A DNA stretch of 64,000 bases from Ianthella basta (Eukaryota > Porifera > Demospongiae > Verongiida > Ianthellidae). Below, one piece after another: positions 1-64,000 of this stretch. Position 1 is the stretch's first letter. Each line of letters begins with the position of its first letter. The stretch is from the NCBI GenBank assembly GCA_964019415.1, contig OZ025868.1, forward strand, positions 933,501-997,500, read 5' to 3'. The notes under the pieces were generated by a model, which was not told where the DNA came from, did no database searches, and worked only from the letters and a program-made list of their open reading frames with translations. A program made the position numbers and the translations under genes.

Positions 1-414
1 CTTCCACCTCCTTGTGGATCGAACAAAGGATGGCAACACACACGATTGTTTCTCACTGATAACAGCCATGGTGTCTCCAGTGATAACACTGACTGTTGTG
101 TGTGAGTCACATGCTCCTTACCTTTGTCACTTTACCACACAGTCTTGTACTTTATGCTGCATGTGTTTGCTCAGTACAGTGTAATGACATCATAAAACAA
201 TGGAGTGAATGTTTTGAGTGCAGAACCTTGACTACTACTTGAAGCAGAATTGTCAAACTATGCAGTACTTGCTTACTAGCTATACCTGTCTGTTTGCAAC
301 TCCTGAAAAGTTGCTACTGTGCTCCCCTTTGGTGCATGAAGTAAACTGGACTAACACTCACTTGTAAGATACATTGGATCTGCTGACATGACGAGTCTTA
401 TCACTCTACTTTAG

Positions 415-683
415 ATCCCCCTCAGTTCTCTCCAGCCACTGCCACTCGAACACCAACAGAAGGAGAACAGCACTTTTTTTTTCCTTTGATGCCAACCCAC
501 CTACTACAAATGACAACATCACATTGACCAAGAATGGTGTGACTGTCACTGACACAAGGTTCATTGTCAATGCTACTAGTTTGACTATTGCTGATATCAC
601 TCGTGATGACAGTGGAGTGTACCAGATTATAGCAAGCAATGTTGCAGGACCCAGCAACTTCACTCTGAATATGAATGTGTACT
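415..683 (+). pseudogene. Ig2 exon of copy A, frameshifted
   Basis: Homologous to the copy B exon 21911-22177. It has an AG acceptor at 413-414 and a GTGAGT donor at 684. It is 269 bases where the intact exon is 267 plus or minus codons, and the reading frame changes by one base inside the T9 run at 474-482. Downstream the frame reads ITLTKNGVTVTDTRF and DDSGVYQIIASNVAG, a typical Ig F-strand and G-strand region. Like its homologues it lacks the usual Ig cysteine pair. A homopolymer error in the assembly could mimic this single lesion. Confidence 0.75.
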
Positions 684-1330
684 GTGAGTGTTTCGGTACA
701 CCAAAAGCGGGTACAGCGTTTGTCTGGTTACACATAGCAAAACTGCAGTGGTTCAGGACATTTCAGCCAAGTAGGGCTTCATCAACTCAATAACCGTCCA
801 GCTTATAAGTTATACCACTGATCAGTGATGGTATGGGCACACGATGATTAGATGGTATACACTGTTGTGTCAGATAGACTTTCTTTGTGGCAGTATTGTG
901 TGGCACATTATGACTGACGTGTGTACAAATGTAAAGTACCAAAAGTTAACACACTCCATGAATGTGAAGATTTAACCAATCAATCAATCAATCAATCACC
1001 ACAGCTTATCTCCTATGCAGGAGGTCGCCGCTATCTTTACAGTATTGTCATAGTTCAGTGTAACATCTACGTATGCATAGTCTATAGTCAATATGTAGTA
1101 TTATTCAAATCTGTAGCTAGAAACTGTCAATCCATTTCTTTCTAGGTCTTCCTCTTGGCCTTTTCCCTGCAATTTCCTCAGTGTACACCTTCTTCACTAA
1201 TCTGTTGTCTTCCATCTGCTCCAGCTTCTCCTTCCATGCTCTTTGTTTCCTGAAGTGAGGGCTTCTCAGCTGGCTCAGGCATCAGAAAGGGTTGGTTCTC
1301 TAATACCAGCTTCACAACAGGGTTGAAAAC

Positions 1331-1376
1331 CTTGCCGACGTTTCGACCAGATGCTCTGGTCTTCTTCAGGGCGAAG
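1331..1376 (-). ncRNA. Hammerhead-like ribozyme motif in Penelope pseudo-LTR (P1)
   Basis: Minus-strand reading gives CTGAAGA, a perfect 7-bp helix (GACCAGA/TCTGGTC, loop GCA), then GAAAC and GTC, followed by a stem I formed by GGC/GCC and AAG/CTT with one bulged C. Penelope-like elements are known to carry type I hammerheads in their terminal repeats. There is one extra A between the CTGAAGA box and helix II, so cleavage activity is uncertain. Confidence 0.6.
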
Positions 1377-1421
1377 ATAGGCTAGCGCGAGCACGGATCA
1401 TATTTATAGCCTAGCATCTCA

Positions 1422-2912
1422 TCATGCGCTGTCACCGGAAGCCACATCAAGGGGTGTCACCGGAAGTTGCGGGATTGCCTTCCTCAAGGCGGCCATCCAA
1501 CATCCAGGCAGCTCCAGCCCACCATCCCTGTTGAGGGAGGGGTGGTTCAGCCTGATGTGGATTGCCTCCTTGAGCATCAGTTCTTTGGAGGTCCTGGCTT
1601 GGTCGATCACTGTTGTCTCCTCCCATTTGATTGGATGGTGGTTCTCCCACGCATGTTCTGCAAGGGCTGACTTCTCCAGTGTCCCCTTCTGACAGGCATC
1701 CTGGTGCTCTTTCATTCTTGTCTCGAGCCTCCTCAGTGTCTCCCCAATGTAGATCTCGCCACAGCTGCATGGGACTTGATACACCACCTTGGACTTCTTC
1801 TCCAGCGCCAGTGTGTCCTTCACCTTGGTTAGCATGGAACGTAGAGACAGTCCAGACTTGAAGACAACCTTCATGCCGAACTTCCTACAGACCCGTCTGA
1901 TGTCCTCACTGACTCCTTCCGTGTAGGGAAGCATCACCAGTGGAGGTCTGCGTCCCTCCTCCGGCAGCGGCTCCTCAGTGGTCTCCACATCTCGCCTGGA
2001 AGGAATGGATGAGGAGCGGATGAAGTTACTGGGGTAACCATTCTGTCTCAGCACCTCGGTGAGGTGACACTCTTCCTTCTGTAAGTCCTCCTGCCTGGTG
2101 GTGATGCTCCTTGCTCTGTCGTACAGACATCTGACCAGCCCTCTTTTGACGTGAGATGGATGGTGGGACCGGAAGTCCAGGTACCGGTCCGTGTGTGTGG
2201 GCTTCCTGTAGACAGTGACATCCAAGTTGCCATCATCTTTCCTCTGGAGCAGGGCGTCAAGAAAGGGGAGGCTCCCTTCCTTCTCCACTTCCACAGTGAA
2301 CTTGATGGATGGCCGCACACTGTTGAGGTGGCTCAGGAGTCCTTCCATTGTGCCCTTCTTCACGATGCAGCAGGTGTCATCCACGTACCTCTTCCAGAGT
2401 CGGGGCTTGGTTGGGGCGGACCTGAGTGCCAGTTCTTCGAAGAACTCCATGTACAGGTTCGCCACCACTGCTGAGACAGGGGAACCCATTGCTGCGCCTT
2501 CCCATTGCTCATAGAACTCTCCTCCGTAGCAGAAATAGGTGGACTTCAAGCACGTCTCAAGCAGTTCTGCAACCCTGTCAGGAGAGAGAGTGGTCATGTT
2601 CACCAGCGTTTCATCCCTTCGCAGTCTGTCACGAATGACCTGAACTGCCTCGTCGATGGGCACGTTGGTGAACAGGGAGTATACGTCAAAGCTGACCAGC
2701 ATCTCGTCCTCCTCAACCCTCAGGTCTGACATCACCTCCACAAAATGCTTGGAGTTCTTCACATGTGAGTCCGTCTTGCCTGCCAAGGGAGAGATGAGAG
2801 AGGCGATGTGTTTGGAGAGTTGGTAAGAAGGGGCCCCAATGCATGAGACAATGGGTCTGAGAGGAACTTCTGCCTTGTGGATCTTCGGGAGGCCGTAGAT
2901 CCTGGGAGGTAG
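1422..2912 (-). pseudogene. Penelope-like reverse transcriptase/GIY-YIG, 5'-truncated copy P1
   Basis: Minus-strand coding sequence reading from RIYGLPKIHKAEVP at the junction near 2912 to a stop at 1422. It includes SFDVYSLFTNVP (RT motif A with its Asp), AAMGSPVSAVVANLYME (motif B), the catalytic KRYVDDTCC (YVDD) and FLDALL. The C-terminal GIY-YIG endonuclease reads VYQVPCSCGEIYIGETLRR, then RMKEHQDACQKG and SALAEHAWENHHPI. This RT plus GIY-YIG order defines canonical Penelope-like elements. The first ~340 residues are missing because the copy is truncated at the head-to-head junction. No internal stop was seen, so the copy is probably young. Confidence 0.85.
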
Positions 2913-2923
2913 CGCTAGCCTAT

Positions 2924-2969
2924 CTTCGCCCTGAAGAAGACCAGAGCATCTGGTCGAAACGTCGGCAAG
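2924..2969 (+). ncRNA. Hammerhead-like ribozyme motif (P2, 5' pseudo-LTR)
   Basis: CTGAAGA at 2931-2937; helix II 2939-2945 with 2949-2955; GAAAC 2956-2960; predicted cleavage after C2963 in GTC. Stem III would be only ACGT, which is self-complementary, so pairing between two molecules is possible. Stem I pairs 2924-2926 and 2928-2930 with 2967-2969 and 2964-2966. Confidence 0.62.
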
Positions 2970-4369
2970 GTTTTCAACCCTGTTGTGAAGCTGGTATTAG
3001 AGAACCAACCCTTTCTGATGCCTGAGCCAGCTGAGAAGCCCTCACTTCATTCATACCTACGTGAACGCTACGGAAGTAGCACCCAGAAGCTAGTGCGAGA
3101 GCACGAGAGGAGCCTACACAGAAGAGCGCGCTGTGGCAACCACCACATCTTCAACATGAGGTGCCGTGACGAAGGAGTAATCCCGTCAAGCCTTAGGATC
3201 AAGCCACCCGTGAAGACCAGAGAAGGTTACAGGATCGCGGAGCGAGCAGGCAGGGCCTTCCTGTCGGCTCTCATACGCGAGACCTACCGGAGCAGGTGTG
3301 AACTTAGCTCAAAGATTCGTGCCCTTCAATCCCAACTGCAGTCTGAACTCCTGATGGAAGACTACCAGAAGGTGACCAGGCTCAGCTACGCAGCAGCCGA
3401 GGACACCCATGCCAAGGCCAAGTTGAACCAGACTAAAAAACTGGAGAAGCTCATGGACAGGCGGGACAAACATCGCGGACTGCGCCCCCAGGGGCTGGAA
3501 AGGTGGGTGGTCAACCTAACGGATCGTTCACTTTCCAAACCACAGGAGGACGTACTGAAGCTGGGACTGAACTTTGCACCAGCTCCAACCAAGCTTCCAG
3601 TGGTAGACACCATAGCTGCAGTAGAGGAAGGAGCAAGGCAGCTGAGTGAAGAAGATGCTGAGGATCTCCGGGGAAGGGTATGTGGGATCCTTAGGCATGC
3701 CAAGCCTCCGAAGGACAACCTGACCAAGGAGCAGAGGAAGGCCCTGAAGGAGCTAAGAAGCCTGGAGGATGAAGTGATCCTGCCGGCTGACAAGGGTAAC
3801 GCCACAGTGATGATAACGAGAGAGGACTACGACAGGAAGATGAGAGGGATGTTGGATACAGCCACCTACAAACGACTGAAGAAGGACCCTACTGCTACCC
3901 AGGAGGGAAGGCTGAGTCGAAGACTGAAGGGGCTGGAGAAGGATGGAGAGATCACAGGGCATCTATACCACCAGCTCAGGCCATCCGGCAGCCAACCTCC
4001 CAGGATCTACGGCCTCCCGAAGATCCACAAGGCAGAAGTTCCTCTCAGACCCATTGTCTCATGCATTAGAGCCCCTTCTTACCAACTCTCCAAACACATC
4101 GCCTCTCTCATCTCTCCCTTGGCAGGCAAGACGGACTCACATGTGAAGAACTCCAAGCATTTTGTGGAGGTGATGTCAGACCTGAGGGTTGAGGAGGACG
4201 AGATGCTGGTCAGCTTTGACGTATACTCCCTGTTCACCAACGTGCCCATCGACGAGGCAGTTCAGGTCATTCGTGACAGACTGCGAAGGGATGAAACGCT
4301 GGTGAACATGACCACTCTCTCTCCTGACAGGGTTGCAGAACTGCTTGAGACGTGCTTGAAGTCCACCTA

Positions 4370-5118
4370 CCGTATTCGCTCTATTAGACGCCGCGGCTAC
4401 TATTTATTTCGCTAGGCAATTTGGTGCGGCCTCTATTGGAGAGTGGCTACTAATAGAGAGCGGCGTTTATTAAACTCTGTGGGCCGTCGGTGACTCGGTC
4501 GGTGAAGTCTTTTGTGAAGTAGGGGCTTTGAAAAAAAGCCCTACCTCAACCGGTCCCAAGACTTACACAGCCGCTGGGAATGTACGTGCTCCCAGCAAAG
4601 CGTTGTGCCTCCAGTGGGTGAAGGAGTGCTGGGAGGCACTTCCAACAGAGACCGTAAAGAAGTCCTTCCGCGCGTGTGGGATTTCCGTGCACACAGACGG
4701 CACGGAAGACGGAGAAATCCACTGTCTTAAAGAAGGCGAAGTGGCTGCAGACGCCAGGAAGACATTTGGAAGAGACACTGCCGCGCTTGCCACTGCAACA
4801 GATTCGCTCGAGGAATCAGACCCCTTCGCCGATGTTGAAGAGGACGAAGAAGAGTTGGAGGAGAACGAACTTGTTCTAGAAGACTGCTAATTCATTATAC
4901 TATGCTTTCTACAATCCTTAAAATGTAGCTACTGTATACTTTTTGCTTGTATTGCTATCTCTGCTATTGCCGTCGAGCGACCCCAAGGTTGTCTACTCGA
5001 ATACTAGCCGCGGCTACTAATAGAGAGCGGCTACTATTTCTTTCAGCACATCCGAAGGTGCGGCTACTATTAGAGAGCGGCGACTAATAGAGAGCGGCGT
5101 TTAATAGAGCAAATACGG
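4370..5118 (+). mobile_element. Pogo-like DNA transposon remnant 1, 749 bp, inside P2
   Basis: Flanked by TA at 4368-4369 and 5119-5120. The 25-bp terminal inverted repeats start CCGTATTCGCTCTATTAGAC on the left and match the right end with two differences. TA duplication plus a Tigger/pogo-type transposase tail supports the pogo group of the Tc1-mariner superfamily. Subterminal copies of CTACTAATAGAGAGCGG occur repeatedly near both ends and are likely transposase-binding iterons. Most of the transposase (DNA-binding and DDE parts) is missing, so it must be mobilised in trans. Confidence 0.85.
4528..4890 (+). pseudogene. C-terminal remnant of pogo-like transposase
   Basis: Open frame of about 120 codons without a natural ATG. 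It reads LCLQWVKECWEALPTETVKK, then SFRACGISVHTDGTEDGEIH and an acidic tail rich in Glu and Asp. This pattern (W...aW..v..e.i..SF..CGI...dG.ED) is the C-terminal region following the DDE domain in Tigger/pogo transposases. The catalytic triad and the helix-turn-helix domain are absent. A nearly identical frame is at 47427-47714 in the second copy. Confidence 0.75.
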
Positions 5119-6279
5119 TATTTCTGCTACGGAGGAGAGTTCTATGAGCAACGGGAAGGCGCAGCAATGGGTTCCCCTGTCTCAGCAGTGGTGGCGAACC
5201 TGTACATGGAGTTCTTCGAAGAACTGGCACTCAGGTCCGCCCCAACCAAGCCCCGACTCTGGAAGAGGTACGTGGATGACACCTGCTGCATCGTGAAGAA
5301 GGGCACAATGGAAGGACTCCTGAGCCACCTCAACAGTGTGCGGCCATCCATCAAGTTCACTGTGGAAGTGGAGAAGGAAGGGAGCCTCCCCTTTCTTGAC
5401 GCCCTGCTCCAGAGGAAAGATGATGGCAACTTGGATGTCACTGTCTACAGGAAGCCCACACACACGGACCGGTACCTGGACTTCCGGTCCCACCATCCAT
5501 CTCACGTCAAAAGAGGGCTGGTCAGATGTCTGTACGACAGAGCAAGGAGCATCACCACCAGGCAGGAGGACTTACAGAAGGAAGAGTGTCACCTCACCGA
5601 GGTGCTGAGACAGAATGGTTACCCCAGTAACTTCATCCGCTCCTCATCCATTCCTTCCAGGCGAGATGTGGAGACCACTGAGGAGCCGCTGCCGGAGGAG
5701 GGACGCAGACCTCCACTGGTGATGCTTCCCTACACGGAAGGAGTCAGTGAGGACATCAGACGGGTCTGTAGGAAGTTCGGCATGAAGGTTGTCTTCAAAT
5801 CTGGACTGTCTCTACGTTCCATGCTAACCAAGGTGAAGGACACACTGGCGCTGGAGAAGAAGTCCAAGGTGGTGTATCAAGTCCCATGCAGCTGTGGCGA
5901 GATCTACATTGGGGAGACACTGAGGAGGCTCGAGACAAGAATGAAAGAGCACCAGGATGCCTGTCAGAAGGGGACACTGGAGAAGTCAGCCCTTGCAGAA
6001 CATGCGTGGGAGAACCACCATCCAATCAAATGGGAGGAGACAACAGTGATCGACCAAGCCAGGACCTCCAAAGAACTGATGCTCAAGGAGGCAATCCACA
6101 TCAGGCTGAACCACCCCTCCCTCAACAGGGATGGTGGGCTGGAGCTGCCTGGATGTTGGATGGCCGCCTTGAGGAAGGCAATCCCGCAACTTCCGGTGAC
6201 ACCCCTTGATGTGGCTTCCGGTGACAGCGCATGATGAGATGCTAGGCTATAAATATGATCCGTGCTCGCGCTAGCCTAT

Positions 6280-6325
6280 CTTCGCCCTGAAGAAGACCAG
6301 AGCATCTGGTCGAAACGTCGGCAAG
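6280..6325 (+). ncRNA. Hammerhead-like ribozyme motif (P2, 3' pseudo-LTR)
   Basis: Identical core to the copy at 2924-2969; predicted cleavage after C6319. Its presence in both direct pseudo-LTR copies of P2 would allow release of unit-length RNA from a tandem transcript. Confidence 0.62.
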
Positions 6326-6381
6326 GTTTTCAACCCTGTTGTGAAGCTGGTATTAGAGAACCAACCCTTTCTTTGTTTCCT

Positions 6382-7998
6382 TTTTACTTTCTCCATCACC
6401 TCCTCTTGTCCAACTGCCTCTCTCACATCTGCATTTCTTACTCGGTCCATCCTTGTCACTCCTTCGACTCTTCTCAGGTAAGCCATCTCTGTTGCCCCTA
6501 GTCTGCTCTCATGTCTCTTCATCACTGTCCATGTCTCACTGCCATACAGCATGGTTGGTAGCACTATCGCATTGTACACTCTCATCTTCGTAGCTTTCTT
6601 CAACTCCTTCCTTTCCAACACCTCCTTCCGCATTGCTCCTATCACTCTGGCTGCTGCTCCCACTCTCTGTTCAATTTCCTCTTGACATGTCCCATCTGCA
6701 CTCAGGATAGCTCCTAGGTATTTCATATTCTGCACTTGTTCTATCTCTTCCCCATCCACACACACTTTGCATTCTTCTCCTTTGCTACTAACCATCATCA
6801 CTTTAGTCTTGCCCCAATGTATCTTCATTCCCCAGTTACTCATTGCCTTCTTCAACTCCCTCAAATTTGCCTCCATGTCCTCCTTCCTCTCTGTTAGTAG
6901 CATCACGTCATCTGCAAATAGCACTACACCCACTTCAGTAGTTGACATCTTCACACCTCCAACAAAATTCTCCATTCCTTCCCTCACTATCTTATCCATG
7001 AAGACATTAAACAGCCATGGTGACATGACACAGCCCTGCCTCACTCCTTGTGTTATTGGGAACCAGCTTGACAATTCATCCTTTACTCTGACACACCCTT
7101 CACTCTTCTTGTACAATGATCTAATGGCCCTCAGCAGTCTTCCCTTCACACCATATTCCTCTAGCACTTTCCATAACTTATCTCTACCCACCCTGTCATA
7201 CGCCTATTCCAAATCCACACATGCCACCACCATCTTCTTGTTCTTCTCTATCATCTTCTCGCTCAATTATCTTATGGTAAAGAGCTGATCCGTGCAACTC
7301 CTGCCCTTTCTAAAGCCCCCCTGAGCCTCAAGTACCTTGCTCTCTGTCACGCTTCTTATCCTTTCATCCAGTATCCTCGCATAGGTCTTGCTTGGGATAC
7401 TCAGCAGGCTTATGCCACGGTAGTTCTCACACTTTACTTTGCTTCCTTTCTTATGTACTGGCATGATTACAGCTCGTCGCCAGTCTTCTGGTACTTGTCC
7501 ATTCTCCCATGCAAGGCTCATTATCCTATGTAACCACTTCACCACTACAGTCCTTCCAGCTTTCAACATCTCTGCACTAATTCCACATATACCTGGTGAC
7601 TTTCCGTTTTTCAGCTTCGATATGGCCACTTCTACTTCCTCAACTGCAATTGGTGCCCTCTCTTCTTCATCAAGTTGCACCTCCCTATCTACTTGGTTAC
7701 CATTCTGGCCTTGGGCATCTTCTTGCAGTAAGTCACTAAAATAAGCCTTCCATCGGTTATGAACTCCCGCATCATCTACTATCAACTGGCCACTCTCATC
7801 ACATATTTTCCCAGCTACATCTGCTTTATTTTCATTACACATGCAGACCCTACTCCAAAACCTTTTCTGATTCTTTTGAAAGTCATCCTCTAGTGATCTG
7901 CCAAGCTCAATCCACTCCTCATTTCTTGCTTGTCTCACCACTCTTTTTTTGCCTCTTGATACCTCTCCTTTGCCTCTGATGTCTGTTGCTGCAGCCAC
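6382..7998 (-). pseudogene. LINE 1 reverse transcriptase with two nonsense codons
   Basis: Continuation of LINE 1 after the endonuclease. Reverse transcriptase motifs: KLKNGKSPGICGISAEML (fingers), FRKGRSCTDQLF, an AYDRVGRDKLW block, TQGVRQGCVMSPWLFN and catalytic FADD (VVLFADDVML). Stops interrupt it at 7267-7269 (TAA) and 7204-7206 (TAG, in the DLE-AYDRVG block where Lys is expected). The C-terminal thumb region includes NMKYLGAILSADG and VLPTMLYGSETW. At 6382 the frame is cut by the Penelope-like insertion and resumes at 1251, reading RAWKEKLEQMEDN and ending in a GRPRKRW-like basic motif. The join KVKRKQRAWK across the insertion is clean. Confidence 0.8.
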
Positions 7999-9095
7999 TT
8001 CAAGTAAGCCACCTTCTTATTCTTTATTGCCTGCTTCACCTCCTCATTCCACCATCTAGTTCTTTTCTGAGCATTTCTGTACTGTTTTGTTCCACACACC
8101 TCAGCTGCAGTTTCCATTACATTCTTCTTAAACTCTCCCCAGACTTCCTCTACATTGCTGCCCTCCCAGTATCTTGCCCTATCCAATCTCCTTTCTAACT
8201 TCATCCTGAATCTCCATTGTGCTTCCTTCTCTTTGAGCTTCCATCTGTTTAAGTGCAGCCTTCTGTGATCACTTCGCCTTACCTCCTGCCTTATGTGAGG
8301 CCTCCTTGTCAACTTCAGCAGCACTAAATAATGATCACTACCGATTTCTGCCCCTCTCACAACCTTGGTATCCTTAACCCTTCTCCTGTCTTCTCTTCTT
8401 ACTAGGAAGTAATCCAGAATTGATTTTAGCCCTCTACCTCTGCATTCCCATGTAAATTGATGTATTTCTTTGTGTTGGTACCATGTGTTAGAGATAATCA
8501 ACCCATTTGTAGCACAGAACTCAAGTAACCTCTTTCCATTATCATTACATGTCTCTTCACCACACCCTCCAATCACCTCTCTCCATTCTCCTCTTTTATT
8601 CCCCACTCTAGCATTGAAATCTCCCAGTATTAGTATTTTATCTTTTCTTTGTAGGCCCGACACTGTCTCCTGCAGGGTATCAAAAAACTCTTCCTTATCT
8701 TCAACAGAACAGTTTTCTGTTGGGGCATACACTTGGACAAAGCACACCCATTCCTCCCTTATCTTCAGCCTCACTAGCACCAATCTCTCATTGATACACT
8801 TCCACTCCTTAATGCACATCGCCAATTCTTCCACCATGTAAATTGCTACACCAGCCTTAGCTCTTCCCTGCTGCACACCAGAGTACACACAAGTCATACC
8901 ATCTACTGTTTTCATTCCATTTCCTCTCATCTTCCCTTCACTTACTCCTAACACATCCAATCTGTACTTCTTCATTTCTTCAATCAGCTCAATCTCTTTC
9001 CCTGTCAAAGATCTCACATTCCAGGTTCCAAATCTGTAACAGTCATTGTTATTCCCTAACTTAGGATCACCCTGCTTGTTCTTTTTTGGCTCCAT
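7935..9095 (-). CDS. LINE 1 endonuclease (APE-type) region
   Basis: Starts with ATG at 9095 and encodes an N-terminal exonuclease-endonuclease-phosphatase domain that would nick target DNA to prime reverse transcription. Visible motifs in order: GTWNVRSL (about residues 23-30), the Asn/Glu metal-binding region ending GVSEGKMRG, VQVYAPTE, LGDFNARVG and the catalytic SDHYLVL near residue 255. A positively charged linker follows (RRTRWWNEEVKQAIKNKK region). It runs out of frame with the reverse-transcriptase segment near 7935-7998, where a T run interrupts the frame. Clade is inferred from motif style and tail; RTE is favoured. Confidence 0.8.
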   Translation of the reverse strand: MEPKKNKQGDPKLGNNNDCYRFGTWNVRSLTGKEIELIEEMKKYRLDVLGVSEGKMRGNGMKTVDGMTCVYSGVQQGRAKAGVAIYMVEELAMCIKEWKCINERLVLVRLKIREEWVCFVQVYAPTENCSVEDKEEFFDTLQETVSGLQRKDKILILGDFNARVGNKRGEWREVIGGCGEETCNDNGKRLLEFCATNGLIISNTWYQHKEIHQFTWECRGRGLKSILDYFLVRREDRRRVKDTKVVRGAEIGSDHYLVLLKLTRRPHIRQEVRRSDHRRLHLNRWKLKEKEAQWRFRMKLERRLDRARYWEGSNVEEVWGEFKKNVMETAAEVCGTKQYRNAQKRTRWWNEEVKQAIKNKKVAYLKWLQQQTSEAKERYQEAKKEW

Positions 9096-9738
9096 AACGC
9101 TGGCAGGCTGTCAATCCAGACAATTTTTACCTAGCACAGCTGGGATCCTCCATTTTGTTTTTGACAGCAGATTTAACCATCAAACATTATTTCATAAACC
9201 CTATGCAATCCATGTAGATTTCACATGTGACTCCTTATGCGCTCAAGGTGTTGATGACTGGAGGCTCTCACACCATTACACTAATTGTCTTGCTATTTCT
9301 ACACTGTTAGGACCATTCCTGATTCTCCGCAAGTAAAAAAAAGTGGTGACCCACAAATATTGTCTCTATTATAAGGTTACATTTGCGTAACGTGGAGTCT
9401 GTAATGTCATAAGTCTGTTATTTATTGCACCACCATGCACTACAGACCCTCCAGAGTTCCCTGTCCCAAGTCAGAATGTGACAAGAAATGCTGCACAAAA
9501 TGAGTTTTATACATTTGACTGCACTCCCAGTGGTGGCAACCCAGCAGTGTACAGTTACACATTCTGAAAGGGAAGTGTTGTAACAGAAGGAGTGAGTGGA
9601 TCAATGGATCAACCCAGTTGTGAGGGGTGATGAAGGGATGTACACTTGTGAAGCAAGCAACACTGTTGGCATGGCAACAGTCACTTGGAATCTTTATGTA
9701 GTAGGTGAGTTTGTATACGAAATGGTTTTATGTAATAG

Positions 9739-9852
9739 TTAAATGCCGCCCAAGAGGCGTCTGCTGAATTTAGAGCATGAAGCTCGAAGGCATGAAGCAC
9801 CCAAGTGCTGAGTGGTCTAAATCTTTGCAGACACCGATTGGGCGGAATTTAA
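9739..9852. repeat. Small imperfect hairpin repeat in copy A intron
   Basis: Ends TTAAATGCCGCCCAA and TTGGGCGGAATTTAA are inverted repeats, and pairing continues inward (AGGCGTCTGC with GCAGACACCG, AATTTAGA with TCTAAAT). It lies at the left edge of about 520 bp (9735-10260) that is absent from the equivalent intron of copy B (after 42637), so it belongs to an insertion. The remaining insertion shows no coding sequence. Confidence 0.6.
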
Positions 9853-12800
9853 GTAATATAGATACAAACTTTTCTCTAATCCAATCAAAGTCATCTCCCC
9901 TATCTTCTCATGATGATGTCCACGTCACTGGCAACCAATGACAATGTGAGCGCGGAATAGAAGAACTCTTTGGCACCCACAAACCTTCTCGTTACACTCC
10001 TTTGCCGTCTGTCCTTAATACTACTTCATAGGGAGGTCATTCAACGTGAAAATGAAGGAATAGTTTGCAGCCGCTAGGGCATATTACAGCAGATGCAGAA
10101 TGACTGTGATGACGTCATATAAACTTTACGCGCATTTTGCCCACCACGTACGTCTACGGAATGTAGAATCTCACGCGAGGCAATTGGAATGCTTCACAGA
10201 GATTTAGAATCATCATTTAGATGCCCGTTATCATGGCAATGTGATCTATATACAAATAAATATTAGAATGCATGGTAACTGAGCCCTGTTATATTTATTG
10301 GTTTCACCCTAACATATACAAATGTTCCCACATGCCACTGAACCCAAGATTGGCAAACCCCATGCCCTTCTCAGCCACCCTCCATTGGGACCCTCTCTCT
10401 GATGATTGAGGCTCCTTCCTCCCCCTCACCTACACTGTCACCCTCACCAACACCTTCACCTCCCTCCACTTCCCTCCTCCTGACCAACCTCCAACACAGC
10501 ACACAGTACAGCTGGTCAGCACAGGCCATAAATGAGTATGGCACTGGTCCTTCAGCTGTGGACACCTTCAGAGCACCAGATTCAGGTGTGTAGTGACATT
10601 CCATAGATTATATCTACTATGTATTTGCTTTGTTTGTAAACATGCATGTATAAACATTGTTGCATGGTGGCTAAATGACACCCGATGTTATTTCCCACGG
10701 TCCCGATCATTCACAATGTCAGTGCTGTGGCTCTGAGTCTGGCTTCATTTCAAGTGGACATCACACTCCTCACAGATGGAGGACAGGGTGTGACACTGTA
10801 CACTGAGTGTGTGCATGTGTATACCTGTTAACATTACACTGCAGCTGTACTGTTGGACACCATTGACCATTGATATTGCTACATACAACTCCATAGATTG
10901 AGATCAGAGGAGTGAACTACACAGGTGTTGTTAAGAGTTCACTTCAGAATCAGGTGTCAGTGCAGGTCAGTCAACTTGAGCAGAACTTCACCAAAGGAGA
11001 AAGTCACACAGTGATGGTCTTTGTAGCCAATTCTGTTGGAACTAGCAGCACTCAGTCAACACAGCTCATTGTCCCTTGTGAGTTGTTCAACACTACAGTG
11101 CACCACAAGGTCATACAGGTGCTTGTATGCAACTATACACATGCACACCTAATTCCCAGCTCTCTCTCCTCCATCTACATCTCACTTTCTAATTAGTCCC
11201 TCCCAGTGTCACTGTTCCCCCCACTGAACTGAGCCCCACTGACATCCCAGTGTGCTGTGGAAGTGTACAGCTCAACTTGGCCAACCCAGATAACCCAATA
11301 GATGTCACAGTCCTTGCTGATGACACCCTCCACACTGCCAACCAGGTTGTGAGGGACAGAGACTTCCTCTACATCATGGGACTGCAGGCTGGCACAGAGT
11401 ACTCACTCAGAATTGGTCTGTCCAATGTACTTGGAACAGAATGGTCACATCTCTCCTTGGTGAGCCGTTATGGGCATGTGGGGTTATGTGAACTGGCATA
11501 CCTTCATGACAACTGGACTGAAATATGACATCACCACATGTACATACTTCCTTCATTCCTCCCTCCTTTCATCTCCCCCCCCCCCCCCCCCCACTTACCA
11601 ATTCTTCTATGCCCCCTTCCCCTCCTCAGGCCATCCATCTGTCCAACAAGTTGCTCTGAGACTCACCCCCACTGCTGGTAGTCTGAGGGTCCAACTGACT
11701 ACCAAGTGCCCTGGTACCAGGGAGAGCATCCCCCAGTACTCCATCTCAACGTCAACATCACCTTGCAGCAGACGGCAGACAGGACAGCAGACTCTCCCTG
11801 TTACCAACCTGACCACTCCCGTCAGTGGTAGTGAGAAGGTAGCCCTTGATCCAGGGACCTACTCTGTCACTGTCACTGTCACTAACCAACATGGTGACAC
11901 CACATCTGTACCACAGGAGGTCACTGTACCAACTTGGTGTTTGCAGCTCCACTAATTCCTCATGCTCGCTCCTCACGCATGTGGTGTTGTGTGATGTTAC
12001 TATTTGAGATAGTAGTACATTCCTCACTGCTCTTATAGTTCATCCACAATGGTTTATGTTCTTGCTCAGAGTAATGCATGTCATGTGTGTTTATTGTTTG
12101 ACATTGCATGCTGTGTGCCACTATGGTGCACTGTTGGGGTTTGGTTTCACGATGGCTTCTCCATGCAACTGGCCGAACTGAGATGCTCTTAAGTGTAAGT
12201 TGTTGTTGCTTCTTTAAATTATGGGAATTGTCTAATGTAGTGAAGCCTTGGAAACCTGCTCCATGGTCTGCTCTTGTTGTCATTGGTAATTTGGTGCTGT
12301 GTTTTGTGCATGTTACCTTCATATTAGTCAGTGTTTGTATTGGGCAGTATGTGTCACATGGCTTGTTCCTCTTCACCTACAGTGTCTTGCTCAGGAAACA
12401 CTGACCTCCTCCCAGCTGTGATAGCACTCAGTGCTGCTTTGGTCATTGTCATCCTTCTCCTTTGGCCATTTCCACTATCATCTTCTTATACTTAAGTGAG
12501 TCTTGTCTTTCATCTTGCTACTTGTAGCTAATGGTTTCTATGTGTGCATACACACATGTGAGGGAGATGTACCATTGTTACTCACCCCCAAGCACCTAGT
12601 GCAAAGGGGGTAAAGCAATCATTTTGATATGTCTGTCTGTCAGTCAGAATGTTTGACATTTGCCACTCACGCAGTTGATCTATAACACTATACAACCCCA
12701 CGTCTGAGAAAATAATGCCATCGCGACATTCAGTCATGTCTGTGGACCTGGATTCAATCGAAATGGATGGCTTGCCGAGAAATCCCCGTCTTCAGTGGCA

Positions 12801-13689
12801 TTTCCTGGGCTCCTCCATTTTGTTGTGTACTTTTATAGATATTGACCGTGAGCTGAGGCTATGTAGGATGGCTGGTAGCAGTGAAGACCATAAACGTTTT
12901 TCTAGGCATTCGCTGGGTAGTTAATCCTTCACTGAAACGCTCCTTGCTTGTCTCTTAATGCTTTTCTTGCTTGTCTGAGCCAAATCTTCCTCTCCATTCC
13001 TTGAAATTGACTCAGATATTTAGAAGCAATGGCTCAGATGCAAATAAGTGGTTCACTTTTGCTCCGCTCAGAACTGGCCATGCAAACAATTATAGCTCAC
13101 AAGATGCACTCTGCCATATGCATGTGTAGGCAAACGTCTGGGTTTGATTGTCTTCTGTACTACAGCCCGGGAAATCTAGATCTATTAGCCTTTGGCAACA
13201 GTCATCTAATGCACCAGTATAGTGAAGTTTGTAGTACAGTGATGTCTGAGTCCTCTAGCTATAGGCTAAGATACCTTGTGCACAGAAGAAGTAATTTGCT
13301 AAATCTTGTGCATACTGTGCAGGGCTTCATGAAACACAAATGTGAAATCCTTAGAATAAGGAGGTTTAATTTGCAATATAGCTATATGTGTCCCAAAGAA
13401 TTTGTATGAATATGAAAGTTTCTTGTTCACTTTTGCAAGATTCGTAGCTGGTACATAGTCATGAGTCACATGCATCATTCAAATGTTGTCCATACCATGC
13501 AGGACTTCATGAAAATGCAAAATTTATGTGAAATTCCTCGGGATAAGGAGTACATTGTCCTACCAAATTTGTATGCATATGCAGAGCTGGAAAGTTGAAT
13601 TAATGGGAATTCTGGAGAATGGGCCCAATGATGTAGCTACATAACTTACTGGGATGTGTTGGTTTTAAGGGGGTTAAGCTTTAATAAAA

Positions 13690-14110
13690 AAAGTTGATGT
13701 ATACATTGTTAATTAAGTGCAGACAATTAGATGATTCCTGTGATCAGAACACGGGCATAATCTGGAATTTTAGCAGGGACTTCCAGTTTTAGGCTTGTAA
13801 CTTAGGAGTAATGACGTCATATTGCTTCATCAAAATGGCCACCAAAAGAAAGGCAAATAATTTAGCAGCTAAAATCATGCAAAAACGATGTGAAAGTGAA
13901 AGGCAACTGTCTTCTGTAGTGCACCAGCAGAGGGAAACTCTGGTATCAGCACTAAATCATCCTTCAGTACTGGTCTGTAGTTCTTATGGATTCCTTAGTG
14001 TACTATGGAAGTAGCCAGCTAGCTATGCTGGAGACTAAGTTTAGTGTGTGTGTGAGTTGGAGGTGCAGTAGAAATGCGTGTGACACTCGCCTATTGCGTG
14101 TGTCTTGGCA
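13690..14110 (+). repeat. Dispersed repeat, copy 1 of a diverged pair
   Basis: Aligns along its length, with many substitutions, to 14950-15325. Shared blocks include GTTGATGTATACATTGTTAA versus GTTGATGTGTACATTGTTAA, AATGACGTCAT, GAAAGGC(A/G)ACTGTCTT and AGCTAGCTATGCTGGAGA. One copy is in the copy A intron before the tail exon, the other is downstream of the gene. No coding frame is shared. Confidence 0.6.
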
Positions 14111-14949
14111 GGTATGCATATGCAATTGTCCCCCTGGTTCAAGTTTGCATGGTATCTGATAGCTAGTCATGTGTCACATCCATCTTTCGCTGCATGTATA
14201 GGAAACATTTGACAACCACATCTTATGTTTCTGTAGGAAATTGGAAAATGTCTGCAATCCTGAATAATATGAAAGGTCCCAACTCCCATTATGATGAAGT
14301 GGAAATGGGACCACAGAGCCTCCCAAAATCCCATTCCAAATCCGCAACTGAGCTTCAGTATGGAGTGTGTGGAGGGGGTGTGACCAGCACTGATCTTGCA
14401 ATGGAGGAGAACCCTGCTTATGAGTCAGTGGATGTAGCAGCTACAAGGCCGTGAACAAAATTGGAGTAATGGATACATAATGATGTTGTGTCTTCATGTG
14501 TGTGTATCTGCATTTGTGTGAGTTCCTAAGTCTTCCTGGTGCATTAGGTACTGTGTAGTGCTGTCTTTTGAAAATGCTTCAAGAAGCACCCATGGCTAGT
14601 TATAATGTTTATAAATGTATGATTTGTATGCAGTTCACTACTGTAACAGCTAGAGTTATATCACAGTTTGTTGGCTTTGTATTAACTTTATTCAATGCTC
14701 TACTTACTAGCTAGCACTGTCATGGAGAATGAGCTGACTTTGAGTGTACTCGTTGCCATGATAATGGATTCCATTTCTCATCAGTGACTCTGAGTGGTAC
14801 ACACACACTTTGCCAGTCCCATGGGCATGCAGGCAAGTTGTAATAGGGACAGTTCTCTAGTTCTGAAGCTAGCTGTCTGGATAATCATTCTTAAGCTAAC
14901 CTCTAAGACTGACTCTGACCAAGTCTACATGGTGGAATTAACTTCATTC

Positions 14950-15325
14950 AGTTGATGTGTACATTGTTAATCAAGTACCTCGGGCACAGTCTGGAATTTT
15001 AGTTTGGGGGGCTTTCAGATTATGCTTGCAACTGATGTGCAATGACGTCATTTTACATCATCAGAATGGCTGCCTAACAGTAGGTAAACATTTTAGAAGC
15101 TAAAATTAAGGGGAACATTGTGGAGGTGAAAGGCGACTGTCTTTTGTAGTGAATTAGCAGAGGAAACATTCAGTATCAGCACTATTTCATCCCCCAGTAC
15201 AGGTTTTCAATACTTTTGAACTCCTTAGTTGCTATTCAGCTAGCTATGCTGGAGATTGAGTTTGCTGTGCGTGTGAGATGGAGTAGTAGAAATGCGTGTG
15301 ACGCACGCCTAATGCACGTATTCTT
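14950..15325 (+). repeat. Dispersed repeat, copy 2 of a diverged pair
   Basis: Second copy of the repeat at 13690-14110, same orientation, downstream of the copy A stop. The 840 bp between the two copies includes the end of copy A, so the pair could have arisen by duplication of the gene's 3' end or from two insertions. Confidence 0.55.
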
Positions 15326-15370
15326 CTTACAGCATTCTAAAACCAACGATATGGAAATGCGATAGGCAGT

Positions 15371-15381
15371 GGGGAATCCCC
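15371..15381. promoter_or_regulatory. kappaB-like motif upstream of 5' remnant
   Basis: GGGGAATCCCC, a full match to the kappaB consensus (its complement GGGGATTCCCC is a classical Rel site), followed by TAG. The same 11-mer with flanking CTAG occurs upstream of the first exons at 20797 and 55713. Here it is 378 bases from the ATG rather than 30-80. Confidence 0.45.
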
Positions 15382-15758
15382 TAGCTGGTTACCCCACGCG
15401 ATTGCCCTAACTACTTTAGAACCCCCCTTTCGGGAATCCTAGATCCACCACTGGAATAGCTTAAGCTAGCTGCGTATATAGCTAGCTACACAGATTGCTA
15501 GCTAAACATATATCATAGGTCATTGCATTTGATTGTTACTTGCACTGTATTATTATAAATTATACAGTATGAACCCAGCTGCAGTCCATGTGTTTCATAG
15601 CTAGCATGTCATACATTTATTATAATACAGTTTATGCTTACATTCCTATTTTCTTGTTTACACTTTTGCTTCTATAATGCTAGATAGCTATAGCTATCCT
15701 GCGTGGGGTATGTACTCTATGAGTACTCTAGTTAAGACCTTCCACACATCTTGGTGAA

Positions 15759-16510
15759 ATGGAGGGAGTTGCAACTTCTCACAGTAGTCTCAGGCTTCTT
15801 CTCTTCTGCGTAGGTATGAGCGTTTTGGTAGACTTTTAGTTATCGCTTTAGAGTTGAAATTGTTCCAGGGGATTGCTACGTTAGGAGTGTGGCAGCTGCT
15901 ATTGCAACCTCACCTCCTCTCGGCGAGAACCAACTAGCTACACATGTACCTTTTGTATATACAAGGGGGAACAGCAGAATTAAGGGTAGAAACTGGCAGA
16001 TGGTGTGGGTTAAGTAGGGGCGAGTGACTTTGTAAGAACTGTGACAATGGTGAAGTGGAAGGTGTCAAGCACTTTATGTGCCGGTGTGTATTTGTGGCAG
16101 AAGAGAGGAGAGAAATGGCAAGGCTGATGAATGAGATAGAGGTCAGATGGGAGAGCATGGAGGACGATGAGAGGGTGATATGGGTACTGGAGGAGGCATG
16201 CAGAGATGGAGGAGTGTGGAAGGTGCTGCAGAGGATGTGGCGGAAATGGACAAGCTGCTCTAAAAGAACTATGCCCATTGTGAGTCTTTTGATGCTTTGT
16301 TACATTCAATTATATTATAGTGCTGCATGGGGCTGACACCCTAGTGTTTGTATTACAATACAGTGCACTTAAATAATTATAATAATATTAATACACGTTT
16401 TACTTTTGACTGTACATCTGTGGTCGACCATTCAGCTAAGACACGCTGTTCTCTTAATTGATTATCATTGTCTGTACCTTTAGCTAAATCTGGCAACTTG
16501 AACTCATTTA
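15759..16510 (+). pseudogene. 5' remnant of an Ig/FN3 receptor copy (first exon and intron)
   Basis: First exon 15759-15813 encodes MEGVATSHSSLRLLLFCV and ends at a GTATGAG donor in phase 1; it is a close match to the copy B signal-peptide exon. The intron aligns to copy B intron 1 on both sides of a LINE fragment inserted at about 15962-16395. The acceptor CTTTAG at 16478-16483 survives, but the following exon sequence diverges within about 15 bases and no Ig exon follows. It is a truncated duplicate with no remaining receptor coding capacity beyond the leader. Confidence 0.7.
15962..16395 (+). pseudogene. LINE C-terminal fragment
   Basis: Interrupts sequence that is continuous in copy B (between GTATATAC and GTTTTAC). 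It reads RVETGRWCGLSRGE, a stop, then LCKNCDNGEVEGVKHFMCRC and a helical region ending near 16320. The C-x2-C...H...C arrangement followed by R is the zinc-knuckle tail found after the reverse transcriptase of several LINE clades. No catalytic part is present, as expected of a 5'-truncated insertion. Confidence 0.6.
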
Positions 16511-16871
16511 GTGTGTATGTTGAGAGTCGAGTGGTAGGCCTTATGCATCACTGAGAAAAGGCTCATTAAGAACACCTGAGTTGTGCAATTCTAACGGGCC
16601 CCTGGGACATGAAACCGTAGCCTTTTTGCGCCACTCTGCACTGTGACCTACGATATTGTTACCCAATGTTGTCTGATTCGCTGCACGATTTCATTTGCCC
16701 TTCTTAGATTATCCATTCGCGCTATCAGAGGATCAAGATTGCTGCATCACCCGATTGCTCCATTTGATTTCACACTCATGCATGTTGAAGCCCAAGTGAT
16801 GGGGTAACCATGACTAACTACAACTATGACATTTGGTTTGTATCTGTTGTGTTGGTTGTTTATTATCCAAG

Positions 16872-17060
16872 GCAGTGCGCATGTGTGCCTTCTGTATTAT
16901 TGGGGCGAGCCTGTGCGAGCCCCTTCCCTTACGAGTAGTACGTCTGTTTGGGCCACGGGGGAAAGTTTTGGCGTAATATATTGGTCAGCGGTCTGCATAA
17001 CATTTTGGCCAGGGGCCTGCAACTCGCAGTAGGTGTACTTGGTCGCACTATCGATGCATA
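16872..17060 (-). repeat. Dispersed repeat family R, copy 1
   Basis: The reverse complement shares ordered blocks with 36576-36760 and 38165-38460: ATAATGATATGCA, a central CTACTGC.., ACGCCAAAACTTTCCCCCGTGGCCCAAACAGA-like text, and GGGGCGAGCC. The family looks like a non-autonomous element; its exact ends were not resolved. Confidence 0.55.
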
Positions 17061-17205
17061 TCATTATACCTGCACGGGGGCCCACACAATGGATAGGGTC
17101 AATACAATGTGAGTCGACCCACGGCATGCTACAGCTATGGATCGCACCACGGGCAATTCTACGGACCATAGACTGTCAGACTCGCCCAACGACAGATAGG
17201 ACCGC

Positions 17206-18530
17206 ATGCACAGTAGGAGAGAGAGAGAGAATGGGCCCAGCGTGCCTCGGAAACGCCAGAACAGATGGAAGAATGGTGCCGAGTGCGGAGAGAGCGCGAC
17301 AGGCCTAGGGCCAGGCGGGCTGCCCAGCTGCAGAGAACGGACGTCGCGAGAAGTTATCCTTAGGTCAGCGCGCAGTAGAATACAATGTACGAGGCAGCTG
17401 CACAGGAGGGAACAGAACCAGGAAACAGAGGAAAGTCGCCAAGCTGACCCAGTTAGTAGAAGCAAGAGTGCGCAGAAGAGACAGCACAAGAGAATGGAAG
17501 GGGATTATTGTGCTTACTGTTTAATGCATGCATCACTGAAACAGTCACTGCGTGGCGCTTCCTCAGGGTCGCCCGACAATGCTTGGCATTCACTAGTTAA
17601 AAACCCAAACCACCCTCAGCGTCCTCAACCGCACACGCCAAAGCCCTGATGAGAACACTGAACAGCAGTCTAACCAAAGGACACGCAGCCTATTGGAGCC
17701 ACCACCTGGAGTCCCTATCAGTACAGTCCAAGTTTCTGGATGTGGTTGCTCTTGAACAACAGTCCAATGCATGGTCACGGATCATGTTCTCCCTCCCAGC
17801 TGGACAGATGTCCTTCATGAACCGAGCTGGTATTGACTGCCTACCCACACCAGTGAACCTCTGCCGATGGAGACTACAATCTGACCCCTCCTGCCCCTTG
17901 TGCTGCTCACGACCATGCACAGTCAACCACATCTTGAACTGTTGTCCAACTGCCCTGACGCAGGATCGCTACACATGGCGTCATGACTCTGTTTTGGCCC
18001 ACACTGTGGACATCTTGAGGTCCCACCTCCCTGATGGCTCTACACTGTACGCAGACCTGCCAGGCCACAGGGCATTGGACAATCCTCCATCAACTGTGCC
18101 CCTATCCATTGTTCCGACCACTGCCCGCCCAGACATTGTCATCATCCAGGACAAAACTATCAAACTGCTGGAGCTCACAGTACCAGCAAACACAGTGACA
18201 CACATCACAAATGCCCGGATGAGAAAACAATCCAAGCAAAACTACATTGCCCTCACAAACGATCTTGAGGTTGCAGTTTTTTTTGCAGTCCTGGACACCC
18301 TGGAAATAGGCTCCCTCGGTCATTTCACCAAAGAGGCAATCACCACCATTCAAACCATCCTCCCAACGCAGACCAGACGATCAATCGCGAATCTCCTATC
18401 CGAACTAAGCAAGGTCGCAGTAGCATGCTCAGCCCACATCTTCCAAGCAAGATGTAGTACAGATTGGAACCCAAACACACCTCTAATCCATCCTTTCACG
18501 TCAGCGTCCATTTAACAGTCATTTATCTCT
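17206..18530 (+). pseudogene. 3' part of an R2/NeSL-type (restriction-like endonuclease) LINE
   Basis: Two overlapping frames (17206-17649 and 17649-18515) form the C-terminal part of a non-LTR retrotransposon. The second reads SFMNRAGIDCLPTPVNLCRW, then a zinc motif CPLCC...CTVNHILNCCP, then RYTWRHDSVL, and finally ARPDIVIIQDKTIKLLELTV. The zinc motif followed by PD...D...ELT corresponds to the restriction-like endonuclease placed C-terminal to RT in R2-type clades. Reverse transcriptase catalytic motifs are absent, so this is 5'-truncated. The stop is at about 18513-18515, followed by an A/T-rich 3' region. Clade assignment is inference. Confidence 0.65.
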
Positions 18531-19107
18531 GTCACCAAACTATTTATTAATCAACTCATTTTATCTCAGTTCATAAGCTCATCTCTACCTTGTATTTACT
18601 TACAAGCTTGCCAGGCATCCCTTCCCAGCTGAATGCTGGTCTGGGTATACGCCTGTGTCCGAGTTTTCTCATGCTCTATGTATATGTATATGCATGGTGT
18701 ATGTTGCAGTCATAATTATGACGTTTTTCAACAATATGAGGTTAGGTATAATTTACGGACCGTAACGGGCCGGACCGGACCATACATTAAATAGGACCGT
18801 CCGAAAAATGGCTGAATCGGTATAAATGTCGGACCGCCGGTATAAAATTCGGATCAAGTTCAGTCGATCCTGAGCATACATTTGACCATTTGAACAAAAA
18901 GGCTGCTGGAAGCCTGATATGTTACCGCCGGTGCAGCGCTTCCGCGAAGAATAGCTAGAGCCGCACTTCGCCGTCTTTCTTGTAAACAGCTAGCTAAGTG
19001 CGAACAAGATTTTGCATAGTGCTAGTGACTGGTGTTTAACTGTAAGGCGATAGATGACGGTATATATAAAGCAAGAAGGTGCGATTTAGGTGATAATCCT
19101 GAGTGAT

Positions 19108-19727
19108 ATGGAACCTGCAAGTGAGGAGATTCCCGTGTTGGAAAGAACGAATCAAGAACTTTCTGCATCAAGAGCGCATGATCTTCTGCAAGATACAGAG
19201 AGCGCAGCAGCCTTACCGCCCATCAGCCCCCTAGGAGGAACTGTCTTCCTGTACTACAATCCAGGGAAAGAAGGTAAGCATCCAGAGCTGCGGGCGTAGT
19301 GCAAGAATATCGCGCACGCATGCGATTAAGCAATCTCCTGTATGGAATATAATACAGTTTTCATCACTAGGAAATGATATGCATGATACAATAAGCCAAT
19401 AGGATAGCTACAGACATAAAAGTTGTAATAAAACATAAATACAAATAATCAAATTACATCAAGTACTAATAGCATGAATTAGCTAAATAACAATGTCATA
19501 TGGACTTTACAGGTGACTGGAAAGCTGATGGTTACCGTTGGTTCCAAAACGGGCGTAAACGTCTACCAACTTCTAATCCAGTGGTGGAGAAGACTTATTA
19601 CGTACTGCTTGTTGATGGAGATGCGGGTCCAGCCAAGAATAAGGAGTTCAAGAAGGTCATATACCACCTGGCTGATGACCCAAAAGGGAAACAAGGGACC
19701 CTCATTCAGTACTTGGGCGAGTTCTAG
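19108..19727 (+). CDS. Unrecognised two-exon gene carried by TIR element
   Basis: Exon 1 19108-19273 starts MEPASEEIPVLERTNQELSA and ends at a GTAAGC donor in phase 1; exon 2 19513-19727 begins after CTTTACAG and ends with TAG. Together they give 126 aa. Exon 2 reads GDWKADGYRWFQNGRKRLP, then NPVVEKTYYVLL, KVIYHLADD and LIQYLGEF. The WKADGYRW...NG...LP..NP pattern resembles uncharacterised proteins seen with transposons in cnidarians and sponges, perhaps a small DNA-binding fold, but I cannot name a family. Intron and exon phases are consistent, arguing that the splice model is real. Confidence 0.55.
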
Positions 19728-19804
19728 TGAAATATGTACATGGGGAAAAGAAAAGATAAGACATAATTCTAATGTACAATAACGTAGTCATAAGTGAGGA
19801 CTGC

Positions 19805-20330
19805 CCTGCATAGTGTGTGTAGTGGAAGTGTGTAGGGAGTGTCATGTGTAGTGGGAGTGTGTATGGAGTGTCCTGTGTAGTGGGAGTGTGTATGGAATGT
19901 CCTGTGTAGTGGGAGTGTGTATACAGTGTCCTGTGTAGTGGGAGTGTGTATGGAGTGTCCAGTGTAGTGGGAGTGTGTATGGAATGACCTGTGTAGTGGA
20001 AGTGTGTATGGAGTGTCCAGTGTAGTGGGAGTGTGTATGGAGTATCCTGTGCAGTGGGAGTGGGTATACAGTGTCCTGTGTAGTGGGAGTGTGTTACGGA
20101 GTGTCCTGTGTAGTGGGAGTGTGTATGGAGTATCATGTGTAGTGGGAGTGTGTATACAGTGTCCTGTGTAGTGGGAGTGTGTATGGAGTGTCCAGTGTAG
20201 TGGGAGTGTGTATGGAATGGCCTGTGTAGTGGGAGTGTGTATGGAGTATCCTGTGTAGTGGAAGTGTGTATGGAGTATCCTGTGCAGTGGGAGTGTGTAT
20301 ACAGTGTCCTGTGTAGTGGGAGTGAGAGAA
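19805..20330. repeat. Minisatellite, 29-bp unit, about 18 copies
   Basis: Unit near GTCCTGTGTAGTGGGAGTGT plus GTATGGA, varying in a few positions (for example ATACAGTGTCC alternatives). It lies between the two-exon gene and the right end of the TIR element. The complementary strand is open in two frames and would give a Thr/His-rich peptide, which is an artefact of the repeat. Confidence 0.9.
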
Positions 20331-20758
20331 GTATACATAGTATTATAGATTAATTGCTCAAAGGTTGGCCTTCAACTCTGAGCTCCAGATTCCTCCAGTT
20401 GAGTAACCTAGTCATTTCGTTCGGACCCGATACCAATAGCTATTGAAGAAATAGTGACTAACAGTGCACGCAGGTAGAAAGGAAGTAGCTACATGCACAG
20501 CACTTATCTTGATTTTGTCCAGGGAAAGCTGAAACTTGCGCATGCTCGCTTGTACTTGAAAGGGAATGGGGATTGCTTCTCCTGCCTCCCGCCATCACCA
20601 GCTGCAGACACCCATTCGCGTGTGGTCCGTAAATTATACCGCTGAACTATCGGACCGGACGGTCCGGTCCGGTCCATCACGGTCCGTAAATTATACCCGA
20701 CCTACTATGATTCCGAATGTTGTTCAATAATTCCGACCTACGGAAGTTGTAAGGCGTT

Positions 20759-20769
20759 GGGGAATCCCC
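20759..20769. promoter_or_regulatory. kappaB-like motif 28 bp upstream of copy B ATG
   Basis: GGGGAATCCCC followed by TAG, identical to 15371-15381 and 55624-55634. It would fall in the core promoter or 5' leader. NF-kappaB exists in sponges and cnidarians, so Rel control of this receptor is possible but inferred only from the motif. Confidence 0.5.
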
Positions 20770-20796
20770 TAGTCTCGCACAGTACGTCATCAGGGA

Positions 20797-23700
20797 ATGG
20801 AAGGAGTCTCAACTTCTCACAGTTGTCTCAGGCTTATTCTCCTCGGCGTAGGTACGAGCGTTTTGGTAGAGTTATCGCTTTAGAGTTGAAATTGTCCTAG
20901 GAGATCCCTAGCTTACCCTACATTAGGAGCGTGGCAGCTGGAATTGCCACCTCGCCTTCTCTCGGCCGCGACCAAACTAGCTACACATGTACCTTTCGTA
21001 CATACGTTTTACCTTTGACTGTATATATCTGTGCTGACCATGGATCATGTATAATATACGGACACAGCAATTTTCCGTCATTAACGTCTCAGATTCGAGC
21101 CTCTAAACGTCTCCCTAGCACTTTCCAACTTAGCCTTGGGTGCGCTCTATAACAACTTAGCCTTGGGTGCGCTCTATAACAACTTAACCTTGGGTGCGCT
21201 CTATAACAACTTAGTTTCGGGCCGTCTGTTCAATTGGGGATATCCTGTTTTAATTGATTCTCTTTGTCTGTACCTTTAGCTATATTTGGCATTTCAGTGG
21301 CCCAAACAGTCACCATCGACCCTGTGGGAGTTGTCACTGCTGTGGAAGGAAACGTCACCATCAACTGCACTGATGGAGTGTATGCTGGGAATAGTCTGGT
21401 CCTACGTGAGAATGGTGTCCAGCTTATACTTGCAGACAACACTCCTCCTAATGAAGTAAATGGTGTGATCCGTACCTTCCACCTCCCTGTGGATCGAACA
21501 AAGACTGGCAACATGTACGATTGTATCTCACTAATAACAGCCATGGTGTCTCCAGTGATAACACTGACTGTTGTGTGTAAGTCACATGCTCCTTGCCTTT
21601 GTCAGTGCACCACACAGTCTTGTACTTTATGCTGTGTTTGCTCAGTACAGTGTAATGACAGCATGAAACAATGGAGTGAATGTTTTGAGTGTTGAACCCT
21701 GACTACTACTTGAAGCAGCATTAATTTGGCAAACTATGCAGTACTTACTTACTAGCTATACCTGTCTGATTGCAATTGTGTTAACCTCTGAAAAGTTGCT
21801 ACTGTTGCTCTGTGCTCCCCTTAAGTTGGTGCATGAAGTAGCAAACCTTGATAGCACTGACTTGTATGGTTCATTGGATCTGTCATATGGAACATATCCC
21901 TCTGCTGCAGTTCCCCCTCAGTTCTCTGTGGCCACTGATACCGCAACACCAACAGAAGGGGAGCAGTTCATGCTCACTCTTTCTCTTGTTCCTCCAATTC
22001 CTACTGTTGATATTACATTGACCAAGATTGGTGTACCCATCACTGACACAAGGTTCTCTGTCGCTGCTACTAATTTGACTATAGCTGATGTCACTCGTGA
22101 TGACAGTGGAGTGTACCAGATTACAGCAAGCAATGTTGCAGGATCTGACACTTTCACTCTGACTGTGAATGTGTACTGTGAGTGCATGGGCACATGGATA
22201 GCATAGAGACTAATTGCTATATAGCTATACAGTCTCAGGTCAATGTTATAGCTTCGAGCATGATTCATGTAGCAGAACTGCAATGGATCAGAACATTTTG
22301 ACCTCATAGGCCTTTATCAGCTGATAAACTGTCCAGCTTAAAAGTTATACCACTGATCCGTGACTGTATGGGCACATGTTGATTGTGTTGGCACTGTTGT
22401 TTGAGATAGAATTTCTGCATGGCACTTCATGTGTACAAATGCAATTTTGCACACTTTACATACCTGGTGAAGCAACCCAGGCTGCCCAGCCTATATGGCC
22501 TGACCAGAGTTTTAGGTCTGAACATTACTTTTATAGCTACTTCCTGGCCTGTGTTAACCCTAGGCCTTTTAGAGGTGGCACACTGCAAACAATGTTTTGC
22601 CTTCGCCTGACCACCTTTAAAATGTGTCCTCCTTCATGAATGCTCAGTGTCTAAGTATTTAACCATTAATTTCACAAACCCTATGCAATACATGTAGATT
22701 TCACATACGACTCCTTATGTGTTCAAGGTGTTGATGGCTGGAGGCTCTCACACCAGTACACCAATTGTCTTGCTAGTTTTACACCATTTTCAGGACTATT
22801 CCTGATTGTCCACAATTAGGAATTTTGTCCCACAAACATTGTATTAGTCTTGCGTGCCAGACTCCCCGGCAGAAGGGTCTGGTATTGTTGCGTACCAACT
22901 TGTGTCCAGAATGATCTGGCCAATCAGGCTCATCGATTGGTATATGACGTCAGCCTACATTTGGAGACATTGCATTGGCTTTCTTGAACGATATTTGAAT
23001 TTGAATTTGAAATGATTTTATCCCCGTGGGGAAAGGGTTGCACGAGAGGCAAATTGCCTATGATTGTGCTCTGACCCCTAAGACATATATTCATTTACAA
23101 CACCTGGGACAAATATACAACAAGTGTGAAGGGGAGTGATAAGGGGAACAAGTATTTTGAGATATACTTGCTCTTTCACTCACGATAGGTAAACATGACA
23201 TTGTGTCATAAACCTCAGTGACCTCAGCACACACACAAGCACACACTCACACACACACCTTTCCTTTCCTTTCCTTCCTTTCGCTGCTTTTATTCCGATG
23301 AGTAACAATGCAGGCCAATTCACTGTGGTTGTGTTTGAGTTTGAGGTAGTTCATTGATTGCAAAAACGCTCATGGTTGTGAAGGACCTGTAGTTTGAAAG
23401 TCTGGTGGCAGAACTGGCATTGGCCAGTCAAAGATGGACCATGTGTCTGCCTCTGATGGTTAACAAGGCCGGCGTGGTTCAGTGCAATGAAACCACAACC
23501 CTCTTCAGTACAATGAAGAGCAAGGTCTGATGATGTTTGCCTTGCTTCACAGCGGCGCTTCTGCTCATCTTTACAGGTCTTCTCTCCAGCTTCTTTGGTG
23601 TCATTGAGGTGTCCAGTCTCTCTCCATACCATCTGCCTCCACTCACTCCGATCCTGTGTTAGAGTCTTCCATTAGTCGTCAAGGTTGCAGTCTCTGAGGT

Positions 23701-26700
23701 CCCTGAGCACCTGGTCGTTCCACCTCATCCCTTGGCCTCCTGCTGACCGCCTACCTTGAGATGGAGCACACACAAGTAGTTTCCTTGGTAGACGGTCCTC
23801 AGACATTCGCATGATGTGACCCAGGAGACGAAGATGCCTTTGGGTCAACATGGTGGAGATTCGGTGAAGCCGTGCAGTCTTTCTGATGGAGGTGTCTCTC
23901 TGTCCATCCCACAAGGACACTCCACAAAACTCTGCAGTCGATGTACCTGTGGCTCCAGAAGCACTGCTGTTTCTAGGCCGTACAAGAGGGTGGAGAGGAC
24001 TACAGAGTCAAAGATGCGGAGCTTAGTTGACAGCTTGATCTTCTTCTGGTGCCAAAGGATGCGATTGAGGGATCCGAAAGACTGAAAAGCCTTGGTTATA
24101 CGTGAAGAGACCTCAACAATTGAAGTGCAGTCACTGGAAACAGTACTTGCAAGGTACTGGAAGGATGGAACTACCTCAATGGGGTCACTCCCCGCATGGA
24201 GGAGGATGGGGGCTGGGGGTTGGGCATCAGCATCTGGCAGGACAGTGAGAAGCTTAGTCTTATTACAGTTGATGGATAAACCCATTTGGCGACATTTGGA
24301 ATCAGGGGACTCAAGGAGGGTCGTGAGGCCATCATAGGAATCAGAAATCAGTGCCATGTCATCGGCGTACTCTAGATTTGAAACTGATACCTCTGATGTT
24401 AGCTTCTTCCTGTTTCCTACCAGGTCTGCATCCAGAAGGTAGGACAAGCTCAGACCTACACCTGGGCGATGGTTGTTGATGGCAATCCAAATCACAGCAT
24501 CAAAGAAGAGGTTGAACAAGATTGCAGCCAGCACACAACCCTGTTTGACGCCAACTGACACAGAAAACTGATCAGATATCTTGCCATAAGATCTCACAGC
24601 AGCACATGTGTTCTCATGCAGGGCTTTGATGACAGTAAGAAACTTTGGTGGTAGATGGTAGCAGTGCTGTAGGACTGTCCAAAGTATGCTTCTGTTAACA
24701 GAGTCATAAGCCTTACGCAGGTCAAAAAAGCAAATGTACAAAGGATGGTGATACTCCCTTGCTTTCTCCATCAACACCCTGAGGAAGAATAGATGGTCTG
24801 TACATCCTCTTCCCTTGCGGAAACCACACTGATTCTCACGCAGGAGGGCTTCAGCTCTGGGCTTGATCCGGTTCAGAAGAATACGAGCAAATACCTTGCT
24901 GGGGATGCTCAAGAGGGCAATGCCCCTGTAGTTGTCGCACTCAGATTGACTACCCTTCTTGTGAAGGGGGATGATGCGGTGGTTGAGCCAATCTGAAGGG
25001 ATGCTCTCACTGCTCTAGATGGAGTTGAACAGTTAGGTGAGCCAGCGGATGGTTTCAACTCCTCCCAACTTCAACAATTCAGCTGATATGCCATCAGCTC
25101 CAGGGGCTTTGCCGTCTTGAAGTTGTCCAATAGCTTCTCTGATCTCCTCCTCTGTGATACACTGGGTCAGATCTTCATCATCATGAAATTTATTTCTGTA
25201 GGATGGTGTGGCTGCAATGATATCTGGCAATACTTCAGGGTCAAATTGACTGACCGAGGTGCAGCAGTTGGACACTTCAGCAAAGTGCTCTGACCAGCGT
25301 TGAAGTTTATCAGTGTCACTGGAGAGAATGGACTTGTCCTTGGCAAGGAGGTAAGAAGAGGATGGCTTCGAGACTTGCTTCTTCAAGAGTCTCAGCTCCT
25401 TGATTATGCTTCCTCCATGACCTAACAGCTGGGACATCTTGTCCTTGTTCTCTGCTTCTTCTGCCCTGGCACTCCACCAAGCATTCCTTGCTTTCTCAGC
25501 AGCGACCTTGGTTAACCTCCTAAACCTACGGTACTCAGACAAGGCAAATGAATGCTGTTCATTATCAGAGGAGGACATGTCCTGTAGACGTAACCATGCT
25601 TCCATTTTCTTCCTGGAGAGGTTCTTCACTAGTCTCGTCCCCAGCCCACTTCCGGCCGCCATTTTGCAATGGCCCGAAAAGGTGGTCTGGCGACTATGGT
25701 CGACTTTCTTGGGCCCGGAAGTCCATTCCCAGCAGGAATGTGTGCTGGCCAATCAGATTACACAACAGCTCATTAGTGGCATGTTATGCATAACATTCAC
25801 ACCTCTGGCGTTCACACATTACTAGCAGCATAGATCTATGCTAGCAGCGAGATGGCAGCTTCGATGGGAGAAGTGAGCTTCCCAAGATTGGGCGCAAGGC
25901 TACCTTCGGCCGCAGTGAACAGTGTTATTCTGGAAGCATACGTAATACCCGGCTACGAGAAGCCCATAGATCAGGAAGAGGCGATTTTGGACTTCTTAAA
26001 GAGACGCGACGCCTTCGTTTTCCTCCCAACAGGGACGGGCAAGTCTCTCTGCTTCGCCTCTCTTCCCTCCGCCTTGCTTCCTTTCTCCAGCTGGAAAAGC
26101 ACGTTCGACACACGTACTGGTTACTACTTTCAGTTTCGGCAACTCGAAGCCAGATCGTACACTTGGCAAAGGCGAAAACCTAAGGGCTACTCTCTATTCG
26201 CCTGCAAAAAGAAGAATTTGCCACGCTGCAGGAACACACAGCACAGCGTGACACTTCCATCTTGCCTGTACAAATTTCACACCTCGCTGTTCCCACCAGT
26301 GTTACGTAATCAGAACTGGCTTCCAGGCCCAAGAAAGTCGGCCATAGTCGCCAGACCACCTTTTCGGGCCATTGCAAAATGGCGGCCGGAAGTGGGCTGG
26401 GGACGAGACTAGTTCTTCACTTCATCAGTGATCCAGTCAACCTCCTTTTTCCTTGGTAAGGACGGGAGTTGGCCACAGGCATCCTGAATGACTGCTTTGA
26501 AAGCAGTCAACTTATCAGCAACATCAGATGGACTGGGACTTGGACTGTTAGGTGCAGTGTGGTGGCTCTCATAGGCAACTGCTAAAGATGTACGGATGGC
26601 GGAGGCAATGCCCTATGGCAGACACTTGGTCTGACGAGGAGGAGGATGGTGACACTGCGACGCTTTGCTTTGATTTTGAAATGAAAGGTGGATATAACGA

Positions 26701-29700
26701 GCTCATGATCAGATTGATGATGGACTCCACCGTAAGCATGTGTATCCAGGATGGAGGAACAATACTTGGCACTGACCAAAATGTAGTCAATCATGTGGCC
26801 AGGATTGGAGCGGTCACCATTTCGGAATCAAGTACACTGGTGCTTGGATTTGTGCTGATACCAAGTGTTAGTGATGAGGAGCTTGTTAGTGGCACAGAAA
26901 TCCAACAATCGTTGCCCGTTTTCATTGACTTGACCCATCCCATGAGGGCCAAGAACTGTATGCCAGGTGTTGGTGTCAGTTCCCACACGAGCATTGAAAT
27001 CTCCCAAGATAACGACCATGTCAGTAGGCGGAATGGTAGCCAGTACAGAATGCAAGTCATTGTAAAAATCCTCAGATGGTTGATTGGATTCAGATGTTGA
27101 GGAAACAGGGTTAGTGGGAGCATAGACAGCAATTACTGTAGTGTAGCTAAGGTGTGATTTCAGGCGAATATGCATTATTCTATCATTAACAGGTGTGAAC
27201 ACACTTCTAGCTGCTTCCCAGGAAGAGCGAGCGTGAGGAGAAAGGGCAATGGCTACTCCACTGGTGTGTGAAGAGTCAGAGCCAGAATGAAGAATGGTAC
27301 AGGACTGGATTTGAGTAAGTCCATGACCCTGCCAGCATGACTCAGAAAGAACCAACAAGTCAATGTTCTTGTCAATCATTGTCTCAATGATGTGTTGAAG
27401 CTTTAAGCTTTGCACACTGAGAGAAACCGCAGACTGGACATTCCAACAAGCTAGTCTAGTCTTACCCTTCGCATGAAGAAAGGTATGAGACGTAGACTTC
27501 GCAGTGGCTTGTTGTTTTCTGAACATCATTTGATGAACATGGAACTAATTGGGACGCCAACCCAACTGACCTTTGTCGTGCCATTAGCAGGGCCTTAACC
27601 CAGTGCCCAGGGATCACCACATGGAGGTTGCACGGCACGATCCCCCCACACACATACACACACATGCACGCACACACCACACACAAGCACAGAAAAATCT
27701 CTACCAGCACAGACACATGACTGCATACAGCACATGCATTTACAATGAGTACTTACAGAAACATAATGTACCAAGGAACCCACGCAAGAGTAGCTAGTGT
27801 TCTGTGATGGCAAAAGCTACGTACGTAGTTTGCTACAGGGCAGTACGCATGGGCCAGGTTCTGAAGAGCCTTTAAAAGGGTAACTGTGCGCGCTAAGCTT
27901 TTCAACGCTACAGACGGTTGAAAAACGTTAGCGTGTGCATATCATGGCGCTCACCATCTTCTATGTTACTCCTGTCATGTGTTCCAGGCGGCGGAGTGAA
28001 GGCCTCCAAGGTGGGCGCGGCCATTATCGAAGAAGGCGCGGGTGAAGTCGATGACCTGTAGGGCGCTGTCTCCGAAGCTGCATTTTGCCCGTCAACCAGA
28101 AGTGCTGTAGGAGTCTGTTCCACAATTAGCGGCAGAATAAGCGTCCAAAGTTCGCTAAGACGACGTTTAGAAGGCGGTTTTGAAAATCTGTTGATCTCGC
28201 ACACAGTCGACTTCCAGCTGAATAAAATGGCATACAATGCAGCTGTTGTTTTGGGCACAATCAAGGACAATCAATTGGATTATAATGATTTCAATCCTTA
28301 ATTACATTTACTTGCATGTGAGCACAGGAGACTGTGCCCCTATTTTTGTACTACTGCATGCTTTAGTGCAGATCTACTGAAGGAAGCATTTAGTAGCTTT
28401 TATACTAGACGAATGTAAATCATTGTGGGGGTGAGCGGGAGTATGAAGGGGCAAATAATGGTTGAGACAGTATGATGTGCACTAAGGTGTGCAATGCAGT
28501 GTATGTGTCCTGCCATGAAGTGCGAAGTCAGACATGATGGATGAATAGCATGGTAGGCAGCAGGTCCTGGATAGAATTATGCTTAGCCGTCAATGGGGTG
28601 TGGCTAGGGAATTTGCCTACTTGGCACTGTAGTGAGCAATTATTGCTATAACTTGAATGCCCAGAAGAGACAACAGAGGCTATTATGAGCTGCCTAGCTA
28701 TGTGCAGGTGTGAAAGGATGCAGGAAGAAGTGACATGATGTGATGGGCAATGTTATAGGTGTCAGTGGAAACGGCTGGTGTAAGTTAAGATGCATTGGAA
28801 TGAGTAGCAATTATTATAAGCAAAACTCAACATCATTAAACTCAAAAGGGAAAAGGAACAGCGCATGCATGGTCATGTGTGAAATTAATGTCCAGGAAAG
28901 TAGCAGTAATTTGCTCAATTGCAATTCCCCAATAGACAATAGAAGGAGGGGCAAAGTTGGCTACAGCGACAGCGACCAAGAGAAAGAAACTGTCGAAGCT
29001 ACAGCACACTGCACACCTGGCCAATGCAGTCCTTGAGAGCCAACTGTTCCAGTGCACCCTCACGCTTGATCCTGACAGGCCGCCCTCCAGTGGAATAGTA
29101 AGTATGTGAAGCGCTACTGGAGCGATTCAACTTCAGCCACCAGGAGCAAGAGCTAGTGGGCAAAACGCTAAACGCCGGCGGCATGGCAGAATCCTGACTC
29201 GGCTTGAGCCGAGAGGCAGCATGAACTTGTGCACTATGGATGGTATTGCGCAAGGTAAGCTGTTGCACATTGCGACGTACGTACTATATAAGGCAAACTA
29301 TTGCACAATGTGATATACACACTATGAATGGTCGACAAATATTGGTTCCCTGAGGCCATAATCTACGTATGTACCATATATGGAAACTAAATGAGACGTG
29401 TCAAAACTTCCAGTTTTGCACCAGCCAGAAAAGAGTAGCTTCACTTTGCTCACCCCAATTATTATTTATTTTAACTGTGAAATGATGTAACAGTGCTTTG
29501 CCTATACCGTATAATTTCTAATATAGGCGCCCCTTAAAAATAATTCCAGCGCTGAATGGCCAAAAATATGTAATGACCAAGGGGTGCTTCAATTAGAAGG
29601 GCGTCTAGCACGTGTATTAGAGTGGAATAGTACTTTTGAGCACCTGCATACAGAACAGCACGCTGCTTTTGTTTCGCGGTGTACTGGCATCGACTGGACT

Positions 29701-32700
29701 TGGCACTTGTGGGCTTCTCGCTATCAGCAAATACAGGTGCCACCTGGACGTCTTCTTAGTCAGCCTGTGCCACTTGGTTCCAGTGGGCGCTTCTTTGGTC
29801 TCCCCACTGGTCGCTTGACTCGCTTAACCATCTTCTTCTCACGTTCTGTGGACGTAAATGAAGCAGCGATGTGGTTGAAGTTTTCCATCAGGGCCGCCAT
29901 TTCGCTTTTTCACGTTCAGCACATGTGGTAGAGTGCAAAATAATATATTCCGCTCCAATAATTTAGGCGCCGCCTGATATTATTTCCAATGCCCAAGGGC
30001 GCTTACAATTGGAACAAGGAAAAATAGGGTATGCCTTAGGGGGCACTTTAATCGGAGCGGTGCCTATATTAGAAATTATACAGTACTTATTATTAGACAG
30101 TACGGTAGTACTGTCTATGTAGGGATGACAGTGGTTGTTTGTATGCTGTAATACAAATGAAAAGTCGCGCTACTCCTGAATAGGGCCGAAAACCAGCAAA
30201 CGAAGCTTACCTTGATGAAGCAGGGACTGAACTGTGCACATAACTAACCTTACTTCCCAGTGAAGGTGCGCCTACACGTAGACAGTGCCCTTGACATTTC
30301 CCACATTTCTTCTTCTTCCTCTTCCTCTTTCTCCTCCTCCTCCTCCTCCTCCTCCTCCTTCCTCCTCCTCCTCCTCCTCCTTCTTCGACAGCCGTAACGC
30401 ACAAACCAGAGGGACCAAGAAAATATTTCTCACACCTTATTGCACCATTTTTGGCTGGCTGCATTCCTTTGTAAGTTAGAAGGCTGTGCGAGTTAGTGCA
30501 GAAGACGGCGTTTGCCACGACTCCTGCTGTGTTGCTTGGCCAAGGAGGACGGACGCCATTTCCAAATTATGTAATTCAACCGGATAAAACCGGAGTGACT
30601 GGTGCCATTGTTAGCAGCTGCAGCAGTTAGCTTGTGCGCCATTTGAAGGACTTTCGCGGTCGTGCATTTCCCCACCATGGTTGGCTTCTGGTCGCCGTTT
30701 CTCGCTGGGCTATTAGCATGGAACCTAGGTGCTATTAGCATGGAACCTTGAGCTCCAGGATTACAGAAATGAGGTATAATGCCTGCACCAATGCCCTATG
30801 GTTGAGACTAAGTGTGTTGCTTCAGCTTAGCTGCCCACTATAAAAAGTACAGAAACGAGAAATAATTAAAATTTTCTACAAAAATTGTAAGGATGTAGGG
30901 ATGGTATAAAAAGGACAGAAACAAGTAAAGGCTGTTACACAGTGAAGCATACTTTAACCATCATCCATACATTCAAGGATGTAGGACTATACGGTGCAAC
31001 ATTCTTGCATGTAGGGACAATGGTTAATGCTCCACTATGTAAGAGCCTTTACTTGTTTCTGTCCTATTTATGCCATCCCTACATCCTTACAATTTTTGTA
31101 GAAAATTTTTATTGTCTGTAGTTTTTCTTATTTCTCATTATGGCGTACAATATAAATTCTCTACAGTACTTTTTGGGTCGGTTGTCCCGACTGGTTATCC
31201 GTTATTGACCTGGTAACATCATTATGGCGGCTACAAATCTAGTTGAAGCAGCGGCGTTTGGGACGAAGAAGACTGGAATGAAGCGTACTCGGACGATTTG
31301 CCAACAGAATTGGGTATACTAAAGGTCACGTAGAATAACGTCATTAGGTTGATAATTGATAACCGATAACTGATTGCAACCATCTGGTTGGGACAATCAA
31401 CCCAAGAAGTACTGTATACCCATACTTCGCCCAATACATTTAATACGAATGTAAGCATTGATGTACAACCATAGCTTCACGCATTATCTATATATATAAA
31501 CAGTGCAAGTTACAATATCGCAGACACCACCACCTGTGCCAGTAGAATATCTGCGCTAGCTGGTCATAGAAAAAGACCACCACCTGTGCAAGTTACAGTA
31601 GCCACTACCACAATGCACCAGTAGAGTATTTGTGCTAGTTGGTCATAGAAAAAGACCACCACCAGTGCAAGTTACAGTAGCCACCACCACATGTGCCAGT
31701 AGAGTATCTGTGCTAGTTGGTCATAGAAAAAGACCACCAGTGCAAGTTACAGTGGCCCTGGGCCAGCACACGCACCATTCACACCACTGCATGTGCCAGA
31801 AAGTAAATGCGCTCAATGGCTGAAGAAAAAGACCACCAGCGCAAGTTACAGCCGGTCAGAACCTGCACCGCCGCCATTGGAGTGCACGCTGCAGCAAGCA
31901 AATGTAAGCTTGCCTAAGGGCATGCCATTGAATTGAGGGTGCATGGGAAGAAATGTGGTGGCCGTAATATTGTAACTTGCACTGTGCGGTGGTGATAGTA
32001 TGTGGTAGCAGCTCCTGATGTGGTAATCTGTTTTCTTGCAGCTCTAGCACATAATATACTGGTGTGCTTATTGCAACTTCCACTGTGGTGGAGGTGATGG
32101 CGGTTGTATTTATCTTGTGGTGGTATAGTAGCTGGATATTGTGGCTGGATATAGTTGTGAGCAAGTGTACATGTGGGAGCTGCTCTGCTACAGCATAGCA
32201 GCAAATGCCTACAAATTGGTGTCAAAATGTGATTGTTCAAAAGAACGCCTCCATTTTGTGACTAATTAAGCAATCCTGCTAATGACATGAGCAAATGGGC
32301 CATCTAACTATGTCCACTTAGTATCACGACTTAGTGGGGCCAGGTTGGTGGGATATGCAATGATCCTCACTTTTCTCGGCCATTTTGCGACTAATTAAAA
32401 AATCCTACTAATGACATGAACAGTTGGATTATCTGGCTAGGTCCACCAAGTGTCAGGACTGAGCGGGTCTGGCTGGTTGAATAAATAATACACCTCACAT
32501 GTCGGTCATTTTTAGACTAATTAATAATTCCCGCTAATAACATAAGAAGGTGGAGCACTTGGACATGTCCACCAAGTTTCATGTCTCAACGAGCCCAGTT
32601 GCATTAACATACAAGATACCACTATGCATCAATATAAATACACCATACATTAAGTGTTCTCCTATGCACATTTATATTAGCATTTTGCAGGCTGCTTGTA

Positions 32701-35700
32701 GAAGAACGAAGACCTAATTAAGAATTCTGTCTCATTTAAAAGTCTTAAATCTCCCATACTTCAAAGCCATACCTATTACATGTTCATGAGGGCTGCCAAC
32801 CCCCCCCCCCCCCCGGGAATTATATTATAAGCAGGAAAGCCTACCTTTGGCGGGCTTTCCTGCTATGGCGCACCAACGAAGGCTACGGAGCATGCCGGCA
32901 TGTCCACGCCAGCAGTCGCCAATAGCTATTTGGGGGGCAACACGTTGGCAACAGCTGTGTGGGTTCCAGTACTCATCAATGGCCTATCTGACATCGTGTG
33001 CATGTGAAAACGTCAGTGCATCACACAGACTGACAATAACTGGAGTATTCAAATATCATTTGACCATAATATATATAGTGCAAGTCAAGAAAAGGAGGAA
33101 ACAGATAGACTGTAAATATTGTCATAAAACTTTCAGGATAATGATACAACATTGTCAGTGTAGCTACTGTGTGCCATGGTCGTTGGTTTGTTGTCTTTAA
33201 CTTTAAGATGCTGTAGTGCACCTACGCAACTGAGTGCAATATCCAGTTGGCCATGAGAAAACAGGGGCCTGTGTAAGTAAATACCAATGATGTGTCTGGT
33301 CCTGGCTTTAGCTAGCTATATGATGAGCAAGCACGTAAAGTTGCTGAGGCTGGGCAAGAAAAATGCTAAGGAGCTAACTACAGGCAGTCTTGTTCCTGCT
33401 GCAATTGCTGCTGTCTAGAGGATCCTCTGTAAGGACAGGCTCATCCACTGTAGCCGCTCCTGGAAAGTGCCCATAGTGGTGGAGGGCGCAAAGTCATCAG
33501 GAAGCACGGATGTTTAGCGGGATATGCCCGAGGGCAGCGCGGTCCCTGTCTCTTGGGTATATGGTTGGCTTCGCTGGTTGCTGGCGTCCGTGTGCTGAGC
33601 TTCTTCTATAAAGACCATTGCGTTCAGTTGCGCTGCCACCTCGCGCTCCTTGGCAACCTTCGGCAAAGATGGTGTCGTTATCCGGAAAACATGGCTGCCG
33701 CAATGGTACTTCTCCAATTCACTCCGCAGAGGCGTTGCGCGTGGCTGTTTTTGCGTCACGACTGAATCAAATGGAGGTAGACCGAAGTGCTGTATAAGAA
33801 AGTTCGTCATTTTCACGTCGCAAAACGCTAAACGCTCCTAAGAATACAGAACACGAATACTCGGGCTTAGCTCCATTATATATAGGATTATATTACCACC
33901 ACCACCACACAGTGCAAGTTGCAATCTGCGCATGCAGTATATGCGCCAGCGCTTCTATGAACAAGGCCACCAGTGCAAGTTGCTGAGAGTAACCACCCTG
34001 AGTGCAAGTAGAGGATTTGCGCTAGTTGAAGGAAGGAAAAACACCACCAGCGCAAGTTGCTGAAGGTCAGGGGGACCGAGCACCAGCATCGATTGGCATG
34101 CAGTGGGGGACCACTATGAATGCAAGTACAGTGTTGGTGCTAGTCGAACGGCACAAGTTGGAGCAGGATGCAGCAACAGGTATGCAACTTGCACTTGGGC
34201 AGAACACGGTTCACATATAGTGCCCAAGTTCAAGTTGCAAAGCTGTTGCTACATCCTGCTCCAACTTGTGCCGTTTGACTAGCACCAACACTGTACTTGC
34301 ATTCATAAATTCCGAGGTGCCCTTGGCGCTTGCACACAGTTCCTGGCAATGGGTGCCAAAGAGAAGCATGCGTGGCAGCCCTTTCTTCTTGCCAGCCACT
34401 TCAAGGAGGTCTTTGAGGTGCGAAAGGTGATGTCACGAAACAAATGCTATATTTTGGATCAACTAGGGTGTGACGTTTGTGTGACGTCACAATAAAACGT
34501 CACCATTCCATGACGTCACACTAAATTGTCAGTCTTCTAATTGAACAGTAGAGTCGTTCATTACTAATCCCTTCTGAGTGCACAGCCTCATCGACCACTT
34601 GCACTTGCCTACGGAGTTTTGTGAGCATTTGCTGGATTCTCATATTAAATTATTATAACAGCCACTATCAGTATAAATGTGCTATAGCAATGATATGGGG
34701 CTATGGCATTTTATATTTGCAATTTGGCGCCACCTTGCACGTAAACAAAGGCCAAATTAAAAATTCAGTCATATTTAAAATCGTTAAATTTCCCTCAAGT
34801 TTGCCATCTTACCAATGGTCTGCGCCACAGGGTGCCCAAAGTCTCCAAACATTATATTATATTATATTTTATTTGCCGTTGCTAGGTGGTTGCTATGTTT
34901 ATTGAGTGACTATAAAAGTGCTTGCAGTGGAGGTGACAATTTGTAATCAGACTGCGATTATATGTTATTGGAGAGTGATTATATCTTATTGGAGAGCGAT
35001 TATATCTTATTGGAGAGCAAGAATATCTAATCGGGTTCACTGTGATTCAATCAATAACAACAACACTTCACATGCAAGTGCTTGCATTCAGATGAAACAC
35101 AAGAACAGTTCAATGAAGCATACAGTAACTCTACACTACCCAACCATTAATATGGTTGGGTTTTGAATATCTGCCACTATAGTTTCAGTCACGGAAAAGG
35201 GCGCAAAAAGCTTCATCCTATTGGAAGAACTGCGCAAACTGATTACTGCCATTCTACCGTACTGCAGCTGTCGAAATTTGTGCGTTGATGGTGGCTGATT
35301 CTTCCGCACGTGAGGACCCGGTCATGGCGGAAAGACATCTCAAGCTAGCTATCTAACGAACATAGAGACTCAGATCATGGTCAGTTCCGCCGCAGCTGGT
35401 CACCGATCCACCATCCTGTCCTGCCGTCAGATTCCTCTGAGCCAGCTTGGCTCCCTCCGCCTCCAATGCCGTCGGACTTACCTTCCGCCGACGCACGATT
35501 CACCAGCCTAGTCTTATTGGCGCCTCTGATCACGTTGCAGGAGCGGGGCAAGAAGTCTCCTCCATAGAGGAAGAGGTTTTCGGAGGTGTAGCGTACGGAC
35601 GTTTCTGCCTGACTCGCTTGGCTCCTCGCTAGCTAGCTCTCCTAAAGAATGAAAATGCATTGGATTCGCCCGCGCTCCCCTAATGCTTTCCTTATTTGGC

Positions 35701-38700
35701 AAGAAACCAATTAACATTTGCCCACACTTCCCTTTGTTCGGCAAATAAATCACTTATAACACCTCCTTTTCGGGATGTCACTGATTTATAAGCACTCCCC
35801 CTCGGGTGCTTCGTGCCCTCGGGCCTCGTGCTTATAAATCAGCAACATCTCGAAAAGGAGGTGTTATAACTAGTACATATTATATTATATTATATTACAT
35901 TATTTTATGGCTTCAATACCCTTGTATTTTGCAATTTGCACTGTATATATTATATTATATTATATTTGTAACTTGCACTGTATAACCACTATCACTACCA
36001 CCACCACACAGTGCAAGTTACAATATCGCAGCCACCACCACCTGTGCCAGTAGAGTATCTGCGCCAGTTGGTCATAGATATACTAGGCAGATGATCATCA
36101 TCATGGGGGTGAGCCTGAGCAAGATTAGAGTCTGGTAGAGCTGCAACTTTTTGTAGTATAGTTCTGAGGGTGCTCAAAAGCAGAGTAACAGCGCATTGAT
36201 CTAGTATGGTATTCTGTGTAGTGGGCCAAGTGGTGAGTAGCTGGGGTGCCATGCATCAGCACTCCTGTTGTACTACTGTTGTTGAGGCTGGTTTCAGCTC
36301 TTTTAGCTCCTGTGTGGTTGTGCCCGATCTCCATAGCCACTAGTGGCGTCATCTCTAAACATAGTTGAAAGTCAGAAGCTAAAAGAGTCTTGTGTGGGCT
36401 TGTGGGTGCCAGTGGTTGTTGGCTGGATGGTACGTAGTTAGGTAATTTGCCTTCTTATCGATCATTTAATCTGGCGCTAAGAAAATTATCCCCGCCGTGA
36501 ATGTTCTATAGGTTTGCGAGCAGCAGCCATTTTTCTACGATGTATTATATACCGTACATTGTGTCCTCGCACAGTGCAGGCATAATGATATGCATGTTAG
36601 TGCAACCACAATGTTTATGAGAAGCAAAATGAATGGTATAAATGGCATTCACGCAGTCTATATCTTGTATACGCCTACTGCATGTGTTGCAGACCCCGGT
36701 GCCCAAGATATTGTGCCAAAACTTCCCCCGGGCCCAAATAGATGTACGACACAAATACAGACATGCCAACCCTTGCGCATTGAGCGTGAGACTCACGCAT
36801 TCGGCGACTAGCTCACGCTCACATGCTTACAACTGCAAATCTCACGCATTTACTGAGTGGACTATTTGTTATGGACTAGCACAGTGCCCGCCTTTGGCGG
36901 TCTTCTGCTACAGCGAGTTGCTCAACAGCAAGCCGGGCCCAGGCTGATTCGAAACAACGGAGGTTAGCTGCTATAACGACAGCCAACTTTAAATTCAATC
37001 GTTGGATGACAGCGAATCAAACCGCCCGATATGCTTTAAGTCAATGGAGCGATAATTAATAAAATGGCCACCAGCCATGAACGTTGTAGCCTCGCGTACC
37101 CAGTCCCTATTTCTACGCGAGGCTATGAACGTTGTTTTTGTGTTTGAAAATGAACAGTTAATGCAATTGGGGAGCATATCTCACTCATTCAGTCGCAATC
37201 TCACTCTTTTTCACAGCACATCTCACTCTTACTATGGAAGTGGTTGGCATCTCTGCATACATATATATAAACTAGACAAATGCAGAGCTTGTGGGGCGAG
37301 CCTGAGCAGTGCATGTGCCATTTCTATCACCAGCACGCGACTGTGCAAAGCACATCACAGTAAAATGAAGCTTTAATGTTTGGTAAGCATTGGTGCTGCG
37401 CAGCCATTTTAAGAACAAATGTGCCTGGCTTGATTTAGTCTCGTCCCCAGCCCACTTCCGGCCGCCATTTTGCAATAGCTTGAAAGGTGGTCTGGCACAT
37501 TTGCTAATATTTTGATACCGCCCTTGGAGTGCTTGCCAACATCTTGGCAAGTGCCTTCATGTCTTGCAATACGCTGTAACAGCTTCATTCGCTCACCTAC
37601 ATGATTCATATTTGGGTACTCTATCAAATGAGACCAACCCAATTTGACTGCTTCCACAATTTCAAAAGGTGGCCTGGTACAGTTTCTCAATGTCTGTTAC
37701 CGCGATTCTGGCAAGCGCCCCAATCTGTGCATGCATGTGATGCAACATACTGAAAGTTTTCAATTAATTAAGATATAGAGCAAATGTGCCAGACCACCTC
37801 CCGGGGGCTGGGAACGAGACTAGGCTTGATTAGGAATCAGGCAAGTGGATGTGTTGCAAGAGATGGAGAGTTAATGACTGACAGCTGGAATGTTGATGCT
37901 TAAAGCATAGATCGTAAGTGGTTTTTACTATCTATGCTTAAAGTTATGAAGACTCAGCAAGGTTGGGCATCAGCCAGGGGTGTCAGGGGATCTTTACTGA
38001 AGCTCTAGGGAGAGAAATCGTCGGCATACTCCATGTCTCTTCAGCTAACGTTGAGCTAGAGTACGAGCGATAAGCAGCCAATGTTCGTTCGTGTACTCTA
38101 ACTTGCGCAGCTTTCCGCAGCGAGTATAGCTAAAGTACAAGTGGAAGGTAGCGACGCCTGGCCTGTAGTAATAGTATATATGTGAGCCTAATGATATGCA
38201 CAATAGCGCAACCACAATGTTTGGTGCATACGAAATGGCCGGTATAAATGAGATCAGAAATAGAACTATACGGTGTAGACACCTTACAATCCCCTGTGCC
38301 CAAAATGTGTTGCAGTCCCCCGGTGTGTCCACAAAATATTATGCCAAAACTTTACCCTGTGGCCCAAACGGACAGCCCGCTTTTTATACACACCGTATTG
38401 GCACTTCCAGCTACACCACGCACTAAGTGGGGCTCACTCAGGCTCGCCCCAATAAAGAGAAGTGCAAAACGGTTGTCCATGACGTTTTCCCGCAAGCGGC
38501 CACCAATAGAGACCAAACTTTCCCAGATTAGGGATGCCACACCCGGTCTCGATTTAAGCCTCCGGAGAAAGTATACGGTTTTCCGGGCACGCTGCCAAGG
38601 AGCGTGCGGCGAAAACCCAGGATGAACTAGTCTAGAGACCAGACCCTAAGCGCCCCCCGTGTAAAAGTATAGGGTCTGGTGCAACTCATATTTGGAAGTT

Positions 38701-41700
38701 GTGCAGGGTGGGGTCAAATATTGTGCGCTTGTGCAATGTAGAATACGATTGGTCAGACTATTCTTTACGTATGCATACTGAGTTTAATGTGAAAAAAGAA
38801 CGAACGAAGGCGATGGAAAGAGCTACAGCATGTCTCGGAGAGGTTGCTAGAGAGTTAGGATATCCTTCACTCTCCACACATCATGCAGCAGGAAGCCATT
38901 CTGAAGTTCGTTCCAGGCACCGATGTCCTTGTTGTTCTTCCAACTGGTAGCGGAAAGTCGATCTGCTTCGCCATCCTTCCTTGGCTTTTAGACAGCTTGA
39001 GAGGGCACATGCTGAAATCAATTGCAGTTGTTATCGCCCCATTGAAATCTCTGATGAAGGATCAGGTTATTTCATTCACTCAGAGAGGTTTGAAAGCAGC
39101 GTTTGTGAATGCCTCAGCGATCAGCGAGGACCCCGAACTTGCGTTGAGGGTAAGTCATGGTGAGTATCAACTTGTTTTTATACGTCCAGAAATGCTTGGT
39201 GTCGAGAAATGGTGCTCAATGACGTTTATAAGGACCATCTCATAGCATTTGTGATAGAGGAGGCACATTGTATCAAGTCATGGGGTGCAGAATTCAGACG
39301 GGTGTTCAAGAAATTGGGAGAGGCTTGAAGCATTATGTCATCACATGTACATGTAATGGCTTTAACTACAACTGCTGTGAAAGAAACCCGCCAGATGATA
39401 TGCAGCACACTTTGCATGGACACGTCAACTCACATCATCAACGAATCCCCTTTACGTAGCAATATTTGATTTATTGCCTACTAGGAAGCCTAAGTTTCTG
39501 GAATCAAAGGATTGCTTGAAGCCACTCCTAAATCAGTTGGCTATCTTATGCACTCAGCTGCCTCGTACAATAATCTTTTGTCAGCGGTATAAGGATTCAG
39601 AAAGGGTTGCTTCTCCAATACCAGCTTCACAGCAGGGTTGAAAACTTTGCCGACGTTATAAGGATTGTACATCCATCTATGACTATTTCAGGAGTGAGCT
39701 GGGACCAAACTTCACCGAGCCACCACGTTCACCTGATCTAGCTGTATTTCGTCTGGTGGACATGTACATGTCTACAACTGTGATGATGTCAAAGAGGAGA
39801 TCAGCCAAGATTTCAGAGACACTAAGGGGCACATCAGGGGCTAATATGCACAAGTGCTTTTGGCATGGGTGTAAACTGCAAAGCTGTAGAGAATGTGTAT
39901 CACTGGGGAGCACCCTCAGATATTGAAATGTACGTTCAGGAGGTGGGCCGTAGAGGCTGAAGTACGGAAAAATGTACAGCCACGTTATTTGTGAAACATT
40001 CAGAAGTGAAGGGAACATAAGAAACATTCTGCAGTGGGGGTAGTTGCTGCCGTCTCACTCTGGAAGCAGTATTCCAGGTCCCGCACATTCAACCTTTGGA
40101 TCATTGGTGCTGTGATATATGTGACTCAGCTTCACATGCTGTATAATTTGTGAACTGGCTATGAATGCAATTAGCAATATCTGCAAGTATGCATATCCAG
40201 ATAAAAAGCAAACCTACATAGAAACATGTAATTTATGACAATACAATGATGATTGGTGCATGAACGCAGAGCCATTGAAATACTTTATCAGTTTCAATAT
40301 TTGACAGAAGGTGATTACATGAAATGTTTGGAAATGAGGGATGATGGTGTCTTCTTCTATTAGAAAAAAACAACAGTGGAACACAAGAGGCTGACTAGCT
40401 TCTTGTTTTTGCGCGGGGGGCGCTTAGGGTCTGGTCTCCAGACTAAGGATGAACCGACCGTCGGCCATCTTGGATCTTGGAAGAAAGTATGCCGTATCCT
40501 AGGCGTTCGCATTGTTTCGCCATGTCGATCAGCAAAGCCCAAGGCCAAAGTTTGAAAGTTGCTGGGCTATACCACCCTGCTTTGCTCATGATCAATTCTA
40601 TGTGGGTTGCTCCAGAGTTGGCTGTCCTAACAATCTTTTTTATGCACCAGGTAGTGAGACCAGGAATGTTGTTTATAGAGAAGTACTATAGCTATAAACA
40701 TCAGCATGTAGCTACACAGTAGCATCTATTCCATTGTGCATATAATTATAGCATTCCTTTGTACATTATATAGCTTTCTATTGCAGAAAGTCTGCATAGC
40801 TATATACACACAGAAACCATCAGCTTCTTACAACTATCCGTTGTTTGTCTACGGTGATCTTCCATGTAAAATGCATGCACACATGGTAGGTCAGTCACAC
40901 TGGCATCACCAGGCCAGCCTGGACTATCCTTTGCCAGAGCATGCATGACCAGCCAGTGCATTACTAGCTGGGGTCTGAGTAGCAATGGCATTACCAGCCA
41001 GTGTCCAACCAGCTGGCATACGCTGAGCATGCGGAAAGACCTGCCTGAAGGCCAGGTCTGTCTGCGCTAGTATTATATATATTCATAACATGAAGCCATA
41101 TGACAAAATGTCAATTTGAAAACAATATGGGCTATATGTGAGCTGATCTGAGAAAAGGGACCACTTTGCATTAAAGGTTGATTTTGAGTTAGTGGTACAG
41201 AGTCACAGCACAGTTGATGGGCTCTCTGTTGCACTTTGTTGCGCTTCCATAGCTGCTCCCATTCCCGGGATACGCTCGCTCAAAGTACGAAAATATGCTT
41301 GGGTGCAATTATGAGAAAACTGCCTGTTACTTTTCTGTTATTATATCCATAAACATGGCGACGGCGCAACTAGTCTTCCTGGTTCGAAGCGCTGGAAAGG
41401 ACTAGGGGTTTCAAACTTGGCCAGGATGTTGGGACTATACCACAGGTGCGTATGATGCAGTAAAATAAATCCGACTTTACTGGAAACATGATGCATTGCG
41501 TGTTTTCGCCCATAGTAACACTTTATACATAGCGCAAAGTGGTCCCTTTTCTCAAATTCGCTCACATATATATATTTTAGAGGCTGCCTACGGTAGCCCC
41601 TAAAAAGTGATAGACTCGAGTATAATTAACTAAGTGGAAGTGTGAATAAATTAATTGTCAAACTAAGATTCGCTCAGCGGTATCTTGCTGAGGCAAATTG

Positions 41701-44700
41701 AAAGGTATACAGTGAGGAAGATTGGAGAATGCTTGGAGGTAATTGATTCCAAATGAATGGGGCATTTACAAAATGGGAGAATCTAAAAGCATTAATACAG
41801 GATTGGAAAATTGCAAGAGAGTAGGGGTGAGATCTGAGGGTTCTACTTTCAAAAGCAAAGTAATCGGAGAACTTGATACAGTCGATACTATGGATGATCT
41901 TAAATGTCTGGCACTGGCAAAGAAGTAGACACCACTGATGAAGAGTGAGCCACTGGAAATTATGACAGGAGTATGAAGTGGACCAACAGTTTTGTTGATT
42001 ATCCTGTCTAGCTTTGCTCACCCCTCTAGCAGCTTGCCTCTGCACCTTCTCTGTGGTGTCAATGTGTTTTTGCTTGTGGGGTGCCCAGACAGGAACAGAG
42101 TACTCCATATCGTTGGATGCACTGCGACTTCGCTCGGTACACTCTGAAACAAAGCAAGAACAAGCCATACAAACAAAACAATGTGCATTCGGGCACTCCA
42201 TACTCCACACGCTGCACTGCCACCCTACAGACGCCATTGTGCAAGAGTTAACTGTAATTATGCAATTGCTATTGCTATATATAGCTCAAGTCAGCTTATG
42301 CACCAGATTATATATCTCCAGAGGGGGCTGCATGTATTGTCATAAATGTGTTTTTTCATTGCAACAACACAGACCCTCCAGAGTTCACTGTCACAAGTCA
42401 GAATGTGACAAGAAATGCTGCACAAAATGAGTCCTTTACATTTGACTGCACTCCCAGCGGTGGCAACCCAGCAGTATACAGTTACACATTCCAAAAGGGA
42501 AGTGTTGTTTTGACAGGAGTGAGTGGTTCAGTTCTCACCATCAACCCAGTTGTGAGGGGTGATGAGGGGACGTACACTTGTGAAGCTAACAACATTGTTG
42601 GCATGGCAACAGTCACTCGGAACCTTTTTATTGTTGGTGAGTTTGTATACGAAATGGTTTTATATTCATAAAGACATGGATGCATGATACATGATTGAGT
42701 CCTGTTGTACTTATTATACTTATAACTTATTGGTTTCACCCTAACATGCAGATGCCCCCACAGTGCCACTGAACCCAAGAGTGGTGGACCTCATGCCCTT
42801 CTCAGCCACCCTCCAGTGGGACCCTCCCTCTGATGATGGAGGCTCCTCCCTCCCTCTCACCTACACTGTCACCCTCACCAACACCTCCACCTCTCTCCTC
42901 TTCATCAACGTCACCTCCACCTCCCTCCAACTGACCAACCTCCAACACAGCACACAGTACAGCTGGTCAGTACAGACCATGAATGAGTTTCACACTGGTC
43001 CTTTAGCTGAGGACAACATACGAACACCAGATTCAGGTGTGTAATGTGATTTTTATCTACCATTAATAAACATGTAAACATTGATGATGATTAAGTGATG
43101 CTCCTCATCTTGTATACTGCAGTCCCCATCATTGACAGTGTCAGCACTATGGTTATCAGTCTGTTATCATTTCAAGTGGACATCACACTCCTCACAGATG
43201 GAGGACAGAGTGTGACACTGTACACTGTGAGTGTGTGCATGTGTACTATGAACTATTAACATTGCACTGCAGCTGTACTGTTGGACACCATTGACCATTG
43301 ATATTGCTACATACAACTGCATAGATTGAGATCAGAGGAGTGAACTACACAGGTGTTGTTGAGAGTTCAGTTCAGAATCAGGTGTCAGTGCAGGTCAGTC
43401 AACTTGAGCAGACTTTCACCAAAGGCGTTAGTCACACTGTGGTGGTCTTTGCAACTAACTCTGCTGGGACCAGCAGCCCTCAATCCACACAGCTCATTGT
43501 ACCTTGTGAGTTGCCCCAATGCTATAGTGTACCACAAGGTACTTGTATGCAACTAAACATATTCACGCATAACTCGATCCTCTCTTCCCCCTCCACCTTC
43601 ATTGCACTCTCACTATCTCGTTATTACCTACCCCTTGCTCTCCATCTGAACTACATAAACCCCATGCATGCATGCACTGGTGTTTTGCAGCTCAACTTAT
43701 TCCTCACTCACGATCACTTCCTAACCATGCTATGCTGTTGTACGATGTTACTATTGTGTATAAACTAGTACAGTCCTGCTCCCAGCTCACCCATGTGCAT
43801 GCATTGTTTGTCATAGTGTTCTTTTGTTGCCATGGCAATTTGGTGCTGTGTTTTGTGCATGTTACCTTCATATTAGTCAGTGTTTGTTTTGGTGCAGTAT
43901 GTGTCACATGGCTTGTTCCTCTTCACCTACAGTGTCTTGTTCAGGAAGTACTGACCTCCTCCCAGCTGTGATAGCACTCAGTGCTTTTTCGGTCATTATC
44001 ACTCTTCTCCTTTCTGTAACCATTTCAACTACCGTCTTCTTTTACTTAAGTGAGTCGCTGGAAAGAACTTGCTACATTGACATGTGCATGTTTCCAGCTT
44101 ACCATAACCTTAACTACCAGATACCATGCAGACTTGAACAAGGAACAATTCCATATGTATACAAATTCTGTGGGACGATATACTCTATATCCTGAGGGTT
44201 TCACATTTGTACTTTCATGAATCCCTAGTATGCAAAAGATTTAGCAAATGTCTCCTTCTGTGCATAAGGTTAGTCTTGCGTGTCAGCACCCCCTTCTGCA
44301 GGGGGATCTGGTGCGTGAGTCTATGCATAAGGTCTATCATTACCTGGAGGGCTCAGACGTCATAGTATGATAAACCTCATTACTAGCACATTAGATATCG
44401 GACTGTTGCTAAGGGCTAAGAGGTCTAGGTACCTTATACAGTATATGCATACAAATGTAACTTCATGTGACTTCATTCTTGCAAATTTTGCAAGGTAGTG
44501 GGCATTCATGAAAACAAACATGAAAATCCCCATATCTAAACCACTAAACATTGGGGATATATGTACAGTGTAAACAGGTTTTCCCTATAGTACAGAAGAG
44601 AGCAAAGGTTACTTCAACACTGTACACTGTTAAAATATCAGTGTGACTATCACACCCATTAGCGCTTACACCAAGGGTGTAAGCGATCAAACCATTCGCT

Positions 44701-46516
44701 CGGTGTGATGGTCACACCGAATCTGCCATTATCGCTATTGCAATATTGTGCACTGCCATTTTCTTGTACAAATTAATATGTATATGTACAAATGTATACT
44801 TACAGAAACACGGGGCAAACATTCTCCTTATTAAGACCAAGGTACAAAAATAAGGAAAATGGAGTCACTGAGTAATAGTAATTACCAACATGCAGCAGGA
44901 CGCATGGCACAACGTATAACTGTTAATCACTTTGTAGGTTTGGAAGAGATGTGTGTGTATATGGTATGATGTGTATGCATATGGCTGTGTATGCATATGG
45001 GTGTGTATGCATAAGGTGGCTGGGTGTATGCACAAGTATACAAATTGTGTGTATGTGTAGGGAAGTTGTGTGTATGAATAAAATTATGGGTGTGTATGCA
45101 TGTGGGTGTGCATGCATATGGGGGTTGTGTATATGCATGTACGTAAGTTGTATATAGGGTAGTGTGTGCATAGGAATATCAGGGCTGTAGCACCCAGTCC
45201 GGCCGGTCTGGCCATGGCCGGACCGGTTTTATCCCCAGAGACAAGATTTCTAAAAATCAAAGCTAAGCATTCTAAGACAGTTTCAGATTTGGGGGGGCAC
45301 TAACCAAAGTTTGCAATGCTCTGCTTTCTGATTGGTCTCCATACCGCGTGTGGGTGGCTGAATTTCGCCTAGTTATTAAATGAAACTGTAAGCATGGGGA
45401 TCATCATGGGGACATCTCTATGCTTAAAAGTGCCTGCTGATCTATTCTGATACTCCCACAATATACACAGTCAAGCCACATGCACAGTCAAGTCACATGC
45501 AACAGCTGTTGCTACATAGTGTGAGCATGATTATTGCAAGATCTTGTTGTGACAGCTAAATCAAGACCGATTCAATATTAGCTATTTGTCACATGCAAGA
45601 AGGCCATTGACAGGTTTGCTGCAACAAAAGGCTTTAAGGCTCAGCTTGTTGAACAGATGTGAGTGGGATACTGATAGTCTTGAAATGCCCCAGATTTGAT
45701 CTTAGAGCATCCAGATTTCAAAAATTTCCTGGGGGGGCATGCTGCCAAACCCCTCTAGAAGGTCAGGCACACTATGTCATGGCCGGACCGGTTTCTAACC
45801 TTGTGCTACGGCCCTGAATATGGAGTGATGTGTGCATTGTTGTCAGGCTAGCCAGAAGTCTCTTGGTCTTGTGTTGCTGCTCCTTCTTGAGGGGACACTG
45901 GTTGATCCATCAGTGCTGTTGTGGCAGGGACTGCTGAATCGGTTCCATCTTACCAAGCTGGAAGGCAGCACTGCTTGGCTCTGTTCTCGATCCACTTCTG
46001 CTGCCATGTAGTAGCAGGAGGGGAATGTTCCCTCCACAACCCGCCAGCCGTTGGGGAGATTCGACCCTCATCTGCCCGTCGAAGTCCAGCAAGTGGGGGG
46101 GGGGTTGAAAGGACCCCCCACTTGCCTAGGAGTTCCGCCTGACAGTGCCACTCAAAACCCTGTTAAGCTGTAAAAGATCAGCTTAGCTGCTAGCAAGCAC
46201 AACCCTATAACCCTAACCCAAGTCACATCTGTCTTTCACAGCATGTAAAGTGTACCTGCAGAAAACATCTTGACAATCACATCTTATGTTTCTGCATGTA
46301 GGAAGTCAGAAGTTGTCAATCCTGAAGGATGTGAAAGGTCCAAACTCCCATTATGACCAAGTGGAAATGGGACCACGAAACCTCTCAAAATCCCATTCCA
46401 AATCCACAGCTGAGCCTCAATATGAATTGTGTGGAGGGGGTGTGACCAGCACTGATCCTGCAATAGAGGAAAACCCTGCTTATCTGTCAGTAGATGTAAC
46501 AGCTGCAAAAACATGA
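20797..46516 (+). CDS. Ig/FN3 type I membrane receptor, copy B (intact)
   Basis: Nine exons: 20797-20851, 21280-21576, 21911-22177, 42373-42636, 42752-43036, 43123-43226, 43325-43505, 43933-44049, 46302-46516; total 1785 nt, 594 aa. All have AG/GT borders and all introns are phase 1 except one phase 0 inside FN3-2. The leader MEGVSTSHSCLRLILL... is completed in exon 2 (AIFGISVAQ). Ig1 has its cysteines (INC, MYDC); Ig2 lacks the pair; Ig3 has FDC and YTC. Then FN3-1 (SATLQWDPPSDDGG), FN3-2, a membrane helix (LLPAVIALSAFSVIITLLLS) and a tail with SHYDQV and EENPAY. A surface adhesion or recognition receptor is likely; ligand unknown. It lacks the FN3-3 and FN3-4 exons of copies A and C. Intron 3 is 20.2 kb of mobile DNA. 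Confidence 0.8.
21127..21207 (+). repeat. 27-bp tandem triplication in copy B intron 1
   Basis: Three near-identical units beginning AACTTAGCCTTGGGTGCGCT at 21127, 21154 and 21181, with a fourth partial at 21208. It lies about 70 bases before the exon 2 acceptor and is absent from the related introns at 16400-16480 and 55900-55980. Confidence 0.85.
22845..22900 (+). repeat. TAGTCT-type element left end
   Basis: TAGTCTTGCGTGCCAGACTC begins where copy B intron 3 stops aligning with copy A (after ACATTGTAT). It resembles the ends of the elements at 25630, 37436, 38628 and 44271. A matching right end and duplication were not found, so it may be truncated. Confidence 0.4.
23351..23632 (-). pseudogene. 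LINE 2 C-terminal zinc-finger tail
   Basis: Reads KDEQKRRCEARQTSSD, then a C-x4-C...H-x4-H finger (ALNHAGLVNHQRQTH) and a second CQFCHQTF...HNHERFC finger, ending in a stop at 23351. Such tails bind the element RNA or target DNA in several APE-type LINE families. It is separated from the reverse transcriptase by a stop and a frame change at about 23633-23671. Confidence 0.65.
23845..25752 (-). pseudogene. LINE 2 reverse transcriptase
   Basis: N-terminal part 25752-25033 ends QLQDGKAPGADGISAELLKL; two stops lie near 25015-25036; the second part 24912-23845 reads MSIPSKVFARILLNRI, CGFRKGRGCTDHLFFLR, CFFDLRKAYDSVNRS (motif A), VGVKQGCVLAAILFNLFF (motif B) and the catalytic EYADDMALI (YADD). A thumb and linker follow, out of frame, in 23920-23672 (RHLRLLGHIMRM). 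The upstream part joins the endonuclease region cleanly once the TIR element at 25630-26411 is removed (WITDEVKNLSRKKME). Confidence 0.78.
25630..26411. mobile_element. TAGTCT-type TIR element M1, 782 bp, with RecQ-like fragment
   Basis: Target-site duplication GTTCTTCAC at 25621-25629 and 26412-26420; removing element and one duplication restores LINE 2 coding. The TIRs are about 92 bp with two mismatches and start TAGTCTCGTCCCCAGCCCAC. A 9-bp duplication with long TIRs fits Mutator-like elements best. The interior holds a helicase fragment (25852-26150) and no transposase. Confidence 0.85.
25852..26150 (+). pseudogene. RecQ-like helicase N-terminal fragment in M1
   Basis: ATG at 25852 (MAASMGEVSFPRLGARLP). 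Residues about 40-75 read PIDQEEAILDFLKRRDAFVF followed by LPTGTGKSLCFASLP, which is the Q-motif region plus Walker A (GTGKS) of RecQ family DNA helicases. Sequence after about residue 80 no longer resembles helicase and runs into the right TIR. It is a captured, truncated segment, not an enzyme. The larger relative is at 38750-39750 in element M3. Confidence 0.65.
26569..27529 (-). pseudogene. LINE 2 endonuclease region
   Basis: Reads RLACWNVQSAVSLSV (Asn box), LLVLSESCWQGHG (Glu), VIAVYAPTNPVSS, VVILGDFNARVGTDTNTWH, LLDFCATNKLLITNTWYQH, and after a frame change near 26810 MIDYILVSAKYC and the catalytic SDHELVIS. This is the full order of an apurinic-type endonuclease domain that nicks target DNA. 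The frame break and a later loss of frame near 26580 show decay. Confidence 0.75.
27640..27690. repeat. CA-rich microsatellite
   Basis: Interrupted CACACA tract just past the 5' end of LINE 2. Confidence 0.7.
27700..29500. other. Intron DNA without recognised genes
   Basis: Part of copy B intron 3. Minus-strand 28270-27908 holds an open frame of 120 codons (starting MSLIVPKTTAALYAILFSWK) without a recognised domain. The stretch 29000-29270 has a GC-rich block ending in GCAAAACGCTAAACGC, a string that recurs at about 33823-33837. I see no splice-supported exon. Confidence 0.4.
29507..30083. mobile_element. TA-flanked TIR element, 577 bp
   Basis: Ends CCGTATAATTTCTAATATAG and its inverted counterpart (30059-30083) are flanked by TA at 29505-29506 and 30084-30085. 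Inner repeats such as GGGCGCTTACAATTGGAA and GGGTGCTTCAATTAGAAG mimic the TIR, as in the pogo-like elements of this window. The TIR theme (CCGTAT...TA..GGCGCC) resembles the pogo copies at 4370 and 47193, so a related TA-targeting group is likely. No intact transposase frame. Confidence 0.7.
30299..30384. repeat. Polypyrimidine CTT/CCT microsatellite
   Basis: Strand-biased CTTCTT then CCTCCT tract. Open frames across it give Arg/Lys or Ser/Pro runs, which are repeat artefacts. Confidence 0.9.
30868..31110. repeat. Fold-back repeat with about 66-bp arms
   Basis: Left arm 30868-30933 and right arm 31044-31110 are inverted copies (for example ATTTTCTACAAAAATTGTAA in the left arm) with few differences, separated by about 110 bp. 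Weaker pairing continues outside the arms (AGAAACGAGAAATAA with TTCTTATTTCTC). It would form a long hairpin as single strand or RNA. No coding content. Confidence 0.8.
31501..31984. repeat. TIR repeat with internal tandem units (CAGTGCAAGTTAC family)
   Basis: Starts CAGTGCAAGTTACAATAT and ends with its exact inverted copy. The interior holds five partly tandem units starting at about 31503, 31586, 31665, 31740 and 31839, each GTGCAAGTTAC... plus GTGCCAGTAGAGTATCTG and GGTCATAGAAAAAGACCACC. Related units recur at 33912-34060 and 36009-36085. No duplication of target was recognised. Confidence 0.7.
32251..32625 (+). repeat. Three diverged tandem units of about 128 bp
   Basis: Units begin at 32251, 32380 and 32506 with CCATTTTGTGACTAATTAA or variants, followed by AATCC(T/C)(G/A)CTAATGACATGA and GTCCACCAAGT. 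Divergence between units suggests an old array. Confidence 0.7.
32830..32864. repeat. Short hairpin after a poly-C run
   Basis: AGCAGGAAAGCC and GGCTTTCCTGCT form a 12-bp stem with an 11-base loop. A C14 run lies at about 32802-32815. Confidence 0.6.
33497..33840 (-). other. Unrecognised open frames
   Basis: Minus-strand frame 33816-33514 (MKMTNFLIQHFGLPPFDSVV..., then SELEKYHCGSHVFRI) is 100 codons and not obviously a repeat artefact. No domain recognised, no upstream exon found. It may be a fragment of a mobile-element protein. Confidence 0.25.
34116..34306. repeat. Long hairpin with about 85-bp arms
   Basis: Left arm 34116-34201 and right arm 34221-34306 are inverted copies with a few mismatches (ATGCAAGTACAGTGTTGGTG in the left arm). 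The loop is about 19 bases. The arms contain the GCAAGTTG core of the CAGTGCAAGTTAC family found just upstream (33912-34060), so the hairpin may be a relic of that family. Confidence 0.8.
35170..35750. other. Gene-free intron DNA
   Basis: A GC-richer block at about 35380-35640 has no recognised coding or repeat signature. The rest is unique-looking intronic sequence. Confidence 0.35.
35754..35869. repeat. Palindromic hairpin element, 116 bp
   Basis: Arms of about 42 bp start TTATAACACCTCCTTTTCGG and end with the inverted copy (GGAGGTGTTATAA), few mismatches, around a GC-rich loop CTCCCCCTCGGGTGCTTCGT. The flank is AT-rich; a duplication is not distinguishable. Probably a MITE. Confidence 0.8.
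36009..36085 (+). repeat. CAGTGCAAGTTAC family, solitary unit
   Basis: Nearly identical to 31501-31580. An inverted copy of the end (GTAACTTGCACTG) lies just upstream at about 35972-35984, giving a head-to-head arrangement. Confidence 0.65.
36576..36760 (+). repeat. Dispersed repeat family R, copy 2
   Basis: Shares GCATAATGATATGCA, GCAACCACAATGTTTATGAG, CCAAAACTTCCCCCGGGCCC with the copies at 16872-17060 (inverted) and 38165-38460. Confidence 0.6.
37436..37822. mobile_element. TAGTCT-type TIR element M2, 387 bp
   Basis: Target-site duplication GGCTTGATT at 37427-37435 and 37823-37831. Left end TAGTCTCGTCCCCAGCCCAC matches M1; the right end is the inverted copy with one difference in the first 18 bases. 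Internal GGTGGTCTGGCACATTTGCT has an inverted partner before the right end. Non-coding, presumably mobilised by another family member. Confidence 0.85.
38165..38460 (+). repeat. Dispersed repeat family R, copy 3
   Basis: Contains CTAATGATATGCAC, GCAACCACAATGTTTGGTGC, GCCAAAACTTTACCCTGTGG, GGCCCAAACGGACAG and ends near GGCTCGCCCCAATAAAGAGA. It is the longest of the three copies seen. Confidence 0.6.
38750..39790 (+). pseudogene. RecQ-like DNA helicase, decayed, inside M3
   Basis: Frames in order: KKERTKAMERATACLGEVAR (38800s), then after a frame change QQEAILKFVPGTDVLVVL with Walker A PTGSGKSICF (GSGKS), AVVIAPLKSLMKDQV (motif Ia), QLVFIRPEMLG, then after another frame change AFVIEEAHCIKSWG (motif II, Glu in place of the usual Asp of DEAH) and EFRRVFKKLGEA. 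The second RecA-like domain is suggested by PRTIIFCQRYKDS, which is cut by the Penelope fragment, and CTSIYDYFRSELG. Helicases of this family unwind DNA with 3'-5' polarity; this copy cannot, because of frameshifts and stops. Confidence 0.72.
39598..39656 (-). mobile_element. 59-bp Penelope pseudo-LTR fragment with its own target-site duplication
   Basis: Minus-strand match to the pseudo-LTR from ACGTCGGCAA to CCCTTTCTG with several substitutions, flanked by TATAAGGATT at 39588-39597 and 39657-39666. It starts within a few bases of the predicted hammerhead cleavage site and ends near the pseudo-LTR 3' end. Confidence 0.75.
40446..41130. other. Gene-free intron DNA
   Basis: Low-complexity-free sequence with small inverted motifs (for example CCAGCCAGTG variants near 40950-41010) but no recognised gene or element. 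Confidence 0.4.
41133..41570. mobile_element. MITE-like element, about 438 bp
   Basis: Ends TATATGTGAGC(T/G)... followed by TGAGAAAAGGGACCACTTTG are inverted repeats; the 20-bp core at 41149-41168 and 41531-41550 is perfect. The surroundings are TA repeats, so a TA or longer duplication cannot be defined. No coding. Confidence 0.7.
41650..42237 (-). pseudogene. LINE 3 C-terminal fragment (CR1/Jockey-like)
   Basis: Minus-strand reading gives MEYSVPVWAPHKQKHIDTTE, KVQRQAARGVSKARQD, and later RSHPYSLAIFQSC, NAFRFSHFVNAPFIWNQLPP and SLYTFQFASARYR. This is the conserved post-RT tail of CR1/Jockey-type LINEs, where the element is cited as EKVQRRAARWV and NSFFPRTIREWNSLP in related proteins. The catalytic domain is absent. 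Confidence 0.7.
44271..44323 (+). mobile_element. 53-bp TAGTCT-type micro-element M4
   Basis: Begins TAGTCTTGCGTGTCAGCACC and ends GGTGCGTGAGTCTA, an imperfect palindrome around CCCCCTTCTGCAGGGGG. Flanked by TGCATAAGGT at 44261-44270 and 44324-44333 (9 or 10 bp). It is in the copy B intron before the tail exon. Confidence 0.65.
44641..44718. repeat. Nested hairpin cluster
   Basis: CGCTTACACC/GGTGTAAGCG forms one stem; GTGTGACTATCACACC and GGTGTGATGGTCACAC are each palindromic and pair with one another around it. A cruciform-prone relic of a small TIR element is likely. Confidence 0.6.
44945..45170. repeat. GTGTATGCATATGG-type microsatellite
   Basis: Degenerate array of GTGTGTATGCATATGGG-like units directly left of the hAT-like element; its units resume as GTGATGTGTGCATTG after that element. 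Confidence 0.75.
45180..45816. mobile_element. hAT-like non-autonomous element, 637 bp
   Basis: Ends CAGGGCTGTAGCAC and GTGCTACGGCCCTG are inverted repeats, with GGCCGGACCGGTTT also inverted inside. CAGGG..GTAG ends are typical of hAT elements. Flanks share GAATAT but an 8-bp duplication could not be fixed because of the neighbouring microsatellite. No transposase. Confidence 0.65.
45840..46140 (-). other. Possible remnant of a mobile-element protein plus hairpin
   Basis: Minus-strand frames near 46090-45843 contain WQQKWIENRAKQCC and MDQPVSPQEGAATQDQETSG, suggesting a decayed coding segment of unknown type. A 12-bp stem GCAAGTGGGGGG/CCCCCCACTTGC lies at 46089-46125. Confidence 0.3.
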
Positions 46517-46519
46517 ACA

Positions 46520-47190
46520 ATGGATCTGGAGTCAATACTTTTGGAGTAAAGGATGCATAGTTTGTGTGCCTGCATGTGTGTGAGCTCCTAAGTCCTCTTG
46601 AAGCATTAGGTATTGTACAGTGCTGTAGTCTGAAATACTTCATGAGGCACCCATGGGTAGTTACAGTATCTCCACAACAGCTATATTGTTATGTCACAGT
46701 TCGTTTGATTTAGTAATTATATCAATCCTGTACTTACTACATAGCTAACATCATGTAGAATGAGTTGACGTTGAGCGTATTTGTTGCCATATTGTAATGG
46801 CTGAAAATGCTGTAGAATGTTGCCAGAATATCATCATTTCTTATTTGTATGCATCTCATCAATGAGTATGAGTGGTACACACTAAGGCTACACACATACA
46901 CACTTTGCCAGTACCATGCGATTGGCCAGTCTAGTTGTTAGTAGAGTGTTGTGTAGGTCTGAAATCTTGTTGTCTGGTGGATTATATCCATATTGGTGCA
47001 TTTACCTGATGAGCTGCGTATCTGGTCAGCAATTAATCCTATCTAGTCTGTTTATCAAACCGTCACTGCTAAGTTAGTGTGTGTATGTGTTGGTGTATTC
47101 TCCTTTTTGGGGCGCCGAAGGCGCCCCTATATTGTTTTCACTTTTAGGTATTCGTATGGCTTCATGTTGGAGTATGTATGTCAGTATGTA
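46520..47190. other. Copy B 3' flank, no gene seen
   Basis: Aligns in part with the 3' flank of copy A after 14454 (for example AGCACCCATGG near 14587 and GAGGCACCCATGGG near 46644), so this is the duplicated 3' untranslated region. A hairpin GGGGCGCCGAAGGCGCCCC is at 47109-47128. Confidence 0.55.
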
Positions 47191-47856
47191 TACCGTATTC
47201 GCTCTATTAGACGCCGCGGCTACTATTTATTTCGCTAGGCAATTTGGTGCGGCGTCTATTGGAGAGCGGCTACTAATAGAGAGCGGCGTTTATTAAATTC
47301 AGTGGGCCGTCGGTGACTCGGTCGGTGAAGTCTTTTGTGAAGTAGGGGCTTTGAAAAAAAGCCCCTACCTCAACCGGTCCCAAGACTTACACAGCCGCTG
47401 GGAATGTACGTGCTCCCAGCAAAGCGTTGTGCCTCCAGTGGGTGAAGGAGTGCTGGGAGGCGCTTCCAACAGAGACCGTAAAGAAGTCCTTCCGCGCGTG
47501 TGGGATTTCCGTGCACACAGACGGCACGGAAGACGGAGAAATCCACTGTCTTAAAGAAGGCGAAGTGGCTGCAGACGCCAGGAAGACATTTGGAAGAGAC
47601 ACTGCCGCGCTTGCCACTGCAACAGATTCGCTCGAGGAATCAGACCCCTTCGCCGATGTTGAAGAGGACGAAGAAGAGTTGGAGGAGAACGAACTTGTTC
47701 TAGAAGACTGCTAATTCATTATACTATGCTTTCTTTTTTGAATACTATTTTTTTTTTTACAATAGTTAACATAACGGCGATAACAAAGGTGATGTGTAAA
47801 GTATGTGTTTGTTAATGTAATAGCATAGATGAGGTGAATGAAGATAGTTGGGTCAG

Positions 47857-48267
47857 TCAATACAGGCGCACCTCCTGGCGGATGAGGTCCAGGGGGTGTT
47901 CCTCGAGGCTGATGGCCTTGGCAGGGGCATGGAATGACGATCTCGGTCCACGCAGGCACATGATTCCTGATTGTATGAGTGAGTATCCAATCTTGCATCT
48001 GATGAAACTCAGTGTCGTGCTGTAGGATTGTCCATGCTTGGTGGCGATGAGGCCAGCCAGTCTTCTGAAGGCAACTGTGGCAGAGGGGCCCCAGCCACCA
48101 CTTGAGGACAGGACCAATGGAGTGAAGGTTCCATGTTCAACTTGCAGGACTCTCTGCTCATACGCTCTCCTTTTTTCTCTTTCATGTCTGCGATATGTGG
48201 AGCTGGTTGAGGATGAGCTGTTGGTGGGGGCAAAGGAATTAAACACTCTTAACATCAAAGAAGGCAC
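47857..48267 (-). pseudogene. C-terminal part of the same retroelement protein
   Basis: Reads RVFNSFAPTNSSSSTSSTYR, HEREKRRAYEQRVLQVEHGT, FTPLVLSSSGGWGPSA and ends LDLIRQEVRLY before a stop at 47857. It continues the preceding frame's nuclease-like region by a one-base frame change. Function inferred only from position. Confidence 0.6.
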
Positions 48268-50026
48268 TTCTCTGGCTGTTGTCCCAGAAGTTCTGGGCCT
48301 TGATGTCGAGCCTTGCCCCTTCTTCCGTATTGGTACTATGGAGGGGGAAACTCTCTCCAGTCAGGGGCTGGAGAGTGGGCTCGAGGCCAACGTTCGGGCA
48401 GACTTCTGTCAGGAAATTAGCAGTGATGTCCCGGATTCGGTCATGGCGGATAGATGGCAGGGCTCCATTAGGGCAACTGAAGGCATGATCAACAGTGAAT
48501 AGCTTTCCACATGGGCAGTGGGATGGAAGTTGAGTTGGTGTCCATCCAAATCGGAGGCATAAGGCATCCCTGAATGCCTGCTTGTGGAGGCAGAAGTCAT
48601 ACTTCGCCAGCGGAAGGGCAATCAACCATGAAGAGGCCCCCTTCTCGCTGGCTTGCTCCATGGCACACTGTTGGGCATTGGACAGCTTAGGCTTGAGTGC
48701 CATCGCCTCTTCGGCGGCATCATTGCGGTTGTTGGTGCGAATGGCAGCCTTTGCGTGTCTCTGTTTCAGGCGAACTTCCATAGGGTAGTTCGTGTTCTGC
48801 TGTTTGATGACCTCCACCAATGGTGCACTAATGGAAGAACAGGCCAGGAACTGGCGCTGGGCAGCTGCTGTAGGTATGGGGATGCCGAGTCCTCCATGCC
48901 TTGCTGGCAAGGCCAACAGCGCTCTCTCAGAATCACTGAGAGCCTTTCTACCAGTCAACGCCGGTAGGAATTGATGGCGGATAACCTCTTCCAATGGTTG
49001 GAACAATTCCTCCACACCTGGAACTGTACGCATTAGGAAAGTCCATCTATGCATCAGTCCGTGTGTAAAGACTGTGTGTGCTGCCTGGGGTTGGAAGCTG
49101 GCAATCCTTGATAGCTTCTCAATCTCGGATACCCAAACTGAGACCTTCTCCCGAACAAAGTCCTCCACGAAGTTCCTAGAACCAATTGCAGCCCCAAGAT
49201 GTCTCTGCCCTTGGGTTGTGACCTTTACTCCTGTTTCATGGAACTGTTCTTCTGCTGCTGGTAGATGTTCTGGTTTGACCACCAGCCAGGTCTTGTTTGG
49301 GTTGGGGTGGTATCCATACTGTGGGCCAATTGCTTCGAGCTTTTCCCACCATCTACGTAGGCCTGTTATCTCTCCTCCGGCTGTGGCATCGTCAGCATAC
49401 CAGGCTTGTGTTACATCATTCTGAAGTTTCAGGATGAGGGGTAGGGTACCAAGGGCGTACATAGCCATAGCCAGTGGGTCTCCCTGTGTGGTACCCTCTT
49501 GCGATAGAATGTGATCTCCCCCGATGAACAGTCTAGCTGGGCTCCGGTACGTGTTTGTTAGCATTGGGGCTAGTATGGGGCAGAGAATGTGGGTGTTCCG
49601 AAGGGCAGCCTCTCTGTTTAGGGAGTTGAAAGCATTAGAAGCATCTACCAAAAGGACAGCCTCCACAGTGCCATCTTCAAACAGGCTCCTCATTGCTAGT
49701 ATTCCGGCTTCACATGCTGCCTCCTGCCCTGCACATAGCTGTAAACAGCCCACCACTCGTTGGATGTCATCTCTTGCTACCTGAAGGACTGCCTTAGATA
49801 TGAGACGCCTCAATGTCTCGCCAATCCCAACTGGTCTCACTCCTGGGCATTTGTCAAGTGCTATGAGGCGGTAGGCAACCAGGGCAGATATTCCTTCTGG
49901 GTCAACATATCCAGTGCACAATCTCCTGGCTGGAGTTGCTGAGAGCTGGGTTGCCGTCTCAAACAGGTCACTGGGGAAGCCAAGTCCTTCTCCTACCTGC
50001 AGCAACGCCTCTCCATCGCGGTGCAA
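48239..50026 (-). CDS. Reverse transcriptase and zinc region of the 47735-51386 element
   Basis: Open frame of 595 codons without ATG certainty. RT signatures: GVRPVGIGETLRRLISK (fingers), AVLLVDASNAFNSLNRE (motif A Asp), LSQEGTTQGDPLAMAMYALG (motif B) and catalytic AWYADDATAGG (YADD). Later come LGGLGIPIPT-like ALPARHGGLGIPIPT, then CPCGKLFTVDHAFSCPNG (C-x-C...H...C zinc motif) and GARLDIKAQNFW...FFDVKSV, compatible with a restriction-like nuclease core. The sequence after FFDVKSV continues in another frame at 48267-47857 (RVFNSFAPTN..., YEQRVLQVEHGTFTPLVLSS), so a frameshift lies near 48250. Confidence 0.78.
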   Translation of the reverse strand: MHRDGEALLQVGEGLGFPSDLFETATQLSATPARRLCTGYVDPEGISALVAYRLIALDKCPGVRPVGIGETLRRLISKAVLQVARDDIQRVVGCLQLCAGQEAACEAGILAMRSLFEDGTVEAVLLVDASNAFNSLNREAALRNTHILCPILAPMLTNTYRSPARLFIGGDHILSQEGTTQGDPLAMAMYALGTLPLILKLQNDVTQAWYADDATAGGEITGLRRWWEKLEAIGPQYGYHPNPNKTWLVVKPEHLPAAEEQFHETGVKVTTQGQRHLGAAIGSRNFVEDFVREKVSVWVSEIEKLSRIASFQPQAAHTVFTHGLMHRWTFLMRTVPGVEELFQPLEEVIRHQFLPALTGRKALSDSERALLALPARHGGLGIPIPTAAAQRQFLACSSISAPLVEVIKQQNTNYPMEVRLKQRHAKAAIRTNNRNDAAEEAMALKPKLSNAQQCAMEQASEKGASSWLIALPLAKYDFCLHKQAFRDALCLRFGWTPTQLPSHCPCGKLFTVDHAFSCPNGALPSIRHDRIRDITANFLTEVCPNVGLEPTLQPLTGESFPLHSTNTEEGARLDIKAQNFWDNSQRSAFFDVKSV

Positions 50027-50229
50027 AGGGGAAACGCTGCCTCAGTGAAGGGAACTATGGGGGCTCCACCTCGCATTTTAATTTCTTTGATTGACTGGAC
50101 TTATTTTTGAGGGGGCACCCCCCTCAACTGACTGCATATTTTTCTTTTATTCTATTTTTCTTTTACTCAGTTTATAGCTCAGGCAGTGCGCATGTGTGCC
50201 TATAATCTGTAGAATTGACAACACTGTAA

Positions 50230-51334
50230 TCATCTCCTGGCTAGTCTGGCAATGGACTTGCACAGATCTTCTGAGGTTCTCCGGAAGGAGGAGCACATTC
50301 TCTTCCAATTGCCCGCATTGAGCCCTGAGGGTCCGGCTGAGCCATCCATTCCTTGGACAATGGAGCGGATCAAGGGGCCATCTATCTGATCAAAAATTAC
50401 TTCATGGGGTTCAGCGGCCGGAGGGCTGTCACTAATCGCTGAGGGTATCGCTGGCCGTCCTGGTGGATGTTTGTCTTGAAGGTGCTGCTTTACTGTTCTT
50501 CCATCAGGTTGAAGGCTGTCTAAAGGTAGACATCCCCTATCCTGATGTTCAGTAATCAATCTCATTGCAGCCTTGACATTGCCTGCAGAAACCAACTTTT
50601 CGAAGGACCTTGCCGTTCTCCCTTCATCTTGGTGCTGAATCTGGTGAGTGTTCAGTTGACTTTGGACAGTACGACCTTCGTGGACAAGTGAATCAAGGTC
50701 TCCCTTCTTCCATTTTGACAGCCTTTCCTCCAAGCACCGGATGTTGTCTTTGGTGCTGGACCTGGCATGAGGCCTCTGAAGTAACAAGCTGGGCATCACC
50801 ATTACTGCTTTCAAGGCAATGCTTTCTAGTGCTGTGGCGTCATTGTAAGCCTCTATCAGTCGGGTCACTTCTGACAAAGTCAGTTCCTGCCTTCCCCCTT
50901 GGGACCTCAAAGAGGTTTCGCTTCCAGCTTACTACCTCTTCATACGCCTTCTTCAGACGCGATGAGAGGGTCTCCCCATCAGTATCCCCCCAAACAAAGT
51001 TGGGGAGATTGGTGGTGTTGAAATGTGGGAGATCGTTGTGGCTCGCGAGTTGAAAGCCATCACCTGCCTGCCTGTCTTCCTTGGCCAATTCCTCTGCTGT
51101 CTGACATGTTCTACCACCGAGTGTTGCTGATTCATCATGATTTGGTTCAGCGCGATTCTCGCAACGATTCACGCGATGGGGAAGACAATCGGTACAACGT
51201 CTTCCCGACTTGTAGCAAATGCATTTGTTACAACGCCCGCTACCGTTACATCGGCAGCATTGAGGCATCGATACCTGTCTCTGAGGATACTCTGAGATAC
51301 TCTGAACAATCTGAACGAATCTGAACGAATCCAC
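50230..51334 (-). pseudogene. N-terminal Cys-rich part of the retroelement protein
   Basis: Two frames joined by a frameshift near 50895 (C run): 51334-50840 and 50910-50230. The first contains CCRCNGSGRCNKCICYKSGR and CTDCLPHRVNRCEN, a dense cysteine pattern (C-x2-C...C-x2-C-x-C...C-x2-C...C) likely to bind zinc. The second contains LTLSEVTRLIEAYND, KWKKGDLDSLVHEGRT and ends FDQIDGPLIRSIVQGMDG, SAGPSGLNAGNWKRM, a lead-in to the reverse transcriptase. A loss of about 190 bases of open frame separates it from 50026. Confidence 0.65.
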
Positions 51335-51609
51335 GGTGATGTCACAACATATCCGCCATCTTGAAAAACGGCGGGCACAAAAATGCTACTATGCTTTCTA
51401 CAATCCTTAAAATGTAGCTACTGTATACTTTTTGCTTGTATTGCTATCTCTGCTATTGCCGTCGAGCGACCCCAAGGTTGTCTACTCGAATACTAGCCGC
51501 GGCTACTAATAGAGAGCGGCTACTATTTCTTTCAGCACATCCGAAGGTGCGGCTACTATTAGAGAGCAGCGACTAATAGAGAGCGGCGTTTAATAGAGCA
51601 AATACGGTA

Positions 51610-52090
51610 TTTCGAGCAATTCAAGATGGCGGCGCTCTAGGTATACGCTTTACAAGACTCGCAATCATCTATGTTCGCATTTCGCCGACTATCTATCAAA
51701 CGAAATTAGGATATAAGTATGTGTTTACACGGTAATAGTAGCAAGAAGCCTATAGAAAGACTCTCCTGTGAGATATAGCTCCAAATATCACGAAGACCGA
51801 GCGACGGGCATTTTAAAATGGCGGCGCTCTGGACGAGTCGCTATTGACTTACTAGATTTCAACTTCCTCTCTTGCCTAGTACTTTAGTTGCTTGAAGGGG
51901 GATTTGAACCATTATTTCATTATAATATACCAACGCAAAGAGGTTCCTTGGACGAATTGGCTTGAGTTTCAACCGAAAAGCCTGATATATTGCGAATGAT
52001 GGACACTACCTTCGTGGAGTTCGTTTAAACAGTGGAACAGCGCGGCGCACTTCAGAAAGTCATGGCACCGAAGTGTGCGAAGGTTAGTAC
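51610..52090 (+). promoter_or_regulatory. Possible promoter and short first exon, orphan
   Basis: CAAGATGGCGGCGCTCT at about 51622 and AAAATGGCGGCGCTCT at about 51813 match the YY1-type core AAGATGGCGGC found in animal promoters. ATG at 52062 (MAPKCAK) runs into GTTAGT at 52083. No downstream exon of this gene was recognised, so this is tentative. Confidence 0.3.
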
Positions 52091-52206
52091 TCATAGAGGA
52101 ATCGAGGTTACACTGTGGGCAGGCAACATGCGCTGTAATGTCCCTCCATTTACAATAGACACTGCTAGCCAGCTAGCGCTCTGTATCTAACAACCCTCCC
52201 CCTCCC

Positions 52207-52210
<4 letters not shown>

Positions 52211-52259
<49 letters not shown>

Positions 52260-52266
52260 CCTCCCT

Positions 52267-52337
<71 letters not shown>

Positions 52338-52401
52338 TGCACGCGCTATTGTGTGTGCATGTGCTATTGTGTGTGCATGTGTGTGTGTTTATTCATGCGT
52401 G

Positions 52402-52483
<82 letters not shown>
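52211..52483. repeat. CT and GT microsatellites
   Basis: CT tract with CCCT interruptions to about 52320, then GT tract to 52483. Cys/Val reading frames across it are artefacts. Confidence 0.95.
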
Positions 52484-52484
<1 letters not shown>

Positions 52485-52599
52485 CCTTTTCACCTTTCCT
52501 TAGACTTCTAGCTGTTTCTTGCATCCTGGGGTCACCTTACTAATGCTGAGGTGATGCTAAATGGCATGATCAATTAATTACCGTAGAATAACAATTTGG

Positions 52600-52660
52600 C
52601 AAGTAGTTCGAGTTCAGGGGCGCCTGGGCGCCCCATGAGTTTTTTAACTCGAAATACTTG
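52600..52660. repeat. Perfect-looking two-tier hairpin
   Basis: Outer arms CAAGTAGTTCGAGTT and AACTCGAAATACTTG (one mismatch) enclose an inner palindrome GGGGCGCCTGGGCGCCCC. A similar inner core GGGGCGCCGAAGGCGCCCC is at 47109-47128, so the core recurs in this genome. Confidence 0.75.
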
Positions 52661-53251
52661 TTTACTAGCTGTATTGGTGTTTCAGTGACATGTACGACTG
52701 TACCGTTTGTGCGAATGTGTCACTGTACATATCTGTGTGCATGTGTCCTGTATGTGGCTATTCTTGTGTGTTGATAGTGTAAGGTAATCCACCGTATAGC
52801 TAGATCTGCAATCCTCTCCAGTTCATGATTGTACCTTCTGCAGTGAACATGTCTCCTTACTTTATGGATAGCTACTGCTTGTGAACCTGCAGCTGTTCCC
52901 AGTCTTCCATGAAAAATTAATGTGGCTATCTATCACATTATACATAGCTATAATTACATTAAACACGTGGTCGATCACACAGTCCTACAGTACTGTAGCT
53001 GGTTGCCATGGTGTTCTTACTAACTGTTTGCCATGGCATGTAGCTAGCCAGCTATGTCACTTGCACATAAATTGCTGACTGTGGTAGAGTTGCCACCTAT
53101 ACTGTATAGTTAGCCACCTAATATCACCAGCTAGTGGTGGTCCAATTGCAACGGAGAATCCCCATAAATGCTGAAGTGAGGGCTTCTCAGCTGGCTCAGG
53201 CATCAGAAAGGGTTGGTTCTCTAATACCAGCTTCACAACAGGGTTGAAAAC

Positions 53252-53297
53252 CTTGCCGACGTTTCGACCAGATGCTCTGGTCTTCTTCAGGGCGAAG
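53252..53297 (-). ncRNA. Hammerhead-like ribozyme motif (P3, minus side)
   Basis: Same core as the other four: CTGAAGA, 7-bp helix II, GAAAC, GTC and short stem I, read on the minus strand. Confidence 0.6.
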
Positions 53298-53683
53298 ATA
53301 GGCTAGCGCGAGCACGGATCATATTTATAGCCTAGCATCTCATCATGCGCTGTCACCGGAAACCACATCAAGGGGTGTCACTGGAAGTTGCGGGATTACC
53401 TTCCTCAAGGCGGCCATCCAACATCCAGGCAGCTCCAGCCCACCATCCCTGTTGAGGGAGGGGTGGTTCAGCCTGATGTGGATTGCCTCCTTGAGCATCA
53501 GTTCTTTGGAGGTCCTGGCTTGGTCGATCACTGTTGTCTCCTCCCATTTGATTGGATGGTGGTTCTCCCACGCATGTTCTGCAAGGGCTGACTTCTCCAG
53601 TGTCCCCTTCTGACAGGCATCCTGGTGCTCTTTCATTCTTGTCCCGAGCCTCCTCAGTGTCTCCCCAATGTAGATCTCGCCTG

Positions 53684-55402
53684 GAGGATGAAGTGATCCT
53701 GCCGGCTGACAAGGGTAACGCCACAGTGATGATAACGAGAGAGGACTACGACAGGAAGATGAGAGGGATGTTGGATACAGCCACCTACAAACGACTGAAG
53801 AAGGACCCTACTGCTACCCAGGAGGGAAGGCTGAGTCGAAGACTGAAAGGACTGGAGAAGGATGGAGAGATCACAGGGCATCTATACCACCAGCTCAGGC
53901 CATCCGGCAGCCAACCTCCCAGGATCTACGGCCTCCCAAAGATCCACAAGGCAGAAGTTCCTCTCAGACCCATTGTCTCATGCATTGGGGCCCCTTCTTA
54001 CCAACTCTCCAAACACATCGCCTCTCTCATCTCTCCCTTGGCAGGCAAGACGGACTCACATGTGAAGAACTCCAAGCACTTTGTGGAGGTGATGTCAGAC
54101 CTGAGGGTTGAGGAGGACGAGATGCTGGTCAGCTTTGACGTATCCTCCCTGTTCACCAACGTGCCCATCGACGAGGCAGTTCAGGTCATTCGTGACAGAC
54201 TGCGAAGGGATGAAACGCTGGTGAACAGGACCACTCTCTCTCCTGACAGGGTTGCAGAACTGCTTGAGACGTGCTTGAAGTCCACCTATTTCTGCTACGG
54301 AGGAGAGTTCTATGAGCAACGGGAAGGTGCAGCAATGGGTTCCCCTGTCTCAGCAGTGGTGGCGAACCTGTACATGGAGTTCTTTGAAGAACTGGCACTC
54401 AGGTCCGCCCCAACCAAGCCCCGACTCTGGAAGAGGTACGTGGATGACACCTGCTGCATCATGAAGAAGGGCACAATGGAAGGACTCCTGAGCCACCTCA
54501 ACAGTGTGCGGCCATCCATCAAGTTCACTGTGGAAGTGGAGAAGGAAGGGAGCCTCCCCTTTCTTGACGCCCTGCTCCAGAGGAAAGATGATGGCAACTT
54601 GGATGTCACTGTCTACAGGAAGCCCACACACACGGACCGGTACCTGGACTTCCGGTCCCACCATCCATCTCACGTCAAAAGAGGGCTGGTCAGATGTCTG
54701 TACGACAGAGCAAGGAGCATCACCACCTAGCAGGAGGACTTACAGAAGGAAGAGTGTCACCTCACCGAGGTGCTGAGACAGAATGGTTACCCCAGTAACT
54801 TCATCCGCTCCTCATCCATTCCTTCCAGGCAAGATGTGGAGACCACTGAGGAGCCACTGCCGGAGGAGGGACGCAGACCCCCACTGGTGATGCTTCCCTA
54901 CACAGAAGGAGTCAGTGAGGACATCAGACGGGTCTGTAGGAAGTTCGGCATGAAGGTTGTCTTCAAGTCTGGACTGTCTCTACGTTCCATGCTAACCAAG
55001 GTGAAGGACACACTGGCGCTAGAGAAGAAGTCCAAGGTGGTGTATCAAGTCCCATGCAGCTGTGGCGAGATCTACATTGGGGAGACACTGAGGAGGCTCG
55101 GGACAAGAATGAAAGAGCACCAGGATGCCTGTCAGAAGGGGACAATGGAGAAGTCAGCCCTTGCAGAACATGCATGGGAGAACCACCATCCAATCAAATG
55201 GGAGGAGACAACAGTGATCGACCAAGCCAGGACCTCCAAAGAACTGATGCTCAAGGAGGCAATCCACATCAGGCTGAACCACCCCTCCCTCAACAGGGAT
55301 GGTGGGCTGGAGCTGCCTGGATGTTGGATGGCCGCCTTGAGGAAGGTAATCCCGCAACTTCCAGTGACACCCCTTGATGTGGTTTCCGGTGACAGCGCAT
55401 GA
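53684..55402 (+). pseudogene. Penelope-like reverse transcriptase/GIY-YIG, copy P3
   Basis: 5'-truncated frame entering at LEDEVILPADKGNATV and running through SFDVSSLFTNVP, AMGSPVSAVVANLYME, KRYVDDTCC and the GIY-YIG domain (EIYIGETLRRLGTRMKEHQD) to a stop at 55402. A TAG at 54727-54729 interrupts it after DRARSITT, where P1 and P2 have Arg. The first ~250 residues are missing. It is otherwise nearly identical to P2, which dates it as recent. Confidence 0.85.
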
Positions 55403-55447
55403 TGAGATGCTAGGCTATAAATATGATCCGTGCTCGCGCTAGCCTAT

Positions 55448-55493
55448 CTTCGCCCTGAAGAAGACCAGAGCATCTGGTCGAAACGTCGGTAAG
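55448..55493 (+). ncRNA. Hammerhead-like ribozyme motif (P3, plus side)
   Basis: Identical except GGT replaces GGC after the GTC site; the G-U wobble keeps stem I. Confidence 0.6.
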
Positions 55494-55623
55494 GTTTTCA
55501 ACCCTGTTGTGAAGCTGGTATTCGAGAACCAACCCTTTCCCCCATAAATGCTACTGAGTATTATGGTCCAAACATCATCTACAAGAAAGTGCACGTGATA
55601 GTTGCGTGAGGAGCGCAGGCGGT

Positions 55624-55634
55624 GGGGAATCCCC
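55624..55634. promoter_or_regulatory. kappaB-like motif upstream of second 5' remnant
   Basis: GGGGAATCCCC followed by TAG, 79 bases before the remnant ATG at 55713; third copy of the conserved motif. Confidence 0.45.
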
Positions 55635-55712
55635 TAGCCGAAACCTAGCTCTAGATCTCGCACATTTTCGTTTTGATATCGCGAGTTCAAAGTTTTCAAG
55701 AAGTTCTCTGCG

Positions 55713-56278
55713 ATGGCTGGAGTCTCAGCTTGTCAAATGTTTTAAGATTCTTTTCGTCGGCGCAGGTACGAGTGTTTGACCAATCGAGTTGCCCTAGCTG
55801 CGTAATAATTATTATGAACATAGTAGCTGCATTTGCCACTTCGCCTTCACTCGGCGAGGACCAACGTCGCTGCAGAATATACGTTTCACCTTTCACGGTA
55901 TAGCTATATATCTGCACTGACCATTCTGTTTTGATACCACGTTCTCTAGTTCATTGATTGTCATCGTCTGTATTTTAATAGCTTTGTTTGGCATTTCAGT
56001 CGTCCGAGCAGTCACCATCCACCCTGTGGGAGCTGTCACTGCTGTGGAAGGAAGCACCCTCACCATCAACTGCACTGATGGAGTGAATATTGGGAACGGC
56101 CTGGTCCTTCGTGAGAATGGTGTTCAGTTAATTGCAAACAACACTCCTCCTACTGAAGTGAATGGTGTGGTGCGTATCTATCACCTCCCTGTGGATCGGA
56201 CAAGGGATGGCAACATGTACGATTGCGCCTCACTGATAACAGCCATGCTGTCTCCAGTGATAACGCTGACTGTTGTGT
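55713..56278 (+). pseudogene. 5' remnant: leader exon and Ig1 exon of an A/B-type receptor
   Basis: Leader exon 55713-55765 has a 2-base deletion and a TAA after MAGVSACQMF. Ig1 exon 55982-56278 is intact (297 nt, phase 1 both sides) and close to copy B exon 2, with AVTIHPVGAVTAVEGSTL, INCTDG and MYDCAS. No homologous Ig2 exon of this type follows before copy C begins. It could still splice into copy C exon 58474 by phase, but without a working leader. I read it as the front end of a lost copy. Confidence 0.65.
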
Positions 56279-56397
56279 GTGAGTCACATGCTCCTTGCCT
56301 TTGTCACTGTACCACACAGTCTTGTACCTTATGATGTGTTTGCTCAGTACAGTGTAATGACAGCATGAAACAATGGAGTGAATGCTTTGTGTGCATG

Positions 56398-56464
56398 CGT
56401 GCATGTGTGTGTGTGTGTGTGTGTGTGCGTGGGTGCATGGGTGGGTGTGGGTGTGTGGGTGTGT
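56398..56464. repeat. GT-rich microsatellite
   Basis: GTGTGT tract with GGGTG interruptions just after the Ig1 remnant. Confidence 0.85.
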
Positions 56465-56469
56465 TTTCA

Positions 56470-57640
56470 TGCTTCACAATTGTGTACTACGTACATAGCA
56501 TGCATCATTGCCCAATAGCCATACACAATGTACCATGCCATGATAATATTATAAGGGAAGGCTGATGATCTCTGTACTTCATTTCATATTAACAAACCAG
56601 ACAGTTTAACTTTAAAGTAATATCTCAGAATGCATCTATATAGTGTGTGCCTCAGTAACGTAGAGAATTCATGGGAATGACAGTAGCTCTCATGTGCATG
56701 CACAGGTCCATTACCAGAGAACTGGAACACTCATGATCAGGGTAGATTGTAATGATGTTGCATAGTGCACATTACAAGACATAAATTTGCACGAACTATG
56801 GCTAGCTATTGGTTGGGTGAGATTCTTGAGCGTTAGTCATGAGGTATGTAGACTCTTTCAATCAGCTAAGTGTTATGGCCCCAAAGGGCCTTCTTCAGTT
56901 GCAAAGGGGCTGCAAAAAGCAGATCATCCCAGACGTGGTAATGACTCTATTATATTATAGCTAGCTAGCTATCTACATGTGGCAGTACACAACAATAATA
57001 GTAATTAGAAGAATAAGCTGTTAAAAGTGGCACAGATGAGGTACAGGCATGTCTGTGTGCATGGGGTTCTCAGTCACAGGGTCAATTTCCCAGTGCACCT
57101 GCATGTACAACATTGCCATTGTACGCATGCATAGCCTAGAATTAAGGGAAATCTGTTAATCAGCAACTAACTGTTCAGTGACAATGTTAGATAAAGTCTC
57201 ACTTCTGCTTTACAGCTGTCAGCTTATCTTCCATGGCTTGCTCCTCTACATTCTGAACTGGTTAGCTCCAGGAAAGTATTTGCCTCGGTTCTGTTTGACT
57301 GAGGAAACACTGCTAGGAGAGGAGATGAAGACTATAGTGAGCTGTTGTAAAGCTACTGATAATCATTAGATTCAAAAGGTATGCATTGAGTTAAACTCTA
57401 AACAAGCGCAATTATCAGACAGCACGGTAGTGCGCCTACGTAACGTCACGGCTGTTTTGAGTGGCAACCAAAGCGCGCTCTTCACTTAGGTAATTTGGTC
57501 ACCTGCTAGTCACGTGAAATCCGCTGCGGTGAGTTCGAAAATGGAAAAGCTACACTTTCTGGTCCTGGCTTCCGTAGCTACAGAGAACGCTGGAGTTCGA
57601 TATATAGCTTGTGACTGGTGACCTTCAACGCACGGCCTAC
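56470..57640. other. Intergenic DNA and likely copy C promoter region
   Basis: No exon recognised. The last 200 bases (57420-57640) are GC-richer with ACGTCAC and CACGTGA motifs (CRE-like and E-box-like) and sit directly before the copy C leader exon. A second short leader-like frame starts at ATG 57541 (MEKLHFLVLASVATEN) but has no phase-1 donor. Confidence 0.4.
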
Positions 57641-57641
57641 A

Positions 57642-58883
57642 ATGATATCTATGTATGTATTTCTTCTGTTGGGGAGCTGTGGTAAGTAGGGTGTGGATAG
57701 AGTTCGAGTAAGGTGGGATCTCGGGGTATAGCTAGCTAGCTGAAAGATACGCAGCGCAGCTTTCCATTGTGTACATTGAGAACGTGCTCCCTCGTTGTGT
57801 TGTGTTCTGCGCTGGCTTGGGACAAACCAAGAAGCCTCTTTACCTACACACAAGGGGAAGACGCCCATTGTAGCTAGGTGACTACATGGCAAGCGAGTTC
57901 TTTCTTAGCTCCTAATAGGTGTCGAGTTATAATTATATGGCTAAATTCTCGCTGTGTAACTATAGGAACAGTACCTTAAGCTGCTAGAGGCCAACGAGCT
58001 ATAGCTATATTTTCGTATACATCTGTAGTTTATAGTTCTGCACGCAAACAAGTCCTCAATGACAATATTATAATTGTTAGGATTTTAGTTTGTTTCAATC
58101 ATTTATTATTATTATTTGCAATATAGTATTATTCTACTTAGTCTATTTAAATTGCATGATCAATAAAGTGATCACCAATAGGATTTCATGAGTAAAAATT
58201 GCTGTGCAGACACTACACATATCTGTATGCCAATTACTGTACTGGTGCGGTGTGTGCATGTGCATATTGTGTGAGCACATATGTGCACATGTGCTTTATG
58301 GCATATGAGAAATTATACATAATTAATATGTTATGCACAAACCTCCAATATACATAACATCAATCTTTGCAACTACTGGTCCAGACTAAGGGCATTTAGT
58401 ACTCAGATGTCTCAGTACTCGATCTCCTATCATCCATATTGCCCTAGAGTACTGCCAGTCTCTCCCCCTTCAGTGTGTAGTGCTCAGTTGGTGTTTGTGA
58501 CTCTCCCCACCAACCAGACAGTGACCGAGGGAGGAGACGCCAGCTTCAGTTGTAGTGTAACCGTCAACGGTAATCCCGACCCTGTGAGTTGGCAGTTGAG
58601 GGGAGGAGAAGGAAACATTGATCAAAGAGTAGCAGTGAGCACAACTATTGTACCAGGAGTGGACAGTGTAGAAGTCACAGGATCGTTCAGATCTCCAATA
58701 ATATTGAGGAATGTCTCTAGTTCCCTTGATGGTCTGTTTGTGTCCTGCATTGGAGAGAACGCACAAGGCATTCTTTTGGAGCAGACTGATCCACCGGCAG
58801 TTCTTGGTGTACTCTGTGAGTTGTTTGAGATCTTGTGTGCCTTGGTGTCACAGATTTAAGCAAACTTTTCCATACTATTGTAT

Positions 58884-58933
<50 letters not shown>

Positions 58934-61900
58934 TTACATGCAGTTGCTCCAGAGTACATTGCGTCTACAGACCCAACTACCATTTTGGAAGGTACAAACT
59001 TCAACTACACCTTTCAGCTTGCTGCCAATCCTCCTCCTGACAGCTTCATGTGGACCAGAAACAACCAGACCATCAGTGACAGCAGGGTGACTGTGTCAGT
59101 GAATAGCATCACCATCACGGACACAGTGAGGAATGACTCTGGAGTATACCAAGTCACCAGTTCGAATGCAGCAGGAGTGGGATCTGCTAGCTTCACTCTC
59201 AATGTCCAGTGTGAGTACAACCAGTTGTGGTCCTTTTCACTGTCTTGTGTTCAGGTACAACTAATGTTCGTGTTCCCTCCATTTCTTGCAGACCCCCCAG
59301 AGTTTGCCATCACTACTTCACCCCAGCACTCTCAGTTGATAATTGGAGCTTCCTTCTCCTTGAACTGCACGCTGAGTGCTGCCAACCCTCCTGTTGACTT
59401 TGTGTCAATACGAGTGGACGGGTCACCTGTCACTAGTGGTGACACTGTCACAGTGACAGACAATGTCCTCACCATCCCCTCAGTCCAGAGGAGCCACAGT
59501 GGGAACTACTCCTGCACTGCAACCAACACAGCTGGGAGTGCAGTCATCTATACCAACCTCCTGGTAGTAGGTATGCCATGTACTACATATACAGTGGCTG
59601 TTCAAACTTCACTTTACACTACTTGTGTGCATGAGCTTCCTGCCCTTCATAGTTTGCACTGCAGTGTGCATTACCATCGTGTGTACAGTTGTTCGTGCTT
59701 TGGTGTGCTTTCTTCCTTCACATCATCTCCATACCACTTTTCCCTTCATCCTGCACTCTAACGCCCCCCCCCCCCACACTCACACTTACCCAGGTCCCCC
59801 CAGTGCACCTCGTGCTGTAGCTGCATCTAATGTGGGTCCTTTCACTGCTCAACTGACTTGGTCTGCACCAGAAGATGATGGAGGGGTCAGTGACCCTTCT
59901 TGGGACCCAGCAGTGGACGGCAGAGAGAACAGGCCTTACCTCACATACAATGTCACACTGACCAATGGGACGGTCACTACCATGGCAACAACACGTAACC
60001 TGTCCCTCCCTCTGTCCAACCTCCAACACAGCACAGCCTACACTGTGACTGTGGAGGCTGAGAATGTGTACGGGAGGGGACCACAGGGGACTACTGCTTT
60101 CACCACACTGGACTCTGGTGAGTAATGTGTGAGTGGTTGGCTCACACATTACTCATGGCTTTGACATATTAAATTTTACTGACCTATAATATTTAGTATA
60201 GCTTCATTGCCCCCCCCCCTCCCTTCCGGCTCAGTTCCCATCATTGACAGTGTGGAGGTAGCAGTGCTCAGTCTGTTTGAGATGGAGGTGAACATCTCTC
60301 TGCTCACCAATGGAGGACAGAGTGTGACACAGTACACAGTGAGTTGGTTGACTGTGTGTGTGTTCATTCAAATTAGTAGCAGATGTGTGCAGGGATGCAG
60401 GGATGCTCATGTAAGAGTGGTGTCACTGTCTTATGGACCATGGTGCATGAGCACAGGAGAGCTCCAGAGAGATGCCCACAATCCATCAGATCTCACTGGT
60501 CCTCTTTTGTGTCAATGCAGTGCTGTCTCAATGTTGGACAGCTTCCCTAACTGTAGTACTGTGTATTTCAGCATTTTGTACACTTTTTGAAGTACTGTGT
60601 ACGTAGTACCTATCTCATGATCATACTGACACTAAACTGAGCACCTTTATCATGTACGAACAACATTTATGCCTTTTGGAGGAGTGTTCTAATGATGCTG
60701 ATGTTCTGCACATTGCACATCTTATTATATTAAACGTAACGCACGTTTTCAATGTTCGGGATAAACTCCTTCAATTCTGGACGAAACGTCACGAAACGTT
60801 TTTGGATTACGAAGAGGGCATAGTGAGAGTAACCTTGTCAAACCAAAATTGTATTGGTTTAACATTGTTCCATCTGAGTTCTTGCCACTTTTACGGTCAC
60901 CACCATATCTAAGAGATAGGGAAAGATCGTGTTTCGTTGTTCGGAAATTCCTCCTTCAATTTAATTTCTACCAATCTTCACCAAGCTTGGAAGAGTGTAT
61001 CACGGAAAGGCAGGGGGTGACCTAAGGTGGTTGGCACCTTCACTGCTGAACTGCTTTAGATGAAATGGATTAACATAAGTAGATTCTGTATGTAATGAGT
61101 TTTTTGGAGCGAGTCTATGGAATGCTCTTAATCAAATGGACAGTTTGGATTGGTTCAACGCTCAAATCACCTACTGTAGACTGGGAACCCACCCGAAGGA
61201 GGATTATCAGCTAGTTTTAAGAATAATTATACTAAAGTGCTTGGTATACTGATATGCTTGCCTGCCATTTCGCTGTCAACCACTCTCTGCTAAAACGCTT
61301 CGACAACAATTCTCTAGCCTAACAATGAAAGGTCAAATAAATGGGGCACATATCTTATTACATCTATGCGTGCATTTTTTATAAATTATGCTAATCTAGT
61401 ATTACCATGTGCCCAACTGACAAGTAAACATGCCTTATCTCATTGAACTACAGGTTGAAGTGAGAGGGACGAACTACTCATTTCCCAGTTCAGAGCAGAT
61501 GAAGGTCTCATTACTTGTCAACCAACTGAGTGTGAACTTCACCAAGGGAGAGAGATTCACTGTGAGGGCGTTTGCAGTGAACGCAGTGGGGACAAGTGAC
61601 CCAGTGTCTGTGGAAGTGATTGTTCCTTGTGAGTTGTGGACACTTATGTAAGGGAATTGAAAGAAGAATTGCCATGTTTGTGTCAGTTCACATCCTGTGA
61701 ATTGCTCTTACCCCTTATGCAGTCCCTCCCAACATCACTGCTCCCCCCACTGAAGTGGATCCTACTACAATCCCTCTGTGCTGTGGAGGTGTAGCGCTCA
61801 ACCTGGAGAACCCAGATGACCCCATAGATGTCAGAGTTCATGTTAATGGCACCCTCCACTCTTCCAATGAGGTTGAAAGAATTGGCAATCTCCTCTACAT

Positions 61901-63206
61901 CATGGGACTACAGGCTGGCACAGAGTACTCACTAAATGTTGCACTGTCCAACATATTTGGAATAGAATGGATCAACACTTCGGTCAGACCTCACCTTGGT
62001 GAGGGAGTGTTACAGGGTACATTACACACTTGTACACATACACATGTCCTTCATTCTCCATTTACTACATCCCCCCAAGGCCACCCATCTCACTCACTCT
62101 CCATCCCCTCAGGCCACCCCTCCACCCCACAAGTGACCCTCACCCCCACTGCTGGTAGTCTGAGGGTCCAACTGACTACCATGTACCCCGGTACCAGGGA
62201 GAGCACCCTCCAGTACTCCATCTCAACGTCAACATCACCTCGCAGCAGACGGCAGACAGGACAGCAGACCCTCCCTGTTACCGACCTGACCACTCCCGTC
62301 AGTGGTAGTGAGGAGGTAGCCCTTGGTCCAGGGACCTACTCTGTCACTGTCACTGTCACTAACCAACATGGTGACACCACATCTGCACCTCAGGAGGTGA
62401 TCATACCAGGTCAGTACATTATACCTCTCAACACATGTATACAATTGACTGCAGTTGAGTATCAGACTACAGGTACAAGTATGTGTTCCTGTACATGTCT
62501 CTCTCTCTCCAGCTGGGCCTGTTCCCGCTAGCACTGGTCTCATCATTGGTGTGGTGGTGGCCGCTGTCATTCTGGTCCTCCTCATCATTGTGGTTGTCTT
62601 CATCATTGTACTGATCTACATGAAACGCAAGGACACAAGTGAGTCACTGGGGTGAGGTGAAGAGGCAGTGTGTGCAACATGAATAGCTAGTTAGCTGTGT
62701 AGGCCTGTACAAATATAGCCTTGTGTTGCTCTGCATACCACACACCATGTGGTTCATAAGGCTGACACGTACTGGACACATGTATAATTATGCATTCATG
62801 TTATTGAGTATGTATGCATGTGCTTACTGTATATGTCCGAATGGAGGCCCGGTCTCTATTCAGAAATATACGGTATGTGTGCCTGCAGATGAAAGGAGTG
62901 TGTCTGTAGCTGTTGTGTATTTTCATCTTGGCAGGATCTGGTGGAGGTGACTTCATTTACGATAGTCCCAGTGGAGAGTTGAAAGGTCCTGACTCCCATT
63001 TTGAAGAGGTGAAGTTGGAAGCTAACCCAGCTTATGTGGAGGTAGCGAAACCTGCATCGACAACTGAGCCTCAGTATGAGGAATGTGGAAGGGGCGTGAC
63101 CAACAGTGGAGATGTCACCATGGAGGAGAACCCTGCTTATCAGTGTGTGGCAGTAGTACACTCAGACAAGATAGATGAACCAGCCTATCAGAATGTAACT
63201 GCACTG

Positions 63207-63209
<3 letters not shown>
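57642..63209 (+). CDS. Ig/FN3 type I membrane receptor, copy C (intact)
   Basis: Eleven exons: 57642-57681, 58474-58815, 58944-59210, 59292-59570, 59794-60117, 60235-60338, 61454-61628, 61723-61998, 62113-62409, 62513-62638, 62935-63209; total 2505 nt, 834 aa. Leader MISMYVFLLLGSCGVCSA|Q is split by a phase-1 intron with a GTAAGT donor. Ig1 (FSCSV...WQLRG...VSCIG), Ig2 without the cysteine pair, Ig3 (LNCTLS...YSCTATN), then four FN3-like modules (SAQ... AQLTWSAPEDDGG; IIDSVEV; IPLCCGGVALNLENPDD; TPTAGSLRVQLTT). Helix GLIIGVVVAAVILVLLIIVV, stop-transfer MKRKD. The tail has FIYDSP, EANPAYVEV, EENPAYQCV and EPAYQNV, so NPxY-type docking or endocytosis motifs. Probably a surface recognition or adhesion receptor; ligand unknown. 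Confidence 0.82.
58888..58932. repeat. CA microsatellite in copy C intron
   Basis: Uninterrupted CA tract about 12 bases before the acceptor of the Ig2 exon (58944), where length change could affect splicing. Confidence 0.95.
60339..61453 (+). other. Enlarged intron inside copy C FN3-2
   Basis: Equivalent introns are 98 bp in copy B and about 92 bp in copy A; here it is 1115 bp. The extra sequence has no recognised TIR or coding domain; a small frame at 60652-60912 has no known match. Confidence 0.5.

Positions 63210-63210
<1 letters not shown>

Positions 63211-63258
<48 letters not shown>
63211..63258. repeat. GT microsatellite after the copy C stop
   Basis: Begins immediately after the TAG stop at 63207-63209, so it lies in the 3' untranslated region. 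Confidence 0.95.
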
Positions 63259-63261
<3 letters not shown>

Positions 63262-63597
63262 ATGTATAATTATGTGTTTTTGTACTTGATTTGCTCCTTC
63301 TCTATGGGCTATATACAATATCATGCATGACATTGTATCCATCGGTCCTGCTATATACTGTATAGCTATATACTGGCTACCATGCATAATTGGTGGCACT
63401 TGCTAATGGGAGGAGCTCCCCCCCAACACAGTGGTGCTGGTGGGTGGAATGATCGTAGGGAGTAGTAATTCTGCAGTTGTCCACACTGTTGCTGTAGCAA
63501 TGCTAGTACCAGTGTGGAACAGAACAACATTAGTTTTTGGCTGGCTGTTCACTCTCAGCGGGTCGTCAGTGCCAGTGACTCTGATCACTGGTACTAA

Positions 63598-64000
63598 CTT
63601 GACTGGGATAGAGATGGTGACAGTCAGCGACGGGCTAAGGACTATGGTACCTTTAGTGGAGTGCAGAGAGAAGAGGATGGGAAGAGGTTGGTGTGTGTTG
63701 CAGTCTTTTCTTCAGGTATTATCTCTAAACCAGCAACACTTGCTATTCAGCGTGAGTTGTGATCATAAGTTGATGTATACTCACAATAATTAGCTATAGC
63801 TATAGATTACTAGTCAATATCATTATTTGTGTTCATAAAATTATCTGCGGTCAACCCAAAGTGTATGAATTGTGTTCCCTTTGTCCTCCACCATTGTTCC
63901 CCATGGTTCTCATGAACTACTGCTGCTACAACACCAACAGAGGAACAGCTGTTCACATTCTCTCTTCTACTTGAAGCTAACTCTAGTGTTGACAGCATCA
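63598..64000 (+). pseudogene. Fragments of a further Ig/FN3 copy (D), runs off window
   Basis: A piece ending at about 63751 reads DYGTFSGVQREEDGKRLVCV, then FSSGIISKPATLAIQ, an Ig C-terminal half, followed by GTGAGT in phase 1; upstream in the same frame is a TAA at 63595-63597. A second piece at about 63900-64000 reads TTPTEEQLFTFSLLLEANSS, matching the start of the Ig2 exons of copies A and B (TPTEGEQ...), preceded by an in-frame TGA at 63913-63915. Both look damaged, but the window ends before this can be judged. Confidence 0.5.

Follow-up and report, generated by a model that had tools for sequence, protein, structure and literature searches.

Does a run of Ig receptor genes in the sponge Ianthella basta belong to a recognition locus, and by what route do its members come to differ? 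Sponges discriminate precisely between self and non-self grafts, as the Amphimedon graft study states (PMC5450542). Aggregation-factor work aside, no polymorphic receptor locus for this discrimination is named in the open-access literature that was searched. The DNA analysed here, called the window, is a stretch of 64,000 nucleotides (C1:933501-997500 of a 209-Mb genome, in one assembly), which a sequence-only reading had described as a tandem array of Ig/FN3 receptors with live and dead copies and as a possible recognition locus. The assembly's mitochondrial contig, whose COX1 uses TGA and which has an ATP-synthase-c gene, is itself indicative of a sponge.

Receptor copies in the window

Copy C (57642-63209, +) was described as intact and is so: its coding sequence of 2505 nt is open from Met to stop and encodes 834 aa. 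It has the leader, Ig domains, single transmembrane (TM) span and tail of an Ig superfamily type I receptor in one open frame, with leader and TM assigned from hydrophobic sequence alone. Its exons are as follows.

57642..57681 (+) leader exon
58474..58815 (+) first Ig exon (C type)
58944..59210 (+) second Ig exon
59292..59570 (+) third Ig exon
59794..60117 (+) FN1 exon
60235..60338 (+) FN2a exon, enters in phase 1 and leaves in phase 0
61454..61628 (+) FN2b exon, enters in phase 0 and leaves in phase 1
61723..61998 (+) FN3 exon, no Pfam match
62113..62409 (+) FN4 exon, nearest the membrane and homogenised array-wide; RSRR motif flanked by two predicted strands
62513..62638 (+) transmembrane exon, A class
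62935..63209 (+) cytoplasmic tail exon with five tyrosines and two NPxY motifs

In copy C, the three Ig exons and FN1 have Pfam support, and FN2 falls under the cut-off; Ig1, FN3 and FN4 exons gave no significant Ig or fn3 match in Pfam. The receptors would follow a type I plan: behind a leader come three Ig domains and four FN3-like ones, two of which are assigned from their position and on weak evidence only, and then a single TM span and a short tail rich in tyrosine. The symmetric phase-1 exons attributed to the copies are borne out by the exon borders read.

Two 5' remnants and a further partial copy had also been placed in the 64 kb. They are present, one of the remnants as an Ig1 fragment at C1:932995, just left of the window, and the rest beside copy C.

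55713..55777 (+) 5' remnant, broken leader-like stretch (2-base gap, then stop, from alignment)
56000..56278 (+) 5' remnant, Ig1 exon with an open frame, 5' of copy C
63530..63682 (+) further partial copy, Ig0 fragment

Copy B (20797-46517, +) was likewise called intact, which holds in part: it lacks the FN3 and FN4 exons, and just one of the two TM acceptors leaves its frame open. When FN2b is joined to the closer acceptor, at 43945, a TGA arises at the junction, and acceptor 43933 keeps the frame (by inspection of the sequence).

20797..20851 (+) leader (signal peptide) exon, from hydrophobicity and phase
21298..21576 (+) Ig1 exon
21911..22177 (+) Ig2 exon
42373..42636 (+) Ig3 exon
42752..43036 (+) FN1 exon
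43123..43226 (+) FN2a exon
43325..43505 (+) FN2b exon, with FN3 and FN4 missing 3' of it
43933..44049 (+) TM exon, B class
46302..46517 (+) tail exon, short class

Sequence like the copy B leader occurs at seven other places in the array, some of them lacking the ATG. The 20-kb intron before the Ig3 exon of copy B contains reverse-transcriptase-like open reading frames, seen by inspection.

Copy A (1-14454, +), the Ig1 exon of which begins left of the window, is dead, as had been stated, with frameshifts, stops and acceptors that were not found; by inspection, its TM exon is frameshifted as well.

1..100 (+) end of Ig1 exon (tblastn with copy C exons; full match C1:933337-933600)
417..679 (+) Ig2 exon, frameshifted
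9448..9703 (+) Ig3 exon, stop and frameshift
10332..10610 (+) FN1 exon, two stops, acceptor not found
10703..10804 (+) FN2a exon, acceptor not found
10897..11076 (+) FN2b exon
11199..11447 (+) FN3 exon
11632..11931 (+) FN4 exon, 91.9% median identity to other array copies
14269..14454 (+) tail exon, short class

Extent of the receptor complex

The three copies within the window all lie on the plus strand, as had been reported, but the array is not confined to 64 kb: further copies, sought on both sides, are present, and the window is part of a receptor complex that measures about 1 Mb, larger than the array first noted. Array matches occupy both strands between C1:855 kb and 1,858 kb. All 27 Ig1 matches fall within one interval of about 1 Mb, and 65 of the 90 tail-exon matches genome-wide lie inside C1:0.930-1.854 Mb, again on both strands; FN4 exons with at least 86% amino-acid identity number 46 (45 with at least 92%) and are spread over C1:0.855-1.675 Mb. 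Genes were read for 12 near copies (three of them incomplete as read) and three distal ones, the sequence covered being 264 kb less 42.5 kb. An assembly artefact is rejected because the divergence between copies ranges from several to tens of percent and they sit on both strands. The tandem array of live and dead Ig/FN3 receptor copies is supported and strengthened.

Homogenisation of the FN4 exon

The membrane-proximal FN4 exon has a median identity of 96.6% across 23 copies over 810 kb, but its flanking introns align poorly: the adjoining 70 bases are 68-69% identical, where a 180-base stretch gives 63.5% after shuffling. Exon identity also exceeds flank identity in FN2b, Ig3 and FN1, and sharp exon edges are therefore not peculiar to FN4. 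Its identity is independent of distance (rho 0.10, p 0.13, 231 pairs) and of strand, whereas an unlinked copy on C13 shows only 79%. Between B-type and C-type genes, median pS is 0.051 in FN4 and 0.447 in the other alignable ectodomain exons, the comparators being FN2a and, where it could be aligned (two of three C-type genes), FN3. FN4 has the lower value in 24 of 24 B-C pairs; with all types taken together, it does so in 51 of 55. Its median pS is 0.038-0.073 by type, and its pN/pS of 0.62 is like that of other ectodomain exons. Low synonymous divergence that is independent of distance and absent from the unlinked copy (n=1, C13) is what concerted evolution of FN4 by gene conversion predicts.

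The introns on the two sides of FN4 follow different parts of the gene. Over 11 copies, with the tail label of g855 and g1077 taken from the TM exon alone, the upstream intron tracks ectodomain class (p 0.0045) and not tail (0.56), the downstream intron tracks tail class (p 0.0015) and not ectodomain (0.92), and the FN4 exon itself tracks neither (0.95 and 0.088). The downstream flanks of 12 distal array copies mostly match every near class poorly. As judged from these sequences, ectodomain sets and tail classes are re-paired at FN4.

The RSRR loop is present in 20 of 24 FN4 copies. AlphaFold models of FN4 from two sequences give a seven-strand sandwich at low confidence (pLDDT 67.1; 44.6 for Ig1, also from two sequences), and the PDB matches of the FN4 model are weak and mixed: unrelated sandwiches appear beside the FN3 domains of LAR, NCAM and neogenin, and no match has E <0.001.

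Mosaicism, selection and cytoplasmic tails

Many exon genealogies conflict, along the gene and within exons. Ig2 distances are uncorrelated with those of Ig3, FN1, FN2a, FN2b and FN3 (rho -0.20 to 0.02; ceiling 0.73-0.82), and 5' and 3' halves are discordant within Ig2, Ig3 and FN1. Concordance is also seen: among 15 exon pairs without FN4, four are positive (Mantel p <0.05), namely Ig3-FN2b, FN1-FN3, FN2a-FN2b and FN2a-FN3. Sawyer-type sum tests, which uneven constraint can inflate, are significant for Ig2, Ig3, FN1, FN2a, FN3 and FN4 and not for Ig1, FN2b or either tail. In one gene (L057), Ig2-Ig3-FN1 are of B type, FN2 is of C type (97% and 93% aa) and the tail belongs to a third class. 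Paralogue pN/pS is 0.31-0.84 in ten exon classes, none with an interval wholly above 1, and positive selection as the main driver is rejected, the ratio being below 1 in every exon class tested.

Among 12 aligned tails, 11 have NPxY in a MEENPAYQ-like context and 10 at least one ITIM-consensus site. An Ig receptor tyrosine kinase is rejected because the copy C tail stops after about 90 aa without a kinase match and the distal tails end in stops (15 of 15 read, each inside the exon).

Probable recognition receptors and alternative explanations

The complex probably encodes germline recognition receptors whose diversity comes from short-tract exchange, FN4 being the junction that re-pairs ectodomains with tails. 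The shuffling would have taken place in the germline, through gene conversion or unequal exchange; the distal Ig domains may bind variable partners, either self or kin molecules or microbes, and binding would be reported through phosphorylated NPxY and ITIM-like tyrosines, so that the complex as a whole would act as a germline-diversified recognition system. The earlier proposal of a recognition locus stands as a reasonable inference because of copy number, mosaic exons and tyrosine-rich tails; allorecognition would be a plausible role, and no exon-wide positive selection is seen, pN/pS being below 1. That microbes or symbionts are the targets instead of conspecific cells, a sub-case of recognition receptors, is a sizeable possibility that we rate below even, since a germline repertoire, tail classes and pseudogenes would suit immune as well as allorecognition receptors. 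A sponge histocompatibility complex, in which a constantly homogenised FN4 would be a recombination platform pairing any Ig ectodomain with any signalling tail and new specificities and outputs would arise together by germline exchange, is a speculative and rather unlikely form.

Ordinary tandem adhesion or tissue receptors, kept as dosage duplicates and mosaic as a by-product of tandem repetition, would need no recognition role; the similarity of the Ig exons to I-set proteins (titin, Dscam, contactin, Robo) and the low pN/pS agree with this, but the number of members, the several ectodomain and tail classes, their re-pairing and the several broken copies and fragments make it unlikely. Instead of conversion, the similarity of FN4 might stem from strong functional constraint, or from whole genes having duplicated in a recent burst. 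Constraint could be expected of a membrane-adjacent exon with an RSRR loop, and other exons show sharp edges too; yet synonymous sites are depleted as well at a pN/pS that is not low for the array, the unlinked copy has diverged, and whole-gene duplication should also have reduced the pS of neighbouring exons, which is high between types, so this account is improbable. Least credible, and very doubtful, is cassette use in the manner of chelicerate sDscam or clustered protocadherins, with the orphan Ig1 and Ig0 exons as alternative 5' ends. An Ig1 exon that is open and has consensus splice sites does lie 1.4 kb upstream of the copy C leader, phase-1 exons permit joining, and an Ig0 fragment follows an A-class tail in several copies. 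Against it, the leader-like stretch of this 56-kb Ig1 is broken, which is why its use as another first exon for copy C is rejected; the Ig0 fragments cover a domain only in part; and intact genes each have their own TM and tail.

Comparison with known systems

Sponge aggregation factors, which are Calx-beta proteins, are candidate sponge recognition molecules. The array differs from them and such an identity is rejected: among the 150 Calx-beta matches scored of 969 candidates, none lies in C1:0.85-1.86 Mb, and those listed are mainly on C11, C6, C20 and C23.

The complex resembles the Hydractinia allorecognition complex (Alr), a cluster of dozens of IgSF single-pass receptors, pseudogenes included, in being a large linked IgSF cluster with live and dead copies. 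It differs in phylum, in the FN3-like domains between Ig and membrane and in the homogenised membrane-proximal exon; the likeness described is one of cluster anatomy. In vertebrate KIR/LILR-type complexes, Ig receptor genes are linked, their exons are shuffled, conversion takes place between genes, tails fall into several classes and there are pseudogenes. The sponge complex is like them in these features and departs from them in its Ig plus FN3-like ectodomain and NPxY-rich tails. Chelicerate sDscam and vertebrate clustered protocadherins likewise draw receptor diversity from many tandem units. Judged from gene anatomy, 5' cassettes joined to shared constant 3' exons are not the arrangement here: fully read genes own their TM and tail exons, and diversity lies between genes.

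A mapped Ig receptor complex of about 1 Mb with tyrosine-rich tails offers a concrete interval for grafting genetics, and it brings exon-scale mosaicism, with a single homogenised exon joining recognition and signalling parts, to a lineage that branches near the animal base.

Genome and receptor copies of the window

The genome searched comprises 209,087,449 bases in 96 contigs, with the window at C1:933501-997500. On contig C96 (21,233 bases) are a COX1 gene, in which nine in-frame TGA codons are read as tryptophan under table 4, and a match to ATP-synthase subunit c; atp9 in the mitochondrial genome is a mark of demosponges or homoscleromorphs, and on this ground the organism is taken to be a sponge.

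Copy C begins with a leader exon and continues with three Ig exons, five exons that together encode four FN3-like domains, and one exon each for the TM span and the tail; its coding sequence of 2505 nt is open and encodes 834 amino acids, in agreement with the sequence-only reading that had described it as intact.

57642-57681, plus strand: leader exon of copy C

The introns of this copy are in phase 1 throughout, except for the intron within FN2, which is in phase 0. Pfam recognized Ig in all three of its Ig exons and fn3 in FN1, with FN2 under the cut-off; the exons labelled Ig1, FN3, and FN4 gave no significant Pfam Ig or fn3 match. Copy A is dead, as had been stated. Copy B lacks the FN3 and FN4 exons, and its description as intact by exon arithmetic hinges on the choice of acceptor, since the nearer acceptor at the FN2b-TM junction leads to a TGA, and an alternative TM acceptor twelve bases upstream, read from the sequence, keeps the frame. 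Sequence similar to the copy B leader exon occurs at seven further array places, and a 29-base minisatellite of approximately 17 copies (window 19816-20324) lies directly upstream of this exon. Penelope-like-looking elements, judged from their ORFs, are present at window 1251-6372 and 53172-55540; their inverted arms are 99-100% identical, and the insertions are therefore recent. The right-hand element stops approximately 170 bases short of the broken leader of the Ig1 remnant at 56 kb.

Extent of the array

The search for further copies outside the window, which had been proposed as a check, was productive over approximately 1 Mb of C1. The copy C tail has at least 90 matches in the whole genome, at least 65 of them in C1:0.930-1.854 Mb, both counts being lower bounds because 150 of 162 candidates were scored. 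The 65 array matches (45 plus, 20 minus; median spacing 8.4 kb) are not a gene count, as some are short or contain stops. All 27 Ig1 matches in the genome fall in C1:0.859-1.858 Mb, with 51-80% identity, the query itself excepted; 46 of the 69 FN4 matches lie in C1:0.855-1.675 Mb at 86% identity or more, 45 of these at 92% or more. The sequence read comprised 264 kb including the window, minus 42.5 kb, together with 31 short segments from other places, of which five lie outside the array. Twelve weak tail matches lie in a second interval on the same chromosome (C1:13.87-14.33 Mb, from which stretch L056 was read), which may represent an older sister array. A long minisatellite at the left end of the sequence read (L025 and L024, C1:833.5-846 kb) has frames of HTS/LPHF-type repeats that stay open for up to 998 codons.

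Modular composition and the FN4 junction

The 12 near genes, named by their C1 position in kb, are classified into B type (Ig1 or Ig0, Ig2, Ig3, and FN1-FN4) or C type and are also split by tail class, A versus B; g855, g1007, and g1077 are incomplete as read. Both tail classes were found with B-type ectodomains (A tail in g1026 and g1031; B tail in g1018 and g1064), and the distal gene L057 joins B-type Ig2, Ig3, and FN1 to a C-type FN2 (97% and 93% at the amino acid level), so modules have been re-paired at more than one place. The L057 tail belongs to a third class, common to L058 and the quite different L059.

The membrane-proximal FN4 exon has a median DNA identity of 96.6% (23 array copies, 253 pairs), and the 70 bases on either side have 68-69% aligned identity against 63.5% for a shuffled 180-base stretch, a baseline only approximate for flanks of this length. 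In comparisons of B-type with C-type genes, FN4 has a median pS of 0.051, versus 0.447 for the cross-type alignable exons (only FN2a in copy C; both FN2a and FN3 in g1007 and g1052), and is lower in 24 of 24 pairs; with all types pooled, FN4 is lower than the other alignable exons in 51 of 55 pairs. FN4 identity neither declines with distance nor changes with strand, and is 79% for the unlinked C13 copy and 92% for dead copy A. Among 11 near copies, likeness in the intron upstream of FN4 follows the ectodomain class (p = 0.0045) and not the tail (0.56), that in the downstream intron follows the tail class (p = 0.0015) and not the ectodomain (0.92), and the exon itself follows neither (0.95 and 0.088); for these labels, the tails of g855 and g1077 were assigned from the TM exon and g1070 was put in its own class. 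The simplest account of this pattern would be repeated conversion or exchange through FN4. Two observations temper this account: exons other than FN4 are likewise more alike than their introns, so rapid intron divergence is general in the array, and in the 12 distal array copies the downstream flanks are for the most part a poor match to every near class. FN4 contains RSRR, which we take to be a furin-like motif, in 20 of 24 copies, placed between predicted strands three and four in a low-confidence structure model.

Exon genealogies and selection

In ten B-type genes, including broken g1070, the pairwise distances of one exon are often a poor predictor of those of another, and the nearest neighbour of a gene shifts between exons. 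Ig2 against Ig3, FN1, FN2a, FN2b, and FN3 gave rho of -0.20 to 0.02 under a split-half noise ceiling of 0.73-0.82; FN2a and FN2b, the halves of one domain, gave 0.63. Linkage between exons is only partly broken, because four of the 15 non-FN4 pairs are positively correlated at p < 0.05 (Ig3-FN2b, FN1-FN3, FN2a-FN2b, and FN2a-FN3). The 5' and 3' halves of Ig2, Ig3, and FN1 are discordant (rho -0.11 to 0.03; random halves 0.56-0.59), and FN4 has no usable genealogy (split-half -0.11). The sum form of the run-length test, which is open to inflation by uneven constraint, was significant in six of ten classes (Ig2, Ig3, FN1, FN2a, FN3, and FN4) and not in Ig1, FN2b, or the two tails.

Values of pN/pS among paralogues came to 0.31 (A tail) and 0.35 (FN2b), with the eight remaining classes at 0.54-0.84; no class has an interval entirely above 1, and 1 falls inside the intervals of FN1, Ig3, and FN4. 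Ratios of medians are all below 1 in 17 classes, including FN2a (0.85) and the C-type exons. Divergence among the paralogues therefore gives no sign of exon-wide positive selection.

Cytoplasmic tails

The tail alignment covered twelve sequences, three from near genes and nine from the 15 distal ones. Eight are long, with at least five tyrosines and, in seven, two NPxY; the four short tails (g1018, copy B, L049, and L054) contain between three and five tyrosines, with neither the first NPxY nor the C-terminal tyrosine present. The NPxY in a MEENPAYQ-like context is kept in 11 of the 12, and 10 have at least one ITIM-consensus site, with none in copy C. We presume these motifs to be putative binding sites for PTB or SH2 proteins. 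Outside the array, a related tail exon (L055, C4:2313600-2314100) repeats NPAY / EPQYAECGG-like units within a single open frame, which gives the impression that signalling units were multiplied.

Relation to sponge recognition systems

Calx-beta domain arrays on C11, C6, C20, and C23 (150 of 969 candidates scored) are possibly aggregation-factor-like genes; the Calx-beta matches on contig C36 are spaced as in part of C6, and this contig is perhaps an unplaced haplotype. C12:1688-1713 kb has many FN3 units on one strand, and the recurrence of equal-score pairs 2266 bases apart suggests a recent block duplication.

The receptor architecture and exon mosaic of the complex are well supported, recognition is its likeliest purpose, and allorecognition in particular may be considered a live and testable option. 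In its main text, the Amphimedon graft study (PMC5450542) does not use the word 'immunoglobulin', and a comparable sponge complex was not found in the portion of one open library that was searched. Sponge IgSF proteins have been tied to adhesion and recognition in a 2025 review (PMC11999971).
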